Below are positions 1 to 64,000 of a DNA stretch of 64,000 nucleotides, piece after piece (the stretch's first letter is position 1; each line of letters begins with the position of its first letter). Origin of the DNA: a virus; IMG/VR virus record IMGVR_UViG_3300013103_000001, positions 1-64,000 of that record. The stretch is one strand, 5' to 3'. Under the pieces are notes generated by a model. That model made no database searches and had not been told where the DNA came from. It saw only the letters and a list, made by a program, of their open reading frames with translations. The translations under genes were made by a program, and so were the position numbers.

Positions 1-3000
1 AAGAAAAGAAATAATTGACCTCATACCCTCTTTTCTCATAAGGTTGGAGGATAGGTTTAAAAGCAGTGAGGTTGATATATTTGTTATTTACATAATCGTA
101 GACGCTAACTATAAATTGTGCTGAAGCTACTTGGCTAACGTTTTCGTAAATTCCCCATTTAAGGCCTAACATAAGGAGTCCTTGCTCGTAGTCTAAAGGG
201 TACCCAAAACTAAATTTCAGCCATAGTTCAGTAGCAGAACCAGGAAAGTCTCTAACTCTCGAATACATCATAGAATCTCCATCAAAATTTATAGAATCGT
301 TAGCCTCAAACGTATAAGTATAGTTGTTATACAGCACTTCACCGTTACACCCACCGTCCGAAGCCTCAACACTGTCTTGCTCTCCTAAAGGACTGAAAGA
401 GAGTATTACACCAGCACTAAGTTCGTCTATATAAAATTCTGACGGTGTAGAAATCGAACCAGCAGTAGTAATAGACATAGTGTCGATGTACTTTGAAGTG
501 TCTTCTGACCAGAACTTTAATTCTTTCCCCTCTATGAGAGAACCGTCAAAACACATAAGTCCAGAACTCCTGTCTACGTCAAATAGTATATCCAACCTGA
601 ATTCTTCACCTCGATTAATGCTTACACCTGTATCTGCCATACTGTTGAGACCATCAGAATAATACAGATCACCAGAAGGATCTATATATAATCGAACTGA
701 ATTATCCCCACCTTTAAGCCAAACGTTAAAAGTTCCACCATTTGGAGATATAAGCTCTCCATAGATAGTCAACTCTACATAACTCACTGCAGCAGAAAAT
801 CCTCTACTCAACGATAGACGAGGAGCTACTCCTGAATCGCTCCAAAAATATATTGCTTTCCTAACAGGATCCCAAGTAAGTTCTTCAACACCAGTTATAT
901 TGTTTTCGACAGTATAGTCTGCTAGAGTATTGTTTTCGAAACTATCATATATAGTGTCTCTCGTCACTGTCTTCCTCCAGTCATCCCAATCGAATTTCAT
1001 ATACGATATCGAGACGTTATTACTTATTACTGAAACTGTTGATAAATTATAAAAAGACTCTATTTTTCTACTCCAGACTCTCCACTTTATAGGGCCGTTC
1101 GTCCCATAAAATTTGAAGGAAGGGACCATACTTATAAACTTTTCGTACGGCGTAATAAGCTCCCATTTTAAATTAGAGTTATTAAAGACCTCAATAGTCA
1201 TCCGCTGTCTGATAGTAAAGTTAAACAAAAATTGTAAGTAAAACGTTATATTCTCTATATTACTCCTATAGAAAGTAGAAATACCTGATATAGATTTTAC
1301 CCTACTCTGAGTAATATTAGGAGAAAATATAAACACATTAGGGAGGCTCTTGAATACATAACTAAAATAGTAAATCTCCCCATTTTCTTGAGTCCCGTTA
1401 TAACCTATATACTGGTAGTAATCTCCCAAAACAGTAATGTTATTCGTATAATTTACGTTGTAATGGTCGCTAAAGACTTCGCGATTAAAATCGGGGTGAT
1501 CAAACTTGTCTATAGGGTGGTAGGATAGTGAATATTGCTCTGATACAAATAAAGAATAATGCTTCGGAGCAGTAGCTATTTGTATATATGCATAGTCTAA
1601 CATAAACCCACTATAACCAGTTAGACTATCTTTCCCTATTGTCACTTTAACATAAAACTCCCTATTATGTACATATTTATCTATTTCGGTAGTATTGACG
1701 TTAAGCGTAATAATATCTGAATATCCCCAAGCAGTCGGGATAGTATTATAATATGATATGTTATCCCATTTATCAGACAAAAAAGAGACTGTGACTCCAG
1801 GGTTACCGTTATGTACAAACCCGTAGCTCGCTCTGAACGAAATATTTATTACATCGAGGATATCAGGGACTGTAAAATTTAAATAAATCTCGCTTAGGTC
1901 CGTAGTATTGAAGTTATAATAAGACCAAACGTCTTCATGAACCTTATATCCAAAATTATTGTAATATAAAGTACTCCAACTCCCAGATACCATAAAATCA
2001 CTACCTATATTTTTTATTTGAGCTGTATTTGGGTATATTTTCACTACTGTAGTATCAAGATTAGAGAGATAGTAATAGTCCGCGACCTTCACTCTCTCTA
2101 TAAACTCCACTATGTCTATATTATTAAACTTGATATAAAGAGGTAACTTCAGCCCATATCGTACTTTAATAGGCTTTTTACCATCGACGCTAAAATTTAT
2201 ATATACATACCCATCTTGATAAATATACGCCTCAAAAGTATGTAAGACATCTGGGTTTAATGCAGACAAGTTAAATGAACAGACTCCAATATCTAAAATA
2301 GGTAGACTATCAGTCAAGTTAACTTCTCCATAAAAGGCTATGGTCTCTGAACTGTTAATTGATTTATAGGCTAACCCAGTATAAACATATTTAGGGAGTA
2401 CTATACTATTTCCTGCTCGTTGTAGTCCAGCTGTTATATATATAGAATCTATGAGTATCGTTATTATTTTATTTATTTGAGTAGTGTTCAATTTATATCT
2501 TATACTTATACCTGTAACAGTCGAGTTTGATGCGTTTAATAATATAAACCTGAAGCTGCCCCAATTAGATAAGTTGAATTCGAAAGTATCCACTAATAAA
2601 TTACTATAGTCGATAATAACTGTAACTGAAACGTTAACAGGAGAATATAACCTTAAAGTAATGTTGGAGTTGTCTTCGCAATAAAACTCTGAAAACCAAG
2701 GGTTATTAGCACTGTTAGCTATCAACGTTACTTCAGGATTAGGACTAGTTATATTCCCTTTCACTGTATAAAACTGACCTTCATGATATGCTTCAAGTAT
2801 ATCTAAAGATTCATTATTTATAGCCCAGTTCGAAGTAAGGCCTTCCTCAATAACATATTTTTTAGTAGCATTTAAGTCTGCAGCTAAATACCAATCGAAT
2901 ATAGAGTCTGGGTATAGTTTATAAATTGATATATTGTCTATAACAAAGGAATTAGAGTACCCAACACTATTAAAAAGGAACCGTTCTACATAGTCACAGT

Positions 3001-3850
3001 GAGACGTGCACTTAGTATTATTGGTAATCAGGCTCCCGTTATCAAAATCAAAATAGTACGTCTCATTTATCAAGTTTATTAAATAATATACTCTATAAAA
3101 TTGATTTTTCTGAGCCGACACTTTGAATATAGCAGTACTTGAACCGTTGCTTATAGTTATATTTGCGTACCCGTAGATAGGGTCATTATAATAATAGTTA
3201 AACATCAACACAGACTCATTGTATTCGTCAAAAAGAGTCATTTTTAAAGTGACGAAATTCTGAGTGTACATAAATACAAACTCGAATTCAATGATACCAC
3301 CAGCGTAAAACAACGGAGAAAATACGTGACTACAATCTGTCAAATATAAGCTATTATCATGAACAGAAAAGTCACCTGTATAAAGGGCGGATGTATTAGT
3401 GTCAAAATAATCATAGTAAGCACTTATCTTCCTTGATAAAGGGCCTATCTTCGAATTATGATAATATTTAGAGAGTAAACTCATATTCTGGACAGTCTGG
3501 TCACCTCTAAATTTCATTGTGTTTAAGACATAAGAGTCTCTAGACTGGTTGACAGCTGTTATGTTGTCAAAATTTATAGTCGTGTTTTGAGCGTTATAAA
3601 AACTCGTAAATTTATCCCATACAATATTTGTTGACAGACTTCTATCATAAAACTCCTGGACTCCACCTAGTTGGACTAACATATCATCGTATCTTAAATA
3701 ATCAGAACTTAGTCCTACTATCTGAGTCTCGTCTGTTTTTGATATGACCTCATTGCTAGCAGGTACTGCTATATATGCACTCTCTATAGCCGATAAGCTC
3801 AAAACCAAGAACAAACTCATAAAAATATATAATTTTATGTTCAACTTCAT
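1..3850 (-). CDS. Giant secreted surface/adhesin-like protein (3' end beyond window)
   Basis: An open frame runs without a stop from an ATG at 3848-3850 to the left edge, so at least 1283 residues are present and the C-terminus lies outside the window. The N-terminus is a classical signal peptide: MKLNIK, a hydrophobic core (LYIFMSLFLVLSLSA), then a cleavage-like region around residues 24-28. The rest is rich in Tyr, Asn, Ser and Thr, beta-strand-like, with dozens of N-x-S/T sequons and no obvious catalytic motif. A segment near residues 980-1180 resembles concanavalin-like lectin/laminin-G folds in its pattern of strands; that is a guess. It is probably an N-glycosylated extracellular or virion surface protein, similar in style to the giant gene at the right edge. 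A TATA-like stretch lies about 55 nt upstream of the start. Confidence 0.85.
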   Translation of the reverse strand, partial: MKLNIKLYIFMSLFLVLSLSAIESAYIAVPASNEVISKTDETQIVGLSSDYLRYDDMLVQLGGVQEFYDRSLSTNIVWDKFTSFYNAQNTTINFDNITAVNQSRDSYVLNTMKFRGDQTVQNMSLLSKYYHNSKIGPLSRKISAYYDYFDTNTSALYTGDFSVHDNSLYLTDCSHVFSPLFYAGGIIEFEFVFMYTQNFVTLKMTLFDEYNESVLMFNYYYNDPIYGYANITISNGSSTAIFKVSAQKNQFYRVYYLINLINETYYFDFDNGSLITNNTKCTSHCDYVERFLFNSVGYSNSFVIDNISIYKLYPDSIFDWYLAADLNATKKYVIEEGLTSNWAINNESLDILEAYHEGQFYTVKGNITSPNPEVTLIANSANNPWFSEFYCEDNSNITLRLYSPVNVSVTVIIDYSNLLVDTFEFNLSNWGSFRFILLNASNSTVTGISIRYKLNTTQINKIITILIDSIYITAGLQRAGNSIVLPKYVYTGLAYKSINSSETIAFYGEVNLTDSLPILDIGVCSFNLSALNPDVLHTFEAYIYQDGYVYINFSVDGKKPIKVRYGLKLPLYIKFNNIDIVEFIERVKVADYYYLSNLDTTVVKIYPNTAQIKNIGSDFMVSGSWSTLYYNNFGYKVHEDVWSYYNFNTTDLSEIYLNFTVPDILDVINISFRASYGFVHNGNPGVTVSFLSDKWDNISYYNTIPTAWGYSDIITLNVNTTEIDKYVHNREFYVKVTIGKDSLTGYSGFMLDYAYIQIATAPKHYSLFVSEQYSLSYHPIDKFDHPDFNREVFSDHYNVNYTNNITVLGDYYQYIGYNGTQENGEIYYFSYVFKSLPNVFIFSPNITQSRVKSISGISTFYRSNIENITFYLQFLFNFTIRQRMTIEVFNNSNLKWELITPYEKFISMVPSFKFYGTNGPIKWRVWSRKIESFYNLSTVSVISNNVSISYMKFDWDDWRKTVTRDTIYDSFENNTLADYTVENNITGVEELTWDPVRKAIYFWSDSGVAPRLSLSRGFSAAVSYVELTIYGELISPNGGTFNVWLKGGDNSVRLYIDPSGDLYYSDGLNSMADTGVSINRGEEFRLDILFDVDRSSGLMCFDGSLIEGKELKFWSEDTSKYIDTMSITTAGSISTPSEFYIDELSAGVILSFSPLGEQDSVEASDGGCNGEVLYNNYTYTFEANDSINFDGDSMMYSRVRDFPGSATELWLKFSFGYPLDYEQGLLMLGLKWGIYENVSQVASAQFIVSVYDYVNNKYINLTAFKPILQPYEKRGYEVNYFFS

Positions 3851-4109
3851 GCTACCACAAACACTTCTACATTGTTCTAAGAAAAATATATCAAAAAAGT
3901 AATATAAAAAAGTTGTCTAGGAGTCTCCGTCTTTTTTAATAAAACTAAACTCAAAACAAAAATACAAATAAATAAATATAAAATAAACCAAGCAAAAATA
4001 ACAAAAAAAAAGGACATAAATCAGAACAAGCGGCCTCTAGATGAAAAAAATAGCAACCTCAGAAAAAAAGAAGGAAAAAAGATAAAAAAGTAAAGACTAG
4101 AGAGAAAGC
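3851..4109. promoter_or_regulatory. A/T-rich intergenic region: terminator-like T runs and a promoter
   Basis: No coding frame is visible. Read on the minus strand, the part near 4015-4090 contains several T runs just after the ribonucleotide reductase stop and could serve as its archaeal terminator. The part near 3895-3915 contains a TATA-like TTTTTTATATTAC about 55 nt before the start of the giant surface protein, so it is the likely promoter of that gene. Confidence 0.45.
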
Positions 4110-6194
4110 TCACGAGTCGACACTGTATCGCACTCTCTCTTCCCACTCTTTACGCTTTCCTGAGTTGTAGCGTTTCACCCGCGCATAGTACCCTGTGACT
4201 CGACTCCACCACTCTATATACTCACCGCCGGCACCGCACCTCGGACAGGTGTCATAAACTCCTGAAATAAAGCTGTTGCACTTCAAACACTCACTAAAAT
4301 CGAGCGTATATGCAAAATACCCCGTCTTTGTGTTCAAAGATATATTTTTAGTGAACTTCCAGAGCCCTTCTGGGTCCGGGTGTGATTCTCCCAGCCACAT
4401 GTGCGTAATTACGCCACCTTTAATTATCGGGTGGAACTCAGCTTGGAGCTTTATCCTCTGCGGTAAAGGGATGTTCGCTGAATAATTAAGATGACCTGAA
4501 TTCGTGTAATAGACCGATGTAGGGTCTGAACGGTCACCTCTGACTACTGCTCTGTCTTTATAGTGTTTCAAATCGAGGAAAGCAAAACGGCTAGCTGTAG
4601 ACTCTGCAGGTTGTTCCCAAAGTGAGAAATTCATCTGGTTTTCAACAGAAAATTCGAGGCATTTTTGCGACAAAAAAGAGAGGACCTTTTTCCCTAGCTC
4701 AAAAGCAGAAGGGTCTTCGTGGAGCTCGAACCCAGTGTGCGCTTGGACACATTCATTTAGACCGACAAAACCGAGAGAAAGAGATTGTTTTCTTAAGTCT
4801 AAAAGAGGAGTACCTTCGATTTTCCCTGCGCATAGCGGAGTTAGATTGTTCTTTAGTCTTTTTTTAATTATGCTAAGTTTAATTAAAAGGATATCTTTCG
4901 CGAGAGAAGCATTCTTCTCAATTATTTCGAACAGCCTGTCGTCGTCACCATTTGCCATATAGGCATATCGCGGTAAATTTAAAGACACGCTTTGGAGGCT
5001 ACCCATGTTCATATATGACTTGTGCCAGTCAAACAGTTCCGGGTCGTGGCAAAACTTTTTAATCCCGTCTGGGGTCAAAATGATCCTACAGCACTGCGAA
5101 TGGACTTCGTCTGGCATCCAATCTGCAGCTGTGTTCAGAAAATAAGGAGTACCGAATTTTGCAGCTTCTTTACATACGTCTAAATAGTCCTCTTCAAATT
5201 CTTTCATCCACTTTTTCTTTAGTTTAATTTCGTGCTTTGGGAAATTGAACATCTTCCCGTTCCCATCGCCTTGGGTATAAACTTCAGTTATAGCTTTGGA
5301 AAACATCCTGCACTCGTCCGCGTAATCACCATAAACACCGTCAACTTTTCCTCCAAATGAAATTGCTGGGACATCTTGTAACTTTTCTGGGATCGCTGGT
5401 AAACACGAGATAGAAGTAAATGGGACTTGAGCTCCTCTTGCAGCATATATCTGGTTAGACTCAAAGACGAAGCACTGGGCGAGTTGTTTCATCTCTTCGT
5501 AAGACTTTCTTCTGAGGTACGGAGCTAAGAAGACTGTGAAGTTATCGTAACCTTGCCCGCCCGAGAATTCGCCCTGGACGATACCAAGCCACTTTGCAGC
5601 GTGTAAAACTGCGACCATAGCGTGTTTTGCAGGTGAACTCACAGCAGAGTGCCTCCAGCCTGTTGGAGGCAGCCCATACTTTAAAATGAGCCGGAGGTCC
5701 CACTCTTGACAGAACGGCCTGAGGTCAAAATACCTCAGCATGTGGACGTGTATATCTCCTTTAAGGTGTGCATTAGCGTGCTCTTCAGGCATCAACCTGA
5801 GGAGAGCGTATTCTTCTGCGATTTTATCAGCGCACCACGAGTGGATAGACTCGGGGTTGTTGTATTGATTCGCGTTTTCTTTAATACCAGTCTCGACTAA
5901 CTCTTCGTAGTCCATTAAAGGCATCCCTAACCGAGTATATCTTTTTCTAGCAGCTAACAAACCGTTTTCTGCGAGGACTGAGCAACACAACTCCCTAATT
6001 TCGGGACCAGAGAGCCATTTAATATCTGAACTAATGATCCTCTGTACTACTTTTTTCGTGACCTCTCTTGCGTTTTTTTCGCTGACTCCAGCTTCAGCTA
6101 TCAAAGAAGAAGTTATTTTCTCAGGGTCGAAACGCGTGATGTCTCCATTAGTCTCTCTCACTCTCGGGAGAAACTGTTCTAACATTATTGTCAT
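4110..6194 (-). CDS. nrdD: Anaerobic (class III) ribonucleoside-triphosphate reductase
   Basis: It reduces ribonucleoside triphosphates to deoxyribonucleotides without oxygen, using a glycyl radical. An ATP-cone-like allosteric domain occupies about residues 15-100. The catalytic barrel follows, with the run GGQGYDNFTVFLAPYL and FESNQIYAARGAQVPFTS. The C-terminus has the two zinc-binding CxxC pairs (residues 636-639 and 650-653) and the glycyl radical motif RVTGYY, with Gly668 as the radical site. At 694 residues it is full length and uninterrupted. The start ATG follows GTGAT at short distance and overlaps the upstream gene by 4 bp. No NrdG activase is visible in the window, so activation would depend on the host or on a gene elsewhere. 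It implies an anaerobic host. Confidence 0.95.
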   Translation of the reverse strand: MTIMLEQFLPRVRETNGDITRFDPEKITSSLIAEAGVSEKNAREVTKKVVQRIISSDIKWLSGPEIRELCCSVLAENGLLAARKRYTRLGMPLMDYEELVETGIKENANQYNNPESIHSWCADKIAEEYALLRLMPEEHANAHLKGDIHVHMLRYFDLRPFCQEWDLRLILKYGLPPTGWRHSAVSSPAKHAMVAVLHAAKWLGIVQGEFSGGQGYDNFTVFLAPYLRRKSYEEMKQLAQCFVFESNQIYAARGAQVPFTSISCLPAIPEKLQDVPAISFGGKVDGVYGDYADECRMFSKAITEVYTQGDGNGKMFNFPKHEIKLKKKWMKEFEEDYLDVCKEAAKFGTPYFLNTAADWMPDEVHSQCCRIILTPDGIKKFCHDPELFDWHKSYMNMGSLQSVSLNLPRYAYMANGDDDRLFEIIEKNASLAKDILLIKLSIIKKRLKNNLTPLCAGKIEGTPLLDLRKQSLSLGFVGLNECVQAHTGFELHEDPSAFELGKKVLSFLSQKCLEFSVENQMNFSLWEQPAESTASRFAFLDLKHYKDRAVVRGDRSDPTSVYYTNSGHLNYSANIPLPQRIKLQAEFHPIIKGGVITHMWLGESHPDPEGLWKFTKNISLNTKTGYFAYTLDFSECLKCNSFISGVYDTCPRCGAGGEYIEWWSRVTGYYARVKRYNSGKRKEWEERVRYSVDS

Positions 6195-6625
6195 TTTATC
6201 ACTTCGAAAATTAAATTAGAAGTAAGGATTACTCCGATCTGGAGAAATAGATACGTCTGAAATGGAAAATAATAGATTATAAAAAGACCTTGAAGTGCGA
6301 AGGAAATAAAGTAATACGTAGACAAAAATATAAAGGTCTCTAAGATTGCTCGGACGATGAAGTTTACGCTCTTTAAGCAGAAATAGCTCACTACATTAGC
6401 AACAAACGTTGACCCCATTAAAACCGCAATTAAAAGCCCTGATGACTCTGCACTGGTGAAAAAGCTCCCAAAGATCTTTACGTAGACCATCAGGAGCCCA
6501 CAACGCTCAGTTATGAACATCAAAATTCCTACAAGCGCTACTTGGAGGAATGCTTCTCCGCACGTTCTCAACACTCTTTTCATAGTAATAAAAAAAGAGA
6601 AAAAAGAAAATATTAATATTTTCAT
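6191..6625 (-). CDS. Small multi-pass membrane protein
   Basis: Not recognised. The start is placed at the ATG that overlaps the upstream stop as ATGA at 6622-6625. A TTG-like start 30 nt further upstream is possible but would overlap the previous gene more. The protein (144 residues) has about four hydrophobic segments separated by short basic loops. It sits between a large surface protein and the ribonucleotide reductase and overlaps both by 4 bp, so it is translationally coupled. Membrane location is clear from hydrophobicity; function is unknown. Confidence 0.7.
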   Translation of the reverse strand: MKILIFSFFSFFITMKRVLRTCGEAFLQVALVGILMFITERCGLLMVYVKIFGSFFTSAESSGLLIAVLMGSTFVANVVSYFCLKSVNFIVRAILETFIFLSTYYFISFALQGLFIIYYFPFQTYLFLQIGVILTSNLIFEVIK

Positions 6626-9600
6626 AAAAGGAAGAGAGCGTCTACTAAGATGCAAGCTAACAGTGCTGCTATTACTGAAAGCCCTAATGCAACGTATATG
6701 TTAACAAAGTCCTTCAGCTTTAAGAAGACATAGAGCGAAAAGCTGACCCCGAGACAAGTTAGACCTAAGTACTCAAGAAACGGTGGGAACACGTTTGGAA
6801 AGTCCAAGAAGTCAAACACTAACATAGTACTGAGTAAAGCTATTGAAACTATAAGGACTATTTTTATAAGAGTTTTAACTGACGTAATTTCTAATATTTT
6901 AAATTTAGTGATTACTTTTGCTCCGTAAAATATTCCGAGAAAAATTCCAGCTCCTAAAATAACTCCAAATGTAGGTATAGATAGAGGCTGTAAAGAACTC
7001 GGGAAAATATGGTCGTACCCCATTAAATAAAGCATGGAGTCTGAAAGAAAAACTGAAGCTACTATTGTTATTATAATAGTGAGGGCTGTCTCATCTAAGT
7101 ATTGAAGTTCAAATTTAGAACAACCTGGAAGTCCCATTAGTTCGCCCAAGATGAACGGTATCACGGCTACAGAAATAAATACACCTGCGACTGCATAGTA
7201 AGTGTAGCTCTGGAGTATTATACTAGACGCTAACAACGTTAGCCCAGACGCGAGTATAGATTTTTTGAGTTTTAGTTTTTTATATAAGACAGCAGCAACT
7301 GCGATAGACACTATAATGGGTAAGATGTCCAACATAATAACTCCCGTGCCTCTAATAGTGGATAACGTGAAAAATGTCTTATATATAGTTATCGAGATGA
7401 CTGTATCTTTTTCTAGGTGGACTGAAGTTTCTTGCGGAGCGTAGAACGGGTACTCTTCTACTTTAATTACGTAGTCTCCTCCTTCCAAGACAAAGGAAGC
7501 TTCACCGTTAGTATTTGTAACAGACGTGAACGTAGCACTCGAATTTTGTACAATCACAGTGACTCCGCTCGCTCTAACTCTTGTCACATAGACTACAGTT
7601 ATAGCGAGGACAAATTTTCCTGGGGTCGGGTTTAAAATAACTCTCTCGATTGTGTTTGAACTCAGTTCTACAGCGCTCGAGATGCTAATATACCCAGGGG
7701 CTGAAACAGTATACGAATATGTGTCGTTATAAAGTTCTATCGAAGCGACTCCGTCCTTATCTGTGAAAATAGTCTCTGATATATTGTGTACTCCGTTCTC
7801 TATCGTAATCGAAGCATTTTCGACTGAGGTGCCTAAATTAGAAGTGACAAGAAAAGTGAGTTTATAGACGAGAGCATACCACCGTATAGTTGTCTCAATA
7901 GAAGCTATGTTACCGTAAGTATCATTAGCATAGACTGTAAAGTTATAAGCACCTTCGCTATGAGAAGTGAAATCTGTTGAGAAGAGGAATTCTCCACTAG
8001 AACCTACAGAATAAAACGAAGTGTTCTCACCTATGAGAGAGTTATAAACCCAAGTAAAGCTGATATTATACTCAGTGGACTTGACTTTCCACTCGAGTTC
8101 AGCAGTATAGTCTACTGAGAGGTACGAGTCATTGACGGCTATCATCGTAAAATCTGGAGGAGTCTCTAAAACTGCCCACGTGATAAGAACATTTTCGTAG
8201 GACTCTTGACCGTAAGTGTTATTAGCGTATAATTTAATGACCTCGCTCCTTGCTTCAGTAGAAGTTAAAACTATGCTGTATCTCCCGATTTGAGCCACAA
8301 CATCAGTCACAACTGTTGTATTATCACCATTAATGTTTCTGTACCACACACTATCTATGTTGAAGTATTTTGTCATCACTGTAAACGTTATATTAGTATA
8401 ATAGCCGATACCTAAATAACTATCGTTAACGAATATATTTTGGACGATAGGCTTATCGTCTGGGACTTCAAAAGTCACTAAAATCGAGGAAATCGCGAGG
8501 TTATCGTCTGTGTCGTTAGCATAAAATATAACATCGTAAGTCCCTCCAGTACCAGAGGTGACGTTGTACGTGAGTCCAACAGTTGTCTTATTGTTTGGTT
8601 CTGCTAAGGTTACATTTTGGCCGAGAGTTTCGTCGTACACCCAGATTTTACTAATGTTATTAGTACCATTTTGGACGACGATATTGACCGTTATATTCTG
8701 TCCTATGTTTGCTACAAGACTTTCTGTATCCCATAAAATTTGAGGGTGGACTTTACTCCCGGTCTCTGACCTATTTACTCTGAAGTCGAGACGAGACGAA
8801 TTTTCGTTCCCATAGGAGTCTGATGCTCTGAGAGTAGCACTCCAATTCCCAGCAGGGAGGCGAGCTATATAATAATAGTGATGAGATACGTTATTTTCAG
8901 TTATATCTTGTACAAAAGTCATATTGTACGTTGAGCCTACGTCTCCTGTAAAACTCAAGCTGACTGACGCGACTCCTACGTTATCGCTAATAGTAGAGTT
9001 AAGAGTTATGTCGCTGCTACTGTTCAAACTTTCAGGCTCAACCCAGAAGTTATGAATATTCGGGAGTTCTTCGTCTACAGTCCCGTTGACTTGCAGTTCA
9101 ATATAATCAATAAACCAGTCCCCAGCTCCAAACCCAAGTGCGAAACTTTCGAGCTTGAACTTGACTCTCTCTTTGTTTTCAAAATAAGAAAGATTTACAG
9201 AGTAAGTGTAATTGTACCAAGACCATGGGTCTCCATTTGGCATAACGCTAGGAGCAATTAATTCCCAAAAACTAGTCCCAAAATTAAAAATATAAAGTTT
9301 CAAAGCTGTGTTTGCATCGTCTTCTTTTCCATATATTCTAATTGATATTTGAAACACTTGTAAAAACTCTTCGTCGAGAAAAAACTCCCAAAATGAGCGA
9401 TGGTCGTTAAGCTTTTCTTTCAAGTCTACATACGCGCCGTCTATTTCCCTCACATTTGAGACGTTGTTGTAATTCGGAGAGCCGGAAAAGAACACGCTAC
9501 CAATTGAAGTCGGATAAATGTAGTCTATCTCTTCGGTGGAAGTGTAAGAGAGAGGAGATATTTTAACGCATGAGTTGATTTTTTTAGGGTGTACCTCTTG

Positions 9601-9666
9601 GCTTATTGGGACTGTGACCGCGAGGAGGAGAGCAAAAAATAAGACTATATACTTTTTTTGAATCAT
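6622..9666 (-). CDS. Large Ig-like surface protein with multi-helix membrane C-terminus
   Basis: This 1014-residue protein begins with a signal peptide (MIQKKYIVLFFALLLAVTV). A long extracellular part has several Ig/cadherin-like repeats, recognisable by recurring units such as S-x-Y-N-F-T-V-Y-A-N-D-T-Y-G-N, then carboxypeptidase-regulatory-like beta domains near residues 620-770. N-x-S/T sequons are frequent. The last 240 residues hold seven or eight hydrophobic helices with short basic loops, so it is anchored by a polytopic domain. A plausible role is an envelope or host-surface glycoprotein. The start has no strong Shine-Dalgarno site but is the first ATG of the frame and begins the signal peptide. 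It is the first gene of a coupled three-gene string ending with nrdD. Confidence 0.8.
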   Translation of the reverse strand: MIQKKYIVLFFALLLAVTVPISQEVHPKKINSCVKISPLSYTSTEEIDYIYPTSIGSVFFSGSPNYNNVSNVREIDGAYVDLKEKLNDHRSFWEFFLDEEFLQVFQISIRIYGKEDDANTALKLYIFNFGTSFWELIAPSVMPNGDPWSWYNYTYSVNLSYFENKERVKFKLESFALGFGAGDWFIDYIELQVNGTVDEELPNIHNFWVEPESLNSSSDITLNSTISDNVGVASVSLSFTGDVGSTYNMTFVQDITENNVSHHYYYIARLPAGNWSATLRASDSYGNENSSRLDFRVNRSETGSKVHPQILWDTESLVANIGQNITVNIVVQNGTNNISKIWVYDETLGQNVTLAEPNNKTTVGLTYNVTSGTGGTYDVIFYANDTDDNLAISSILVTFEVPDDKPIVQNIFVNDSYLGIGYYTNITFTVMTKYFNIDSVWYRNINGDNTTVVTDVVAQIGRYSIVLTSTEARSEVIKLYANNTYGQESYENVLITWAVLETPPDFTMIAVNDSYLSVDYTAELEWKVKSTEYNISFTWVYNSLIGENTSFYSVGSSGEFLFSTDFTSHSEGAYNFTVYANDTYGNIASIETTIRWYALVYKLTFLVTSNLGTSVENASITIENGVHNISETIFTDKDGVASIELYNDTYSYTVSAPGYISISSAVELSSNTIERVILNPTPGKFVLAITVVYVTRVRASGVTVIVQNSSATFTSVTNTNGEASFVLEGGDYVIKVEEYPFYAPQETSVHLEKDTVISITIYKTFFTLSTIRGTGVIMLDILPIIVSIAVAAVLYKKLKLKKSILASGLTLLASSIILQSYTYYAVAGVFISVAVIPFILGELMGLPGCSKFELQYLDETALTIIITIVASVFLSDSMLYLMGYDHIFPSSLQPLSIPTFGVILGAGIFLGIFYGAKVITKFKILEITSVKTLIKIVLIVSIALLSTMLVFDFLDFPNVFPPFLEYLGLTCLGVSFSLYVFLKLKDFVNIYVALGLSVIAALLACILVDALFLL

Positions 9667-9697
9667 AATTAAAAATAACGAAAAAAGATATAAAAAA

Positions 9698-11002
9698 CTA
9701 TCTCCGGAAGCACTTAAAGACAGGGAACCGTAGCGACTTTGCGCGCGTCTTTCGGTCGATCGAAACTTCTTGAAACTTTACTGTCGCTATCTTTGGGAGG
9801 GACCCTCGGTTATACATATCCCAATATGACTTTCTCTCTTCGTCTGTGAACCCAGAACCGACAGAAACTCGGTCGCCACTAAAATCTATGATTAAAGCTC
9901 CGAGCATTCCTTTATATTTTCCTGACCCTTCGACAGCTCCTATGACGCTGAACTCAGCGTCTTTGAACTTCTTAAACTTGAGGAGGTTTTTTGTCCTCTT
10001 CCCTTCATAAACAGCGTCTCCATTCCTCAACATCAAGCCTTCCCACCCTAGAGAGTCAGCGATTTCTATTTCCTCTAATAAGTCTCTGTAAGAACGGACT
10101 TTTCTCATCTCTAAGACTTTGATGTATTTACAGCGTTTCAAATTGGGGGCAAGGCTTGAAAGACGGGTGTAGACTTTCTCATATTTTTCTGTCCCAATCC
10201 CTGATTTGAACGCTTGGAGAGGGATGATATCGAAGATGAAGAATAGAGGGTTTGGTATCGTGTGGTCTTTGCGACGGTGCTCGCTGATAATGGCTTTGAA
10301 GTCTTCTGTACCGTCTTTTTGGACGATACAGACTTCTCCGTCGAAGACTACGTCGTTGAGCGGGAGTTTTTTAATGTCTTCTTTGATCTTGTCCATCGTG
10401 AAATACTCTTTCCCGTTGCGAGAGAACACTCTCACGGTGTTCTCTTCTTTGACTGCAATCGCTCGGACTCCGTCGAGTTTGCGAGAGACGTACGTTTTTT
10501 GAAATGGTAGTTGCTGAGTTGTAGGGTCGTATTCATGTGCTAGGGCGCACGAGAAGGTAGGTATTTTTTTCTTTAAAACTTTGTTGAGAGTTTTTATACC
10601 AATCCCGGCTTTTAAGTTGCGGTCTAAGATGTTGAGCATCTCAATAGCATCAGGCTTAGGGAACTTGTTCACGTAAGTCTCGACTAATGATATTGCAGCG
10701 TTCCCAGTGACTCGCCGTTTCCTGAGCTCGTCGAGGACAGTGTGACAGAACTGGACAAAGTCGTTGTCTGAAGCTCTGCAGCGAGCCTTCTTATCTTTTT
10801 TCAAGAACATGTCTATAGTGAACGTGTAGGGCTTTAAAGCGACGTTCTTTGACGTGACAGAATAAGTGTAGTACGGGTTAAATGTATAGAAAAAAACCTC
10901 CTCGAGAGCTGGGTTGAGAGCTTTTATGAGTATAGAGACTTTTTCGTTCTTCGAGTTTGTCGCCCTTAATTTTTTGAGGGTAGAAACAAACTTCGAGCTC
11001 AT
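9698..11002 (-). CDS. ATP-dependent DNA ligase
   Basis: It seals nicks in DNA. The nucleotidyltransferase motif I is KLDGVR at residues 175-180, with Lys175 as the adenylated lysine. Motif III (VVFDGEVCIV), motif IV (EGLMLRN) and motif V (LLKFKKFKDAEF) follow in order. A C-terminal OB-fold-like part contains KGMLGALIIDF and VGSGFTDEER. The 434-residue size and architecture fit phage and archaeal-virus ligases better than the roughly 560-residue cellular archaeal enzyme with its full DNA-binding domain. The ATG overlaps the stop of a small hidden winged-helix-like gene as ATGA, so the two are coupled. Confidence 0.93.
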   Translation of the reverse strand: MSSKFVSTLKKLRATNSKNEKVSILIKALNPALEEVFFYTFNPYYTYSVTSKNVALKPYTFTIDMFLKKDKKARCRASDNDFVQFCHTVLDELRKRRVTGNAAISLVETYVNKFPKPDAIEMLNILDRNLKAGIGIKTLNKVLKKKIPTFSCALAHEYDPTTQQLPFQKTYVSRKLDGVRAIAVKEENTVRVFSRNGKEYFTMDKIKEDIKKLPLNDVVFDGEVCIVQKDGTEDFKAIISEHRRKDHTIPNPLFFIFDIIPLQAFKSGIGTEKYEKVYTRLSSLAPNLKRCKYIKVLEMRKVRSYRDLLEEIEIADSLGWEGLMLRNGDAVYEGKRTKNLLKFKKFKDAEFSVIGAVEGSGKYKGMLGALIIDFSGDRVSVGSGFTDEERKSYWDMYNRGSLPKIATVKFQEVSIDRKTRAKSLRFPVFKCFRR

Positions 11003-11187
11003 TCGACCACCTTATATTTCACTTGCCCTTCTTCTGCGAAGGCTTCAATTTGCTTCCAAGACATCAGCGAGTTCAAGACTCTCCTTACTAAGAGTTTTTC
11101 TTCGTCTCCCAGAGCGTCTAAAAGCTCTCTAAAAGATAACGGCTTGTCGGCTAGTAAAAAGAGGACTTTATCTTTTATTTCATGAAT
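10999..11187 (-). CDS. Small winged-helix-like protein with a non-AUG (ATT) start
   Basis: An open frame between the helicase and the ligase encodes about 62 residues with convincing protein character (MHEIKDKVLFLLADKP, then LSFRELLDALGDEEKLLVRR), a helix-turn-helix-like pattern followed by a short beta wing. The stop overlaps the ligase ATG as ATGA. No ATG, GTG or TTG precedes the conserved-looking part. ATT at 11185-11187 sits five nt after GGTGGT, a good Shine-Dalgarno match, and an ATA at 11176-11178 overlaps the helicase stop as ATAA. A -1 frameshift from the helicase end or a missing A in the assembly are alternatives. Function is unknown; DNA binding is inferred from the fold pattern. 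Confidence 0.6.
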   Translation of the reverse strand: MHEIKDKVLFLLADKPLSFRELLDALGDEEKLLVRRVLNSLMSWKQIEAFAEEGQVKYKVVE

Positions 11188-12980
11188 TTTCTACCACCTT
11201 CTTTTATTTTTCTTTCAGTTTTTTCTCCTACTCCTAGGACTTTTTTGAGGTCTGCTGAGAGGAGGTCTCGGACAGAGAGGACTTTAGCTTTGATTAACTT
11301 CTCAGCGTAAACTTTCCCGACCCCAGGGACTTTTAAGAGGTCTGCTCGAGTCTCGTCGAGAGTCTCATATTTTACCAAGAGTTGGAGCCTAGAGAGGCTA
11401 GAAGAGAGTTTTCTATCATTTAAAATTGCAGCAGCTGCTCTTAGATGACGAGCTGCTTGTTCTTTAACCTTGAGCTTATCTTCTGATAGTGCAAATGAAG
11501 AGTTGAAGATTATTGAGAACGCTTTTAGTACTCTTTCGTCTGTTTGGGGAGGCAAGAATTTTCTAGCAGCATCAATAACTTGTAAGTCTCCAGGCCTTAT
11601 TGCCAAAGCCTCCATGAATTCGTTAGACTGGAGGAAATAAGAAAAGAGCCAAAAAACTGACTTTAGAGGAGAAGCTCTGTATTTTTCGTAAGCAGGTTCG
11701 AAGCACGTCGAGACAGTCTCTGGAGACACGTAGAGCAGAGCTGTGAGGTTGCCTTTGTGAGTTGGGTTGAAATAGCCAGACTTAGAAACTCGGACAAAGT
11801 CGTTAGAAATGAGATAGAGTAAAGCGTCCTCTAAGTCTTTTGTAGTGATTGTCGAGCAAAAGAGCTTGTCTTTAACTGCATACATGTCTTCTTCTGTAAA
11901 TATAAATTCGCTCACTACCCACTCGAGGACGAGCTCTGGGAGGACTCTTGGAGTTATTTGCGAGTGGACTTCGAACTTCGAAGTAAGAGTCTTCTTAACT
12001 GTGTTGATATCTTTTTTGCTGCATATTATGTGAGCGAAGCCTTCTTTGTCAAACTGCGGGCGGCCTGCTCTCCCGATTAACTGGTAGAGTTCGTCTACAG
12101 GGAGGAACTCTTTATTAGAAACGAGTTGGTTAAACCTCTTGACGTCAAAGACTACAACGTGCTTAGCAGGGAGGTTAATTCCGTAAGCGAGCGTAGTAGT
12201 AGAGAAGAGGACTTTTATCTTCCCTGAGAGGAACGCCTGCTCGACAGCAGCTCTCGTGTCTGACGAAAGGCCGGCGTGGTGGTGACCTGAAAGTTTGAAG
12301 ATTTTTGAAAGCCTCGCGGTCTTAGAACGAGAAGAACAAAATACGAGGAACTGGTCATTTGGAAATTCTGAAAAAAGCTTTTTGAGCACTCTGATTTTAT
12401 CGTCAAATTCAGCTGTCCCTTTTCGTACATAAGACCTGATGTCTATTTCTAGAGGCACGGGCCTTTTTTTAGAAATAATACACTCTCCACCAAGCCATTT
12501 TGCGACCTCTTCTGGGTTAGAGATCGTCGCAGAAAGACAAATAACTTTGACATGAGGGAGGAGCTCTCGAGTCTTTAAAATCGCGGACTCTAGCCTATAA
12601 CCACGAGAAGATGAGATCTGGTGGACCTCATCTACTACAAGATATTGTACTTGCTCCAAGATTTTTCTCCTTTTTGGGGACCTGAGAAAAGAATCGTAGC
12701 GTTCATAAGTAGTGATTATTACGTCCCAAGGTTTAAGGTACTTTCTTACGCTGACTTTAGCGTCTCCTGTGTCGAGCACCGTCTTGAAATTTTTAGTGAA
12801 GTTTTTATATTGTTCGCTAGAAAGAGCCCTGAGTGGGCCGATGATAATCGTCCTACCCTTTTCAGCCGCAAATGTTGCAACAAGGGTTTTTCCAGCTCCT
12901 GTTGGGGCAGAAATAACGAGACTTTTTACTTGCTTGTCGATCTTATCTTTTGCTTCTATTTGAAATTTTCTTAACTTCAT
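11175..12980 (-). CDS. Hel308/Ski2-like superfamily 2 DNA helicase
   Basis: Motif I is APTGAGKT (residues 25-32), motif II DEVH (117-120), motif III SAT, and motif VI QLIGRAGRP, all in the order of Ski2-like helicases. A winged-helix region follows, then a helical ratchet-like segment. The C-terminus carries helix-hairpin-helix elements (VPGVGKVYAEKL and VLGVGEKTERKI). This is the Hel308 layout, which acts on stalled replication forks in archaea; at 601 residues it is shorter than the typical 700. The gene overlaps the upstream gene by 4 bp and is followed directly by the small winged-helix-like gene and ligase. Confidence 0.88.
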   Translation of the reverse strand: MKLRKFQIEAKDKIDKQVKSLVISAPTGAGKTLVATFAAEKGRTIIIGPLRALSSEQYKNFTKNFKTVLDTGDAKVSVRKYLKPWDVIITTYERYDSFLRSPKRRKILEQVQYLVVDEVHQISSSRGYRLESAILKTRELLPHVKVICLSATISNPEEVAKWLGGECIISKKRPVPLEIDIRSYVRKGTAEFDDKIRVLKKLFSEFPNDQFLVFCSSRSKTARLSKIFKLSGHHHAGLSSDTRAAVEQAFLSGKIKVLFSTTTLAYGINLPAKHVVVFDVKRFNQLVSNKEFLPVDELYQLIGRAGRPQFDKEGFAHIICSKKDINTVKKTLTSKFEVHSQITPRVLPELVLEWVVSEFIFTEEDMYAVKDKLFCSTITTKDLEDALLYLISNDFVRVSKSGYFNPTHKGNLTALLYVSPETVSTCFEPAYEKYRASPLKSVFWLFSYFLQSNEFMEALAIRPGDLQVIDAARKFLPPQTDERVLKAFSIIFNSSFALSEDKLKVKEQAARHLRAAAAILNDRKLSSSLSRLQLLVKYETLDETRADLLKVPGVGKVYAEKLIKAKVLSVRDLLSADLKKVLGVGEKTERKIKEGGRKFMK

Positions 12981-13483
12981 TTTTTGTCACCAGAATATAA
13001 TTGTTTAAGGGTCTTGTTTATGTTTGCCCTTAATTTAATTAAAAAAAGGACCCTGTGGTCTGTACACAGCCCTGAACCCCAGCCTGGGATATTAGACGCT
13101 GGAAGTTCACAAAGGCGGCATCGTGATTTTTTAACAACAACTATATCTTTCCCTGAGTTAAATAAGTCGACTAAGTCTTCTGGGAGAGAAATTGAGTTGA
13201 ACGAGATAATCGTATCGAGCATTGAAGCTAACTCTTCGTTCTTAAATTTGTAAATCGCGAGGAGTCTTAGTTTTTCGAGCTCACTATAAGGGTTAAAAAA
13301 AAGAATAGAAGATTCATAAGCAGTTACTGGTGTTTTAGTGTGAAAAGAAGCTTTTTGGTAATGAGGGAAGATAGGGCACTTCGTGTGGAGGTCTGTAAGA
13401 CACGTATTTTTGACATATTCGTCTTTCCCAGTTTTTGGGAGGAAACAAATGTCTATATATTTACATTTTGACGACTTTCTCAC
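12977..13483 (-). CDS. Cysteine-containing protein of unknown function
   Basis: Not recognised. Two clusters of cysteine and histidine suggest metal binding: CKYIDIC near the N-terminus followed by further Cys at LHTKCPIF, and CRLC with a later C-T-D-H near the C-terminus. The start is uncertain. A GTG at 13481-13483 is used here; a TTG at 13493-13495 is also in frame. Both overlap the upstream gene's end. The stop overlaps the helicase ATG by 4 bp, so the two are coupled and it may work with the helicase. Zinc or Fe-S binding is an inference from the cysteine pattern only. Confidence 0.6.
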   Translation of the reverse strand: MRKSSKCKYIDICFLPKTGKDEYVKNTCLTDLHTKCPIFPHYQKASFHTKTPVTAYESSILFFNPYSELEKLRLLAIYKFKNEELASMLDTIISFNSISLPEDLVDLFNSGKDIVVVKKSRCRLCELPASNIPGWGSGLCTDHRVLFLIKLRANINKTLKQLYSGDKK

Positions 13484-14480
13484 CTCCGCAAACAATCGCG
13501 TTTATAAAGTCGACGTCCCAAGACGCTGCTCTTGCTGCGACTGTCTGGAGTTCTTCTCTCTCGACTGGGTCTTCAGACGCGATCGATATTTCTTTTACGA
13601 CATCCCAAAGAGAACTGAGTTCTTTGTCTGCCAAAAACTTTTTTGGGAGCTTGAAGAACTTCCTAAAATCTTCGACGAACTTTTTTTCGTCTTCGATCTC
13701 GATCTCTTTCGCTCTTGTAATAGATTCGACGAGTCGTCGGGACACTTTGCGGCAGTTCTCTATCGCTCCTTTCACATAAAGCGAAAGTAAGCTCTTCCAC
13801 TTTTCAGTGTCTTTCATATAATGAGTCCTCCTAAAGAAAGAGAACTCGTTTTGAATTTGCTCTATCAGCCCGATGTGTTTGTTATCACCAGTGAGAATGT
13901 GTACGTACCCTTTAAGTTTTATACTAGAAAGGCCAGCGTTTGAAGTTATTAAATAAAGCCCTGTTGTCGCTTCATCTCCGTCAATCTGGACTTTTGTCTC
14001 TGGGAAGAGAAATTCATAAGAACACCTTTCCAGAGAAAAAACTCGGACTTTGGGAGTCACCGGGCCGTTTATATTTTTTTCTACTATCTCGAGGATCTCG
14101 TTATCTTTAAGATAGGAGAAATTTGGGCTCACTATCCTCCAAAGTTTTGGTTTCGATTTATCGAAGTCTATTGTACTAATTTTTAGGTCTCTCTTCCTCT
14201 CGTGGAGCAAGTGGAGGACGAGTTCTTGGAGGTCGTCCTCGTTGAAAAAAGTTGACGGGACTGTAGAGCACAAATATTTAAAAAAACTTAACGGCATTTT
14301 GAGTTTCCTCAAGAACTGTTCTTTGAGGTACCCAGTAAGTTCATGTTCCTGGCCCTCAAATTGTATTTCGAGTTCGAAGTTGTTTTTTAGCTTAACACTT
14401 AGCTCCTTTGGGGCAATTATATAGTCGTGGACTTCGGCTTCTTCCCAGAGTCTTTTAGCTTTGCTGTAGTTCGTCTTCAT
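13461..14480 (-). CDS. DUF932-like protein (tentative)
   Basis: The 339-residue protein has the pattern of phage/plasmid DUF932 proteins: a middle beta-rich part with LYLITSNAGLSS followed by a second strand pair, then a helical C-terminal half. The resemblance is by eye and weak. The chosen ATG at 14478-14480 is preceded by AAAGGAGG with a 3-nt gap; an ATG 30 nt upstream (14510) is the alternative. It sits between a small protein expressed from a clear promoter and the cysteine protein. Function is unknown. Confidence 0.6.
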   Translation of the reverse strand: MKTNYSKAKRLWEEAEVHDYIIAPKELSVKLKNNFELEIQFEGQEHELTGYLKEQFLRKLKMPLSFFKYLCSTVPSTFFNEDDLQELVLHLLHERKRDLKISTIDFDKSKPKLWRIVSPNFSYLKDNEILEIVEKNINGPVTPKVRVFSLERCSYEFLFPETKVQIDGDEATTGLYLITSNAGLSSIKLKGYVHILTGDNKHIGLIEQIQNEFSFFRRTHYMKDTEKWKSLLSLYVKGAIENCRKVSRRLVESITRAKEIEIEDEKKFVEDFRKFFKLPKKFLADKELSSLWDVVKEISIASEDPVEREELQTVAARAASWDVDFINAIVCGGEKVVKM

Positions 14481-14760
14481 CGTCCTCCTTTGTCTTTTTT
14501 TCACTTTCATCGAAAAAAGGCAAGAACTTATTCAAAAACAATTGAAATTTGCAGATTTTCTTCCTGTGGTTATACTCATATTGATAACCTGAGACGTTCT
14601 TTTTCGAAATAACAAAGACTTTATATAGCTTTTCTTCGCCTTCTTGGAGTTTATAGAGCTCTAGCTTCATAAACTCTTCGTCGAGTTCGTCTATTGCAAT
14701 CTTTTTGTTTGTATATGTCTTAGAAAAAACTTTATCAGGAGTGTAAATAACTAACTTCAT
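14455..14760 (-). CDS. Small protein, first gene of the ligase/helicase operon
   Basis: The frame is open further upstream, but the ATG at 14758-14760 is the better start. It lies about 30 nt after a clear TATA box and the upstream part would cross the promoter. The 101-residue product (MKLVIYTPDKVFSKTYTNKK) has a beta-rich start and an acidic C-terminus (KKTKEDDEDELQQS). No family is recognised. It overlaps the next gene by 26 bp and probably opens the transcript that runs through the DUF932-like, cysteine, helicase and ligase genes. Confidence 0.65.
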   Translation of the reverse strand: MKLVIYTPDKVFSKTYTNKKIAIDELDEEFMKLELYKLQEGEEKLYKVFVISKKNVSGYQYEYNHRKKICKFQLFLNKFLPFFDESEKKTKEDDEDELQQS

Positions 14761-15123
14761 ATGTATAAATATATGAGAAAAAGAATATATAAATATATCT
14801 TCTCTGCAGGGAACTATTTTGAGCGAGACAAAGTGTTCAAAAAAGGTTACCTCGACTGTCTCTCGAGGAGCCGGAAAGGAAGAGAGTTTTGAGCTCTTTC
14901 GGAGCGACTCCCGAGAGTGTTCAAAAAGAAGTCTTTTTTGAACAATAAAGAGGAAGAAAAGAGAAGTCTGTAATATAAGGAGAGCGCTTAAAAGGTCCAA
15001 AAGCAAGAATTACAAAAATAACAATCAAAGTCCGCGTTCAAAAAAAAAAATGAGTTGATGAAAAATAATGGCTAAATTCCTTTATACACAAGTCTCTTTT
15101 ACTAAGCCTCAGAGAAAGCCTAT
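14761..15123. promoter_or_regulatory. Intergenic region with TATA promoter, hairpins and TGTTCAAAAA elements
   Basis: No convincing coding frame. On the minus strand TATATTTATATATTC near 14785-14799 is the TATA box of the small gene at 14455-14760. The rest contains a TGTTCAAAAAA element at 14834-14844, a pair of the same element facing each other at 14919-14928 and 14933-14944, and a hairpin CCTCGA/TCGAGG near 14850-14870. The opposing pair forms a near-perfect inverted repeat typical of a dimeric regulator site. Confidence 0.5.
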
Positions 15124-15372
15124 TTATATGTATATCAATATACTCGCATACCAGACTCCTTTTTCGTTCTTATTGAACTCCCATTGGTCTTTGTTCTTTT
15201 GTCTTGGACTTGTAAGTTGAGACAAGACTTCTCCTAAGTCGTTCACGTCTAGCTCGACTAACGTGTTCCCGCTGTAAGTGTGTTCTCGCGGTCTTGCATT
15301 TGAGACTACTAAAAACCCGCGGCCTGTTGGCGTTTCTGAGACGTACACCCATATTTTTGTCGTGGCTACCAC
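15124..15372 (-). CDS. Small beta-rich protein of unknown function
   Basis: The 82-residue frame starts with GTG at 15370-15372, just after the stop of the SKP-tagged gene upstream. AAGGTGG precedes it but overlaps the GTG, so the exact start is uncertain. The sequence (KIWVYVSETPTGRGFLVVSN) predicts a compact beta sheet followed by a helix. No family is recognised. It is the last gene of the operon with 15375-15836. Confidence 0.55.
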   Translation of the reverse strand: MVATTKIWVYVSETPTGRGFLVVSNARPREHTYSGNTLVELDVNDLGEVLSQLTSPRQKNKDQWEFNKNEKGVWYASILIYI

Positions 15373-15374
15373 CT

Positions 15375-15836
15375 TCAGTCCATTAATTTTAAGAAAATAG
15401 GGCTGTGAGAAAGCTTAGTCGAGAGGTATCTCTCTTCATCCTCAGACAAGAGGCCCATACGCACTAGAGCGTCAAGATCTGGGCTTTCTTTGATCTCCCA
15501 TTCGTCCATCCAATCTAGTTTTTGGTCCACAAACATAGGTTCGACAGTAGAAAAATTATACTCGAATATTTTCATGAACTCCTTTGTGTCTTTGTCTAAC
15601 TTTGCCCACTCTTCCTTGAATTTTTCAGGGAATTTTTCTGCACTTTGTAAGAGCTCGTCTAACTCACAATTAAATAACTTCGTACCTCCTGAGTACGCAG
15701 TCACAGTACCATCTGCTTCTATAGCAAACTTGAGGTCGTTTATTTCTTTCTCTAATGCGGACCTCGCTAAGTTTATTACTGAGAGAACTGGCTTTATACT
15801 AGCTTCTAAGTTCTTTGTACGGCTCGGCTTTGACAT
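15375..15836 (-). CDS. SKP-tagged protein, mostly helical, unknown function
   Basis: The start is the ATG at 15834-15836, four nt after GTGAT. It gives MSKPSRTKNLEASIKP, one of the twelve proteins here with the shared basic N-terminal peptide. The remaining 140 residues are helical and acidic, with no recognised motif. It heads a short operon with the beta-rich protein downstream. A TATA-like stretch lies near 15846-15862. Confidence 0.65.
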   Translation of the reverse strand: MSKPSRTKNLEASIKPVLSVINLARSALEKEINDLKFAIEADGTVTAYSGGTKLFNCELDELLQSAEKFPEKFKEEWAKLDKDTKEFMKIFEYNFSTVEPMFVDQKLDWMDEWEIKESPDLDALVRMGLLSEDEERYLSTKLSHSPIFLKLMD

Positions 15837-15939
15837 TTTAATCACTTTATATGTTTTATGATATAAAGCAATTAATAAATCTATCTCAAAAAAAAGAATT
15901 TGGAGCTCGCGCCAAATGTATGTAGGGGGATTCTGAGTA

Positions 15940-16100
15940 TAAAAATAAAAAAAGAGGGAGGATTTCGGACGCGAGTTTCTCCTTGAGCGCAGTCTTTCGA
16001 GCTAGAGCGCTCGCATGACCTTTGTGAGGCGCTTTCGTCCCAGAGCCTGCGTGCAGCTAACGACAAAAAAAAGAAGTGATACACGCAAGTCTCTTTCATA
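15940..16100 (-). ncRNA. Candidate structured RNA in a GC-rich intergenic stretch
   Basis: The stretch 15837-16174 has no convincing protein. A minus-strand promoter (TTTATATATGACC near 16120-16132, with the TGTTCAAAAAA element at 16141-16151) points into a segment much richer in G and C than its surroundings. This segment can form stems such as CGAGC/GCTCG near 15998-16013 and ends in a T-rich tract near 15935-15955. High GC plus own promoter plus T-run is the pattern of archaeal small RNAs. A poor 72-residue frame beginning near 16099 is the alternative. Confidence 0.35.
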
Positions 16101-16151
16101 TTAATCAATACACAACTGGTCATATATAAACTTTTCTATCTTTTTTGAACA
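16101..16151 (-). promoter_or_regulatory. TGTTCAAAAAA-type promoter
   Basis: On the minus strand TGTTCAAAAAAG (16151-16140) is followed by GATAGAAAAG and the TATA box TTTATATATG near 16120-16132. This is one of five promoters with the same arrangement. It reads toward the GC-rich candidate RNA. Confidence 0.5.
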
Positions 16152-16174
16152 GATAAGAGCCAAAAATGCGGCTT

Positions 16175-17188
16175 TCAAGCAGTGGCCTCCGATTTTGAGC
16201 GCGGTATCCCGGCTATTGGAGGAGCGGACCCTAGCTCTTTTTTCAAGCGGAGCACAGCGCGACTCAAATCGAGGGGTCTGGTTATCGGGAAGCGCTTTTC
16301 GAGTTTTTGGAGCGGGTCTATTACTATTAAATTAGTGTTAGGGACAGTTATAAGAAATGGGAACGGCCCTTTATGTTTTTGGAGAGGAGGAGAGCGAGTT
16401 ATTCGAGTTTTCAAAGAGTCTTTCAAGAGCAAGAGGAAATAGTCAATTCCTTTGAATTTAGGGAGAGACCCTAAGAGAGAGAAAAGGGAGAGAAATTTTT
16501 TAGGAGAGTATATATCTTTGATGCATATTGAAGTCGAGCTATCGAAAAAGAAACTTAGTCTAGAGTCGATAACCCTAGCTAGGTCTGTGAGGACAGAGTG
16601 CAGAGTCGAGGTGTCTTCACTCTCGAACTCTACCTTTAAGAACGGCGAGAAGTGCTTATCGAAATAAAAATGAGGAAAGCTGATCTTAAAGCGCTCGCAT
16701 AGCTCTGCTCTCTCTTTAGAGTATATCTTTTTATTTAGTTTAGAGATATACTCGTCGAGCTCGTCGTGCACGTCGACTGCTCCTCTCGCTAACTCTAAGA
16801 GCGCGTTTTGAGGAGCGTTGACAGCAGGAGTCTTCGCAGCAGCTTTGCCCGCAGCGTAGAAGAACTCAGGTTTCGTCCTCTGGGAAGCGTCGCTTAAAGC
16901 TATCTTGAATATCCAAAAAATAGAGATAAATTGCAGAGTAGGGACTTCTGGACGAGGGACATAAGCTGTGTCGTTTTTGTCGAAAATGAGCTCGACTTTG
17001 ACTGAGTCTCTACTTTCGTCTTTAAAGACCTCTTCGACTCGAGACATTAAGCGACTTATCGCGAGCTCTCTTACTTGTGTGAAGTCCCTTTTGTCTACTA
17101 GAGCGACGAGTTCTTTGCCTCTTATCACTAGTTTAACGAGGTGTGACTCTAAGACTTCAGGGATTAGAGCTTTGTCTAGTTCGACCAT
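16175..17188 (-). CDS. Unknown protein sharing a C-terminal module with the tandem paralogs
   Basis: The ATG at 17186-17188 overlaps the upstream stop as TGATG. The 337-residue product has no recognised enzyme motif. Near residues 225-245 it contains SPKKFLSLFSLLGSLPKFKGI, which matches the module P-x-x-F-x-x-L-C-x-x-L-G-x-x-P-K-[IV] found in the six tandem genes at 22.9-29.4 kb. This links it to that family, although it lacks the N-terminal basic tag. It is cotranscribed with the tagged gene at 17188-17487. Confidence 0.65.
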   Translation of the reverse strand: MVELDKALIPEVLESHLVKLVIRGKELVALVDKRDFTQVRELAISRLMSRVEEVFKDESRDSVKVELIFDKNDTAYVPRPEVPTLQFISIFWIFKIALSDASQRTKPEFFYAAGKAAAKTPAVNAPQNALLELARGAVDVHDELDEYISKLNKKIYSKERAELCERFKISFPHFYFDKHFSPFLKVEFESEDTSTLHSVLTDLARVIDSRLSFFFDSSTSICIKDIYSPKKFLSLFSLLGSLPKFKGIDYFLLLLKDSLKTRITRSPPLQKHKGPFPFLITVPNTNLIVIDPLQKLEKRFPITRPLDLSRAVLRLKKELGSAPPIAGIPRSKSEATA

Positions 17189-17487
17189 CACCTAAAAGAC
17201 ACTCCAACGTCGTACAAAGTCTTGTCAGAGGGTTTAGGGTAAATAATTATATACTCAGTCAAAATACCGTATTTTTTTGCGTCCTCTGGCTCTACTAAGA
17301 CGTAAAGTTCCTTTATTTTGCCTTTAAAATCGGCAGTGTGACTCGTGAGGACTCCTTTTACTGAAATCCCTGGAGAGAGCTCTACTATTACTTTGTTAGT
17401 CGGACAGCTGTCGAGAGCTGTTTCTATAAGAGGGATCGAAGCTTTCTCCTTTCGTGGAGAGGAGCGAGATTTTTTTGGTCTAGACAT
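17188..17487 (-). CDS. SKP-tagged small beta-rich protein
   Basis: The start ATG at 17485-17487 follows GTGATCGAT and gives MSRPKKSRSSPRKEKAS, the shared basic N-terminal peptide. The remaining 80 residues form a beta-rich domain (VIVELSPGISVKGVLTSH, then LYVLVEPEDAKKYG) of unknown family. It overlaps the next gene as TGATG, so the pair is translationally coupled. Confidence 0.7.
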   Translation of the reverse strand: MSRPKKSRSSPRKEKASIPLIETALDSCPTNKVIVELSPGISVKGVLTSHTADFKGKIKELYVLVEPEDAKKYGILTEYIIIYPKPSDKTLYDVGVSFR

Positions 17488-17529
17488 ATCGATCACTAAA
17501 TATATTTATGGAAAAGAGATATAAAAAAG

Positions 17530-18264
17530 TTATCTAGTGCGGAAAAAGGAAGTCAGGCTCGCAGCATTTTTAAGCCTCCTTAGTTGAGTCACGTAAGCTT
17601 TAAAATAACTCAAATTCCTCTTGACGTAAATAGGGTGGTACATCGGGTAGACTACGAAGCTTTTATACGTAAGTCTTTTGAGCACTTTTCTTGAAGGAGG
17701 GCATTTCTTCCCTACTATCTCTCTCATAGAGCCGAAATTGCCTATGAAAGTCTTACAAGGTACCCTCCCGAGCGGGACGACGACTTCAGGCCTCATTATC
17801 TGGAGTTCTCGGTCTATCACCCACATGCACGCTTTAATTTCATCAAGGAGCGGCTCTCTGTTGTTTGGGGTAGAGCAACGGAGGAGATTGCATATATAAA
17901 CATCTGTTGATATGTTAATTCCACTTTTAGAAAGCGCTTGGAAAAAAAGATTCCCAGTTTGACCTCCGTAAAAAGTATAGACGTCGACGTCCTGGTCGTC
18001 TAAAGGTTCGTAGTCTTTAAAATCGCGAGGTTCTAAAGTAGCTTTGATAGCTTTGACGTTCTTCCCTAGGACCCAACGAGAGCAACTTGGAGCAACTCCG
18101 ACAAAATAGTATTTAGCGTGCGGAGACCCGTACCCAAAAAAGGGCCCTAAAGAGTGAAGTCGTGAGTCATAATGGTTTACGTTGAGAGTTTTAAGTTGAG
18201 GGCACTTCTTGCACTTTCTGATTTCACTATTCAATTCTAGAAGTTTTTTCATTTTTTCTATCAT
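17530..18264 (-). CDS. Family-4-like uracil-DNA glycosylase
   Basis: It should remove uracil from DNA. The N-terminal CKKCPQL, a cysteine in CNLLRCSTP and a further CKTFIG cysteine are consistent with the Fe-S cluster of family 4/5 enzymes. The usual GEAPG loop appears as GVAPSCSRW, with the acidic residue changed. The second active-site loop is YPMYHPIYVKRN, matching the HP-S/A motif. A spacer QTGNLFFQAL fits the conserved GNLL helix. Length (244 residues) fits the family with a short extension. The altered first motif means activity could differ. It stands alone with its own TATA box about 35 nt upstream. Confidence 0.8.
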   Translation of the reverse strand: MIEKMKKLLELNSEIRKCKKCPQLKTLNVNHYDSRLHSLGPFFGYGSPHAKYYFVGVAPSCSRWVLGKNVKAIKATLEPRDFKDYEPLDDQDVDVYTFYGGQTGNLFFQALSKSGINISTDVYICNLLRCSTPNNREPLLDEIKACMWVIDRELQIMRPEVVVPLGRVPCKTFIGNFGSMREIVGKKCPPSRKVLKRLTYKSFVVYPMYHPIYVKRNLSYFKAYVTQLRRLKNAASLTSFFRTR

Positions 18265-18328
18265 TAATTAAAAAAAAGAAAAATAGATATTTTAATATTT
18301 TTATATATTTCTGTCAAGTCAAAGGAGC

Positions 18329-18562
18329 TCAGAGCGGACTTTCAGAGATACGTGTAGGGTATTTCGTGTTTTTCTGGAAATTGTAGACAAAGATTTCTGA
18401 TTTTTCCGGTCTTGGAGAGTAGTGGTCCTTGCTGTCGTAACAAGAGTCTGCAATGCACGAGAAACAGTTCATTTCGTGGTCTTCTCCGAAAAATAGATAA
18501 ACGAGGTTCATACAGGACTTGCATGGTTCTTTGAGCTCGTTATATAAGTCCTTCATTTTCAT
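18329..18562 (-). CDS. Small cysteine-rich protein
   Basis: The 77-residue protein has six cysteines in the pattern CxxC-x14-CxxC-x4-C, with an acidic HEMNCFSC core, suggesting a small zinc ribbon or Fe-S site. It is expressed from a promoter with the TGTTCAAAAAAGTT element. Family and function are unknown. The promoter class and position among tiny genes suggest an early accessory protein. Confidence 0.6.
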   Translation of the reverse strand: MKMKDLYNELKEPCKSCMNLVYLFFGEDHEMNCFSCIADSCYDSKDHYSPRPEKSEIFVYNFQKNTKYPTRISESPL

Positions 18563-18616
18563 ATTTTATATATAGAAATGATAGTATAAAAATATTTCTC
18601 ATAACTTTTTTGAACA
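18563..18616 (-). promoter_or_regulatory. TGTTCAAAAAAGTT-type promoter
   Basis: On the minus strand TGTTCAAAAAAGTTATGAG is followed by AAATATTTTTATACT, a BRE/TATA-like box, and 25-30 nt later the start of the cysteine-rich gene. The upstream 14 bp are identical to those at 21456-21469 and 19711-19724. Confidence 0.6.
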
Positions 18617-18831
18617 GTTTCAGCCTGTTGCAGGTGTTGCCCGCAGAAAGATGGGACAAGAAAAAAGAGGACGGCGCACTGCAACAGATTGCTGCTGTCT
18701 GTTGTAAACAGGAGATAGAGTCTTTATATTAAAGTAAGTTCGTCCATCTTTTTTTAATAAAAAAATTTCAATTGAGACCGCCCATTTTCGGAGGCGACCC
18801 GCTCTAGGCCTGCTCCTAGAGTAGCGCACTG
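18617..18831. other. Non-coding or weakly coding stretch with three small hairpins
   Basis: A GTG-started minus frame of 69 residues (18620-18829) exists, but its composition is poor at both ends. The DNA holds perfect inverted repeats CTCTAGG/CCTAGAG (18802-18808 and 18815-18821) and CAACAGA/TCTGTTG (18682-18688 and 18698-18704), plus CCTG/CAGG near 18623-18633. This could be a 3' untranslated region with structured RNA or a decayed gene. Confidence 0.35.
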
Positions 18832-19014
18832 CTATTCTTTGTAACGCCGAGATTCGATATATCGCAGAAAAGTACGCGCGTCGACTAAAGAGCTGACAAA
18901 GTTGTGTTTGTCTTCGCTCTCTGGTAAGTCGTTAATTGCACTGTTGATACACTTAGTAATGCAGGCGAAAGCTCTAATAAAATTAAAGCCCTCGTCCTCA
19001 CCGTCATAAGTTAT
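18832..19014 (-). CDS. Hidden 60-residue gene, apparent ATA start overlapping the upstream stop
   Basis: After the Csx15-like gene an open frame encodes about 60 residues with good protein character (TYDGEDEGFNFIRAFACITK, then DLPESEDKHNFVSSLVDA) and a stop at 18832-18834. There is no ATG, GTG or TTG in the frame before this part. An ATA at 19012-19014 overlaps the upstream TAA as ATAA, exactly where an ATGA overlap would normally sit. A -1 frameshift at the AAAA run is the alternative and would fuse it to the Csx15-like protein. No family is recognised. Confidence 0.5.
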   Translation of the reverse strand: MTYDGEDEGFNFIRAFACITKCINSAINDLPESEDKHNFVSSLVDARTFLRYIESRRYKE

Positions 19015-19397
19015 TTTGAAGACGCGAAAAAACGCGAATCTCTCGCAGTTAACCGGACTTTTTGCAAGTCAAAAGTGTTGCTCAACGCAAAACTCCCTGC
19101 TTCTGTCCTGTAAGTATACCGGATCTTTGGGAAGTGGCCCGATATACCGTGCAAGACTACTAGCATCGTGTTTGAGAGGACTGACATCCCCGGTAAGACA
19201 ATCTCGTACCGTCCTTTTAAGATTTCATCAGTGTACTTCTCATATATAGGTCGTAACAACTGGACGATAGTGTCTATGACTTTCTGAGGAGTGCTCAAGT
19301 TTGCTGTCGAGATTTCAGAGTTGATAACTTCGTACCCTTTAGGCGTAGTTGGCAGTGGGTGGCCGCTAAAATTAAATAATAATATTTTCTTTGCCAT
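19011..19397 (-). CDS. Csx15-like protein, possible ring nuclease/anti-CRISPR
   Basis: The 128-residue protein begins MAKKILLFNFSGHPLP and has YEIVLPGMSVLSNTMLVVLH followed by GISGHFPKIRY. These match my memory of the type III CRISPR-associated Csx15 family (NFSGHPL start, LPG-S and LHG-SGHFP core). Members of this group are linked to cyclic oligoadenylate signalling, with ring-nuclease function proposed. In a viral setting such a protein would be expected to blunt type III immunity. No Cas genes are nearby. The gene starts in a TAATG overlap with a 38-residue gene and sits in an operon of tiny proteins behind a TGTTCA-type promoter. The family call rests on motif recall, not on a search. Confidence 0.5.
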   Translation of the reverse strand: MAKKILLFNFSGHPLPTTPKGYEVINSEISTANLSTPQKVIDTIVQLLRPIYEKYTDEILKGRYEIVLPGMSVLSNTMLVVLHGISGHFPKIRYTYRTEAGSFALSNTFDLQKVRLTARDSRFFASSK

Positions 19398-19513
19398 TAC
19401 ATATCACCATTACCGTTGCATTCTTTGCAGGCCCTGATTAGGGCTTTAACGTAGGGTCGTCCTACGTCTACTGTGCTTGGGGACACAGTAGACTCCGTGG
19501 TGGCCTTACTCAT
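19397..19513 (-). CDS. Tiny 38-residue protein with CxxCxGxG motif
   Basis: The start overlaps the previous stop as ATGA and the stop overlaps the Csx15-like start as TAATG, which strongly argues for translation. The product begins MSKATTESTVSPSTVD and ends CKECNGNGDM, a single DnaJ-type zinc-knuckle half. The DNA of its first half is unusual: two back-to-back perfect hairpins span 19449-19492. It may be both coding and structured. Confidence 0.55.
   Translation of the reverse strand: MSKATTESTVSPSTVDVGRPYVKALIRACKECNGNGDM
19449..19492. repeat. Two adjacent perfect inverted repeats
   Basis: ACGTAGG (19449-19455) pairs with CCTACGT (19461-19467) around a 5-nt loop. Directly following, TCTACTGTG (19467-19475) pairs with CACAGTAGA (19484-19492) around an 8-nt loop. 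Both stems are perfect and lie within the 38-residue gene. Confidence 0.75.
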
Positions 19514-19653
19514 TGGAATATCTTCCCTTTTTCTTCAATAATATTGTTTATGAGGCTTGAAAGTCTTTGCTTAGCCTTAGTTGGAGACACGTCCATCTCC
19601 GACCTTATTTGTTGAAGAGTCTTTATGATTTTCACTTTATTTATTTCTTTCAT
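19510..19653 (-). CDS. Tiny 47-residue helical protein
   Basis: An ATG at 19651-19653 opens a frame encoding MKEINKVKIIKTLQQIRSEM and a second helix rich in Ser/Lys, ending IEEKGKIFQ, with a stop that overlaps the next ATG as ATGA. It is the first gene behind a TGTTCA-type promoter and leads the Csx15-like operon. The helix pattern fits a small helix-turn-helix or partner protein; no family is recognised. Confidence 0.6.
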   Translation of the reverse strand: MKEINKVKIIKTLQQIRSEMDVSPTKAKQRLSSLINNIIEEKGKIFQ

Positions 19654-19724
19654 TTTATACACTTTTTTATTATAATTATTGAGCGCGATAGTATAAAAAT
19701 GTTTCTATCAACTTTTTTGAACAG
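19654..19724 (-). promoter_or_regulatory. TGTTCAAAAAAGTT-type promoter of the Csx15-like operon
   Basis: On the minus strand TGTTCAAAAAAGTTGATAG is followed by AAACATTTTTATACTATC, a TATA-like box. The first ATG lies about 40 nt further on. The 14-bp element is identical to those at 18603-18616 and 21456-21469. Confidence 0.6.
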
Positions 19725-19763
19725 TAAAAAAACAAAAAAAAGAAGAGGACTCGAGTCCTCTTC
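19725..19763 (-). terminator. Perfect palindrome followed by T run: intrinsic-type terminator
   Basis: Positions 19742-19763 are a perfect 22-bp palindrome centred on CTCGAG. On the minus strand it is followed by eight T, a G and seven T (19741-19726). It lies 14 bp after the stop of the membrane protein gene at 19777 and just before the next promoter. This is a bacterial-looking intrinsic terminator for the 21.4-19.8 kb operon. Confidence 0.8.
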
Positions 19764-19776
19764 GTAATTAAGACAC

Positions 19777-20061
19777 TCAGTTTTCTTTGTACGATTTAAT
19801 TATTTTTTCTTTACGCTTCTTTATTTCTGTTGAGAAATACTTATAGACTGCAGACCACAGTAAAACGAATGGTATGACACTTAGGACTGCTGTTATTATA
19901 TTCACAAACACAAAGGAGCAAAAAAACGCAAAAAAGGCCCAAAAAAATGTCGCCACGTTTATAACTCCTTTTTTACTCTCGAGTTCGTTGACTACAGACT
20001 TAATCGACTCGTTTATTTTATATTGTTTTAGTCTTTTCTCTTTGTCGTCCGCTTTATTCAC
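19777..20061 (-). CDS. Small two-helix membrane protein
   Basis: The 94-residue protein has a charged helical N-terminus, two closely spaced hydrophobic helices (residues about 36-75: NVATFFWAFFAFFCSFVFVN and the next) and a strongly basic C-terminal tail (EIKKRKEKIIKSYKEN). It overlaps the upstream gene by 8 bp and is the last gene before a strong terminator. Small two-helix proteins with basic tails are typical of membrane-associated virion or lysis/anti-host proteins; the actual role is unknown. Confidence 0.65.
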   Translation of the reverse strand: MNKADDKEKRLKQYKINESIKSVVNELESKKGVINVATFFWAFFAFFCSFVFVNIITAVLSVIPFVLLWSAVYKYFSTEIKKRKEKIIKSYKEN

Positions 20062-20539
20062 CTTCGTAATCGTCGAACTGCAGTTCTGGGTATTCGATAT
20101 ACCCTTTGACTAAGAACCTAAACATGTCGCTCCTCGGGCGGAATTTACACGGCAGTTTGCAGAACTCTTCTAACTCTATATAAGTACCGCGGTATTTGGA
20201 CTCATTGGTCTTGTTTTTCGCGCCGAGGAGTTTAGCGAGGTTCCCTGACACTCCACTTTTCATCGCCTCAGGGAGGCCTAGAGTGTCAATGACGTCCTCA
20301 GGTAAAAATAACTGGCCGTCTCGGAACACTCGCCCGTCGACAAAGTACCCGTCAAACTCTCGAGCGTTGTTCAGAATTGCGGCGAGCAGTTCTGCTGGTA
20401 GAGACTTGATAGTCTCGCACAAGTGCATAATGACTTTTATTCGAGTTGATGGGCTACTCCAGCTATTCCGCACGTCTTCCATCGTGACTCTCAAAAAGAG
20501 TATTTTTTCATCTTCGTCTAATTCTTCTAAATATTCCAT
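20054..20539 (-). CDS. Unknown 161-residue acidic protein
   Basis: Not recognised. The protein starts MEYLEELDEDEKILFLRVTM and is mixed alpha/beta, with a C-terminal GYIEYPELQFDDYEGE. The ATG begins one nt after the stop of the frameshifted gene upstream. It is part of the accessory operon that begins at 21414. Confidence 0.6.
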   Translation of the reverse strand: MEYLEELDEDEKILFLRVTMEDVRNSWSSPSTRIKVIMHLCETIKSLPAELLAAILNNAREFDGYFVDGRVFRDGQLFLPEDVIDTLGLPEAMKSGVSGNLAKLLGAKNKTNESKYRGTYIELEEFCKLPCKFRPRSDMFRFLVKGYIEYPELQFDDYEGE

Positions 20540-20772
20540 TTATAACACCTCAAATATCTTCTCGTCGGCGACGAGCTTCGTTATACGCACGCACATAGAA
20601 TAAAGTTCTAGGTGAGGGATGATGTGAGCTTTAAAAAGTTTAGCGAATTCTTGCATCAACACTAACTTACCTGTGTGCTTAATATACACGATTTGCTCGT
20701 CCTCGTTCAACAGCTCTCTCGCTTTTCTCTAGGAGTCTTTTTTAACTTGAATTCATATGTCTTTCCTTTCAT
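20540..20772 (-). pseudogene. Small gene split by a one-base frameshift
   Basis: GAGGTG precedes an ATG at 20770-20772 that starts MKGKTYEFKLKKTPREK and then hits a stop after 20 codons. From the AAAA run near 20725-20729 the -1 frame continues as ARELLNEDEQIVYIKHTGKL and on to a stop at 20540-20542 next to the following start. Joined, the two parts give a coherent 77-residue protein. One missing A in the run (mutation or assembly error) or programmed -1 frameshifting would explain it. No family is recognised. Confidence 0.55.
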
Positions 20773-20777
20773 ACATT

Positions 20778-21242
20778 TTACACCTCTCTACAGTCGAAGT
20801 GAACAGCCTGGACGCCGCTCATTTTTTTGTCGATATAGTCGATGATAACGTCGTCGTCGTCGATTACAGTGACGTTTTTGAACTTTTTAGAGATGCTTTT
20901 TATAGCGCTTATTTTAAAACTCCAATATTGTTTATAATACTTTAGGAGAGTAAGCTTAGAATTAAAAGCAGGGTACTCTTTTCTTTTGTCTTTAAAAAAA
21001 ATGACCTCGTCGAACTCGTACCCTGCTGTAGAGAGGAGCTCGAGGAGTTTTCGTTCTAAAAACTGGCCTCTCCCTGTGAGGAGGACGTTCACAGAACTAT
21101 TGTTAAGAGGTATAGGGAGCGAAGAGCCGTCGACGATATTATCTTCATAGAGCTCGTCGTACTTGTGGTCAGTGTCTCTATAAATAACGTTATCGAAGTC
21201 GTAGATAACACAACTACTGTTCTTTTTCGTTTTTAATTTCAC
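20778..21242 (-). CDS. HAD-superfamily phosphatase-like protein
   Basis: Motif I is VIYDFDNVIYRD (D-x-D), motif II LLTGRG, with a later Lys-containing region (FFKDKRKEY) and motif IV VIDDDDVIID. These fit small HAD enzymes such as polynucleotide 3'-phosphatase-type repair enzymes. The start is the GTG at 21240-21242, six nt after GGAAGGTG; a GTG at 21251 is less likely. The gene overlaps the 66-residue gene upstream. A role in RNA or DNA end healing is possible but not shown. Confidence 0.7.
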   Translation of the reverse strand: MKLKTKKNSSCVIYDFDNVIYRDTDHKYDELYEDNIVDGSSLPIPLNNSSVNVLLTGRGQFLERKLLELLSTAGYEFDEVIFFKDKRKEYPAFNSKLTLLKYYKQYWSFKISAIKSISKKFKNVTVIDDDDVIIDYIDKKMSGVQAVHFDCREV

Positions 21243-21414
21243 AAAAAACACCTTCCTTAAGGACCGATAGACAGTCTTCCGACCAAAAAGCAGCTATTTC
21301 GAGGACTTCTCGAAACAATATTCTTTTTTTTTGCAAAGAAACTCTGTCATATTTTTCCAGGAGAGCTGAGACAACGAACTCTCTCAACTCTCTCACGCTG
21401 TCGAACTTTTTCAT
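21214..21414 (-). CDS. Small helical protein, first gene of the accessory operon
   Basis: The 66-residue product (MKKFDSVRELREFVVSALLE) is all helical and has one Cys pair spaced by ten residues. It lies directly behind a TGTTCA-type promoter. No family is recognised. Confidence 0.6.
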   Translation of the reverse strand: MKKFDSVRELREFVVSALLEKYDRVSLQKKRILFREVLEIAAFWSEDCLSVLKEGVFCEIKNEKEQ

Positions 21415-21469
21415 ATTTTTATATATAGGAACTAGAGTATAAAAATATTTCTCATAACTTTTTTGAACA
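21415..21469 (-). promoter_or_regulatory. TGTTCAAAAAAGTT-type promoter of the HAD operon
   Basis: On the minus strand TGTTCAAAAAAGTTATGAG (from 21469) is followed by AAATATTTTTATACTC, then 25 nt before the transcript's first gene. The first 34 bp differ little from the promoter at 18563-18616. Confidence 0.6.
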
Positions 21470-21483
21470 CGAGAGGAGGAGCA

Positions 21484-21933
21484 CTATTTTAAGAATTTTA
21501 GAAAAGTTTTCAAGTCTACAATATGAGGAGACCTCTTCCTTAACCAAGGAGGGAGGCCCTCGACGAGCCAATCTCTCCCTTCTTCATTAATAATAACAAA
21601 AGGAGAGTTAGGCTTCAATTTTGTAAAATGATTGATTGTATTAAACGAACCAGACCGAAATTTTCTTTTTTTTATGAAAGCTATGAGAAAATCAGACTCT
21701 AAGGCTATGAGTTTATTTCTCTTGAAATACTCCTCCCTAGAAGGGAAAGAGGGGAGAAAAACTCTAAAGGGTATATTAGACTCTTTAGCATATCTTTCAG
21801 CAAACGAGTCTACTCCAACAGCTCCTCCTGAGACAATCATAACTTTAGCTGTGGAGCACACTTTGTCTAAGATGGAAAAAACTAAGGACGAGTTTCCAAA
21901 CGTCCTATTTCCTACGACGCCAATCTTTATCAT
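21484..21933 (-). CDS. SLOG/DprA-like Rossmann protein
   Basis: The motif MIVSGGAVGVDSFAERYA and the start IGVVGNRTFGN are the signature of the SLOG superfamily, which includes DprA, lysine decarboxylase-like proteins and YspA-type DUF2493 proteins. It continues with EYFKRNKLIALESDFLIAF and RSGSFNTINH, the usual sugar-nucleotide-binding strands. SLOG proteins bind nucleotides or ssDNA and occur in phage genomes and conflict systems. At 149 residues it is a stand-alone domain behind its own TGTTCA-type promoter. Confidence 0.75.
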   Translation of the reverse strand: MIKIGVVGNRTFGNSSLVFSILDKVCSTAKVMIVSGGAVGVDSFAERYAKESNIPFRVFLPSFPSREEYFKRNKLIALESDFLIAFIKKRKFRSGSFNTINHFTKLKPNSPFVIINEEGRDWLVEGLPPWLRKRSPHIVDLKTFLKFLK

Positions 21934-22317
21934 TTGGAGCCAATGCCAGCCGGCTAGATAATAAAGAAAAGTGGGAATTCAAACAGGAGAGGATAAACGA
22001 GTGCGCCGCTGTACAGAGGTTTCTCCTCGACTGGGCATAGTTAAATATAACAACAATTTGTTTAAAAATCTTTCTATTAACTTTTTTGAACAAGGCGAGA
22101 GGGAGGCGAACGCCACTCGTCAGCGAGTGTGAAAAACCGAAAAACTTGCACCCAGGGCTAGGGTCTTAAACTTTATTAAAAAAGAAATATAATTTATAAG
22201 CGTGAGGCTTCGGTGTGGTCAAGAAAGTACCCAGCTAATTCTTGAACAAATTAGTTCAAAAATACTGCAGTGCCTTTTTGAACAATGTTTTTATATCCTG
22301 AAAGCCTACTTTTAATT
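21934..22317. promoter_or_regulatory. Divergent control region of the SLOG gene and the recombinase
   Basis: On the minus strand TGTTCAAAAAAGTTAATAG (22092-22074) with AAAGATTTTTAAAC forms a promoter for the SLOG gene with a leader of about 110 nt. A hairpin CACTCG/CGAGTG lies near 22115-22130. On the plus strand TTTTTGAACA near 22274-22285 and TTTTTATATCC precede the recombinase start by about 20 nt. Two further TTGAACA/TTCAAAA half-sites flank 22242-22262. No coding frame is supported. Confidence 0.5.
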
Positions 22318-22932
22318 ATGAAAATAGTGATCTACGGGCGAGTCTCTACTGACTTGCAAGACATAAAGCCTCAAATAGAAGAGCTGAAAGAGTACGCTTT
22401 AAAATTAACAGATGAAAAAAACATCAAAATTTTATACGACATAGAGAGCGGAGCAAACTCAAAAAGAAAAGATTATGAGAGCTTAAAAGAGCTCGTCTTC
22501 AAAAAAAAAGTGGACTTAGTCTTAGTTTGGAAACTGGATAGGCTCGCGAGAAACGTAAGAGAGCTGATAGATTTTTTCACTTTATTAGACGAAAACGGAG
22601 TTAATATAAAAATCTATACCCAAAACATTGACACTACGACTCCTACAGGTAAATTAATGTTCTATATAGTCGCTGCTTTCGCTGAGTTTGAGAGGGACTT
22701 GATCCGAGAGCGGATCAAATTGGGGATGCGGAGGACTGAAAAAAAAGTCGGGAGAGCGAGAATTTCAGACGATACGATAAAACAAATATATTTGCTGAGA
22801 AAAAAAGGGAAGAGCTACTCTCAAATAACAAAAGAACTCGAAGTCTCAAAAGGGACTGTTGCTCGATATATTAGGGCAATAGAAACAATTAATATGGTCG
22901 TTAGGTTTTTGTTTAGACCTCTGAATCTATAA
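22318..22932 (+). CDS. Small serine recombinase (resolvase/invertase family)
   Basis: The catalytic domain starts MKIVIYGRVSTDLQD with Ser10 as nucleophile. It has the downstream LVLVWKLDRLARNVRELIDF and AAFAEFERDLIRERIKLGM helix, then a C-terminal helix-turn-helix (KKGKSYSQITKELEVSKGTV). The ATG at 22318 is chosen because the family begins here; an upstream in-frame ATG would lie over the TATA box. The 204-residue length fits resolvases and IS607-type or phage invertases. It is one of four plus-strand genes and its 3' end overlaps the converging gene by 20 bp. It may resolve genome multimers or mediate inversion or integration; no clear crossover site was found. Confidence 0.92.
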   Translation: MKIVIYGRVSTDLQDIKPQIEELKEYALKLTDEKNIKILYDIESGANSKRKDYESLKELVFKKKVDLVLVWKLDRLARNVRELIDFFTLLDENGVNIKIYTQNIDTTTPTGKLMFYIVAAFAEFERDLIRERIKLGMRRTEKKVGRARISDDTIKQIYLLRKKGKSYSQITKELEVSKGTVARYIRAIETINMVVRFLFRPLNL

Positions 22933-24412
22933 CGAGGCACGCTACTTCTTCTTTAGGGAGGTTTTTCAATTTTGGGACTCTCCCTAACAGTTCTGAGAGC
23001 GCTTTGAAATTTCTTGGGTGTAAAGGGAAGGACTTATCGTCGTCTAGTGACTTTTCTAAACCATAACTTTCGAGCTGCGACTGGAGTATAGGGTCGTTTA
23101 CGAAGATAGCGTTGTTCTCTGGGCGGTAGTTTAATTTTTCTTCGATTTGAGCATAGTTTAAATCAGGAGGGCCGAGCCTCGCGTTCGCGTCAGCTATTAT
23201 TGCACCAGGTGACTGGGTAACTTGTCCTATTAACTTTAGTTTTTTGAAGAGCTTTTTGTGGTCCATTCCAATTATTGGAGTGACGTAGCCTAGAGTTTTG
23301 AAGAGCCTCAAGAGGATATGTAGGTAATTAGTATTACCGACAACGGTGTACGGGACTTCAGGCTTAAGTATTATCGGGACTTCTTTCAAGTCAATAGAAC
23401 AGTCTTTGAGTAAAATAAGGTTAACTGTAGTAGCTACTTTGTCTTCTTTTCCTCCAAAACTAGCTGCGACTAGCTTTATGGGAGGGTCGGGGTTGTAAGG
23501 AATTTTCGTCCAAGCTGCTGCTTTTTTGATTACTTCTTCTTTGTCGACTTTCTCCATCACGTCCCGATTTGAGTCGCAGAAAAGCGTGAAACGAGCAGTC
23601 TTTTTCTCTGGTCGGAACCCAGACTCTTTACAGAACGGGGCGAAGACTTCAGGTCGGTGGAAGTTAGGGACGAATAGACTGTCTTTGGAGTTGAGAGTGA
23701 AACACACGTCTTTGTATTGGTAGAACCTCTCGAGGAAGTCTACGAACTCTTCTTTCTTAGTCTTTTTGAACTTTATTGCTGCTGCGTTGAGTGCTGGGAT
23801 GTACACTGTGACCTTTTCTATGTCATTTCCTAGAGCGTAGTCAGACTCAATTAAGCTTTCGAACGTCTTCAACCTCTCGTGGAGAGGAGCGGTGAACTGA
23901 AAAAAACAAGGAAAGTACGCCACAGAGCTGGGTACGTAGCGTAGAGCGTTTAAAATAGCGGCGAGAGTATCAGGAGATGCAGGGATGTCAAAAATTGACT
24001 TTATTTTTTTCCCTAGGTACGAAGATATCCGGTAGGTCAGGTACCTTACTTTTTCTTCGGGGAGAGGAGGGTCGCCTTCTATAGGCTCGACGATGAAGTC
24101 TTCGCCGTTATACTCTATGGTAATGCGAGACAAGTAGTCGTCGCCGTCTTCGAAGAGCCTGCTTAAAGACTCTCCGACTGCTACGTTGAGTTTTTTTTCC
24201 ATCATATATTTATTAGCAGGTTTTTCTAATTTGAGGTATACTTCTCTTTTTTTGAAGTCTAATACTTCTTCGAAAGGAGGGAACCCTACTCTCGCGAGGT
24301 CTTCTCTCGTGAGAGAAGAGACTGCTCCCACTATATTTTTGTCGTGTATTTCAGTTGGCTTTTTAGTCTGTTTTTTTGAGCTTTTTATCTTTTTGGAGGA
24401 AGGTTTTGACAT
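22913..24412 (-). CDS. SKP-tagged tandem paralog A1 (about 500 residues)
   Basis: Third and last of three tandem ~500-residue paralogs. It begins MSKPSSKKIKSSKKQTKK, the shared basic tag, followed by D-x-x-I-x-x-AV and a beta-rich core (VYLKLEKPANKYMMEKKL). It contains three copies of a module ending in F-x-x-[FL][CS]-x-x-x-G-[FRY]-x-P: EVFAPFCKESGFRP, LHILLRLFKTLGYVTP and NFKALSELLGRVPKL. GGTGATT precedes the ATG. No known family was recognised. The tag, tandem copies and repeated module suggest a DNA-binding or virion-internal protein made in quantity. Confidence 0.75.
   Translation of the reverse strand: MSKPSSKKIKSSKKQTKKPTEIHDKNIVGAVSSLTREDLARVGFPPFEEVLDFKKREVYLKLEKPANKYMMEKKLNVAVGESLSRLFEDGDDYLSRITIEYNGEDFIVEPIEGDPPLPEEKVRYLTYRISSYLGKKIKSIFDIPASPDTLAAILNALRYVPSSVAYFPCFFQFTAPLHERLKTFESLIESDYALGNDIEKVTVYIPALNAAAIKFKKTKKEEFVDFLERFYQYKDVCFTLNSKDSLFVPNFHRPEVFAPFCKESGFRPEKKTARFTLFCDSNRDVMEKVDKEEVIKKAAAWTKIPYNPDPPIKLVAASFGGKEDKVATTVNLILLKDCSIDLKEVPIILKPEVPYTVVGNTNYLHILLRLFKTLGYVTPIIGMDHKKLFKKLKLIGQVTQSPGAIIADANARLGPPDLNYAQIEEKLNYRPENNAIFVNDPILQSQLESYGLEKSLDDDKSFPLHPRNFKALSELLGRVPKLKNLPKEEVACLVIDSEV
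23565..23580. repeat. Copy of the dispersed CGATTTGAGTCGCAGA 16-mer
   Basis: This 16-mer recurs exactly at 40425-40440 in an unrelated gene and in a different reading phase. It belongs to the dispersed CGATTTGA motif described in the findings. Confidence 0.8.
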
Positions 24413-24418
24413 TTTTAA

Positions 24419-25924
24419 TCACCAATATCCCATTGTGAGGCACGCTATCTCCTCTTTTGAGAGCCCTTCGACTTCAGGGACTGTTTGGAGCACTTCACAC
24501 AGCTTATTAAAGTCTGATGGGTTCGCCCACAAATTTCTCTTAGAGCTGATATAGCCTCTTGCTATCAATTCGTTTTTAACTTTATCTTCAATAATTATTT
24601 TGCCGTTGCTATATTTGACTTTGGAGCCGCGGTATTCCTCGTCTGGGAGGCCGAACGACTGCTTAGTCCTCTCGATGACGTCAGTAGGGTCTTCGACTAT
24701 GTCGACTAGGTTCGAGAGTATGCTGTGCATCCTGCGATAAGGGACTCCTGTGATTGCTTTCGGGAACCCCAAGACTTTAAAAGTCTTGTAGAGGACTAAT
24801 AAGTTAGACATACCGCTGACTTCGAGGAGCTTCCCGTTTTTTTGCGAACAAGAGACTCCTTCTTTCCGGAGGAGCGTCTCGACCTCTTCTTTGTCGCGCT
24901 GGTCTATGTCGTCGAGGTAGACGAAAAAGTGGTCGTTCACGTTGCTATTTAAGAGGTGGATGTCTGTCTTCCAATATGAAAAATCCGCGACAGGTTCGCG
25001 AAAGTTAACAGCGAAATTCGCTAGAGCTGAAGTTATATTTCGTATCTTTTTAGCCCTGAGCGTTTTTCGTTCTTCTCTAGCGAGGTCCTGTAGTCTAGAC
25101 TCCCCCATAGAGATGAGAGGAGTCAACTCGTTTACAGGGACAAAACCTGCTGCAGCACAGAACGTGAGGAACACTTTAGGGTCTTGGACATCAGGGACAA
25201 TCACGTGAGAGTCTGTCACAAAGAGCTCTACGTCGCTCCCAAATGAGAGCTCTTCGAGCATGTTAGAGAGCTCCCCACCTATTGGCTCTTTGGACTTTAG
25301 TATTAAAGCTAGCCTACCATCTCGACTGACTGTGGAGTGTACGTAGTCGAAGAGGTGTTTAGACCCTCTCGAGAATTTGTGTTCTTTGACGAACTCGCGC
25401 GCTTTTTCGACGAACTCTTTAGTCTCTTTCTCGATGTCCAAGAGGTCTCTAATCAAGCTGGGGTCCACGCCATTTGGTACGCAGTCTAGACCATACATAA
25501 TAGCAGGGAGAGCACGTCGGCTATAAGGGATTTCGTCTAAGTCAACTTTTTTAGTATTTAGAGCTGTAGCGATCTTTCTCTCTACTGTGAGTCTTTTAGG
25601 GTCTATCATCTTCGCACTTACTTTGAAAGCGTCTTTCTCTTTGTCGTAAGTTATAGACGCTTTTTTTTCTAAATAGAAATAGTCAGTAAAAAACTTTTGG
25701 TTGAGGTCTCTTACGATGTTCTCTAAAATAGTTTTTTTAACCAAGTCTTTAGAGTTAAGAAAGGACTTTAGAAAAATTTTCTTCTCTTTGAGGTCTATTC
25801 CTAAAGAGCCCACAAAGGGAGAGAGGCCTAAGTACGAGACTGCGTCTATGATATCTCTATCTCTCACAATTATAGGTTTTTTATTCTCTTTTTTAGGCGG
25901 TTTATAACTCTTCGGTCTAGACAT
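24419..25924 (-). CDS. SKP-tagged tandem paralog A2 (about 500 residues)
   Basis: The ATG at 25922-25924, four nt after GTGATT, gives MSRPKSYKPPKKENKK; the frame is open 36 nt further but the tag fixes the start. The core aligns by eye with its two neighbours: IDLKEKKIFLKSFLNSKDLV, PKVFLTFCAAAGFVPVNE, LLVLYKTFKVLGFPKAI and the C-terminal DFNKLCEVLQTVPEVEGLSK. The common order shows divergence after duplication. Function is unknown. Confidence 0.75.
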   Translation of the reverse strand: MSRPKSYKPPKKENKKPIIVRDRDIIDAVSYLGLSPFVGSLGIDLKEKKIFLKSFLNSKDLVKKTILENIVRDLNQKFFTDYFYLEKKASITYDKEKDAFKVSAKMIDPKRLTVERKIATALNTKKVDLDEIPYSRRALPAIMYGLDCVPNGVDPSLIRDLLDIEKETKEFVEKAREFVKEHKFSRGSKHLFDYVHSTVSRDGRLALILKSKEPIGGELSNMLEELSFGSDVELFVTDSHVIVPDVQDPKVFLTFCAAAGFVPVNELTPLISMGESRLQDLAREERKTLRAKKIRNITSALANFAVNFREPVADFSYWKTDIHLLNSNVNDHFFVYLDDIDQRDKEEVETLLRKEGVSCSQKNGKLLEVSGMSNLLVLYKTFKVLGFPKAITGVPYRRMHSILSNLVDIVEDPTDVIERTKQSFGLPDEEYRGSKVKYSNGKIIIEDKVKNELIARGYISSKRNLWANPSDFNKLCEVLQTVPEVEGLSKEEIACLTMGYW

Positions 25925-25929
25925 TTCAA

Positions 25930-27429
25930 TCACTTTTGTTTTATTTCGAGTAAAAGGCAAGCGAGTTCTTCTTTTGGGAGGCCATTGACCTCAGGGACTC
26001 TCCCGAGGACCTCGCACATAGCTCTAAGGTTTTCAGGAGTCAAGTCCTCGACCATAGTAGCAGAAGGGTTCGCTGCTCCGAGGATTTTGTCCAGCCCTCT
26101 CACGATTATTTTGTCGCTCTTAGAGTCGTACTCTGCAATGACTCCTTTGTACTTCGGGTTAGGAGGGCCAAAAGAGTTAGACACTCTATCTATCACTCCG
26201 TCTGGGTCCGCTACCGCGTTTAAAATCGAGGAAACAAGTCCTAAAGTCTTTGAGTAAGGGACCCCGATTATAGGCTTGACTATCCCGAGTGCTTTGTAAA
26301 CTTTGTAGAGCGTAGAAGGGCTGTCGAGGTCTCTAACCTCGAGGAAGTTGTAGGACCAGTCTGTGTGTTGAATAGTACCAAAGTTGTCGACTGCTGTTTT
26401 TATCTTGTCTTTTACAGATGGAGGTTCGGTATCTGCTATGTATATTATGAAAGAATCTTTATTAGTACGTATAAAAGCTATGCCATCTTCATACGGAGCG
26501 AGCTCAGGGCTCCCAATTTTTTGTCTTATTTTTTCGAGTTTAGAGTAAAGTTCCTTTTTTCTTTCCTTCAATTTTTTTATGTCTGGAGTCTTGAACTCTT
26601 CGAACGCAAAGCTCGGCAAGAACCTATTATTTGGGATAAAACCGAAAACTGCGCAGAACGCGACGAAAGTGTCTATCTCGTCTGCACTATAAAAAGAGAT
26701 GCTTCGGCCTGGAGGGTAAAAGTACCAGTCGTTGCCGTAGCCCATAAGGGAGAGATTTGTGAGAGAAGAGAGGACACTCCTGTTAGTTTTTTTCAACTTG
26801 AAGTCCATTGTCTTTTTCAAGAAATAATACTGGTCGAAAGAAAAATTTTCTACGAAGCTTCGCTTGTCTCCAGAAAGTCTCGCGTTTTCGATAAACTGTT
26901 CGACTCTCGATTTGAAAGTTTTTGTCTTTTTCGCGACGGCTATGAGGTATTTAGAGAGGTCTGGGTCGAACGCTTTAGGGACGCAGTCCATCGCAGTAAA
27001 GACAGCAGCGAGGAGCCTCGGAGACGGCTTAGTCCTGATCACAGAGGCTTTTGTCTTGTGGAGAGCTGACCGGATCTCTCTCGACATCCTTTGTTCGTCG
27101 TGTAGCGTCAAGTTAGGTATAGCTAAGGAGACTGTGTCAGACTTTTTGTCGTAGGTGAGCGTCGCGCGGTCTTTGAAGTCGAAAGTGTCTTTGAACACCT
27201 CTTCGTTGAGTTTGTCTGCGATGTTTCTCGTCAGGATTTCTTTTAGAGCAGCTTTGTTAGGCACTTTCGATTTGAGGAAAAATTTTTTGCTCTTGAGGTC
27301 GATTACAGGTGAAACTACAGGAGACGTGAAGTCGAGAGCTTCGAAAGCGTCTATAATCTCTTTGTCGTCTATCAAGACTTCTCTCTCAGTTTTCTCTCTT
27401 TTTTTCGACTTGCGGCTCGGCTTCGACAT
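25930..27429 (-). CDS. SKP-tagged tandem paralog A3 (about 500 residues)
   Basis: The start at 27427-27429 gives MSKPSRKSKKREKTERE. The core has IDLKSKKFFLKSKVPNKAAL, a central DTFVAFCAVFGFIPNN, LYKVYKALGIVKPIIGVPY and a C-terminal NLRAMCEVLGRVPEVNGLPK. It is the first of the three ~500-residue paralogs. A 17-mer of the dispersed motif family lies at 26216-26232. No enzyme motif is evident, and long charged helices separate the modules. Confidence 0.75.
   Translation of the reverse strand: MSKPSRKSKKREKTEREVLIDDKEIIDAFEALDFTSPVVSPVIDLKSKKFFLKSKVPNKAALKEILTRNIADKLNEEVFKDTFDFKDRATLTYDKKSDTVSLAIPNLTLHDEQRMSREIRSALHKTKASVIRTKPSPRLLAAVFTAMDCVPKAFDPDLSKYLIAVAKKTKTFKSRVEQFIENARLSGDKRSFVENFSFDQYYFLKKTMDFKLKKTNRSVLSSLTNLSLMGYGNDWYFYPPGRSISFYSADEIDTFVAFCAVFGFIPNNRFLPSFAFEEFKTPDIKKLKERKKELYSKLEKIRQKIGSPELAPYEDGIAFIRTNKDSFIIYIADTEPPSVKDKIKTAVDNFGTIQHTDWSYNFLEVRDLDSPSTLYKVYKALGIVKPIIGVPYSKTLGLVSSILNAVADPDGVIDRVSNSFGPPNPKYKGVIAEYDSKSDKIIVRGLDKILGAANPSATMVEDLTPENLRAMCEVLGRVPEVNGLPKEELACLLLEIKQK
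26216..26232. repeat. Copy of the dispersed GCGTTTAAAATCGAGGA 17-mer
   Basis: The same 17 bases occur at 63404-63420 in the giant surface protein gene, where they are read in another phase. Confidence 0.8.
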
Positions 27430-27437
27430 TTTTAAAC

Positions 27438-28097
27438 TCACTTTTTGTAGTACGTGTTTATAGTCTTCTTTACTTTAGACTCTAAATAGCTCGTGTCTAC
27501 TTTTTCAATTTTTGGGAAAAAACCTAGACCTTTACATAATTTGTTAAGGGCGCTCGGCTTGAAAATGTTTTCAATCCTCCACCTCCTGAGGTCTCGGTCA
27601 TATGTCCCGTTAGTTGGGCTGTACCTAAACTCTCCAAAGAAGTTAAATAAGTCCCAATTATAGTCTGGGAGTAGCTTGCTTACGTAGAGGACGTCTATCT
27701 CTTTGCCTGCAGGCGTCTTAGTTTTTTCGTACCAGAACCTCAACTTTCGCCTCCACTCGTCCGAGTAAGGTCTTTTCTTTATTAATTTCCTAAATTCAGA
27801 AATGACTGGGCTCTGGTAGAAGCGGTCGTCAATAACATCCTGTACAGAGCTCCCTTCGAGGATAGCTTTAGCTACTTCTGGGAGGATAGCAGAGACAGAA
27901 GGGTCTCCTTCAAATTGTATCTTAGTATGCATTTGTTTTTTCTCTAAGTCTACGTGATAGTCTATCTCAGTCACATCGATGGAGAGTGCTCGTTCTATCA
28001 GTCTTTTAAATCCTTTTGGGACGTAGAACGGGACTGACTCTGAGACGAGAGCTTTCTTTTTCTTTCCTTTCCGGACTGACTTAGTTGGTTTAGACAT
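27438..28097 (-). CDS. SKP-tagged tandem paralog B1 (about 220 residues)
   Basis: The tag start MSKPTKSVRKGKKKK is the second of two adjacent ATGs; the first overlaps the upstream stop as TAATG. The core shows YHVDLEKKQMHTKIQFEGDP and a C-terminal TYDRDLRRWRIENIFKPSAL followed by NKLCKGLGFFPKI. The pattern W/Y-D-x4-x-W-x-[IL]-x-N-x3-P-x2-[FL]-x2-LC resembles the HARP-type DNA-binding domain of SMARCAL1-like proteins. The similarity is by eye. Confidence 0.75.
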   Translation of the reverse strand: MSKPTKSVRKGKKKKALVSESVPFYVPKGFKRLIERALSIDVTEIDYHVDLEKKQMHTKIQFEGDPSVSAILPEVAKAILEGSSVQDVIDDRFYQSPVISEFRKLIKKRPYSDEWRRKLRFWYEKTKTPAGKEIDVLYVSKLLPDYNWDLFNFFGEFRYSPTNGTYDRDLRRWRIENIFKPSALNKLCKGLGFFPKIEKVDTSYLESKVKKTINTYYKK

Positions 28098-28099
28098 CA

Positions 28100-28777
28100 T
28101 TAAACTTTTTTCTCTTTATAATATGTACTTAAGACTCTTTTTACTTTGCGTTCTAAATAGGAGGGGCTTATACCTTCGATTTTAGGGAGGAACCCGAGGC
28201 CTACACATAGCCTGTTAAATACACTAGGTAAGAAGGGGTTTTCTAGAGTCCAACTTGTAGTGTTTTCGTCATATGTAGCCTGAGTTTTTTTCCAACCTAC
28301 AAACCGGGACATAAAAGCTTTAAAGGGTTCTAAAAAATCCCATTTTTTAGGCGCAGTTACAATAAGGGTGTCTCTAAAGCCTCCATTCATTTTGACAGGC
28401 TTGTATTTAAACCTCACGCGGCGCTCTGCTATGTCAGTTATATAATTTCTCTTTAACAACTTTCGGTATTCAGCGAGAATAGGGCTAGACTCTTGAGAGT
28501 AATAACTGCTCATAACGTGGCCAACAGGACGCCCGTCAATGATGAGCTTGATCGCTCTGGGGAGGAAACTCAAGACCCCAGGGTCTCCTTCGAACTCTAC
28601 ATCAGTATATATCCTCTTGTCTTCTAAGTCTATGTGCTGGTCCATTTTCTTTATTTTAATGCCGAACTCCTTTTCTAGCGTCTCTTTGAGTTCTTCTGGG
28701 ATATAGTAGCCTATAGCTCCAGAGAGGACGCTCGTTTCTTTCTTTTCCTTCTTAATTTTTTTCGACGGTTTAGACAT
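28100..28777 (-). CDS. SKP-tagged tandem paralog B2 (about 225 residues)
   Basis: It begins MSKPSKKIKKEKKETSVLSG and carries DQHIDLEDKRIYTDVEFEGD, then TYDENTTSWTLENPFLPSVF and NRLCVGLGFLPKIEGIS. It is clearly paralogous to its two neighbours over the whole length, with the same basic C-terminal helix (LERKVKRVLSTYYKEKKV). Unknown function; probable nucleic-acid binding inferred from basic ends and the HARP-like module. Confidence 0.75.
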   Translation of the reverse strand: MSKPSKKIKKEKKETSVLSGAIGYYIPEELKETLEKEFGIKIKKMDQHIDLEDKRIYTDVEFEGDPGVLSFLPRAIKLIIDGRPVGHVMSSYYSQESSPILAEYRKLLKRNYITDIAERRVRFKYKPVKMNGGFRDTLIVTAPKKWDFLEPFKAFMSRFVGWKKTQATYDENTTSWTLENPFLPSVFNRLCVGLGFLPKIEGISPSYLERKVKRVLSTYYKEKKV

Positions 28778-28783
28778 ATTTAT

Positions 28784-29383
28784 TTACTCCAAAATTTTTT
28801 CTATAATACTTTCGAGGGCTTCTTCAGATAGCCCATCGATTTTCGGGATAAACCCAAGACCTTTACATAATTTATCAAAAATATCTGGTTTGCGGAAGTT
28901 GTCTATTTTCCACGTTTTATCACTAGGGTCCCACCTTCTTTTAGTCTCCTTCCAAGGGAGGGACTTTATAAAGATATTAAACTCAGGGTCGTACCTGCTC
29001 GGGAGAGTACCTCCTATAGCGAGGACGTCCGCGTACTTGTTAGGAGCTACTTCGACTCTTAGAGACTTGAAAAATAACCTCCGCTCCCAATCGTCTGACG
29101 AGTCGTTCTTTTCTAAAGACACTGAGTATTCTTTAATAGGAGAAGTGGAAGCAATTGCTTCGATCGAGTTTACAAGAGTGTTCGAGACTGGGACGTCGCC
29201 TCTAAACTCGATAGTAGTATACATTTTTCTTTCAGCTAAGTTTATACACTCGTATATTTTCAATATTTTAATGCCTAGAATTCTCTCTATTCTTTTTTTA
29301 GCTTTGTCTGAGATAGAGAGAGGGACGTTAACAGAGCTCGTATCTTTTCCTTTTTCTTTAACTTTTCGCGACGGCTTAGACAT
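28784..29383 (-). CDS. SKP-tagged tandem paralog B3 (about 200 residues)
   Basis: It begins MSKPSRKVKEKGKDTSSVNV and has ECINLAERKMYTTIEFRGDV, then RRWDPSDKTWKIDNFRKPDI and FDKLCKGLGFIPKIDGLS. It is the upstream-most and shortest of the three B paralogs. The start overlaps the end of the membrane protein gene upstream by 8 bp. Confidence 0.75.
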   Translation of the reverse strand: MSKPSRKVKEKGKDTSSVNVPLSISDKAKKRIERILGIKILKIYECINLAERKMYTTIEFRGDVPVSNTLVNSIEAIASTSPIKEYSVSLEKNDSSDDWERRLFFKSLRVEVAPNKYADVLAIGGTLPSRYDPEFNIFIKSLPWKETKRRWDPSDKTWKIDNFRKPDIFDKLCKGLGFIPKIDGLSEEALESIIEKILE

Positions 29384-29651
29384 ACCCTACCACCAGCACG
29401 TAAATTATATATAGTAGAAACGAGAGGAAGAGGACGATAGACGCTACTAGAAACTTCCTCGAGTTTAACCTAACTGAGACTACACAAAAGAACAAAAATA
29501 AAACTAATAGAAAGACTAGGACTAAAAGTGTAAGAAAGGGGTCATTGTAGTAGCTATCTATGATGTTAAATATAGAGAATATCTGAAAATAATCTAGAAC
29601 TATTTCCAAACTTGCAAAAATAAAAAAGAGCAAAAAGATTATAGCTATCAT
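29376..29651 (-). CDS. Small membrane protein with three hydrophobic helices
   Basis: The 91-residue product is almost entirely hydrophobic: residues 1-25, 33-55 and 64-90 form helices separated by short polar loops. It lies between a winged-helix regulator (4-bp overlap) and the tandem B paralogs (8-bp overlap). Small hydrophobic proteins of this kind include capsid proteins of spindle-shaped viruses, but nothing in the sequence proves this role. Confidence 0.65.
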   Translation of the reverse strand: MIAIIFLLFFIFASLEIVLDYFQIFSIFNIIDSYYNDPFLTLLVLVFLLVLFLFFCVVSVRLNSRKFLVASIVLFLSFLLYIIYVLVVGYV

Positions 29652-30028
29652 TTTTTATTCCCTCCTTTAATAGTCAAAATGACTCGGGACATAGATACCC
29701 ATTTTTTTCCTCTGTCAGTGAGTTCGTACCTAGTGTGTTTGTTTTCTCGCTTTCTCGTCACGAGCCCTTTGTCTGCGAGGCGAGCGAGGAGGTTATAGAC
29801 TTGGTTCATGCTCTTGAAGTGCTCTCCCAAAGACTTAGCTACTCCTTTCGCTCTCGCTGGTTTTTTACTTAAGAACTTCAAAATTATCCCTCTTACGGAA
29901 GATGGGTCTATCCCAAAGAGAGACTTTTCTAGATATCTTTTTTCTGCTTTTTTGACTTCTTCCTCAGTGAAAATATATTTTTTAATTTCTACATAATCTC
30001 GTTTCTTTTTTCTAGACGGCTGACTCAT
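29648..30028 (-). CDS. SKP-tagged winged-helix DNA-binding protein
   Basis: The ATG at 30026-30028 overlaps the upstream stop as TGATG and gives MSQPSRKKKRDYVEIKK, a Q variant of the shared tag. A winged helix follows: ILKFLSKKPARAKGVAKSLG (helix-turn-helix), QVYNLLARLADKGLVTRKRE (recognition helix) and the wing NKHTRYELTDRGKKW, typical of MarR/ArsR-like or PadR-like regulators. GGTGGTGT precedes the start. It may regulate the tandem paralog operon or coat DNA. Confidence 0.8.
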   Translation of the reverse strand: MSQPSRKKKRDYVEIKKYIFTEEEVKKAEKRYLEKSLFGIDPSSVRGIILKFLSKKPARAKGVAKSLGEHFKSMNQVYNLLARLADKGLVTRKRENKHTRYELTDRGKKWVSMSRVILTIKGGNKK

Positions 30029-31974
30029 CACACCACCCCTACAGAAATTGACGAAATGATAATAATAATAGAGTTCCAAGTCCCGTGAGTGAGGATAGCA
30101 GAATAAAACCCATATTTGAATGAGATTAAAGTGAGGATTATCCCGGAGATGACAAACACCAGAAAAGGGCCTTCTGCTACCCAGAGGACTAAGTCTGGTG
30201 GAGGGTTGAGCTGGCCAAACTCGTTAAACCCTCCAGACCTAAACCAATGATAAAAAGCAAAGAGCAAATTCGGGACTAAAAGGACTACAATAATGAAATA
30301 AGGAGCGTTTTTCCACTCCGAAAGGACCATTCTACCCCAGCTCACCCTAGAGTACTTGCCGAGGTAGTCTTCTAGAGTCGCGAACTCTTCTTCAAGTCCT
30401 TTAATTTTTTCTTCGAGGTAAACTTTTTTTGCGCTAAGTTTCTTAAGTCTCTTGATCTCTTCTACGTCTGCTTCAACTTCAGGGAGAATTGCAGCGATCT
30501 CAAGGACTTCTTTTGTAAGCTTCTTTTTTTCTTCTAAAACAGATTGAACAGATCTTTTGAGACGAATTTCGTATTTAATTTCGCGCATCTTTTCTCGGAC
30601 TTTCGAGTCTATATATCTTTTATCTTTTGTCCTAGTCTTTCGGTAGAGGTAGACGATAGCAACAGACGGTATCGCTATGTGGAAAAGTATACTCTCTGTC
30701 GTCGCTACAAAAAGGAAATTGTCTCCTATCGAAAACAAAGTGTTAGGGATCGAACTCGAAAGGTCGAGAGCAAAGCTCAAGACGTTGTAGTTATAAGCAA
30801 ACGCTGTAATAGCTTGTTGCGATAAAAAGAGTGCTGCGATCCCTATCAAGACTCCATAGACGTTTGAGAAGAAAGTACCCTTATAGACTGGGAGGGACCC
30901 TAAGAGGATGGGCAAGCTAGCTCCTAAAATAATTACAAGGTATAGAGCTAGGACTCCTGGGTCGTTAAACCCGAGACTTTCAGTTGATATGAGGAACCGA
31001 GCGAACGCCCAAAGTAAAATTAAGATTATGAGCGTGAAAAAACCCCAGTTGAACTTTTTCTCTACGAAGTTTACGCTCTCAACTCTCTTTTTCCTATCTG
31101 CCATCAGGACATAGAAGTTTGAGTAACGGCTTATATACCCTATTACAATTACTAAAACTGACATTGAAAACGGTAAGACTGCGTACGCATAGTTAGTAAG
31201 AGTAGAGACCAGCCCGTTTTCTCCTGTCATAGAAAGAGCAGAAAGCTGAATTCTGAGGCCTGGGAACAAAAAATATACGAACGCTATTACAGCTATAACG
31301 ATTACTACTTTAAGTAAAAGCCCAGGCACTTTATCTGGGTGAGAATACATCGAATAAGCCACAAGAGCGACTAAAACTAGAGGGAGAGCGACTGTCACGA
31401 AAGCTGTTAACGCGTCAATAAAGTTTTTGAGCGCTATTGCAAAGTCATGGAGGGACGAAGCAGTCGCCATTTGGTTGCTAGCGCCAATGAGGCCGTCAAA
31501 ACTCGGGACTTCAGGCACTGTCACGTCGAACAATTGAGGCATAGACGACGGAGACACTGCGGAGAGAGTCTTGCCTATGAAACTTGGAGCTATTAAGAAG
31601 ACGAGCATGCCTCCAATAAATAAATTGAAGTTAAAGAGCTGGTCTTCTCTCGTGAGGACTATACATAATATAACGAGAGGGACCACATAAGAGATAACTG
31701 CTAACCAAGTCGATTGAAAGAACCAAAAGACTGTCGCAAAGACTGAGCCGACTACGATTAAAAGAATAGACTTCGAGTTCCACTCCTTCTTCTCCTCTAT
31801 TAGTTCAGGCTTAGGCTTTTTCAGTTTTTTCTTTTTGTTTATACGGATGACTACGAGGTTTGCTGCTATGAGACCGACTGCTAGTATAACGTTAACCCAC
31901 CACAAAAGCGGGAAGAACGCTTCAATTATAAAAAATACCACGAAGTAAACAATAACGGAGACAAACGTTCTCAT
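30028..31974 (-). CDS. Polytopic membrane protein with CPBP protease-like motifs and coiled-coil insert
   Basis: This 648-residue protein has about fourteen hydrophobic helices. Three CPBP (CAAX protease and bacteriocin-processing) motif positions can be traced: a single Glu in TESILFH (Glu427), FAFYHW (His576) and LTHGTWN (His630, Asn634). The usual paired Glu and Arg of motif 1 are missing. Between the first two lies a coiled coil of about 90 residues (445-535, MREIKYEIRLKRSVQ onward), an unusual insertion. It may be an intramembrane protease derivative that processes viral membrane proteins, or a non-catalytic relative. Confidence 0.6.
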   Translation of the reverse strand: MRTFVSVIVYFVVFFIIEAFFPLLWWVNVILAVGLIAANLVVIRINKKKKLKKPKPELIEEKKEWNSKSILLIVVGSVFATVFWFFQSTWLAVISYVVPLVILCIVLTREDQLFNFNLFIGGMLVFLIAPSFIGKTLSAVSPSSMPQLFDVTVPEVPSFDGLIGASNQMATASSLHDFAIALKNFIDALTAFVTVALPLVLVALVAYSMYSHPDKVPGLLLKVVIVIAVIAFVYFLFPGLRIQLSALSMTGENGLVSTLTNYAYAVLPFSMSVLVIVIGYISRYSNFYVLMADRKKRVESVNFVEKKFNWGFFTLIILILLWAFARFLISTESLGFNDPGVLALYLVIILGASLPILLGSLPVYKGTFFSNVYGVLIGIAALFLSQQAITAFAYNYNVLSFALDLSSSIPNTLFSIGDNFLFVATTESILFHIAIPSVAIVYLYRKTRTKDKRYIDSKVREKMREIKYEIRLKRSVQSVLEEKKKLTKEVLEIAAILPEVEADVEEIKRLKKLSAKKVYLEEKIKGLEEEFATLEDYLGKYSRVSWGRMVLSEWKNAPYFIIVVLLVPNLLFAFYHWFRSGGFNEFGQLNPPPDLVLWVAEGPFLVFVISGIILTLISFKYGFYSAILTHGTWNSIIIIISSISVGVV

Positions 31975-32003
31975 AGACTTTCCTCTTTAGAAAAAAAATA
32001 ATG

Positions 32004-32561
32004 TTAAAACAGCGGAACTCCAATAGAGGTGAACAGGAAGACAAAGAGAAACAATACTCCACCAGCAACTACAGTTTCAATTATTGCGGTAATTAAGTCA
32101 TCAGTAGTGTCACTATAATATATTGATATAACACCCCAAAGCAAAAGAATTCCAGGAATTGCTGAAATAATTACTTGAATTATTAACGATACATCTGCCA
32201 TTGTCGTAGAAACTTGAGAAAGTCCCCATAAAGGTGGGAACGGGTAATCCGAAACGCCATAAGAAGTCAAGCCCATCATATCGAGGCCAGCGAAAACACT
32301 CGACATGACGATTACTGGGATGAGCATAGCGACTACCCCGTAGAGCAGGTATTTTAAGGTCCGCGCCATGCCATTTCTCGTTAAAGCGAACGAAAAAGCG
32401 TACATAAAAATTATTACCAGCGCATAAGCCATGCGAGACCCTTCATCGACGAGGAGGTAACTAAACCACCCAAAAGTAACTTGCCCGACAAAGCAGACGC
32501 TCGTAATTATTGTCAAAACAATCCCAAAGATTTGTTTTAAAGAAATTCCAAGCATTCTCAT
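32004..32561 (-). CDS. Multi-pass membrane protein of unknown function
   Basis: About six hydrophobic helices fill this 185-residue protein; a short loop (GLTSYGVSDYPFPPLWGLSQ) lies in the middle. The ATG at 32559-32561 follows GTGATAGA at short distance, the same ribosome-binding arrangement used by other genes here; GTG at 32570 is the alternative. It probably forms an operon with the large membrane protein downstream (29-bp gap). Confidence 0.65.
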   Translation of the reverse strand: MRMLGISLKQIFGIVLTIITSVCFVGQVTFGWFSYLLVDEGSRMAYALVIIFMYAFSFALTRNGMARTLKYLLYGVVAMLIPVIVMSSVFAGLDMMGLTSYGVSDYPFPPLWGLSQVSTTMADVSLIIQVIISAIPGILLLWGVISIYYSDTTDDLITAIIETVVAGGVLFLFVFLFTSIGVPLF

Positions 32562-32607
32562 TTCTATCACATCATTTGTATATTCATATTTTTGTGAATT
32601 TAGTTAT

Positions 32608-32805
32608 TTAAATGTTTCTCCGCTCGTTTTCTGAGAACTCTTCAGAGACTTTCTTCTCGAGCTCTTCAATAGCAGGTTCGAGGATCGAATGAATTAACTC
32701 AGTCGTCGTCATCTTGTCACCTTTGATGCTATAATACGAGGCTATATACCTCAGCCTATTGAGGAGGTCTGACTTTATCCTAAACGTAGTCATGTCTTTC
32801 GTCAT
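32608..32805 (-). CDS. Ribbon-helix-helix DNA-binding regulator
   Basis: The 65-residue protein has the CopG/Arc pattern: a beta strand (MTTFRIKSDLLNRLRYIASY) that pairs in the dimer, then helix A and helix B (TTTELIHSILEPAIEELEKK). The start is taken at the ATG after GTGAATAA; GTG at 32814 is possible. It lies on a divergent promoter with the plus-strand glycosyltransferase and is the natural candidate regulator of that promoter and of the membrane genes downstream. Confidence 0.75.
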   Translation of the reverse strand: MTKDMTTFRIKSDLLNRLRYIASYYSIKGDKMTTTELIHSILEPAIEELEKKVSEEFSENERRNI

Positions 32806-32880
32806 TTTATTCACGAAGTATATTTATATATAAAAATATAAAAATATTTAATATAAATTTTCCTAACAGAAGGTGTTTAA
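32806..32880. promoter_or_regulatory. Divergent A/T-rich promoter region
   Basis: Overlapping TATA-like boxes lie on both strands (TATATTTATATATAAAAATA and TATAAAAATATTTAATATA near 32819-32858), with GAAGGTG just before the plus-strand start at 32881. It serves the ribbon-helix-helix gene to the left and the glycosyltransferase to the right. Confidence 0.55.
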
Positions 32881-33975
32881 ATGGACGTCCTTATGTTCCC
32901 GTTTGTGAGTTTAGTAGACAAGACAACTCATATTCCTCAGTTAGAAAAAGACGGCAACGTAAAAGTCATGAACAATGTCGCTAAAATTATTAAAAAAGAG
33001 TTTAACGCAGAGATAAAAACAATATACCCACGAGTCTGCAACCCGCTAATAGAAAGATATGACTTTCAATTCTCTCAAATCGGGAGGGCCATTCGAAAAA
33101 CGAACCCAGATATTATAATAAGCGACTTAGACGGCGTGTCTAGGAACGTTAAAGTGCTCTTAAAGCTCAAAAAAATCAAGAGCAAGTTAGTGACTAAAAT
33201 TAATTTCCCAGACTTTCCTGACGAAAAGAAAGCTTCTCCTGATACTAGTTTTTGGTTGAGGCAAGTCGACGGAGCACTCGCTTCAGACCTCACAGCTTTT
33301 CTCTCGAGCCCTCCAGAAAAGAAGTTCTTATGGTACCTCGAAAACTTTTGGGCAAACGACCTTATTTACAAATCAGACGTTAAGACTACAGTGTGGTCAG
33401 TCCTCGTAGACCCTAAAAAGATTAAGACTGGAGAGAAGTTCGAGAAAAAAACTATTTTATTTCTCGGGAGGATCACTTTCACTCCTGGAGAGTACACAAA
33501 TTGGAGGCTATTTGTAAAAAGTATAAAAGAACTTAAGAAAATTAGAGATGATTTTCAAGTCATAATGACAAACCCAAGTAAACAAGTCTCCGCTAAAGAG
33601 TTAGGAGCGATGGTCCCAAATTTAAACCCTCGATTTGAGTGTTTAGAGAACGAAGAGTACTACAAGTTATTGAGGAGGTGTCACGTCGTTTGTTCCTTAC
33701 AAGAGAAAGAAGGGACCGGAGGAGTTGGGTTTAGAGAAGCGGTGTTGAGTGGGTGTTTACCGGTAGTTTTAAGAAGTTCTTATTGCTATAACACACTATT
33801 TGGAGAGAAGTATAAGTTCTACGCGCGTAGAGACGAAAGAAGTATAGCAAAGGTTATTAGCGAAGCCCTGGACTGTAGAGACAAAGTTCAAGAGTTTGCA
33901 AAAAAGTGTGTAGAAAGAGAGTTTGAGAGTGGAGAAAAAAATATAGTAAAAGAGTTAAGAAATTTTATCGATTAA
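32881..33975 (+). CDS. GT-B fold (GT4-like) glycosyltransferase
   Basis: The C-terminal half has the glycogen-synthase-like nucleotide-sugar domain: TILFLGRITFTPGEYTNW, then LLRRCHVVCSLQEKEGTGGV and GFREAVLSGCLPVVLRSS, which matches the E-x7-E donor-binding motif region of GT4 enzymes. The N-terminal half is the acceptor domain. It transfers a sugar from a nucleotide donor in the cytoplasm, perhaps to DNA, proteins or lipids. GAAGGTG precedes the ATG. Its 3' end overlaps the converging GT-A-type gene by 21 bp, a paired arrangement that suggests related roles, such as glycosylating the large surface proteins. Confidence 0.8.
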   Translation: MDVLMFPFVSLVDKTTHIPQLEKDGNVKVMNNVAKIIKKEFNAEIKTIYPRVCNPLIERYDFQFSQIGRAIRKTNPDIIISDLDGVSRNVKVLLKLKKIKSKLVTKINFPDFPDEKKASPDTSFWLRQVDGALASDLTAFLSSPPEKKFLWYLENFWANDLIYKSDVKTTVWSVLVDPKKIKTGEKFEKKTILFLGRITFTPGEYTNWRLFVKSIKELKKIRDDFQVIMTNPSKQVSAKELGAMVPNLNPRFECLENEEYYKLLRRCHVVCSLQEKEGTGGVGFREAVLSGCLPVVLRSSYCYNTLFGEKYKFYARRDERSIAKVISEALDCRDKVQEFAKKCVEREFESGEKNIVKELRNFID

Positions 33976-35022
33976 GCGAGTCCAGAGTTTCATCTTTGAA
34001 GTTATATTTTCGAAGATTTTTCGAGTCACTCCTCTGAACACGGAGGACTTTTTCGCGAGTTTTTGAGCGAGTTCGTAATAACAGTCCGCGTAGTTTTTCG
34101 AGTAGAGGTCTTCTTCTAAGACAAGTTCCCAGAGTACTTCGTTGATGTGAAAGCCTATGAGTTCTTTTTTGAAGTCGTTAATTAAAAGTCGAGGCCTCCG
34201 TGAGTGCTGGCAAGCAGGTACACCGCAAGAAGTGTAATAGCCGAGCTTGTCTGCTATTTTTTTGACAAAAAGCCCGCTCCAGATATCGTCATACCTGTCT
34301 AAGCCGAACTCGTTCATCGGGAGTTGGTAAAACGCAGGGATTATTTCACTCCGAAACGCGAGGTTCATCGAGCACACTGTAGTGAAAGTCGCAGCATCTA
34401 AGGCAACGCTGTTCTTGACTGTTGAGATACGGATAGGGCAGACCCCAGTTTCGATAGAGCCTCCGTTCATTAGAATAGTGAATGAGTCTAAGTCAGGGGA
34501 CTCTGTCCAGAGGCCTTGGTTCAATATTGTCCTCCCAGTTTTTGTTTTAAAAGTGTACCTTGGAGTCTCTCCTCTGAGGGAGAACGGGAACCCTCGCGGG
34601 TGGAGCCCTCGAGGGGAGTCTGTGAGGCGGAGAGTGTTGTACCAATGAGTACTAGAAGAGACAGCGAGGAGTGTCTCTGAGTTTAACACATTAATGTGCT
34701 CGTCCAAGATACTGTTATTGACTATCACATCGTCGTCAAAAAAGAAACAGTAATCTGCTCCTTTCTCAAGAGCTACTAAAAGGCCAAAAGAGCTCTCTGC
34801 GTGGCATTTCTTTGGGATGAGGTCTCTAAGTTTTTTTGAGATGTTTCTTTGTTTAAACCACTCTTCTCGCTCTCTTGGGCCGAAGAACGAGGCTTCGCGC
34901 TCACTTAGGACGTTTTTATTATAACTTCTATGCTCTCCTTCATCAATTACAATAAAAGTAGCAGGGACCTGCGCAATAGAAGAGTGGAGCTCAGATATTG
35001 TAGGGATTATGACAGTTTTCAT
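33955..35022 (-). CDS. GT-A fold glycosyltransferase, reversibly glycosylated polypeptide-like
   Basis: The metal-binding D-x-D is in YCFFFDDDVIVNNS. It continues with THWYNTLR, RGFPFSLRGETP, GLWTESPDLDSFT, CSMNLAFRSEIIPAFYQLPM and LDRYDDIWSGLFVKKIADKL. This series is what I know from the RGP/GT75 and STELLO-like group, whose members are UDP-sugar mutases or self-glycosylating proteins. At 355 residues the length fits. The gene converges with the GT4-like gene. A TATA box lies near 35030-35045. Confidence 0.7.
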   Translation of the reverse strand: MKTVIIPTISELHSSIAQVPATFIVIDEGEHRSYNKNVLSEREASFFGPREREEWFKQRNISKKLRDLIPKKCHAESSFGLLVALEKGADYCFFFDDDVIVNNSILDEHINVLNSETLLAVSSSTHWYNTLRLTDSPRGLHPRGFPFSLRGETPRYTFKTKTGRTILNQGLWTESPDLDSFTILMNGGSIETGVCPIRISTVKNSVALDAATFTTVCSMNLAFRSEIIPAFYQLPMNEFGLDRYDDIWSGLFVKKIADKLGYYTSCGVPACQHSRRPRLLINDFKKELIGFHINEVLWELVLEEDLYSKNYADCYYELAQKLAKKSSVFRGVTRKIFENITSKMKLWTRLIDKIS

Positions 35023-35059
35023 AATAAAAAAATAAAATATATTTATATATAAATATTTC

Positions 35060-35344
35060 TTAGTATAAGATGTAAAAAAATGTGGTGAGGACGAGCGAAG
35101 TTATTATAAAATAAAACGAAAAGGCGCTGACGTTCGACTTCACTACTATGTTCGCGACGGTAGCACCGTACAAAAAGAACGAGACAGACTGCCATAAAGC
35201 TCGGCAAATGAGCAAAACGTCATCAAACGCAAACAAAAAAGAAGTGATCAAAGAATCCACTTTAATCATCAACAAGTACCACAGAAACATCACAAAGAAA
35301 GCGACAACGGTTTTTTCAAATTTAGTATTTATCCTCAAGTTCAA
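35060..35344 (-). CDS. Small membrane protein with three hydrophobic helices (TTG start)
   Basis: The start is TTG at 35342-35344, eight nt after GGAGG and directly behind the upstream TAA. The 94-residue protein starts MNLRINTKFEKTVVAFFVMF and has three hydrophobic segments. It is the last gene of the operon containing the VWA and MoxR genes, so it may be part of the same assembly process. No family is recognised. Confidence 0.65.
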   Translation of the reverse strand: MNLRINTKFEKTVVAFFVMFLWYLLMIKVDSLITSFLFAFDDVLLICRALWQSVSFFLYGATVANIVVKSNVSAFSFYFIITSLVLTTFFYILY

Positions 35345-35626
35345 TTAAACTCCCTCCAAAGCAGTCTCTATTACTTTAGTTATCGGGTCCTCGAAGTCTC
35401 GCGCGCTCCCGAGGAGAAAAAGCGAGACGGACATTTCTATAATTCGTTTGCGTTTCAAATCGAGGGAACAGTCGATTTTTATGAACCCTAGCTTGGACTT
35501 GAAACATTTTGCTGCTGCTTTTTCGAGAGTGTTAGAGATATTTTCTTTACTAAACTTGAGGAGCGTCGAAAACGGAGGCTTTGGGTCCTCGAAGCTGTAT
35601 TTTTCAGAAAAAAGGACTGCAGCTAT
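35345..35626 (-). CDS. Hidden gene with ATA start, 93 residues
   Basis: Between the VWA gene stop (TAA at 35627-35629) and the membrane gene, the frame is open for 94 codons and clearly protein-like (SEKYSFEDPKPPFSTLLKFS, then LEKAAAKCFKSKLGFIKIDC, ending DFEDPITKVIETALEGV). The first codon after the stop is ATA at 35624-35626, eight nt after GGAGG. No ATG, GTG or TTG occurs before residue 60. ATA initiation is the simplest reading; readthrough of the VWA stop is an alternative. The acid/basic mix predicts a small alpha/beta domain. No family is recognised. Confidence 0.7.
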   Translation of the reverse strand: MAAVLFSEKYSFEDPKPPFSTLLKFSKENISNTLEKAAAKCFKSKLGFIKIDCSLDLKRKRIIEMSVSLFLLGSARDFEDPITKVIETALEGV

Positions 35627-37891
35627 TTATTTTCCCTCCTTTGTGATTGTTTTGTCTATCCATTTTATTATTTTGTCTGGGAGGGCGTTTTCGACTGCTT
35701 CTTTTTTCATGTTGATTTTGACGTAGTCTAGGTCTAACTCTTTGAGGTACTTCACTAACTCGTTTTCACTCCCATCAGAGAGGATTACTGGGCAAATATA
35801 GATCCCTCGGTCTTTCGCTTCTTTAAGAGCAGCTAACGTGTATTTCCCGTCTGTAGGCTCTCCGTCTGTTATCAAGACCATGAAGTTCATGTCCCTGTTA
35901 TCTGAAAGAATTTTTTCTCCTGTTTTAATCGCAGCGGACATGGACGTGCGTCCTGATATGAACTTATCCCACTCGACTTTTTTGACCCTAGTCGCGGGGT
36001 CTTTGAGGACGTAGACGTTATCTGAAAACAAAATTGCTCCAGACTTGCCGTGAAGTTCTTCGTCGATAGCTGTACAAAAGGCTTTACCAACTGAGTTCGC
36101 AAATATCCTGAGCGGGACTCCTCTAATTGTGGTAGAGTCCATCGACCCGCTCGAGTCTATTAATATAACGCCGGAGACTCCTCCTCTATCTCTAACTCTA
36201 GAAAGAAAAGGGTTTATTCTCTCAATAGATTTTCCAGTACCTTTCTGGCGTAAGTATTCCTGAACAGAAAACCTACCGACAGTTGTTGCTTTCCAAGGCC
36301 TTCTAGTCCCTATTTTCATCTTCCTTAAAGCATCTGCGAGCCTACCGACAAACCGAGGGTCTGCTTTTATGTCGTAGTTCCCGCCGACTAGAGTGTTAAT
36401 TATCCCTAGAGCTTCTTCCTCAGACATTTTAGTGTTCTCAATAGCTTCTTCGATCTCTTCTAAATCTCTTTCGAGCATCTCGAAGTCCTCTTCTGTTAAA
36501 GAGATTGGGTTGACTTTTTCAGAGGCTTCTTTTTCTTTTTCGATTTCTTCTAAAGTTTGTTTCAAGCTCGATTTCATTTCTTCAGCTACTTTATTATATT
36601 TTTCAATTTCTTCCTCCGTTGCTCTTTTGAGCTTCCTTTTAGCTACAATGGCTTTAAGGTCTGAAGCCTGGTCGTCCATCTCTTTTGCAATATCTTCAAT
36701 TAGTTCTTTAGCTTTCTCCATCTGTGTCTTAACTTCGTCTAAGTCATTTTCTCCTTCGAGAACTCCTTCTATTTGTCCTAATGACAGTGCTCTCTTTCCT
36801 ATCTTATCTGCTTGTTCCTTAGCTTTTCCTTTTATTTCTTCGTCTTCAGTGCTATCGCTAACTTCCTCTAATTGTTCAGCTGCTTTGTTCATCTTTTCCC
36901 CAGCTTCTTTTAGGGCTTCTGTAATAGCTTCTTTTATGTCTTGAGTCTCGTCTTGCGTGTCGAGTTCTTTTCCTTCGAGCATAGAAGAAGCAGTCTCGTC
37001 GAGCGACATGGACCTAGGGATACCAGAGATGTCGTTAAAAGGGTTCCTCCCAGAGGCCATCCCTTCTCCACTCATTTTCATCTCTTTTGGTGTATGTAAG
37101 TTAAATGGGTCTTTCGAAGCTAACATAGCATCAGAAAGGTCTGCTTTTAGGTCATAAACACTATTAATCTTTGATAAGATTTGCTCTGCAAATTCTCGAG
37201 CTTTATAAATATCCTCCTCATTTTTAAATTTTTTTAGAGGTTCGGATATTTCGTCAAGAAGTTTTTTATTTTCAGGTTCAGGAGGCTCTCTATATCTCCC
37301 AAGGATGGCTTTTCCTGCAAATTCTTCTATGAAAGCGAGCCTCTTAAAGTCAACTCCTTTTTTAGCTGCAACTTCCCTAAGGCTCGGGATCACCAGAGTC
37401 TTCTTATTACCAACTCTTACAGTCCGGCTCTTGTTTTTTAGAGGCCTCATACTCACACATAGTTCATTAGAGAACTTCATCCACCTTTCAGCTCCTCCAT
37501 ATTTTTTGCCTGCGAGGTTTTCAATCCTCGCGTCTTCAATTATATTGAAGAGCTCGTTAAACCCTACGCTTTGGTTAAAAGACCTTGCGACTAAATTACG
37601 AAGGTTCCACGAGTCGAACCGGAGGTGCGCTGCTTCATGGCTCGCTAGTGCGTACATCACTAATGTCTTATAAGCTGGGTGTTTTACAGTCCACACGTCT
37701 CTTGGGAGGTATATCCCTCGACCGTCAGTATAAGCTATGTTCTCTTCGCTCTCTCTAATAGGGACTCTTTTGCCTGCGATTACTCTGGAAAGTTCGCACA
37801 AAGTCTTATAGGTCCTAACGAGCGGAGGGAGAGGCGCTCTTTTCCTTTCCGGAGCTCTCGTTCTTTGGCTGCGACGGGTTGGCTTGCTCAC
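35627..37891 (-). CDS. SKP-tagged metallopeptidase-VWA protein (MoxR partner)
   Basis: A GTG at 37889-37891, eight nt after GGAGG, starts the tag SKPTRRSQRTRAPERKR. Residues 85-89 are HEAAH, a zinc-metallopeptidase motif, with a downstream IIEDARIE that can give the third ligand, as in DUF2201/CobT-like proteins. A long charged helical region spans about 240-510. The C-terminal von Willebrand A domain has an intact MIDAS, D579-SSGS, with GRTSM and ITDGEPTDG. VWA proteins of this type work with the MoxR AAA+ protein encoded just upstream. In the large spindle-shaped virus ATV a MoxR/VWA pair is associated with tail formation. Confidence 0.85.
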   Translation of the reverse strand: MSKPTRRSQRTRAPERKRAPLPPLVRTYKTLCELSRVIAGKRVPIRESEENIAYTDGRGIYLPRDVWTVKHPAYKTLVMYALASHEAAHLRFDSWNLRNLVARSFNQSVGFNELFNIIEDARIENLAGKKYGGAERWMKFSNELCVSMRPLKNKSRTVRVGNKKTLVIPSLREVAAKKGVDFKRLAFIEEFAGKAILGRYREPPEPENKKLLDEISEPLKKFKNEEDIYKAREFAEQILSKINSVYDLKADLSDAMLASKDPFNLHTPKEMKMSGEGMASGRNPFNDISGIPRSMSLDETASSMLEGKELDTQDETQDIKEAITEALKEAGEKMNKAAEQLEEVSDSTEDEEIKGKAKEQADKIGKRALSLGQIEGVLEGENDLDEVKTQMEKAKELIEDIAKEMDDQASDLKAIVAKRKLKRATEEEIEKYNKVAEEMKSSLKQTLEEIEKEKEASEKVNPISLTEEDFEMLERDLEEIEEAIENTKMSEEEALGIINTLVGGNYDIKADPRFVGRLADALRKMKIGTRRPWKATTVGRFSVQEYLRQKGTGKSIERINPFLSRVRDRGGVSGVILIDSSGSMDSTTIRGVPLRIFANSVGKAFCTAIDEELHGKSGAILFSDNVYVLKDPATRVKKVEWDKFISGRTSMSAAIKTGEKILSDNRDMNFMVLITDGEPTDGKYTLAALKEAKDRGIYICPVILSDGSENELVKYLKELDLDYVKINMKKEAVENALPDKIIKWIDKTITKEGK

Positions 37892-37896
37892 AAAAG

Positions 37897-39507
37897 TTAA
37901 CCTCCAGCTAACCACTTGGTAGCGTTCTGTTTTACTTTTTCCTCCCAATCTCCATAAAGGCTGTCCCCGTATTCTTTTTTAATGTATTCTATTATCTCTT
38001 TGAGTTCTGCGCTTTTTTTCCCGGCTTTCAGGAACCGGTCGCAAACTTCATTAAAAAGTTGAGAGTTCATTTCTAAGGTCCCCTTTTTCTTGACGAGGTC
38101 TGCGTAGTGTTTTGACCCTATCACAGTCTCGATATGGGAGGTAGCCAATGCTTTAAACTCACTTGGGTCATCGACATTAATTAAACAGCTCCCGAGTATT
38201 TCAACAAAGTCTTTATATTTAGGAGGCCAGTTATTTTTTTCTATTTTTGCCCACGCAGCGAGCAAATGACAGAATTGAGTGAGGCCTCTCGACGTCGCTA
38301 GTTCTACAGCGTAATCAGAAGACACGCTTCTGAGACTTTCTACTACTGAATTTGGGACATCTGGGTGTAGGCCTAAAATCATGTCTAAAAGCTCTCCCAT
38401 TTGTGGAGAGAGCTTATTGTCTGTACCTAACCACAAATCTTTCAGCTTTTCATCCCCACGAGCTAATTGAGTGAGGATCTTTTCCATCCTCTTTCTTTCT
38501 TGCTTTGAGCCCATCCAAGTCATCCTGATGATCCCTCCGCTAAACCTATCTTTAAGAGCTTTGTTGAACCTATACGTACCTTCGTAAAGCGGGTTGTACG
38601 TCCCTATCACTCGAAACCCTTCTTTAGCAGTGACTTCACCATACGGAGTGTCGATCTTTCCTTCAGCCATTGCTGCGTTCAAAATAGCGGCGTCGTCTGG
38701 AGGGAGCATATTGATCTCGTCTAGCATTAATGGGACTCCATACTTCATTGCCATCACTAAGGGGCCGTCTCTCCAATAAGTCACAGTCCCGCCACTCTCT
38801 GTAGCTCTCATCCCTTCAGTCCCACGAAGTTCTAGAGCACTCATAGGGTTGCACGACATAGAGATGTATTTTTGTCCAAGGTCTCTAATTGCTTGTTTTA
38901 CCATCAAACTCTTTCCGCAGCCCGCAGGGCCTACTAAGAGGACGTGCTGGTTTTTAGTCTGCATGAGGAGTTCAAGTCGCTCTAACTCGTTTAATGACCC
39001 AATTTTCATATGAGGTATATACTCATAGCCTTTCTCGACCTTAGGAGACATAGGAGGCCTCCCTTCTCGCACTTCTACGCCATAGATCTCGACTCCTTTT
39101 GTAGGAGTCGGTGAGGGCTCTTCTTCTTTCTCTTCTGGAGGCGGAGAAGGAAGAGGAGTACTAACGATCTTTTCAACAGGTTCTAGAGAGGGCGGAGTCT
39201 TCAGGGGTTTCTTTCTTAACTGAGCGTTGTAGATAACGAGTATCCTTTTTGCCCACGTCATCTTATCTTTTGCGTCTTTAGGCACATTCCAAATTTTTTC
39301 CTTTCCTCCCTTGAGGATAGCTTCAATTGGTAAGTACCCGTATTCCTCTGTTTTGATAATCCTATATTCTTTGCCGTCTTTACTCGTATAGTGAGTTATC
39401 ATCTCTCCGGTGTTCATTGCTGTCCTAACTGCATTAATAAGAATGTCTCCTCGTACTGGTGCTTTTTCTCTTTTTTGAGAAGTTTTTTTACTAGTTGGTT
39501 TTGACAT
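37897..39507 (-). CDS. SKP-tagged MoxR-type AAA+ ATPase
   Basis: The ATG at 39505-39507 follows GGGTGAAAT and gives MSKPTSKKTSQKREKAP. After a small N-terminal domain and a proline-rich linker (about 110-145), the AAA+ domain has Walker A GPAGCGKS (193-200), Walker B LMLDEI (260-265) and the MoxR/CobS-type insertion with FRVIGTYNPLYEGTYRFNKA for sensor 1 and the arginine finger. MoxR proteins act as chaperones with a VWA partner, which is the next gene. Both partners carry the same N-terminal tag, suggesting common delivery. Confidence 0.88.
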   Translation of the reverse strand: MSKPTSKKTSQKREKAPVRGDILINAVRTAMNTGEMITHYTSKDGKEYRIIKTEEYGYLPIEAILKGGKEKIWNVPKDAKDKMTWAKRILVIYNAQLRKKPLKTPPSLEPVEKIVSTPLPSPPPEEKEEEPSPTPTKGVEIYGVEVREGRPPMSPKVEKGYEYIPHMKIGSLNELERLELLMQTKNQHVLLVGPAGCGKSLMVKQAIRDLGQKYISMSCNPMSALELRGTEGMRATESGGTVTYWRDGPLVMAMKYGVPLMLDEINMLPPDDAAILNAAMAEGKIDTPYGEVTAKEGFRVIGTYNPLYEGTYRFNKALKDRFSGGIIRMTWMGSKQERKRMEKILTQLARGDEKLKDLWLGTDNKLSPQMGELLDMILGLHPDVPNSVVESLRSVSSDYAVELATSRGLTQFCHLLAAWAKIEKNNWPPKYKDFVEILGSCLINVDDPSEFKALATSHIETVIGSKHYADLVKKKGTLEMNSQLFNEVCDRFLKAGKKSAELKEIIEYIKKEYGDSLYGDWEEKVKQNATKWLAGG

Positions 39508-39784
39508 ATATTTCACCCAATGGGTCTATTTTCTTTATCTCGGACCCTTTAGAGGCGCAAATTTTATACAAAATTGATGGGTTGTGCAGCTCCTTCATCT
39601 TTATTAGAATGTGTTCTTTGACGTCGAGCCTCTTCTCCAAAAAATTAGCGAAGTTGCTCGCTTCTTCGAAGCTCAAAAAATCAAAGACTGCGCACGTCTT
39701 ATGTTCGATAGGCACAACCACATACGCGCCAGGGATCCGCTCGAGTGTATCATCATTCTCGAGATATGCAATTAAATGATACAT
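39491..39784 (-). CDS. Small protein with the C-terminal module of the tandem paralogs
   Basis: The 97-residue protein starts MYHLIAYLENDDTLERIPGA. Its C-terminal half, HNPSILYKICASKGSEIKKI, matches the module N-P-S-x-L-x-K-[LI]-C-x-x-x-G found in the B paralogs at 27.4-29.4 kb. It overlaps the AAA+ gene by 17 bp. It may be an isolated single-domain member of that family. Confidence 0.6.
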   Translation of the reverse strand: MYHLIAYLENDDTLERIPGAYVVVPIEHKTCAVFDFLSFEEASNFANFLEKRLDVKEHILIKMKELHNPSILYKICASKGSEIKKIDPLGEIYVKTN

Positions 39785-39792
39785 AATTAAAT

Positions 39793-41130
39793 TTATATAC
39801 TTTGAGTATTTATATCTTTCTTAAGTTCGTGCCCAGCGTAAAGATAGCCTTCTTTCGTTAAAGAGACTCCGCCAAGCCTCCCTCTCTTGACTTTTATAAA
39901 GTTATTATCTCTCATCCGAGGGACTACGACCCTCTCGACATATCGGGACGGCTTTCCAATGATCTCAGCTATGTCTCCGACGAGTTCTCTTTTTGAAACT
40001 GTATTGCCCCTTACTGCTCTCCTCTCTAATAAATAATTTACAACTGTCAAAAACTCGTCTTTTGGAGTCCAGTCGAGGACGAGACAAGAGTCACAAAATA
40101 ATTTTGTAGAGAATAAAAAGCGTTTCAAATCGGCGGCTGCTACTTCTATGTCTTTTTTTTCGACAATAGCTCTATTTTCGAGAGACGCTATTGCACAAGA
40201 CATCTTCATGAGATTACGAGTGCAGTCAGCGATTATACTATAAATAAATTTAAGAGCGGGGCCGTTAGAGCGCGCTGCTAAAAAGTCTATAATGTTGTTA
40301 GCCTCATTTATAATTTCTTGAAGTACTGCTTGAGATAGCACAAACGTTGGGTTTTTTAATAAATAAGTATTTATATCTGTAGACCCTTTGCAAGCTTTGA
40401 GGAAGTTTGTCCAATTTCTCCACTCGATTTGAGTCGCAGATGGGTTGAGGACTTTTTTAGAAATACCTCCTTTGAGCTCAGATATTGGTGGTTCTATATA
40501 TATAATAAGCCCTCTTCTTAAGAGCCCTGTAGTCACGACGTTTTCTCCCACTGCGATTGGTTGGAGAAAAAATACACATGTGCACTCAGGGCAGAATGAG
40601 AGTGGGGCTGAGATTGGGACATCCACTCTCACTTTTTTTACTTCGTTTTGGAGCATAGGGTTTGTTGCAATTCTGATATAAGCTCTAATGTCTTCCTTTT
40701 CTTTATCTGCTAAGATGGGGTGACACTCGTCGAACGCACACATGTCTGCTTTTAAGTAGCCGTAGTTATTAACTGTGCGAATTTGCTGAAGAGACCTAGC
40801 TCCTTGGGAGGTCCCTAAGATGATCTTTTTCCCTATGAGGTGGTCTGGGTGAGGTTTTATACAGTTCTCAAATTTCTCATTGAGGCCTTCTATAGACTTT
40901 TTAAAAAAAGAGAATATTGTGCCTTTCCCACTCCCGCTCGGCATGACGTAAAACACGTTGAGCCTTTGGTCGAATATTTCAGACCCAAATTTAAGGGCCT
41001 TATACCTGTTAGCGTGGCAGATAAGTGAGTAGAATACACTTTTGCGAACAATTTCATACGATTGCCCATTAAGTTCAAAAATTTGGGTAAACTGATTGTA
41101 AATATCATAGTCCTCGAGTTTAGCAGTCAT
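39793..41130 (-). CDS. MCM-like AAA+ ATPase with C-terminal winged helix, candidate replication initiator/helicase
   Basis: Walker A is MPSGSGKGT, Walker B CAFDECH, and a sensor-1-like IRIATNPM is followed by a cysteine pair (CPEC) and GLLRRGLIIYI, where MCM proteins place the arginine finger. The last 90 residues form a winged helix (RELVGDIAEIIGKPSRYVER, then the wing KRGRLGGVSLTKEGYLYA). The order resembles MCM-type replicative ATPases, although it is divergent. It starts at ATG 41128-41130 just behind a TATA box and lies next to the iteron region, which fits an origin-binding initiator or helicase. DUF3987-type helicases are an alternative. Confidence 0.65.
   Translation of the reverse strand: MTAKLEDYDIYNQFTQIFELNGQSYEIVRKSVFYSLICHANRYKALKFGSEIFDQRLNVFYVMPSGSGKGTIFSFFKKSIEGLNEKFENCIKPHPDHLIGKKIILGTSQGARSLQQIRTVNNYGYLKADMCAFDECHPILADKEKEDIRAYIRIATNPMLQNEVKKVRVDVPISAPLSFCPECTCVFFLQPIAVGENVVTTGLLRRGLIIYIEPPISELKGGISKKVLNPSATQIEWRNWTNFLKACKGSTDINTYLLKNPTFVLSQAVLQEIINEANNIIDFLAARSNGPALKFIYSIIADCTRNLMKMSCAIASLENRAIVEKKDIEVAAADLKRFLFSTKLFCDSCLVLDWTPKDEFLTVVNYLLERRAVRGNTVSKRELVGDIAEIIGKPSRYVERVVVPRMRDNNFIKVKRGRLGGVSLTKEGYLYAGHELKKDINTQSI
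40425..40440. repeat. Copy of the dispersed CGATTTGAGTCGCAGA 16-mer
   Basis: Exact partner of 23565-23580, here read in a different phase (minus strand, ATQIE). Confidence 0.8.
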
Positions 41131-41165
41131 CAAAAATAAGATATTGAGACTAATTATATAAATCT
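41131..41165 (-). promoter_or_regulatory. Promoter of the MCM-like gene
   Basis: On the minus strand GATTTATATAATTAG (about 41148-41162) is a good archaeal TATA box 20-30 nt before the ATG at 41130, implying a leaderless or nearly leaderless transcript. Confidence 0.6.
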
Positions 41166-41218
41166 ACACTGATATTGTGCAATGAAATAATTCTCTCTCG
41201 TCGAGCCTAGAGTATATG

Positions 41219-41302
41219 AAAATATTATATTTTAAGACTTCCTAGTAGCCTAAAAAATATTATATCTCCAGAAACCTCCCAGAAGAGTTAGGCATATTAT
41301 AT
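41219..41302. repeat. Three AT-rich repeats at exact 36-bp spacing
   Basis: ATATTATAT occurs at 41222-41230, 41258-41266 and 41294-41302, each 36 bp apart, with loosely similar flanks. A fourth related TTATTATATTTT lies near 42085-42096. Easily melted direct repeats next to an MCM-like gene fit a DNA unwinding element. Confidence 0.7.
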
Positions 41303-41515
41303 TTTTTGCTGCGTTGTGTCTCACGTTAGTCTCACTTCAGCTGCGCGAGGCACTCTCTCAAAAATTGTACTTGAAGTCTCTAGTTTTTATGTCCAAAAGT
41401 AAAGATGTCGCTACTAAGGGATTTTTACCGCCTAAGCAATAAAACTACTCTCTGCCTGTAGAGCCATCACTTTCAACTTATTTGGTTTATTTTTATATTT
41501 TTTTTTTTATAGAGG

Positions 41516-42059
41516 CTGACATAATTTACCCGGAGCCTCGACTTACTTTTGGCCCAGGTAGCTAGGTCTCTTTTGAGGTCTGCCCTAAATTATGGCTCCC
41601 TTCTGACATAATTTACGGCCGGCCGAACCCTGTTCAAAAATTCCAAAGTCCGGCCCAGGACTAGAAACCCGCGCCTTTAAAGTGGCCTTCCTTCTGACAT
41701 AATTTATTTTGCTCCTCTCGAGTATATTTGGACAGAGACTAAAAGCCGAAAAAATTTTTGAACAACTATTCAGGAGAGAAATGACAAATTCGGAAGACTG
41801 ATCTCTCACTGCTGTTGTAGTCCATTAAGGAGTCAACTAAATTGAGTGAAAACTACGTCTAACCTCTGTTTCCAGTCCAAGGTCCTCTCAAAGGAACCTG
41901 ACATAATTTTTTAATCCGCCCTAAAGAATTTTTGAACAGAAAACTGGAGAGGCTTTGTGATTTCCTTCCACTTTTCCCGGGTCACTCACTGACATAATTT
42001 TTTACTCTGCCCTAGTGGAGCCTCAGCACGAAAAGAGAAAAGCCCTGAATTTTTGAACA
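41516..42059. repeat. Iteron array: five CTGACATAATTT copies with TTTTTGAACA sites
   Basis: CTGACATAATTT lies at 41516-41527, 41603-41614, 41694-41705, 41898-41909 and 41989-42000, spaced 87, 91, 204 and 91 bp. TTTTTGAACA occurs at 41755-41764, 41929-41938 and 42050-42059, with the inverse TGTTCAAAAA at 41631-41640, about 30 or 61 bp after the first element. GCCCTA also recurs. The region 41134-42136 has no coding frame and separates minus-strand from plus-strand transcription, so it is the best candidate for a replication origin. Confidence 0.75.
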
Positions 42060-42136
42060 ACTTCGTACGAGGGCGATAAAAAGATTATTATATTTTAGTA
42101 TCTTTATATTTTTATATTTCCTAGAGGTGAAGCCGA

Positions 42137-42577
42137 ATGATAGCAAAAGGAAATGTGTTTAGGATAAAAGAATTTGAAGATGTCAAAAATGCTCTCAAAA
42201 CAAGACTTTTTTATATGTATAAACCATCGTGGGCAGTATCCACAGAAGTAGAAACAATCGATATCCCAGAAATTGGGATAGCAGTCCGCAAGAATGAGGC
42301 TGATAAGATCCCCGACAGCTTCATATCCTTAAAAGAAGCTCGAGAAATTTACGAAATAGTCTCAAACTTAAAACAGGGCCAAGCCCTCATCGTCATGGAA
42401 ACTTGGCTAGCGAGAAAGAAAGGGCTATCTGAGCGAACTGTTGGTGAAATAGTCAATAAAACTAATAAAGCTATCAAAGTAAGAGCAGACATAAAGATCT
42501 CTGAAGGGATGGTCCTGAAAGGGACAGAAGCATGGGTGCCTTTATCGCAAATAGAAATGTATAAAAAACTTATTTAA
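42137..42577 (+). CDS. Unknown 146-residue protein beside the putative origin
   Basis: GAGGTGA lies seven nt before the ATG, and a TATA-like CTTTATATTTTTATA lies 30-40 nt upstream. The protein has a beta-rich N-terminus (EVETIDIPEIGIAVRKNEAD), a helical middle and a C-terminal beta part (IKVRADIKISEGMVLKGTEA). No family is recognised. Its location beside the iterons and its own promoter suggest a role in replication control or copy number; this is inference. Confidence 0.65.
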   Translation: MIAKGNVFRIKEFEDVKNALKTRLFYMYKPSWAVSTEVETIDIPEIGIAVRKNEADKIPDSFISLKEAREIYEIVSNLKQGQALIVMETWLARKKGLSERTVGEIVNKTNKAIKVRADIKISEGMVLKGTEAWVPLSQIEMYKKLI

Positions 42578-42992
42578 TTATCCCTTTCTTTTTCATAATT
42601 TCTCTCATTTCTTTATTAATTAAGAAGCTATACCTGTTTCGGTCTGTGTATGGGTCGCTCAGAAATATTAATGTCTTCTTTTCCTTTTCCTCTTCTGAGA
42701 GAGAGTCCCACGCAGACTTTTTTATTTTGAAGTATTTCGATATTTCTTTCACAAACTCTTTCTCTACTTGTTCTTTTTCGAGCTTAGTCAACGGGAGCAA
42801 TCTTTTTTTCTTTTCCAATTCACTTAGTTTCTTTAATCCGTTATCTGTTATCTCTAAGAGCCCTTCAATTTCTCTTGCTAACTTCTGTTCTTCGATCATG
42901 TCTAATATTTCTTTCGACATCGCCCATTCCTTTGGCAGAGGCCGGCTTTTTAAACATTTTAGGAAAATATATAAGTCAAATTCTCCTCTCAT
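42570..42992 (-). CDS. Unknown helical protein following the DNA polymerase
   Basis: The ATG overlaps the polymerase stop as ATGA, so it is coupled to it. The 140-residue protein is highly charged and helical, with a winged-helix-like first half (LLEITDNGLKKLSELEKKKR) and a second half rich in Lys/Glu. It converges with the plus-strand gene, overlapping by 8 bp. A polymerase accessory role is possible from position only. Confidence 0.6.
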   Translation of the reverse strand: MRGEFDLYIFLKCLKSRPLPKEWAMSKEILDMIEEQKLAREIEGLLEITDNGLKKLSELEKKKRLLPLTKLEKEQVEKEFVKEISKYFKIKKSAWDSLSEEEKEKKTLIFLSDPYTDRNRYSFLINKEMREIMKKKGIIK

Positions 42993-45796
42993 TTAACCCA
43001 CTCTGTTATCTTTCTTTGTCCTCTATAAAAAGTCTCCCAAGATATGTCTAAAGCTTCGAACACTGGAGTCATCACCGATTTGATACATTTTCTGACTATT
43101 TCCTCAGTGTCGAGCGTTTTTATGAACTCTTTTGGGATTTGAGATTCGTCTGTGAAACCAAAAACATCAGTCTTTCCGCGGACAATTCTCAAGGTCTTTT
43201 TTTCTCCGTTTAATTCAAATGTTAGGACTCTCGGTTTCAGAGGGATGAGCAAAATTTTGTCTCCTGTTTTAAAGTTAGTGCCGAGGTATGCATTAGAAGT
43301 TAGAGCGGCCCGGACGTGGATAGGGATGCCTTTTGTTTGTTTTTTAGAGCTTGTGTCTAAAGAATACTTTTCTATATTCGCGACGAGGTTCTTAGGAGTC
43401 GCTATATCAGAGATATTATACTCCATCTTCTTGATCCTCTTGACTATTTTTTTTAGCCCTCGGAGGATCGCGTCAAGGTCTATGTTAAGGTGGACTAATT
43501 CTAAAAATCTTTTTTGGACTTCTCTCGAAATTTTTGGAGTATCTTGTTTAATTGCTTCCATGCCTACTTGTCTGAACTCGTCTACCCAATACCCTTCGTT
43601 CCAAACTCTGCGAAAAGCGTATTTCTTCTTCTTGTTTTGGAGGAACGAAGTGTAGAACTGTTCGAAAGCTATTTTTACCATCATGTCCTTCTCTTTGACG
43701 TAGAACCTCGACGCAAGAAAAATTTTATAGGCTTTGTTCACGTTTTCTACTAGAAAATTTACGACTTTAAAAGCGTCTCCTCCATCAGGCTTCCTAAAGC
43801 CTGCAGGGACTCTTATAAATGTGCTATCAGTGTCTCCATACAGTACTTTGATCTCTCTGTCTAGTTTTATGTTTGGGTATTTCTTTTTAAGACGAGAGAC
43901 TATTCTTTTCGACTCAAAGAACTCTTTAGTAAATTTTATTATCTCTCGACAACTCCCTGTAATTGAAGGAGGGATATCTTCGTCATAGAGTCTAAAACTT
44001 GAGTAAGCAAATACTCCATACGTCGCATTGATTGGTTTCTTGTAGATTTTTTGCTCTTCATAGTACATTTTAAATTTTTCGTTACATTCGACTTCGGTCT
44101 TACACTCTTCGCACTTCCCTACAGGTCGGTGTTTTTTCATCATAGCCTTCATCTCCATCCTCCTGTCGATGAGCGGCAAGAGGACTTTTCTCGTTATCCC
44201 GTCTCTAGAGTTCCTAAACCATACTCTAGTCGCAGAACGAGTATAACTTATCTCAGGGAACTTCCCAAGAATTGGGACAAGAAGATGTGAGAACTTATGA
44301 AATTGGTCCAATTTCTTGATTATCTTCCGGTCTCGGACCTTCATTTCAGGAGAGAAGTTCCCTCCAATGATGATCGAAGGGTAAAACGACGAAAGGTCAG
44401 CTACGGCGACATTAAAGTGACGGCCTGGGACTGGGTCAAAAGTTATTGCTCCTTTGTAATGAGTTTTCTCTCGCTTTCTCCTAGATGGGAGGACTACACC
44501 TTCTTCTCGCGCTCTCTTCAAGAATATCATGTCTAAAAACCTGCTTGGAGCGACTACGTCTTTAAATTTGCAACCAAAAGCTCGTCTCTCAGCGTCTAGC
44601 TGAGCTATAATCCCTCTCTTTTTGTCTATCTCGACGCAGAGTTCGACGTCATAGAGGTTGTACTTCAAACTCTTTACAAAATTTTTGTCCCACGTCTCTC
44701 CGACTCCGTGGACTTCTAACTTCCCTATTTTGAACTCGAAATTACCGACGAGGTCTAAGGAAAACCTCCTCAAGAATTTCGCAGAGTAAGAAAACCTCCT
44801 ATACATCTTCAAGAGGTCGACGACGACTCTGCCTCCTATCTTCACTTCATTAAAGTATTCAGTATATTGTTTAATATATACTTTCCTCAACGGGCTTATC
44901 CCGTCTACCTCTAACCCTAAAATACGGCACCTCGCGTGGAGGTACGGGATATCGAACTTTTCTATGTTCCACCCCGTAATCACGTCTGGGTCTTGTATTT
45001 TAAAAAAATTTATAACGTTTTCTAGCATCTCGACTTCGTTTTTGAAAATAAAGACCTTCCACTTATGGTCCCTACCAGATATCCTCCCTTTAAACTTGCG
45101 ACAAAGTTTAGCTGGGAGTACTTTTCTGTGCCAAGTGAAAGTAAAATAAGTGTCTGTAAAGTTGTCGTAAAACGTCACTACTATTAGAGGGGCTATCGGG
45201 TCTTTAAAGTCAGGGAACTTCGGAGCACAGACACGCTCGTCGACTTCTATATCAAAATAACAGACTCTAATGTTCGGAGCGACTAAAATTGGCGAAACTT
45301 CACTTAAAAGGACGTTTTTCTTGTCAGGGACTCTGACTCCTCCTCGGATGTCGAGGTCGAGGAGGACTCTTCTGTCTGCTCTTATGTCTGCTTCAAAAGT
45401 TATAATATGCTCGCTAAGGTTAGAACGGTTTTCTTTATTTTTTTCAGAAATCTCAGCTAATAACGAAGCCATAGCTCTATCGGATTCACAACTTATCTTT
45501 AATACCTTCTCTCCAAAGAAACCTTTGAGCTCTGTAGGTTCCTTATTGACATTATTTACTTTATCTTTATCTTTTTCTCTTATGTAGAAGTAAGGCTTAA
45601 AGTCAGTGATCGTCACTGAACGCCTTTTTTTACTCCTTACCTCTCTCCCAAAGAGGTAGACGAGAGTCTTCTCTTTCTCGTCGAACCCTGCTCTACACGA
45701 AGTGTGGAGAGCTTTAGCTATAAACTCTTTTCCACACTTTTTACATTTATAAAACTTGAGCGTCTCGCTCTCTATATGACTAACAGACATGTCCAT
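42989..45796 (-). CDS. polB: Family B DNA polymerase
   Basis: A zinc-finger-like CKKCGKEFIAKALHTSC opens the protein, which is uncommon for this family. Exonuclease motifs are CYFDIEVDE (Exo I), VITGWNIEKFDIPYLHAR (Exo II) and YNLYDVELCVEI (Exo III). Polymerase motif A is DLSSFYPSIII, motif B KKPINATYGVFAYSSFRLYD, motif C YGDTDSTFI, and the later KKKYAF matches the KxY motif. All catalytic residues are present, so a proofreading replicative polymerase is expected. It is about 935 residues with no intein. The start ATG at 45794-45796 follows GTGATCGA. It begins right after FEN1, with which it is probably co-expressed. Confidence 0.96.
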   Translation of the reverse strand: MDMSVSHIESETLKFYKCKKCGKEFIAKALHTSCRAGFDEKEKTLVYLFGREVRSKKRRSVTITDFKPYFYIREKDKDKVNNVNKEPTELKGFFGEKVLKISCESDRAMASLLAEISEKNKENRSNLSEHIITFEADIRADRRVLLDLDIRGGVRVPDKKNVLLSEVSPILVAPNIRVCYFDIEVDERVCAPKFPDFKDPIAPLIVVTFYDNFTDTYFTFTWHRKVLPAKLCRKFKGRISGRDHKWKVFIFKNEVEMLENVINFFKIQDPDVITGWNIEKFDIPYLHARCRILGLEVDGISPLRKVYIKQYTEYFNEVKIGGRVVVDLLKMYRRFSYSAKFLRRFSLDLVGNFEFKIGKLEVHGVGETWDKNFVKSLKYNLYDVELCVEIDKKRGIIAQLDAERRAFGCKFKDVVAPSRFLDMIFLKRAREEGVVLPSRRKREKTHYKGAITFDPVPGRHFNVAVADLSSFYPSIIIGGNFSPEMKVRDRKIIKKLDQFHKFSHLLVPILGKFPEISYTRSATRVWFRNSRDGITRKVLLPLIDRRMEMKAMMKKHRPVGKCEECKTEVECNEKFKMYYEEQKIYKKPINATYGVFAYSSFRLYDEDIPPSITGSCREIIKFTKEFFESKRIVSRLKKKYPNIKLDREIKVLYGDTDSTFIRVPAGFRKPDGGDAFKVVNFLVENVNKAYKIFLASRFYVKEKDMMVKIAFEQFYTSFLQNKKKKYAFRRVWNEGYWVDEFRQVGMEAIKQDTPKISREVQKRFLELVHLNIDLDAILRGLKKIVKRIKKMEYNISDIATPKNLVANIEKYSLDTSSKKQTKGIPIHVRAALTSNAYLGTNFKTGDKILLIPLKPRVLTFELNGEKKTLRIVRGKTDVFGFTDESQIPKEFIKTLDTEEIVRKCIKSVMTPVFEALDISWETFYRGQRKITEWVK

Positions 45797-45801
45797 TTCG
45801 A

Positions 45802-46584
45802 TCACTCGAAGAGAGTTTTAGTTAAGTTGACACTGAGGTACTTTTTTATCAGCCTCTTTTTCCTTTCTCGAGGGACATTAAAATATTTTAATATCTCAGT
45901 AAACGTCGCTAAATTCTTTCTAAACTTCAGTTTCTTAATGTCTTTTTTTACTTCAGGATATAAAATGTATTCCCTCGCTCGTTTTGCTTCTCGATTTAAG
46001 AACTTAGGAGTCTCATTTTTCTCTACAATTTTAATTGCAGCAGCTTTACCGCGCCCACGTGGGAGGAGTTTTTTGTTATAATCTGTCCCTAAGAGGAGGA
46101 GAAAGTCGACATAATCCTCTCTCGCCCAATGTGTGGGCAGTCCGTTCTTTTCGAGCCAATTTTTAAACGAAAGTTTGACGAACTGTTTTTTCCCAGTTAT
46201 TATAGTATACTCAGGGTCTCCTAGGAATTCTTTCCCTCCAAAAGCGAAAGTGTCGTCAATGTCGTTAGAAGAAAAAAAGTCGACAAAGCCTATGCGATTC
46301 AAATAAGCGCACTGAGCTTCAGCGTCATATGGAGAAATTATTACAGGGACTCCCATCCCCTTAAGGGCCTTAGTAGCCTTAGTCGTGGAAGGTTTTACAA
46401 ATTTTTTAGGGCGTCTGGACTTGAGAGGGTGCCTACCTCCGTCGAAACAATAAATTGGGAGTATATTTTTCTTTAGGATATTTAGCGTCCTATAGATGAT
46501 CCCGTAGACTTCTGAATTCGGCCGTTTATACGAAAACTTGAATTGGTAGAGGCAGATGTTCCCGTCAATAGCTACTTTTATCAT
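45802..46584 (-). CDS. FEN1/XPG-family flap endonuclease
   Basis: Conserved features are VAIDGNICLYQ (N region metal ligand), IYCFDGGRHPLKSRRP, GVPVIISPYDAEAQCAYLNR (I region), FSSNDIDDTFAFGG and LLLLGTDYNKKLLPRGRGKA with the helix-two-turn-helix. It removes 5' flaps and RNA primers during lagging-strand synthesis. At 260 residues it is shorter than cellular archaeal FEN1 (about 340) and lacks the PCNA-binding tail, as in phage versions. It overlaps the upstream small gene by 4 bp. Confidence 0.9.
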   Translation of the reverse strand: MIKVAIDGNICLYQFKFSYKRPNSEVYGIIYRTLNILKKNILPIYCFDGGRHPLKSRRPKKFVKPSTTKATKALKGMGVPVIISPYDAEAQCAYLNRIGFVDFFSSNDIDDTFAFGGKEFLGDPEYTIITGKKQFVKLSFKNWLEKNGLPTHWAREDYVDFLLLLGTDYNKKLLPRGRGKAAAIKIVEKNETPKFLNREAKRAREYILYPEVKKDIKKLKFRKNLATFTEILKYFNVPRERKKRLIKKYLSVNLTKTLFE

Positions 46585-46790
46585 TCCTGAGCCTCCTTTA
46601 TTTTCACGAACTCCTGCTGTTTTTCGTAATCGAGAGCGATCGGGACTCCTGAGAGTATCCTATTCAGTTTCTCGAGTACATAAGCACGAGAGACCATCCC
46701 TTTTCTCGCTCTTATAATCAATTTTAACTTTAACACTTCATCCTGAATCTCAAAATCAATTAAACTCTTTTTGTATTTATCCAATTTCAT
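46581..46790 (-). CDS. Small charged protein between primase and FEN1
   Basis: The ATG at 46788-46790 overlaps the primase stop as TGATG and the stop overlaps the FEN1 ATG as ATGA, so it is coupled to both. The 69-residue protein is helical and basic with an acidic end (DYEKQQEFVKIKEAQE). No family is recognised. Confidence 0.6.
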   Translation of the reverse strand: MKLDKYKKSLIDFEIQDEVLKLKLIIRARKGMVSRAYVLEKLNRILSGVPIALDYEKQQEFVKIKEAQE

Positions 46791-47827
46791 CACCTATAGA
46801 CCGGGTGCTTTTTTTTGCACCCTTTTACACAATAATCGTTTTGTCTCATCTTTTCACACGACCACATGTAATAACCGAGGTCAGAACCCCGATTGTAAAT
46901 GTAGTTTACCATCCCTCCATGGGAAACAGCTTCTTCTCTAGTACAGTGGTAGAATTTTCTTCTACTCAAGAAGCTTTTTAAAACTCTTTCGGTTACCTTA
47001 GGAGGGACCCCTGATTCTTTCAAAAATACAATTACAAGAAAACGGCCTTCGTATCCGAGGTCTTTAATACTCATCAATCTTTGGATACACGGAGGGATGT
47101 CTAATTTCCCTAAAATACTCTTAATTTTTATAGAAGTTTCATCTGGCCAACCGTCGAAATCAACTCTCTCCTTAAAAAGAGGCTCAGAGTCAAAACGAGA
47201 TATGTCTAATAGCCCTGAGCCATAAAAAAACACCCTGCTACTTTGGACTTTTGCTTCGCGCAGAATTTCTTCGTGAGATTTTTTTAAGAAGTTTTTAATC
47301 GAAATACAAAACCTTCGCCCTTTAGTGTTAAGCGTCCCAGGGACTCTTACAAGCTGAGCGAGAGAACCTCTTGTTTTCTTATCTATAAGAGTATGTTGAG
47401 AAGTTTCTAGCATATCTAAATAAGTTCTTATAGCTCCTTGAGGGTTTTTAAGATTATTTTCTATGAACACGTGGAGCTGATAACAGTTCCCTGAAAAAAA
47501 TACTGTGTGGAGTATATCTTTTTTAGAAAAAAATCTGTGGAGTTTGACACAATCTGCATAAGCTCTGAGCGGGTCTTTAGTCTTATTAGCACTACTCCCG
47601 TCGAGGTCTATAAATATTTTATCTACAATTGCAGTCTCATATACTCCTTTTGAACTCTTCCCTACCCTTCTTATCTCTTTGAATGCATACTCAGACGTAA
47701 AGATGTCACAATATCCATTTCGCTTGTTGACCTCCTCGAGCATCTCATCCAAAGATGACACTATGAACCTGGTCTTCGAGCCCATCGACGCTATTTCTCT
47801 AGGAAATTTGTCGAAAAGCCCTTTCAT
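46790..47827 (-). CDS. Single-chain primase: PriS-like catalytic domain fused to a PriL-like Fe-S domain
   Basis: The archaeo-eukaryotic primase metal site is IFIDLDG with Asp74 and Asp76, and the S-G-x-x-x-H motif FSGNCYQLHVF (Ser112, His119) follows. The conserved VPGTLNTKGRRF forms the third catalytic element. The last 100 residues have four cysteines (C247, C324, C333, C337) in the spacing of the PriL C-terminal 4Fe-4S domain, including IPPCIQRL and an SCEKM-x4-YCVKGC end. It makes primers for DNA replication. In cells these two activities are on separate PriS and PriL subunits; here they are joined in 345 residues, as in some archaeal plasmid and viral primases. Overlaps upstream and downstream genes by a few bases. 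Confidence 0.85.
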   Translation of the reverse strand: MKGLFDKFPREIASMGSKTRFIVSSLDEMLEEVNKRNGYCDIFTSEYAFKEIRRVGKSSKGVYETAIVDKIFIDLDGSSANKTKDPLRAYADCVKLHRFFSKKDILHTVFFSGNCYQLHVFIENNLKNPQGAIRTYLDMLETSQHTLIDKKTRGSLAQLVRVPGTLNTKGRRFCISIKNFLKKSHEEILREAKVQSSRVFFYGSGLLDISRFDSEPLFKERVDFDGWPDETSIKIKSILGKLDIPPCIQRLMSIKDLGYEGRFLVIVFLKESGVPPKVTERVLKSFLSRRKFYHCTREEAVSHGGMVNYIYNRGSDLGYYMWSCEKMRQNDYCVKGCKKKHPVYR

Positions 47828-48669
47828 TTTTCACCTCTCTTAAGCTTAATTAAAGACTCCTTAGGCCAGGTCTTTCTGCATATATGATAATACTCACAGC
47901 CTGAGAAATAAGGAGTACTGAGGCACTCATTGTTTATTACCGGGAGGAACTCTCCTTCTTCTATAATTTTCAAGCACTTATCTCTAGCTTTCAAAGCAGC
48001 TTTTAACGTCGCTTTTTTGAAATCTTCTGCTATGACTTTTCCACTGAGGTAGAAGACTCCTATCATCTTCACAACTTTATAGCTCGGGAGTTGCTTTTCA
48101 GAAAGGATTTTGTAATATGTGCATTGCCTCCGAAATTCTGAGCTCAGGCTATAAGTGAGCTTCCCTTTTATGTCTCTTGGCTTAGGAGGTTTTGGTTTAT
48201 AGTCTATAATAACAAGTTCTCTGCTATCTTCTGAAGGAAAAAAGAGATCTCGCCTGTCTATAATCCCAGAAAGGGAGTCTTCTTCAGACTTCAAATATAC
48301 TTCAGTCGAGTGAGGGTAAAAGTGCTCTAAAATGTCTTTTTTACTCGAAAAATGTTTTTTACAACTTAAAAGCATCTGCGCTTCTATTGTACTAAAGTTC
48401 CAAAAAGCTCTTAAATAGCGGTCATTAGGGACTTTAGGGCTGTTATTAAATAGGCTTGTATGAAAATAATCTCTAAATTGCTCAAATGTTTTATCTTTCA
48501 AGAGCAACTTAGGGTCTATGATATTAAAAAAATGTTTGAAGGCGAGATGGATGTTCATCCCGTCTATCACAACACGTGGAATTTCAGTTTCAATTTTATC
48601 TATATATCGATACTTGTACTTCCGTGGGCACTGGAGTAAAACTTTTATTTTTGAATTCGAGAGGATTAT
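47824..48669 (-). CDS. Cas4/RecB-like PD-(D/E)XK nuclease with Fe-S cluster
   Basis: The nuclease core has GIIDRRDLFF and ELVIIDYKPKPPKP (motifs II and III, D-x(n)-D-YK). A Cys in LLQCPRKYKYRY near the start and three more in NECLSTPYFSGCEYYHIC at the end form the Cas4/AddB-type 4Fe-4S site. Expected role is 5'-to-3' DNA resection for recombination or replication, not CRISPR adaptation, as no cas1 is present. The start is probably ATA at 48667-48669. It lies eight nt after GGAGG and overlaps the upstream stop as ATAA. An in-frame GTG at 48684 lies inside the ribosome binding site and is less plausible. Confidence 0.85.
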   Translation of the reverse strand: MILSNSKIKVLLQCPRKYKYRYIDKIETEIPRVVIDGMNIHLAFKHFFNIIDPKLLLKDKTFEQFRDYFHTSLFNNSPKVPNDRYLRAFWNFSTIEAQMLLSCKKHFSSKKDILEHFYPHSTEVYLKSEEDSLSGIIDRRDLFFPSEDSRELVIIDYKPKPPKPRDIKGKLTYSLSSEFRRQCTYYKILSEKQLPSYKVVKMIGVFYLSGKVIAEDFKKATLKAALKARDKCLKIIEEGEFLPVINNECLSTPYFSGCEYYHICRKTWPKESLIKLKRGEK

Positions 48670-49211
48670 TCTCTCTCCCTCCACTCTTTGTCTATTTTAA
48701 ACTCCGGGACAGTTGTTTGCCCCATATATTTACTAGACTCTCTCAAGTGGTACTTAACGTCGACACTTTGTGCTTCAAAGAAAACAATTTGACAGACTCT
48801 CAAATCCTCACGGAGGACTATTCGGTTTGGAGAGAAGTTAGTTATCAGCCCTTTGAGCGTCCCTCGATACCCGGTGTCTAGAAGGCCTACTCCATATATG
48901 AGCAAAGGGATTGTACACGAGTTGCTCCTCGGGAGGATCACTCCGAGCGTCTCGGACTTACACCCGACAATTTCTTTAGTATTAAATGTGACCGTCTCAA
49001 ACGGAGAAATAGTGTACGGTAGTTCGACCAGCTCTGATGGAGGCACGTCTTTTGTAATGTCAATTTGTTTATGTGCTTTTTTAGACACTCTAATGGGGCT
49101 CGCTAACCTTAAATCATATGAGTTAGGCCCTAGATTTTTTTCCTTGAAAGGCTCTATATAGATCTCTCCTTTTTTCATAAGTTCTAAAACTTTCGAATCT
49201 GATAAACTCAT
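48666..49211 (-). CDS. dcd: dCTP deaminase/dUTPase-family enzyme
   Basis: Signature elements are GPNSYDLRL, EIVGCKSETLGVILPRSNSC, VGLLDTGYRGTLKGLITNFS and LREDLRVCQIVFFEAQSV. The NSYDLRL and D-x-GYRG pattern fits the dCTP deaminase branch of the dUTPase superfamily; whether it makes dUTP or dUMP directly cannot be told. It supplies dUMP for thymidylate synthesis and limits uracil in DNA. It lies directly downstream of the kinase fusion gene. Confidence 0.85.
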   Translation of the reverse strand: MSLSDSKVLELMKKGEIYIEPFKEKNLGPNSYDLRLASPIRVSKKAHKQIDITKDVPPSELVELPYTISPFETVTFNTKEIVGCKSETLGVILPRSNSCTIPLLIYGVGLLDTGYRGTLKGLITNFSPNRIVLREDLRVCQIVFFEAQSVDVKYHLRESSKYMGQTTVPEFKIDKEWRERE

Positions 49212-50147
49212 TTATACGACCTCAACAACTTTTATTTTCGAAGAAGCGAGAAACTCTTTCACGCTATCTTCTAACCTACCTTTAAAAAACACTTCTTTGA
49301 CCTCTGCGTTGACTACTCTTTTCGCGTCTTGAAAAGAAAGGGGTGCAGAAGTATACAATGACGCTCCACTCGTAGAACTCCCGTGGACAGCGACTTGAAT
49401 TATACAATTTTCTGCTGCTCCTACTCCTACGCAATTGTCCCAATCTAGAGGGCCGTTTTTTTGATAGACTCTGCAAGTCTTACAGTGGGGAAACCCTTTT
49501 GGAGCACCGTTATACCCAGTAGCTATAACTCTCCCGCTCTTTACTAATATAGCACCAGACTTTCTTATGAGGCACGTAGACCTCCGAGAACAGAGTTCAG
49601 CTAATTTCATATAAAACTCAGAAGACCTTATCCTCTTTTGTCCAATCTCTTCTAGTGTGTATATCAAAGTTTGTCGTGGAGAAAAAAAAGTCGTGTTCAC
49701 TCTAATGATATTTCGTATGGCCGTCGTCTTAATGACTTCGTCGTACAAGTCTACTAATTTTCTAACTTCACTTTCTGATATGTATTCATCGTCTTTGACC
49801 CTGCTAGTTATATTCGCTACTGTAGAAGACAAGTAGACCAATATGACGTCGTCAAAAGTCGCTAACTCTCGGTCTACTTTATTCCAAGAAATCTTATCAA
49901 ATGGCCGGCCCTTCAGTTTGCTGTAAACGTATTCAGATAAATGAAACCTGTCCAGGACCATCGACATTTTGGTCTTCCTATGTATTTCGAGGACAGCAGA
50001 ATGATAGCCCGCTGCGTGACCCTCTCCATATTTTCCCTTCTCTTCCGGTCTCTTCCCTTTAATTACGGGAGCGCAGAGAGACTTAGAGAGGTTCTTACAA
50101 AGAGTAGTCTTTCCTACCTTGTCCGGCCCTTCTACTATGACTAACAT
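49212..50147 (-). CDS. dNMP (thymidylate-like) kinase fused to a dCMP deaminase domain lacking its zinc ligands
   Basis: Residues 1-175 form a thymidylate-kinase-like domain: P-loop GPDKVGKTT (7-15), then VLDRFHLSEYVYS as the DR-x-x-x-S-E-x-VY motif. Residues 180-311 match dCMP deaminases of the ComEB/T4 gp cd type: AILVKSGRVIATGYNGAPKG, an HC-x2-C structural site and the ending AKRVVNAEVKEVFFKGRL. The catalytic HAE triplet reads A244-A245-E246, and the PC-x2-C pair is replaced by S271 and D274. So the zinc site is gone and deaminase activity is unlikely. The domain may be a nucleotide sensor. GGAGTGA precedes the ATG. Confidence 0.85.
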   Translation of the reverse strand: MLVIVEGPDKVGKTTLCKNLSKSLCAPVIKGKRPEEKGKYGEGHAAGYHSAVLEIHRKTKMSMVLDRFHLSEYVYSKLKGRPFDKISWNKVDRELATFDDVILVYLSSTVANITSRVKDDEYISESEVRKLVDLYDEVIKTTAIRNIIRVNTTFFSPRQTLIYTLEEIGQKRIRSSEFYMKLAELCSRRSTCLIRKSGAILVKSGRVIATGYNGAPKGFPHCKTCRVYQKNGPLDWDNCVGVGAAENCIIQVAVHGSSTSGASLYTSAPLSFQDAKRVVNAEVKEVFFKGRLEDSVKEFLASSKIKVVEVV

Positions 50148-51163
50148 TTTTTCACTCCTCTTAGTTTATTAGCAAAAATGTCGCAATATGAACAGTAAAC
50201 ACCGCAAGCAGAGTTGCAGAAGTGGCCATTATCTTGGAAATACTCGAGGAACCCAGCTAGCTTAGAACTATCTATGTAATAATCGTAGCCCTCTCCTTCA
50301 TCTTCTAACCTCCCAGGCACTATTGGGAACAAGTCAAGAAGGTTGCCGTCGTGCTTTTCGTTCACATAAGCTTTTATAACTCTTTTTTGAAACTCTAGCG
50401 GCATAGTCCTCCCGGTGATTTTGAACCACTTCACTCCAGTTTTTCTATAGACTTCGAGGTCCTCTGGGCAAATAAACCTCGCTTTCAAGATCTCTGCAAT
50501 GAAGTCTTTTTTCTGGACTGCCCAACAGTTGTTATACGGGTAGTCTTTATACTTCGTATTTGTCCCTTGCATTATGTAATGGTGGTTCCTCCAAGGGCAC
50601 CCTTGGACGCACACTTCGTTCACTATTAGCTCAAGGTCACACCCACTGCTCAAGAGGCTCTTTATCAAGAGGAAGTTCCTGTTCTCCATCAGGTCGAGGA
50701 CGACTCGGTCTATGTTCTCGTACCTCTCAGCGAGGAGTTTGTACGTCCTGACGGAGTTCACTCGCAAGATCGTAGACAAAATAACTTTAAGGCCAGGGAA
50801 GTGCTCTTCCATCAACTCTACAATTATTGGTGCGCTCACTATAAATTTCTCAACTCCACAGTTCTTGATTAAGTTAAGAAAAGTTAGCACTCCTTTGATA
50901 TTACTCTCTGTCGGGAGAAAAGCAGGAGAGTTCAGAGCGTAGACAACATCGAGGTTGCAAGACTCTTTTGCATACTCAATGTGGTCTATAAGACCTTTCA
51001 CGCTAACTCTAGGGAGCCTAGAACTCTCTCGAGCTGTCCCGATCGGGTCATTAAGTAAAGAACCATAGACTTCTTTGACTTTCACTCTCTTAGACTCCGA
51101 GTTCATATCTGCTATAAAGTCGAGGAGCCCGTTGTTAAATAAAGTCCCAGTCGTTAAATACAT
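50141..51163 (-). CDS. U32 peptidase-family Fe-S protein (UbiU/TrhP-like)
   Basis: The N-terminal TIM-barrel part (VKGLIDHIEYAKESCNLDVV; IKGVLTFLNLIKNCGVEKFI; YENIDRVVLDLMENR) leads to VNEVCVQGCPWRNHHYIMQG, the conserved cysteine motif of U32 proteins. Further cysteines are in a final FCNSACGVYCSYCDIF cluster. Relatives are oxygen-independent hydroxylases (UbiU/UbiV) and tRNA or rRNA base hydroxylases (TrhP, RlhA). It sits between the SurE-like and kinase/deaminase genes, so it may act on nucleotides or nucleic acids. The ATG follows AGGTGATGTGTT. Confidence 0.8.
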   Translation of the reverse strand: MYLTTGTLFNNGLLDFIADMNSESKRVKVKEVYGSLLNDPIGTARESSRLPRVSVKGLIDHIEYAKESCNLDVVYALNSPAFLPTESNIKGVLTFLNLIKNCGVEKFIVSAPIIVELMEEHFPGLKVILSTILRVNSVRTYKLLAERYENIDRVVLDLMENRNFLLIKSLLSSGCDLELIVNEVCVQGCPWRNHHYIMQGTNTKYKDYPYNNCWAVQKKDFIAEILKARFICPEDLEVYRKTGVKWFKITGRTMPLEFQKRVIKAYVNEKHDGNLLDLFPIVPGRLEDEGEGYDYYIDSSKLAGFLEYFQDNGHFCNSACGVYCSYCDIFANKLRGVKKC

Positions 51164-51912
51164 AACACATCACCTAATTCTTCATTACTATATATACTAT
51201 TCTTAAAAGGCATTACAGAAATATAACCGCTCAGAGCTGCTCTCACGTCGTCGTCCCTATCGCACTCTTTAAAAAATATATCGCGGCGTCTGTTTTTATA
51301 CGTGAGCAAATAAAACGTCCCTCGAAACGTTTCAAATCGGGCGAACTCGTCTTGAAAGTTTATATTAGACTGCTTTGTAAATATAACTTTGTCTAGTGAA
51401 GCTCCTGGAGGGATTATAATGTTTAACCCAATGCGTTTTTTCTTTAATACGTCCAATTTGATTTTTTTTAAGATTTCGCTCCCGATTTGAGACGCTCTGT
51501 GAAAGTCTGTGCCTTTAAGCACTGAGCACGAGACCGTCGGGTACCCGTAAGAGAGGGCTGCTAGAGACGCTCCAATCGTCGCAGAGACGAGGATATCTCC
51601 TCCAAAATTTGGCTCCGGGTTCAATCCAGATACTATAATGTCTGGGTTAAACTTTAAAGTAGTGAGGCCGAAAACAGTACAGTCTCTAGGAGTACCTGTT
51701 ATCTGGTATAAGTTATTTTTAAGTTTTTCAGCTCTTATGAACGATAGGGATATAGAGCTGCTCTTTGCTGCACTATCAAACTTAGGGAGGACGCTTAAGA
51801 CTTCGTGGTCTTCTAAGAGTGTGTCCCTAAAGATCTTTACAGAGTTTTCTTCGTCAGATAGAAAAAAAGAAGAGTTTTTGATAGGTTCGTCTGCTACGTG
51901 TAAAATTTTCAC
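51154..51912 (-). CDS. SurE-like nucleotidase, divergent
   Basis: The core GTPRDCTVFGLTTLKFNPDI and VSGLNPEPNFGGDILVSATI, followed by GASLAALSYGYPTVSCS, matches the SurE fold (T-P-x-D-C-V, D-x-V-x-SG-x-N-x-x-x-N-x-G, GT-x-x-A). The N-terminal NDDG metal motif is changed to ADEP, so one Asp remains and the second is Glu. Surviving metal ligands may still support 5'/3'-nucleotidase activity, but specificity is open. The start is GTG at 51910-51912 after GGTGATTAAAAA. It sits at the head of the nucleotide-metabolism genes. Confidence 0.75.
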   Translation of the reverse strand: MKILHVADEPIKNSSFFLSDEENSVKIFRDTLLEDHEVLSVLPKFDSAAKSSSISLSFIRAEKLKNNLYQITGTPRDCTVFGLTTLKFNPDIIVSGLNPEPNFGGDILVSATIGASLAALSYGYPTVSCSVLKGTDFHRASQIGSEILKKIKLDVLKKKRIGLNIIIPPGASLDKVIFTKQSNINFQDEFARFETFRGTFYLLTYKNRRRDIFFKECDRDDDVRAALSGYISVMPFKNSIYSNEELGDVLCI

Positions 51913-51924
51913 TTTTTAATCACC

Positions 51925-52812
51925 TCAAAAGTCGAGAGTGGGCTCAATTACAGCTATCCTGTCGAGAATTTTCCCGAAGCTAGGCTTCACAATCTCTTCA
52001 TTGAAATTAAGCCCTGCTCTCGAACCGCGGACAGTCCCGTACCTAGTCGCGACACCACCAACGTATTTGATGTTCATTTCTAAAATCAAGTCAAGCCAGT
52101 AGCCTGTTGAGTAATGCCAAACTGGAGCGTATGCTCCAGTCTTCTGTAGGCGTTGTTTCCCAGTATCTGTGGGGAGGACATCCCATACCTCTTTCACTTT
52201 TGCAGTCACTATAACGTTACAGTGGACCCTTCGGATCAATTTCATGAGAGACTCCCACTTGTCGTTCCTCCAATACCAATCGGAAGGCCTGACGTCAGCT
52301 TGGAACCCTGTCTTTTTAGGCCCCAATTTTAAGACTTCTAAGCGGAGGTAAGAGTTAACCCAGCTATAGACGTCAGAGAGAGAGTCTATAACGATGGTCC
52401 CTTCCTTTTCGTCTGCTAATTCAACTAAAGTGTCCCAAAAAAGTTCGAAGGACTTGCACGGGTCGACTTCTTTTTCATCGTTTTCGACATATACAGGGCA
52501 CACTCTCACTTTCTTTGCCTTAAACTGTTTTTTATAAAAACGTGGGAGCCAGCTCGCAGCATTCTCTGTATCGATGATAGACGTCACGACTCCTGGAGGG
52601 ATTTTAGGGCCAACTACGGAATCAGTCCACTTTTCTACGAGAGAAGCAGAAGCAGAAAATATGCTTTTCCCGACTTTTTCTCTACCGATGACTGCCATCT
52701 TAATTCCAGCAGTTTTGGTTATAGCTGCTTTATCATAATACGTCCATTCTCCTCTTATTTTCTCAGAAATTTTTTCAACTGGTTCTCTAGCGGCTTGCTC
52801 CATCCAACCCAT
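51925..52812 (-). CDS. RecA-like recombination ATPase (Sak4-like)
   Basis: Walker A is GREKVGKS (43-50), Walker B TIVIDSLSDVY, with a P-loop fold typical of AAA_24/Sak4 proteins, which are phage recombinases of about this length. VIVTAKVKEVW is a sensor-like strand. It overlaps the SSB candidate upstream as TGATG. In phages Sak4-type ATPases act with a cognate SSB in single-strand annealing; the same pair is found here. Confidence 0.75.
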   Translation of the reverse strand: MGWMEQAAREPVEKISEKIRGEWTYYDKAAITKTAGIKMAVIGREKVGKSIFSASASLVEKWTDSVVGPKIPPGVVTSIIDTENAASWLPRFYKKQFKAKKVRVCPVYVENDEKEVDPCKSFELFWDTLVELADEKEGTIVIDSLSDVYSWVNSYLRLEVLKLGPKKTGFQADVRPSDWYWRNDKWESLMKLIRRVHCNVIVTAKVKEVWDVLPTDTGKQRLQKTGAYAPVWHYSTGYWLDLILEMNIKYVGGVATRYGTVRGSRAGLNFNEEIVKPSFGKILDRIAVIEPTLDF

Positions 52813-53930
52813 CAGTCAAAATCCTCCTCTGTTAACTGAATGACTTCATCACGACTTTCCTCAACTTTCTCTGGCTCGAGGTCCTCTTTTTTTATTTCTT
52901 GGACTTCTGGTGCTTTGATTAGATATTGTGGGTAGGCGTATATTCCGAGGACACTTATGACTATTTCATCAGGGTTGCTTTTTGTCCCTTTTGAAGTCTG
53001 CCCGCAGACCATCAGCTTACTCCCACTAGAGAAGTTCGGTTTGATAAACTCTGGGACGTAGCACTTCACTGGAGGTAAGTCTTTCTCGTCTAACTTTTCG
53101 TCATCAAGCCACATAGTCCAGCTCCCAAAAGGACTTATTGAAGGGTCTAGAGACAGGACAAATGCGTCGAAGACTACGAACCGATTAAAGTCGTCTTTAA
53201 ATGCGTTGTGCCACTCGGCCAGCATGTCTATTTTACATTTGTGGTCTTTTAACGCTGTAGAGAAAAGAGTTTTTGGAGGAGGGACTTCTATATTTTTTGC
53301 AGGTTGAAATTCTGTTAACGCTGAGTAATTTAGGATAATCGGGTTTGACGTCACGTCGCTTTCAATTGCAAAAAACTCAACAGGTACAAATGTTGGGATC
53401 TTTGGAAGTATATAATCAGAGCTCTTAGGGTCCGCTGGACTACGAGATATGATGAGGACAAAAGGCTTCCAGTCCAATTTATCTGTAGACTTTAGTGGAG
53501 AGCGGCTAGCTACTCCGAAGACTTTGAAGAGAAAGTTCTCTTTTAGTGGGAGCCCATAGTTCCTGTTTTTAGTCCCTGTCGAGAAGAACTCGACGTTGTC
53601 TAGAGGAGTCCCGTCTTCGTCTGTGTACCCTAAACTTATTGCTTTCTGAGGGTCTCTCTTGAAGAGCTGTTTTGCAGCTTTCCAGCGTTTGTTATTAGTG
53701 TCAAAAGGCTTCGATCGACCAAAGACTACTCCACAGTATCGAGCAGCAGTAGAAATAGCTCGACGCCTGTATTTTGCGCGGACTTGCTGCCTCGCGACTT
53801 TTTCCTGGTCTTCTTCTGAGAGGTCGGGGAAAAGGCTTTTTGTGTCTTCCAGTGTTTTTAAGTACTCTTTTTTGAGAGCTTCGATCGGCTCTTTGAACTT
53901 TTCACTCCATTTTTTTAAAAAATCGTTCAT
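52812..53930 (-). CDS. Candidate single-stranded DNA-binding protein with acidic C-tail
   Basis: The ATG at 53928-53930 is chosen because GAGG and a TATA box (TTTTTATATTTTTATA) lie just upstream; a longer frame would run through that promoter. After a helical N-terminus the central 250 residues are beta-rich and OB-fold-like. The C-terminus is a long acidic tail ending IQLTEEDFD, the hallmark of SSB proteins. It is immediately upstream of the RecA-like ATPase. There is no convincing sequence match to a named SSB family, so the call rests on tail, composition and context. Confidence 0.55.
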   Translation of the reverse strand: MNDFLKKWSEKFKEPIEALKKEYLKTLEDTKSLFPDLSEEDQEKVARQQVRAKYRRRAISTAARYCGVVFGRSKPFDTNNKRWKAAKQLFKRDPQKAISLGYTDEDGTPLDNVEFFSTGTKNRNYGLPLKENFLFKVFGVASRSPLKSTDKLDWKPFVLIISRSPADPKSSDYILPKIPTFVPVEFFAIESDVTSNPIILNYSALTEFQPAKNIEVPPPKTLFSTALKDHKCKIDMLAEWHNAFKDDFNRFVVFDAFVLSLDPSISPFGSWTMWLDDEKLDEKDLPPVKCYVPEFIKPNFSSGSKLMVCGQTSKGTKSNPDEIVISVLGIYAYPQYLIKAPEVQEIKKEDLEPEKVEESRDEVIQLTEEDFD

Positions 53931-54037
53931 ATATATATAACCTCTACGAAATTTGGTAATAAAAAGTAGAATATAAAAATATAAAAATATTCTTTTGTGC
54001 CTCACCACAGTCAAGGAAAAAAAAATATGAGGAGCCT

Positions 54038-54796
54038 TCAGGACTCGCCGCCAGGCACCCGCTTCTTCCGCTCTTCTGGAGGCATCTTCTTCCAAGCTTC
54101 ACTGCCACGCTTACTGAGTTTCTTGATCCTCTTTTTCGCAGCTTTTCTCGCAGCTTTTTGAACTTTGCTAGGGTGAGACTTTCTATACTTCAACTTACCT
54201 ACAAGGTCCATAAACTGGTCCCAAGAAATCCCTTTATACCCGTGGTTTTTCCTGCACTTAGAAATCGCTTTGACAGCTAGCCTCATCTCTTTCTCGTTCA
54301 AAAGAGGGACGTTCTTAGGAGTTAGCTTCTCGTTTAAAGCATATTTGAACTTTTTGTGATAGGCCCAGAGGGTCGCTAAAACGAGGCGTAGTCTGAGAGT
54401 CCTCGCGTTTACACCTCTTTCTGAGAGGACCCCTCGTTCGTAATCTTCTTCGATATTTTCGAGAGTGTCTAACACCTCTGAGAGGTGGGAAAAGCGGCCG
54501 ACAGGGTCTAAGTCCTCGACGTCCCTGCCGAGGTAGAGGTCTTCTCCTTTCGGGACCCACGCGACTCTGCCTTTGTAGTCTATAGTAGGCCTCTCGACTT
54601 CGCTCTTCGCGAGGAGCTCTTCATAAGTATAGCCTGGAAAAGCGTCTTGCCAGTCGTCTGTTATCCACGTCGGAGGCATCCTAAGTTGAGCAGCAGAAAC
54701 AGTCCGGCCAAACTCGGAAGGGAGTTTTACTTTAGTTTGAGCGAGCTCTTTCCACTTTTTTCGAGCTGCTTTAATTCCTTTTTTCGGCCTAGACAT
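54038..54796 (-). CDS. SKP-tagged basic protein of unknown function
   Basis: It starts at ATG 54794-54796 after GTGATCAAG and gives MSRPKKGIKAARKKWKE, the tag. The 252-residue protein is very basic at both ends (RKSHPSKVQKAARKAAKKRI) with an acidic middle. It may bind DNA through its tails. It precedes the SSB/RecA operon but has its own promoter. Function unknown. Confidence 0.65.
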   Translation of the reverse strand: MSRPKKGIKAARKKWKELAQTKVKLPSEFGRTVSAAQLRMPPTWITDDWQDAFPGYTYEELLAKSEVERPTIDYKGRVAWVPKGEDLYLGRDVEDLDPVGRFSHLSEVLDTLENIEEDYERGVLSERGVNARTLRLRLVLATLWAYHKKFKYALNEKLTPKNVPLLNEKEMRLAVKAISKCRKNHGYKGISWDQFMDLVGKLKYRKSHPSKVQKAARKAAKKRIKKLSKRGSEAWKKMPPEERKKRVPGGES

Positions 54797-54893
54797 CCTT
54801 GATCACTTCATACTAGAAATATGTGAACTTAGATATATATTTGTTTCCTCGCTAAAGAATATTTATATTATCGGCTGCAAATAATTACTTATT
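54797..54893. promoter_or_regulatory. Divergent promoter region
   Basis: A TATA-like ATATATATTTG near 54829-54840 serves the SKP-tagged gene to the left. ATATTTATATTATC near 54848-54862 lies 30-45 nt before the plus-strand nuclease start. No coding frame. Confidence 0.5.
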
Positions 54894-55484
54894 ATGGTAA
54901 AAATATTTGTAGACGATAGAGAATATTTCACAGATAAAGAATTTCTTACAAAAAGGTTGCTCATAGGGGACTATACGGCAGAGCATTTGGACGCTGTTGT
55001 AGAGCACAAAACACCAAGGGACTTCGAGAAAAGCTGTACTACAGGGCATTTAGTAAACCAAGTAATTAAAATGAATAACACGTATAAAAAAAGTGTAGTC
55101 GTAGTATCAGGGATCCCAAACTTCTCCAATCAAATACTCGGGAGGTTAGCAAGATTGATAGCGAGTTCAAACACGTCTTTTGTATTCCTTAAATCGAAAG
55201 GAAATGCGTTCTACTTTATTAAAAAGTTCTTCGAGAAGGTCGAAGACGAGAAGCCTTTAACCCCGGAAGTACAGCTGTTCTCGACTGAAGATATGAGGAG
55301 AGCAGCTCTCTGTTGTATACCGTCTATAGGCTGGACTCTCGCAGAGAGGCTGCTAGAAAAGTTCAAAACAATGAGAGCAATCGCTTCTGCTAGCCTGAAA
55401 GAGTTGACAAAAGTTAGAGGCATAGGTAAAGAAAAAGCTGTAAAAGTCGTTGAATTTTTTAGCTATGAAAAAGGAAGAGACTAA
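54894..55484 (+). CDS. ERCC4-type (XPF/Hef-like) structure-specific nuclease
   Basis: The nuclease domain has VDDRE (7-11 region), LLIGDYTAEHLDAVVEHKTP and RDFEKS, corresponding to the GDY-x(n)-ERK-x3-D motif with His in place of Arg. A helix-hairpin-helix pair occupies about residues 137-185 (CIPSIGWTLAERLLEKFKTM and LTKVRGIGKEKAVKVVEFF). It cuts branched DNA at 3' flaps or forks. At 196 residues it is the nuclease-HhH part alone, without Hef's helicase. It is a plus-strand gene with its own promoter and converges on the ATPase-nuclease gene, overlapping 4 bp. Confidence 0.9.
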   Translation: MVKIFVDDREYFTDKEFLTKRLLIGDYTAEHLDAVVEHKTPRDFEKSCTTGHLVNQVIKMNNTYKKSVVVVSGIPNFSNQILGRLARLIASSNTSFVFLKSKGNAFYFIKKFFEKVEDEKPLTPEVQLFSTEDMRRAALCCIPSIGWTLAERLLEKFKTMRAIASASLKELTKVRGIGKEKAVKVVEFFSYEKGRD

Positions 55485-57130
55485 GATATAATTTCAGCAG
55501 GTATTTCAATTGACACTTTCTCAGGGTCTTTATAACTCGTTTCTACAATAGTTTCGTACTTCCAGTACGTGTTATAATAGTGTATCAAGAGCTTGACCTC
55601 GTGCTTTTTAGCAGCGAGTTCTCTTGCTTTTCTTATCTCTGGCATGAACTCTTTTGGCCTTATCTTAAAATTAGTTATATTTATAGCTGAAGCTTTTGTG
55701 TTTATAACAGCGTAGAGCCCACTTTTGTACTTCACAACTAAGTCTGGGTCTAGCCGTCTGTCTTTTGCTCTATATACTTTCTCTACATCTTCGTCTTGCT
55801 CGTATTTCTTAGCGCAATAACTCTCCCACTGCCTGCCTAACTCTTTTCTAACTACTATCAAAACGCTCCTTATATTTTTTTCTATTTTCTTGAGGGAAAT
55901 TTCTTCTGAGTCTATGTCTCCTTTCTTACTAAAAGCGTCATAAATCTCTTCTGTAGTCTTCCCTGAGTATGCGAGCTGGAACTGCAAGATCTTATCTTCT
56001 TTGTCCTTCCCTCTCACTCTCTTGAAGGCTTTTGACATGTCGAAAAAGAACTTATTGTAGTGCTCTTCTACAGGCTCTAAGTTGACGACTCTCTCTCCTC
56101 CAGTCAGCTTTTCCTCTTTTTCACTCTCCTGGGAGAAGTCTTCCCTAGGGAGTTCTTCTTCTAAAGGCTCACTAAGCGCGCCCATTCTTATTTTAATAGA
56201 GATATACTGGAGGAGGTTCTTAGTGTACTGAGCGCTCGGAGAGTCTATCCCAGCTAAAGAAACAAATGGACGGATTTCGGACGACACGTTCTTTTTTTTA
56301 GTGTCTATTGGGATTTTGTTCTCTTTGATATACCTTAAAACTCTTTCTGTATCTTCAAGAAGTTTTTCTGCTTCCTTTTTACCGTCCATAGCGACCATCC
56401 CTCCAGCTTCGAGGAGGTCGTCTATGTTTTTCATCTTCATGTCTTCATACTTTTTCAGTAAGTCTTCAGGGATCCCTTTCTTTATATAACATATGCCTAA
56501 GATCGTGTTGTTCCTCCCTCCTCGGACCAACATCCGAGAGAGGCCTGTCTCTTCGTTATACCCGAGCGTTTCAAATTTGAGGTTCACTACTAAGTCTTGC
56601 ATCTCGTTTGGGGTGATCCCTATGTAGTTAATTTGTTTTGCTCTAACCGCTTTTCTGATATTATTTATAGAGTCGAGAGTAATCCTAGAGCCTGCTCCGT
56701 GGATAACAGGACGTTCGTCCTGCAAAATTATGTCTCCGGGGTTTGCTTTTTTTAAGATGTCATTGACTTCCCAATCAGAAAAGCAGATATAAATCTTAGA
56801 GGGCTTCCCTTGCTTTAAATACATATACTGTAAAATACAAGCGAGTGAGAGGCCTGCTATCGACTTACCTGTGCCTGGTGGGCCGAAGACAGTCATTATT
56901 ACGTTCATCTTCTTAGTAGCTGTTTGTTCGAACCTCTTCCACACTATTTTGGAAATATTGTTCTTGAGAGCCCTTTTAATCTCGTCCCATTTTACAGCGT
57001 CTTGGATTATAAAAGCCTTATCGTCTTCATAGAGGAAGAAAAAATCTCCTAAGACTCTCGAAATCTCTTCCTTTTTCCTTTCTAAGAGGACGTCTTTGTC
57101 TTTCTCCTCTCTAGGGAGCGCCATCGGCAT
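55481..57130 (-). CDS. P-loop ATPase with C-terminal nuclease-like domain, candidate packaging/translocase
   Basis: Walker A is GPPGTGKS (83-90), with a Walker B-like GDIILQDERP. A following NNIRKAVRAKQINYIGITPN resembles the sensor strand of HerA/Zot-type motors. The C-terminal 100 residues show LDPDLVVKYKSGLYAVINTK, a PD-(D/E)XK-like core (D-P-D, then N-x-K instead of E-x-K). ATPase plus nuclease in one chain is the layout of terminase large subunits, but the families here are different. I infer a genome-packaging or DNA-translocation role. It overlaps the upstream partner gene by 20 bp. Confidence 0.55.
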   Translation of the reverse strand: MPMALPREEKDKDVLLERKKEEISRVLGDFFFLYEDDKAFIIQDAVKWDEIKRALKNNISKIVWKRFEQTATKKMNVIMTVFGPPGTGKSIAGLSLACILQYMYLKQGKPSKIYICFSDWEVNDILKKANPGDIILQDERPVIHGAGSRITLDSINNIRKAVRAKQINYIGITPNEMQDLVVNLKFETLGYNEETGLSRMLVRGGRNNTILGICYIKKGIPEDLLKKYEDMKMKNIDDLLEAGGMVAMDGKKEAEKLLEDTERVLRYIKENKIPIDTKKKNVSSEIRPFVSLAGIDSPSAQYTKNLLQYISIKIRMGALSEPLEEELPREDFSQESEKEEKLTGGERVVNLEPVEEHYNKFFFDMSKAFKRVRGKDKEDKILQFQLAYSGKTTEEIYDAFSKKGDIDSEEISLKKIEKNIRSVLIVVRKELGRQWESYCAKKYEQDEDVEKVYRAKDRRLDPDLVVKYKSGLYAVINTKASAINITNFKIRPKEFMPEIRKARELAAKKHEVKLLIHYYNTYWKYETIVETSYKDPEKVSIEIPAEIIS

Positions 57131-57989
57131 TTGAAACTCTTCCTCTCTTCATTATTTTTTTTCTGTCTTTCATAGCCGCGATTTGAGCGTTTTTTTGGAC
57201 TTCTTGTTGTTTCCTCAGCGCGTTGTACTCAGTCACGTCGATGTTCAGTATAGAAGTGTCTCCTTCCATGATCGCTTTGAACTGAGGAGGTTCAGACCCT
57301 CCGACTGGGCCGAGTTTTCTCACTTCTCCAAGAGCTTTCGTATAGTCTTTAGCGCTCTTTGCGATAACCTCCCACTTGTTCATTTGCTCTAATCTTTTCA
57401 TCCCTGAAGACATAATATGCCCTGCAATCTGGTGTATCTTGAGTTCGATGTTCCGCGTACTTTCTTCAAAAATTCGAGACTCTCTAGGAGTCCTCTTTCG
57501 ACTTCCATACTTCGCGTAGAGTTCATAAACTTGTCGGCGGATATACTCGATCAAATTAGTAAACTGAGCGTTAGCCCTCACGTCGAGGTTCGCGACTAAA
57601 ATCGAGGAACGGAGGCCTTCGACGTGTTCTAATAGCTTAATCAGCTTGTTGTCTCTGATGCTTTCAGAATCAGTCGACTCCATTATCGCTCTCATTATTT
57701 CGCGTTGAAGTTGGAAGTTATACCGTATTTTCTTGCAAGTGGACGCTTGAGGGCATATATTGTATTCATAGTCGCGCTTGAGGAGCTTGGAAACAGCAAC
57801 TTCGAGTTCAGAGACTGCGTTGAACATCTGGTAGTTCTTTCTGTCGTGAAAGTACCTCTTGAGACGTTTAAACCTCTTTGTAATGTTGGATTTTTTGTTC
57901 TCTAGAGGTATGATCTCGAGGCACTTTTTTGAGCAGTCTACTTTGTACGTCTTAACTTCTCCGTCGAGTTCAATATCTTCCGTTTTAAT
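57111..57989 (-). CDS. Unknown helical partner of the ATPase, with ATT start
   Basis: The ATG at 57827 is too late: the same frame is open and protein-like for another 53 codons (VKTYKVDCSKKCLEIIPLEN and a basic helix), back to an ATT at 57987-57989. The ATT follows GGAGG with a 3-nt gap and overlaps the upstream TAA by one base. ACG at 57981-57983 is a less likely alternative. The 292-residue protein has two cysteine pairs near its start and long helices. Its place just before the ATPase suggests a regulator or adaptor. Confidence 0.6.
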   Translation of the reverse strand: MKTEDIELDGEVKTYKVDCSKKCLEIIPLENKKSNITKRFKRLKRYFHDRKNYQMFNAVSELEVAVSKLLKRDYEYNICPQASTCKKIRYNFQLQREIMRAIMESTDSESIRDNKLIKLLEHVEGLRSSILVANLDVRANAQFTNLIEYIRRQVYELYAKYGSRKRTPRESRIFEESTRNIELKIHQIAGHIMSSGMKRLEQMNKWEVIAKSAKDYTKALGEVRKLGPVGGSEPPQFKAIMEGDTSILNIDVTEYNALRKQQEVQKNAQIAAMKDRKKIMKRGRVSNADGAP

Positions 57990-59688
57990 CTTCCTCCAGC
58001 CCTTCAGGGAACAAATCTTTTATGCTTTGTATATATGCAGCCTTCTCAGCTGCTAATTTATTTGTACCTTCAAACTTTTTTATCTTATCTTCGACTTCTG
58101 TAATCTTATTTTTTAATTGCTTTATGTCTGTCACGTTTTTAGTCTCTTGGAGATATATCTGAAAGTCTCTTAAGGCTATCCTTTTGATCTCGTCTGTCGG
58201 GACTCCTGCGGTGAAGTTTGCGAACACTTTTTCGAGGACTTTCTCGATTATGATCTCGTTATAAGTAGTCCTCTGTACAGCTTTTGAGTAAACATCTGTA
58301 AGCCTGCTCGCAAATTCGAGTTCTAAGTTATACAGCTCCTCTTTCGTCTCTTTTAGTTTCCCTTGTAGTTTTGCTTTCTCTGCTGCTATCCGTCGTGTCT
58401 TCATCTTCTGTGTGGCTATGGCATTTCCAAATGAAATAAAGTTTTCCATTGCTCCTACCGGGTTGTCTGCAAAAGACTTTATTCTTTTTGCTTGCACAGT
58501 TTCATCTACGTGCACAATTGTGAACTTCGAGTCTTGCTTTAAAGCTTCTATCTCAGATTTTGTTAAGTTAGCTTGCTTAATCTTCTTTCTAATTAGTTTT
58601 TTATATGAAACAGCGTAAGGGCCTTTCTTAACTTCGATTACTTCGTATTTTGGGTCTCTTTCCATCTCTTTAAGTTCATTGGTCGTTATAGTGTCTATTT
58701 TGCTGTTCACTCTTTTCTTTGGGGTGTCTGTTCGTTTTTCTATGTATACTACAGTCACGAGCTCTTCAGACTCGATTACAGAGTATTTCATTTCTTTTTT
58801 CATCCGTTTCACTTCGCTCTCGGATAAGATCGCTTCGGTACTCTGTTTCTCTTCTATATCTACATATTTAACCCTAAAGGCTTTTTCGACTCCTTTGACT
58901 TTTACGTCAAAGTCTCCTTCGAGCTTCTTTAGTTCTTCTTCTGATAATATTTCTTTTACTGTTATCTCCTCATCTTTCTCTTTCAGGACAACTTCATATT
59001 CAGGTCTTATTGAGTTAATTTTTACGACAGCTTTGCTGTCTTTCAAGTCTTCTATCTCTTCTATTGTCAAACTCTTTTTTTGGTCTATAAGTGAAAAAGC
59101 TTCTTCTTCCTTGTCGAATATCTCTTCAGTATACTCTACTCTATATAGATATTCTAACTGTTCTTTCGGGATATCAGACTCTATGACTTCGACTTCTTTT
59201 ATTAAGTGCGATGTGTCTCTTTCTACCCAGCTCCACGCTTTGCGGTTGAGTTTAGGGATAAAAATAACAAGTGCGTAGACAAAGAGCTTTAAATAATTGA
59301 GCACTGACTTTTTCATAGGAGAGACTAGTGGGTCGTTAAAATATTGAGATTTGAGGAGCTTGTGTTTCCTCAGAGTTAAATATGGGAAGAACCATTCGAC
59401 TACTAAGACCTCTGCTGAGAGGTAAAGGTCTTTTATGATCGACCAAGGGAGGGTCGAATATATATGTTGCGGCTTCGTCCCGCTTTTTTTGAAGCGGAAT
59501 TTAAAGAGCCTGAGGCCTCGGTCAAACCCTTCGTCCTCCATAAACGTCCCTAGTTCTCTGAGTTTAAGAGTGTTTGCTTCTCTAATATAAATCGTTTTTC
59601 TCTGAGTGGCTCTCCAAAGAAATATTAGTAATAACAATACAAAGAAAAGAAACCACCCGAGTTCTAAAAGAAATAGCGCTGAGTTCAT
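57985..59688 (-). CDS. Membrane-anchored protein with tandem charged repeats and coiled coil
   Basis: The ATG at 59686-59688 overlaps the upstream stop as ATGA; a longer frame would overlap the neighbour. One transmembrane helix (residues 1-30) is followed by a cytoplasmic or virion-internal part of 530 residues. From about residue 240 to 430 it has four or five degenerate repeats of about 45 residues with the pattern T-x-x-E-[IL]-x-x-[LM]-x-x-D-x-[KF][YF]-x-V. A C-terminal coiled coil follows. No family is recognised; a structural or tail-spike-like role is possible. Confidence 0.6.
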   Translation of the reverse strand: MNSALFLLELGWFLFFVLLLLIFLWRATQRKTIYIREANTLKLRELGTFMEDEGFDRGLRLFKFRFKKSGTKPQHIYSTLPWSIIKDLYLSAEVLVVEWFFPYLTLRKHKLLKSQYFNDPLVSPMKKSVLNYLKLFVYALVIFIPKLNRKAWSWVERDTSHLIKEVEVIESDIPKEQLEYLYRVEYTEEIFDKEEEAFSLIDQKKSLTIEEIEDLKDSKAVVKINSIRPEYEVVLKEKDEEITVKEILSEEELKKLEGDFDVKVKGVEKAFRVKYVDIEEKQSTEAILSESEVKRMKKEMKYSVIESEELVTVVYIEKRTDTPKKRVNSKIDTITTNELKEMERDPKYEVIEVKKGPYAVSYKKLIRKKIKQANLTKSEIEALKQDSKFTIVHVDETVQAKRIKSFADNPVGAMENFISFGNAIATQKMKTRRIAAEKAKLQGKLKETKEELYNLELEFASRLTDVYSKAVQRTTYNEIIIEKVLEKVFANFTAGVPTDEIKRIALRDFQIYLQETKNVTDIKQLKNKITEVEDKIKKFEGTNKLAAEKAAYIQSIKDLFPEGLEED

Positions 59689-60140
59689 CTTTTTACGTAC
59701 CTCTTTAAAATTATTATAGTAGCAGATATTAAAAACATTACTATCCAGCTCACTGGAAGGATTGGGATAAAAAACGAAGTGAGAAACATCAATAAGAAAA
59801 ACCAACCCCAAAGGGCATAGTAAGAAAACAAAATCATGAAGCGTCCGAACTTACTCTTGGCCCACTGCAAGAAGACTAACCCGAGGCCCAAAAGTAAGAT
59901 GACAGTAGAGTTTGAAATGAGGCTCTCGAAAGACCCTCCTTGGACGACTACACTGATCACACTAACTGAGCTATCAACAAAGATTAGAGCATATATAGTA
60001 TATTTAAGAAACTTCCCAGCAGGGGCGAGTTCGAGTATGTCAGCTACTCCATAAAGCAAAAGAGTCCCTGCAAAAGTAGCTAAAAAGTACGGTAGAAAAG
60101 CAAATATAACTTCGTAAACTGGAGACAAGATCGCGCCCAT
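59685..60140 (-). CDS. Small membrane protein with four or five helices
   Basis: The 151-residue product is hydrophobic throughout, with short loops and a basic C-terminus (IIILKRYVKR). It starts two nt after the giant surface protein's stop and overlaps the next gene as ATGA. These three genes form one coupled unit, so it may help insert or anchor the giant protein. Confidence 0.65.
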   Translation of the reverse strand: MGAILSPVYEVIFAFLPYFLATFAGTLLLYGVADILELAPAGKFLKYTIYALIFVDSSVSVISVVVQGGSFESLISNSTVILLLGLGLVFLQWAKSKFGRFMILFSYYALWGWFFLLMFLTSFFIPILPVSWIVMFLISATIIILKRYVKR

Positions 60141-60142
60141 TT

Positions 60143-63100
60143 TTATTTACTCCTTTTTCCTTTAGTCTTTTTGATAAATTTTTCCTTTAGCACTTCAGGG
60201 ACCTCTTTTTTCTTTGAAAAGAACTTCTTATATACAAAGTATACTGCAGCTACGACTATCACTATTATCGACAAAATAAGGCCTCCAATAGTAACAGGCT
60301 TAAACTCTATATCTCTGAAGTAAAGGTAGACTTCATTCTCTCCTTTCACTAAACTCAAATTGTCTAGTTTATAATAGTGGCCCTTTAATATAGCCATTGC
60401 CCTGACTTCATCTTCAGACAGCCCAGAAAATACCTTTCGAGACTTCACTTTTAAGTCTGAAGTCAGGAGAGCGACGCCTCTCAAATCGAAGGCTACTACG
60501 ATTTTAACTGAATATATGTTTGAAGACACGAATTTTTCTTCGATTCTAATAATTGGGGTTGCTTCAAAATAGACATACGCTGTTGAAAGAGGGTTTGCCC
60601 ACCCTTCAAAGAAGATTGTCCCGTTCATCACATATTCTATATCATACCTCGTCCCGTCACCTAAATAAATAGCATAAACACTCCAGTTCGAGCTTACGTT
60701 CACGTACCAATATCTAGACGTAAAGTCGAAGTCGAGGTATGCTCTTAAAAACACTTTTTCTCCAGGAGAAATGATGACGTTCTTGTCAGGGACGATTTTT
60801 GTGATAGTAGCAAAAGGGACTGGAGCTCTCCCTATGAGAACCCACTTTTCGTAAGGTGACGACTGAGAAAGAGAAAATTTCAGAACACAGACTTGAATTT
60901 CCTCTGCATTAGAGTAAAATGTTCTGTTCTCGTAATAAACACTCCAACTTTCCATAAAGTGTGAATGGTCCACTCCAGCATCTCTTAAGTCGACGATAAA
61001 TGTCCTGTTGTTTATCACAAACGACGTTATAATTGTGGCTTTGACTTCTGTATAGACTCCTGTGTCGACAATAAGAGAGAGCTGGACTTCTACTCTCTTC
61101 CCTTGTATTATATACCCTTGACGTGGGAAAGTAGTGTTATCGTCCTCTATTGTGGCAAAGAAAACAACGTAATTGCTGCTATAGTTTTCTACATTTTTAT
61201 AGAACGAACCGTTCTCAAAGTAAATATCCCAGATTTGATACTCGTTTGCTAAGTCTGGGAGTAAGACAACTCTGAGGCTATTGTCCACTCCAGAAAAAGT
61301 GTTGAGCGTGTATTTTAGTCGCACGAGAGAAGTAGTCTCTGAAATCAACTCTAAACTGTCAGAGAACCCGAATATTTCATACTTAGACGTGAAAGAAATA
61401 TTAGGGAGAGTGAAACTGTAGACATAGTCCCCTAGATGTTCTATAGCTATGTCTGTTTTTTTTCCGTTAATGACTACTCCCCAAAATTCGAGAGGCCTTT
61501 CGAGCCATTTAGATAAATCTAAAGCGACTAGAATCGGGTCTGAAGAATTTTCAAGGACATTTACTACCATCTTTGCTCCAAAATGAGTCCAGTTGGAGTA
61601 GTATACACTGCCATCAGTAATAGTGATCAAAGTACCATACCCTTTGATCGTAAAGTTAGCAGTTTCGTTTACAAAAAGAGTAAACCTTACGTGATAGCCT
61701 ATTCTTCGAATATCAGTGCTAAGGTACGAACCGTTACCGGAAAAGACTGCCCAATAGTCCAAGAAGACGAGGTAGTCTGACAAGTCTAAGTCGAACTGGA
61801 CGTCGCCAACTTTCACATAAGAGACAACAAAAAGGTCGACTTCCATATACATCCCAAGCTCGTGCTCGACTACTTGATATGAATAAGACCAAGAATACCC
61901 GCGAATAGAATAAGTGAAGTGTCTAGAGTGTACTACAACAACTAAGTAGTTAGAATATTGAATAAGTTCTTCTATTTTTGAGCCATTTTCATACTCTAAA
62001 TAATAAGAAATATACCCTGAAATATTATAGCCCATACTTCCTTCGGAGATGTAAGGCTGGAAGAACTCATATACGTCAAACTCTGTATTTGCTTTAATAG
62101 TGAAGCTGAGGTCGAAGTAATTGTTCCTTTGCGCGACCATTTCTCTTTCGACTATCCAGCTGTAAGACTTCAAGATATATCTCCCTTTGAACGAGACTGT
62201 CACTAAAAACGTGTTGTCAGGCCTCTTGATAAATTCAGATGAGTTATAGACGAGCATCTCTGTAGCGACAGATATAACACTCACATATATAATAGAAGAG
62301 GGCTTAAACCCACTCCCAGTGTCTATTTCTAGAGTGTATTTGTACACCTTTGCTGAGAGGTGCTCGTATGTGCTCTCCCAAACAGCGAAGTCTCCGTTCG
62401 AGAATGGAGTGCTCGCTATTATTTGAGACCCGTTCCTGAATACTCTATAATAGCCTGAACTAGCCAAAGCCCACTTCAAAGTGAATTTGTAATTGACGTA
62501 AGCTCGAAATGTCGAGTTTGCAGTCATGTTAGCTACATACGTCGTGAAATCGAGCCTCGATATGTTAACATATAGCACGAAGTCGTTGTCTCCAAAAATG
62601 GAGTAAAAGTGGCTCTCAAATTTATCAGAATAGACATATATCTTTTGCCCGTAATACTTCCCTCTCTGGACTAGAGTAGTATTGTCGAGAAAAATTTTAT
62701 ACTCACTTTGAGAAGAAAGGTTAAACACTAAAAGGGCGTCAATCCCTGAGAGCAAAGAAACATTTAGCGACTTATTTGCTCTAATTACGTACATGAAGTC
62801 TCTCCACAACTCGAATTTCTTGTAGTTAGCGACCGTCGCATTTGAAATAGTGCAGTCTTGTACCCACGAATAACTCCCAAACTCAGCCAGTGAGTTTACA
62901 TTTATAGAGACCTCGTTGTATGTTTCGTTATTGATGTCCATGAAAACTTTGTCCCTGGCCCAATTGTACCCGTGGACGTAGTAAGTGCCGCTCTGGTAGA
63001 CTGTAATATTATACCTTTTCTCAGGTATGTTCACGCTCACGTTGTATTCGTACATAGTCCCGTTCCCAAAATACCAAGAGTACAAGGAGTAATCTTCGCT

Positions 63101-64000
63101 GACATCGACGTCATTGAAGACTAAAGGCCTATATAAAGAGTACTCTCTAAATTGATAGTCTGAAATAACGTTTACTTTCACTCTCAAGAACGTGCTGTTC
63201 CTGTCGATAATTGAAGTCTGGACTAAGTAGTTGTAGCCTATGAGATAATAGACTCCAGTGTCGTTAAAAGAGTATATAAAGCGGTTTAAAGAGACTTCAA
63301 CATTATTATCAATCAGAGAATAACTTTGGTTATAAAGACAGTATAAGACGTACTTCCCAGTAAAATTGTAAGAGCCGAAAATTAAGTCGAAAGAGACTTG
63401 ATAGCGTTTAAAATCGAGGAGGCTTGCTATTTTAATCTCAACGTGGCCTTTTATGTCAGTCATATTTATTAGAGACTGGGAGACGTAGTAATCGTAACCG
63501 CGGAGTTCGAACTCGGAGTCTCCAGAAGAGTTCAAGTAAGGGATATATACTGTAATGATCTCGTCACCATAAGACATATATTGAGACGTGTTCTGGACGA
63601 AAGGGCTCACTTGATAGAACTCCCAAACTTTCATTTGAGAGAACGAATGTTCTAAATCGTTTATTTCTATTTTAAGACCGCTTGAAGTCAAGTAGACTGT
63701 GTTCCCAGATGTGAGTGTTGGGTCTGCAAAAATTTGCGGTAGGGACTTCTCGGGCTGGTACTTAAACGGGCTGTTCACCGTGTTGTTGCTCGGAGTCCTT
63801 ACGACGACTCGATACCTCATGAAAGTCTGATTTAAATAATCAAAAACGTAGTCGTAATCTAACTTGTAAGCATAAAGATAGAAGATAGTCGAATATCTCC
63901 CGTAGATTGGAGTTAAGCCGAGGTCCTTCGGCTTGAATATAACATGATCTGAGTAAGCTCTTAAGTTGAACTCGTCTGAGACTATAGTGTTGTTCCATTG
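60143..64000 (-). CDS. Giant N-glycosylated surface protein (5' end beyond window)
   Basis: The frame is open to the right edge: 60 codons precede the ATG at 63820 without a stop (NTIVSDEFNLRAYSDHVIFK and on), so the true start lies outside the window. At least 1285 residues are present. The extracellular part is a long series of beta domains rich in Tyr, Phe, Asn and Ser with very many N-x-S/T sequons. The repeated theme Y-x-[IV]-x-G-Y-x-W suggests tandem domains of about 100 residues. A transmembrane helix near the end (PVTIGGLILSIIVIVVAAVY) is followed by a basic tail (KEKFIKKTKGKRSK). Likely a virion spike or cell-surface adhesin. Confidence 0.85.
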   Translation of the reverse strand, partial: QWNNTIVSDEFNLRAYSDHVIFKPKDLGLTPIYGRYSTIFYLYAYKLDYDYVFDYLNQTFMRYRVVVRTPSNNTVNSPFKYQPEKSLPQIFADPTLTSGNTVYLTSSGLKIEINDLEHSFSQMKVWEFYQVSPFVQNTSQYMSYGDEIITVYIPYLNSSGDSEFELRGYDYYVSQSLINMTDIKGHVEIKIASLLDFKRYQVSFDLIFGSYNFTGKYVLYCLYNQSYSLIDNNVEVSLNRFIYSFNDTGVYYLIGYNYLVQTSIIDRNSTFLRVKVNVISDYQFREYSLYRPLVFNDVDVSEDYSLYSWYFGNGTMYEYNVSVNIPEKRYNITVYQSGTYYVHGYNWARDKVFMDINNETYNEVSINVNSLAEFGSYSWVQDCTISNATVANYKKFELWRDFMYVIRANKSLNVSLLSGIDALLVFNLSSQSEYKIFLDNTTLVQRGKYYGQKIYVYSDKFESHFYSIFGDNDFVLYVNISRLDFTTYVANMTANSTFRAYVNYKFTLKWALASSGYYRVFRNGSQIIASTPFSNGDFAVWESTYEHLSAKVYKYTLEIDTGSGFKPSSIIYVSVISVATEMLVYNSSEFIKRPDNTFLVTVSFKGRYILKSYSWIVEREMVAQRNNYFDLSFTIKANTEFDVYEFFQPYISEGSMGYNISGYISYYLEYENGSKIEELIQYSNYLVVVVHSRHFTYSIRGYSWSYSYQVVEHELGMYMEVDLFVVSYVKVGDVQFDLDLSDYLVFLDYWAVFSGNGSYLSTDIRRIGYHVRFTLFVNETANFTIKGYGTLITITDGSVYYSNWTHFGAKMVVNVLENSSDPILVALDLSKWLERPLEFWGVVINGKKTDIAIEHLGDYVYSFTLPNISFTSKYEIFGFSDSLELISETTSLVRLKYTLNTFSGVDNSLRVVLLPDLANEYQIWDIYFENGSFYKNVENYSSNYVVFFATIEDDNTTFPRQGYIIQGKRVEVQLSLIVDTGVYTEVKATIITSFVINNRTFIVDLRDAGVDHSHFMESWSVYYENRTFYSNAEEIQVCVLKFSLSQSSPYEKWVLIGRAPVPFATITKIVPDKNVIISPGEKVFLRAYLDFDFTSRYWYVNVSSNWSVYAIYLGDGTRYDIEYVMNGTIFFEGWANPLSTAYVYFEATPIIRIEEKFVSSNIYSVKIVVAFDLRGVALLTSDLKVKSRKVFSGLSEDEVRAMAILKGHYYKLDNLSLVKGENEVYLYFRDIEFKPVTIGGLILSIIVIVVAAVYFVYKKFFSKKKEVPEVLKEKFIKKTKGKRSK
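63404..63420. repeat. Copy of the dispersed GCGTTTAAAATCGAGGA 17-mer
   Basis: Identical to 26216-26232; here the bases are read as part of LLDFKR, there as part of SSILNA. Confidence 0.8.

Follow-up and report, generated by a model that had tools for sequence, protein, structure and literature searches.

A shared N-terminal Ser-Lys/Arg-Pro tag on twelve viral proteins: a candidate docking signal in a probable Asgard archaeal virus

In phage T4, the 10 N-terminal residues of IPIII are enough for capsid targeting, and leaders resembling this capsid targeting sequence (CTS) occur on further basic proteins of T4-related phages (PMC9026906). SPN3US gp53 and gp54 have their first 15 residues in common (PMC5694885). 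A MoxR-VWA protein pair serves tail development in Acidianus two-tailed virus (ATV), where p618, the MoxR protein, ranks among the major virion components and binds the VWA protein p892 but not viral DNA; a VWA homologue is also present in SMV1 virions (PMC4124505). In jumbo phages, a MoxR-VWA pair that includes a metallopeptidase-VWA fusion has been assigned a proposed role in virion assembly (PMC7824862).

We analyzed a 64 kb window (the whole stretch of 64,000 nucleotides) in which twelve ORFs, all on the minus strand, open with M/V-S-[K/R/Q]-P and continue with a Lys/Arg-rich stretch. Every one of the twelve starts claimed in an earlier note on this DNA was found in place. The genes, together with the untagged ones referred to below, are as follows.

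4110..6194, minus strand: anaerobic ribonucleotide reductase (NRDD), untagged context, host indicator
15375..15836, minus strand: tagged orphan, 153 aa, MSKPSRTKNLEAS...
16175..17188, minus strand: 337-aa protein without a tag, encoded directly downstream of 17188
17188..17487, minus strand: tagged 99-aa protein, MSRPKKSRSSPRK..., TGATG overlap with the next gene
22913..24412, minus strand: 500-aa-family paralog 1, tagged MSKPSSKK
24419..25924, minus strand: 500-aa-family paralog 2, tagged MSRPKSYK
25930..27429, minus strand: 500-aa-family paralog 3, tagged MSKPSRKS
27438..28097, minus strand: 220-aa-family paralog 1, tagged MSKPTKSV
28100..28777, minus strand: 220-aa-family paralog 2, tagged MSKPSKKI
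28784..29383, minus strand: 220-aa-family paralog 3, tagged MSKPSRKV
29648..30028, minus strand: winged-helix protein (PadR/TrmB-like), tagged MSQPSRKK
35627..37891, minus strand: VWA protein, GTG start, tagged VSKPTRRS, with an N-terminal HEAAH metallopeptidase motif and a DSSGS MIDAS
37897..39507, minus strand: MoxR/MDN1-type AAA+ ATPase, tagged MSKPTSKK, Walker A GPAGCGKS
42989..45796, minus strand: family B DNA polymerase, untagged
54038..54796, minus strand: basic orphan, tagged MSRPKKGI, C terminus likewise Lys/Arg-rich
55481..57130, minus strand: P-loop ATPase, untagged, with relatives in Asgard genomes

Nine of the 12 tagged genes lie within 22.9-39.5 kb, but the tag extends beyond one cluster, since 54038 stands directly upstream of replication genes. 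Gene calling in the remaining 5.4 kb of the contig, past the window, gave no tagged gene. A six-frame scan of the 64 kb with the tag pattern gave 13 matches, only one of which was not at a gene start. In eight genes (15375, 17188, 24419, 25930, 27438, 29648, 35627, and 37897) the tag start is internal to a longer mechanical ORF, which makes the tag useful for fixing gene starts; this and the GTG start at 37891 bear out the earlier suggestion that the tag marks the right start in some genes.

The tag is fixed at the extreme N terminus. Ser2 and Pro4 are invariant (12/12 each), position 5 is Ser, Thr, or Lys in all twelve proteins, and position 3 is Lys or Arg in 11/12 and Gln once, so the MS[KR]P consensus first proposed holds for all but a single MSQP member. 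Beyond position 5 the tag degenerates into a Lys/Arg-rich run without any conserved residue. The basic character of this run, also part of the original description, is evident from the mean net charge of residues 5-20, which is +4.8 in tagged proteins versus +0.05 in 42 other genes (p = 1.6e-7). The weakest basic stretch (+2) belongs to the 15375 protein, the net charge of which as a whole is -10. A sub-grammar that is absent from the earlier note links positions 3 and 5: Lys or Gln at position 3 pairs with Ser or Thr at position 5 (9/9) and Arg3 pairs with Lys5 (3/3; Fisher p = 0.0045), and this pairing crosses paralogy lines.

The shared N-terminal tag is confirmed as real and well above chance. 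Composition predicts 0.02 tagged genes, and the maximum reached in 20,000 N-terminal shuffles was 3. As an unbiased control, we counted the sharing of any start tetrapeptide in 76 control loci; one or two ORFs (once four) shared one, compared with 11 in this virus. With the tagged proteins counted safely as six independent families, P is about 1e-13, or conservatively 1e-7.

The description of the twelve proteins as otherwise different needs correction. Sequence comparison places the three ~500-aa and three ~220-aa paralogs, all six tagged, in one superfamily, and a seventh tagged gene, 17188, adjoins it, standing before a seventh superfamily member, the distantly related 16175 protein. The 17188/16175 pair probably belongs to the superfamily and may be one split paralog. 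The five remaining tagged proteins (the VWA-metallopeptidase, the MoxR/MDN1-type AAA+, the winged-helix protein, and the two orphans) are unrelated, and about six independent families thus stand. The predicted structure of the 220-aa family (28100) was of moderate quality (pLDDT 76), with residues 1-13 below pLDDT 50, suggesting that the tag is probably disordered there; a fold search with this model gave no significant match. The prediction for the 500-aa family (25930) was of insufficient quality for use. A likeness of the 220-aa C terminus to the HARP domain, noticed by eye, had no Pfam support and was dropped.

The MoxR AAA+ and VWA genes are adjacent, with 5 nt between them. The AAA+ protein (37897) matches AAA_5 (3e-19), has midasin as its best PDB match, and contains the Walker A motif and an acidic Walker B DE at 263. 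In the VWA protein (35627), the HEAAH motif is at 85 and the MIDAS DSSGS at 579.

The tag is absent from all recognised replication, repair, nucleotide-metabolism, membrane, and secreted proteins of the virus, and the earlier statement that replication enzymes lack it holds for those recognised in this genome. No membrane span was predicted in any tagged protein. Scanning of the proteins with Pfam and PHROGs (some small ORFs lay outside the scan) identified no major capsid protein, portal, terminase, or prohead protease; the structural proteins may be too divergent for such recognition. Over its first 307 aa, NRDD is 79% identical to that of Helarchaeota Hel_GB_B, while its best full-length match (57%) is from Lokiarchaeota. 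Judging by this one gene, which points to gene exchange with the host lineage, the virus probably infects an Asgard archaeon of the Helarchaeales.

None of the searches, whether with the AAA+, the VWA, the 500-aa, the 220-aa, or the polymerase sequences, revealed a close relative of the virus. Searches with the AAA+ protein (alone and with HHTV-2) and with the VWA protein returned only remote homologues, none seen with the tag, and those with the 500-aa and 220-aa families found no relatives. The polymerase led to 37 viral loci of about 25% identity, which are not close relatives and contain no tag clusters. The tag DNA pattern occurred once per stretch among the matches listed for viral contigs. 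The 55481 ATPase identified Asgard genomes with a related, untagged gene module, and a viral scan following this up found nothing. The Asgard VWA/AAA+ loci appear to be cellular homologues and not viruses. The AAA+/VWA homologues in a cyanophage-like contig, HHTV-2, and Asgard cells have no tag, showing that the pair is able to work without it. The earlier note regarded untagged relatives as evidence against its proposal; such relatives turned up only as AAA+/VWA homologues, so distant that they are little informative.

Both functions offered at the outset, a sorting or packaging signal and a common DNA-binding tail, still stand. We favor packaging because the tag is carried by a MoxR/VWA pair of a kind known from virion assembly, because membrane spans are predicted in none of the tagged proteins, and because those proteins with a recognised role in replication or in membranes are untagged. 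Tentatively, and with slightly less than even confidence, we propose that the tag is an N-terminal docking or targeting peptide that brings soluble proteins of the virus together at the particle assembly site, probably into the virion. In favor of this are also the excess of the tag over chance on unrelated families, its fixed place at the extreme N terminus, the codon evidence for selection on the peptide given below, its probable disorder in the 220-aa family, and the T4, ATV, and jumbo-phage precedents. We infer its receptor, location, and assembly role as follows. The initiator Met is, as a general rule, removed when Ser is at position 2; its removal here would expose Ser-[Lys/Arg]-Pro as the free terminus of a flexible basic arm. 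This terminus might be read by a scaffold, a shell protein, or a membrane protein of the assembly site; Ser2 and Pro4 would make the recognition specific, and the Lys/Arg run would strengthen binding to an acidic partner (DNA, a scaffold, or a membrane). Its clients would comprise the assembly machine made up of the MoxR AAA+ and the VWA-metallopeptidase, the expanded 500/220-aa superfamily, both orphans, and the winged-helix protein. The presence of the tag on the winged-helix protein and on the gene just upstream of the replication genes, the untagged AAA+/VWA homologues, and an excess of CCG codons at Pro4 (see below) count against docking, and with no capsid protein, portal, terminase, or prohead protease recognised, virion localisation is without an anchor. 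To our knowledge, there is hardly any information on protein sorting in archaeal cells under virus infection, and we know of no virion biochemistry for viruses of Asgard archaea; the tag provides a direct list of candidate virion or assembly proteins in a genome without a structural gene that we could recognise.

A serious rival, to which we assign an appreciable minority of the probability, is a shared nucleic-acid-binding tail, a flexible histone-like or protamine-like arm that would bind or condense viral DNA and mark DNA-associated proteins. The strongly positive residues 5-20 agree with such a tail, as do two members of the tagged set, the winged-helix protein and the highly basic product of 54038, and the basic nature of T4 internal proteins with CTS leaders (PMC9026906). 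However, invariant Ser2 and Pro4 are unneeded for charge alone, the net acidic 15375 protein is tagged with only +2, the recognised DNA enzymes of the genome are untagged, and ATV p618 does not bind viral DNA (PMC4124505). We consider it unlikely that the leader instead spread by duplication or gene fusion as a copied 5' cassette of ribosome site and leader codons whose peptide has little or no function. Seven of 12 tagged genes are within or adjoin one superfamily, similar GTGAT ribosome sites precede several tags, and CCG is in excess among Pro4 codons (7 seen versus 2.1 expected, p = 0.004), which hints at common DNA ancestry or at a nucleotide-level constraint. Yet Ser, Lys, and Arg codons in the tag vary freely, with serines of both the TCN and AGY types, pointing to selection mainly on the peptide, and we discarded a copied DNA leader, marked by identical codons, as the principal explanation. 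Indeed, synonymous choice at Ser2 and Lys3/Arg3 matches genome usage and the bases upstream of tag starts are only weakly alike, so any copying must be old and the peptide kept since; Ser2 and Pro4 still match in superfamily paralogs that are only about 28-41% identical overall.

Somewhat less probable again is a threading handle, a flexible entry point at which the tagged MoxR AAA+/VWA machine would grip and remodel the other tagged proteins, or a cleavage site for the VWA metallopeptidase. AAA+ remodellers engage flexible tails, the tag is common to the machine and its candidate clients, and the VWA protein has the HEAAH motif; against this, the machine itself is tagged, the VWA protein of a homologous pair in another virus is not, and there is no common cleavage site of the type tested, hydrophobic-x-Glu. 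An effect of the start region on translation or protein stability (initiation, N-terminal acetylation, or protection by Pro4) is improbable: the tag is at the very N terminus and its Ser2 permits Met removal, but it is a specific peptide with variable codons on a subset of genes from which the replication genes of the same virus are excluded, and a longer tag pattern had 6 matches in 227 Asgard genomes, below the reversed control.

Returning to the docking peptide, the closest parallel is the T4 CTS of the internal proteins and Alt, in which, as here, about ten N-terminal residues are common to divergent, often basic proteins and leader and folded domain are separable (PMC9026906, PMC5694885). 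A short N-terminal peptide on non-homologous proteins is likewise present here. Unlike the CTS, the tag is built on Ser-Lys/Arg-Pro, and the tagged proteins have no common gp21-type cleavage site: within the first 30 residues, [LIVFAM]-x-E is absent from 4/12 and scattered over positions 8-28 in the others. Neither a prohead protease nor other gp20/21/22/23 machinery was recognised among the proteins scanned. The head propeptides of phiKZ and SPN3US are also N-terminal leaders on several inner-head proteins (PMC5694885), but they are mostly >100 residues long and cleaved, and gp53 and gp54 of SPN3US are paralogs of each other, whereas the tag spans at least six unrelated families. The MoxR-type AAA+/VWA pair resembles those of ATV and jumbo phages (PMC7824862, PMC4124505), and the fusion of VWA to an HExxH metallopeptidase has its counterpart among group 2.2 jumbo phages (PMC7824862). 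In contrast to those pairs, both proteins here bear the virus-wide tag; the cyanophage-like VWA homologue starts without it. It is conceivable, though rather doubtful, that the tag constitutes a virus-wide N-terminal address system in the Asgard cell, independent of T4-type capsid targeting, in which two versions of the free Ser-Lys/Arg-Pro terminus (SKP-S/T and SRP-K) would direct unrelated proteins, the assembly motor included, to a site of viral assembly or a viral compartment. On the best reading, the tag would work like the T4 CTS and not be a member of it; should it prove to be a sorting signal, it would represent a second, independent case of the CTS principle.

Six-frame scanning of the window gave 13 matches to a start codon followed by Ser, Lys/Arg/Gln and Pro. 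Twelve of these are the genes, all on the minus strand, to which the earlier note had ascribed a common N-terminal tag, and every claimed start was thus recovered; the remaining match is a 40-codon stretch. Gene starts and boundaries were called by a simple script, not by a trained gene finder. Ser2 and Pro4 are invariant, position 3 is Lys or Arg in 11 proteins, and a Lys/Arg-rich run follows (mean net charge of residues 5–20: tagged, +4.8; 42 other genes, +0.05; p = 1.6e-7). Positions 3 and 5 are coupled (Lys/Gln with Ser/Thr in nine, Arg with Lys in three; Fisher p = 0.0045). The two forms, SKP then S/T and SRP then K, cut across paralogy, the Arg form being common to 24419 (genes are named by lower window coordinate) and the unrelated 54038. 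Ser2 codons TCT, TCA, TCG, AGT, and AGC are all present and match genome usage (p = 0.70), as does codon choice for Lys3 and Arg3; at Pro4, CCG is in excess (7 versus 2.1 expected, p = 0.004). Selection acts mainly on the peptide, with a common origin or nucleotide effect possible at Pro4.

Composition predicts 0.02 tagged genes, and six of 54 corresponds to P ~1e-13 (1e-7 under generous position-specific rates). The excess held against shuffled proteins: with residues 2–20 shuffled per protein 20,000 times, at most 3 were tagged, versus the 12 present. Because the motif was picked after being seen, a motif-free control was added, in which ORFs with any start tetrapeptide in common (K = R) were counted in 76 control loci of at least 12 kb. 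The maximum per tetrapeptide was 1 or 2 in these loci and once 4 (MAKK); it was 11 in the window and 8 in a 21-kb slice of it. The sole control locus exceeding two, the 21-kb viral locus L035, has four ORFs (at 2114, 6651, 12096, and 19355) beginning with MAKK/MAKR, a plainer kind of start.

The three 500-aa proteins (22913, 24419, 25930) are mutually paralogous (~30% identity), as are the three 220-aa proteins (27438, 28100, 28784; 36–41%). Profile comparison of the two families found a short C-terminal region in common (E ~1e-4, a single-comparison value; probability 32–58%). The protein encoded immediately downstream of tagged 17188, namely 16175, has no tag but is a member of this superfamily too (E 2e-4); the matching profile was made from both families and therefore supports membership of 16175, not the link between them. 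The tagged 99-aa ORF 17188 meets this 337-aa protein through a TGATG overlap (window 16175–17487), and the two are possibly a split or coupled paralog. We count six independent tagged families: the superfamily (with 17188), 15375, 29648, 35627, 37897, and 54038. The earlier note's description of twelve otherwise different proteins thus overstates their diversity.

The tagged set comprises a MoxR/MDN1-type AAA+ protein (37897), the product of the adjoining VWA gene (35627; HEAAH motif at residue 85, MIDAS at 579), a PadR/TrmB-like winged-helix protein (29648), and orphans. No membrane spans were predicted in any tagged protein. In the sole usable structure prediction, for the 220-aa family, the tag has very low confidence, like disordered segments. 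Nine of the 12 genes lie within 22.9–39.5 kb, interspersed with genes for glycosyltransferases and membrane proteins. Outside this region lie the polymerase, primase, and nucleases that were recognised; they are untagged, as the earlier note had held for replication enzymes. Two homologues lack the tag at their start, a VWA protein from a cyanophage-like contig (L242) and an AAA+ protein from HHTV-2, and none was seen in Asgard cellular VWA/AAA+ homologues. With those tagged proteins that served as queries, searches of viral contigs, species genomes, and 227 Asgard genomes, collections that may lack records very close to this one, found no close relative.

The window covers the initial 64 kb of a linear, 69,423-bp IMG/VR virus record. 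Among its products are a family B DNA polymerase (best matches listed, haloarchaeal tailed viruses, ~25% identity), primase, XPG/FEN and ERCC4 nucleases, DNA ligase, helicase, Sak4-type ATPase, UDG, a dTMP kinase/dCMP deaminase fusion, and an anaerobic ribonucleotide reductase. The fusion joins thymidylate kinase-like and dCMP deaminase-like domains in one gene (49212–50147). The first 307 residues of the reductase (4110–6194) are 79% identical to Helarchaeota genome Hel_GB_B, where the matches are two genes on two contigs, each truncated by the contig end; identity to Lokiarchaeota is ~57%, and at the DNA level the gene shows 77.6% identity across 755 bp. Because of this closeness to Hel_GB_B, the host is most likely a Helarchaeales Asgard archaeon, a single gene being the basis. 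Matches to the longer tag pattern number 6 across 227 Asgard genomes, below the reversed control, versus 4 in the 64-kb window; given this rarity, the tag is not a host habit.

Capsid, portal, or terminase genes were not recognised among the window proteins scanned. Several long window proteins begin with a hydrophobic stretch or contain membrane spans. Four very large proteins (1014–1785 aa; window 2–3850, 6622–9666, and 60143–63820; record 63902–69256), mostly without known domains and two with signal-peptide-like beginnings, are candidates for surface or virion proteins. The P-loop ATPase at window 55481–57130 belongs to a family common to several Asgard genomes (E to 3e-30), with relatives in these comparison loci outside the window:
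L230, 15746–17707, P-loop ATPase relative
L234, 10603–12534, P-loop ATPase relative
L236, 1559–2566, P-loop ATPase relative
L238, 2695–4428, P-loop ATPase relative
Very large secreted-looking proteins lie near those of L230 and L234. By eye, the C terminus of the window ATPase looks nuclease-like, compare the description of ATV p529. The family is possibly a hallmark of one Asgard mobile-element group.

The best-supported reading, which we hold tentatively at somewhat below even chances, is that the tag would dock soluble assembly or virion proteins in the manner of the T4 capsid targeting sequence; its receptor, location, and function we infer. The main rival is a DNA-binding tail common to the tagged proteins, as the basic run might suggest. 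Three features speak against charge alone: the strict S-x-P, the acidity of 15375 despite its tag, and the presence of the tag on the MoxR/VWA pair.

The sorting or packaging signal proposed in the earlier note is favoured, as a docking-type signal, but not as part of the T4 system: since the tagged proteins have no common cleavage site and T4 head machinery was not recognised among the window proteins scanned, we do not class the tag as a member of that system. The proposed docking would work alike; in T4, the first ten residues of IPIII are enough for packaging (PMC9026906). The MoxR protein of ATV, p618, makes up a major part of the virion and binds the VWA protein p892, not viral DNA, and SMV1 virions contain a VWA homologue (PMC4124505); in jumbo phages, the metallopeptidase-VWA form has a proposed role in virion assembly (PMC7824862).
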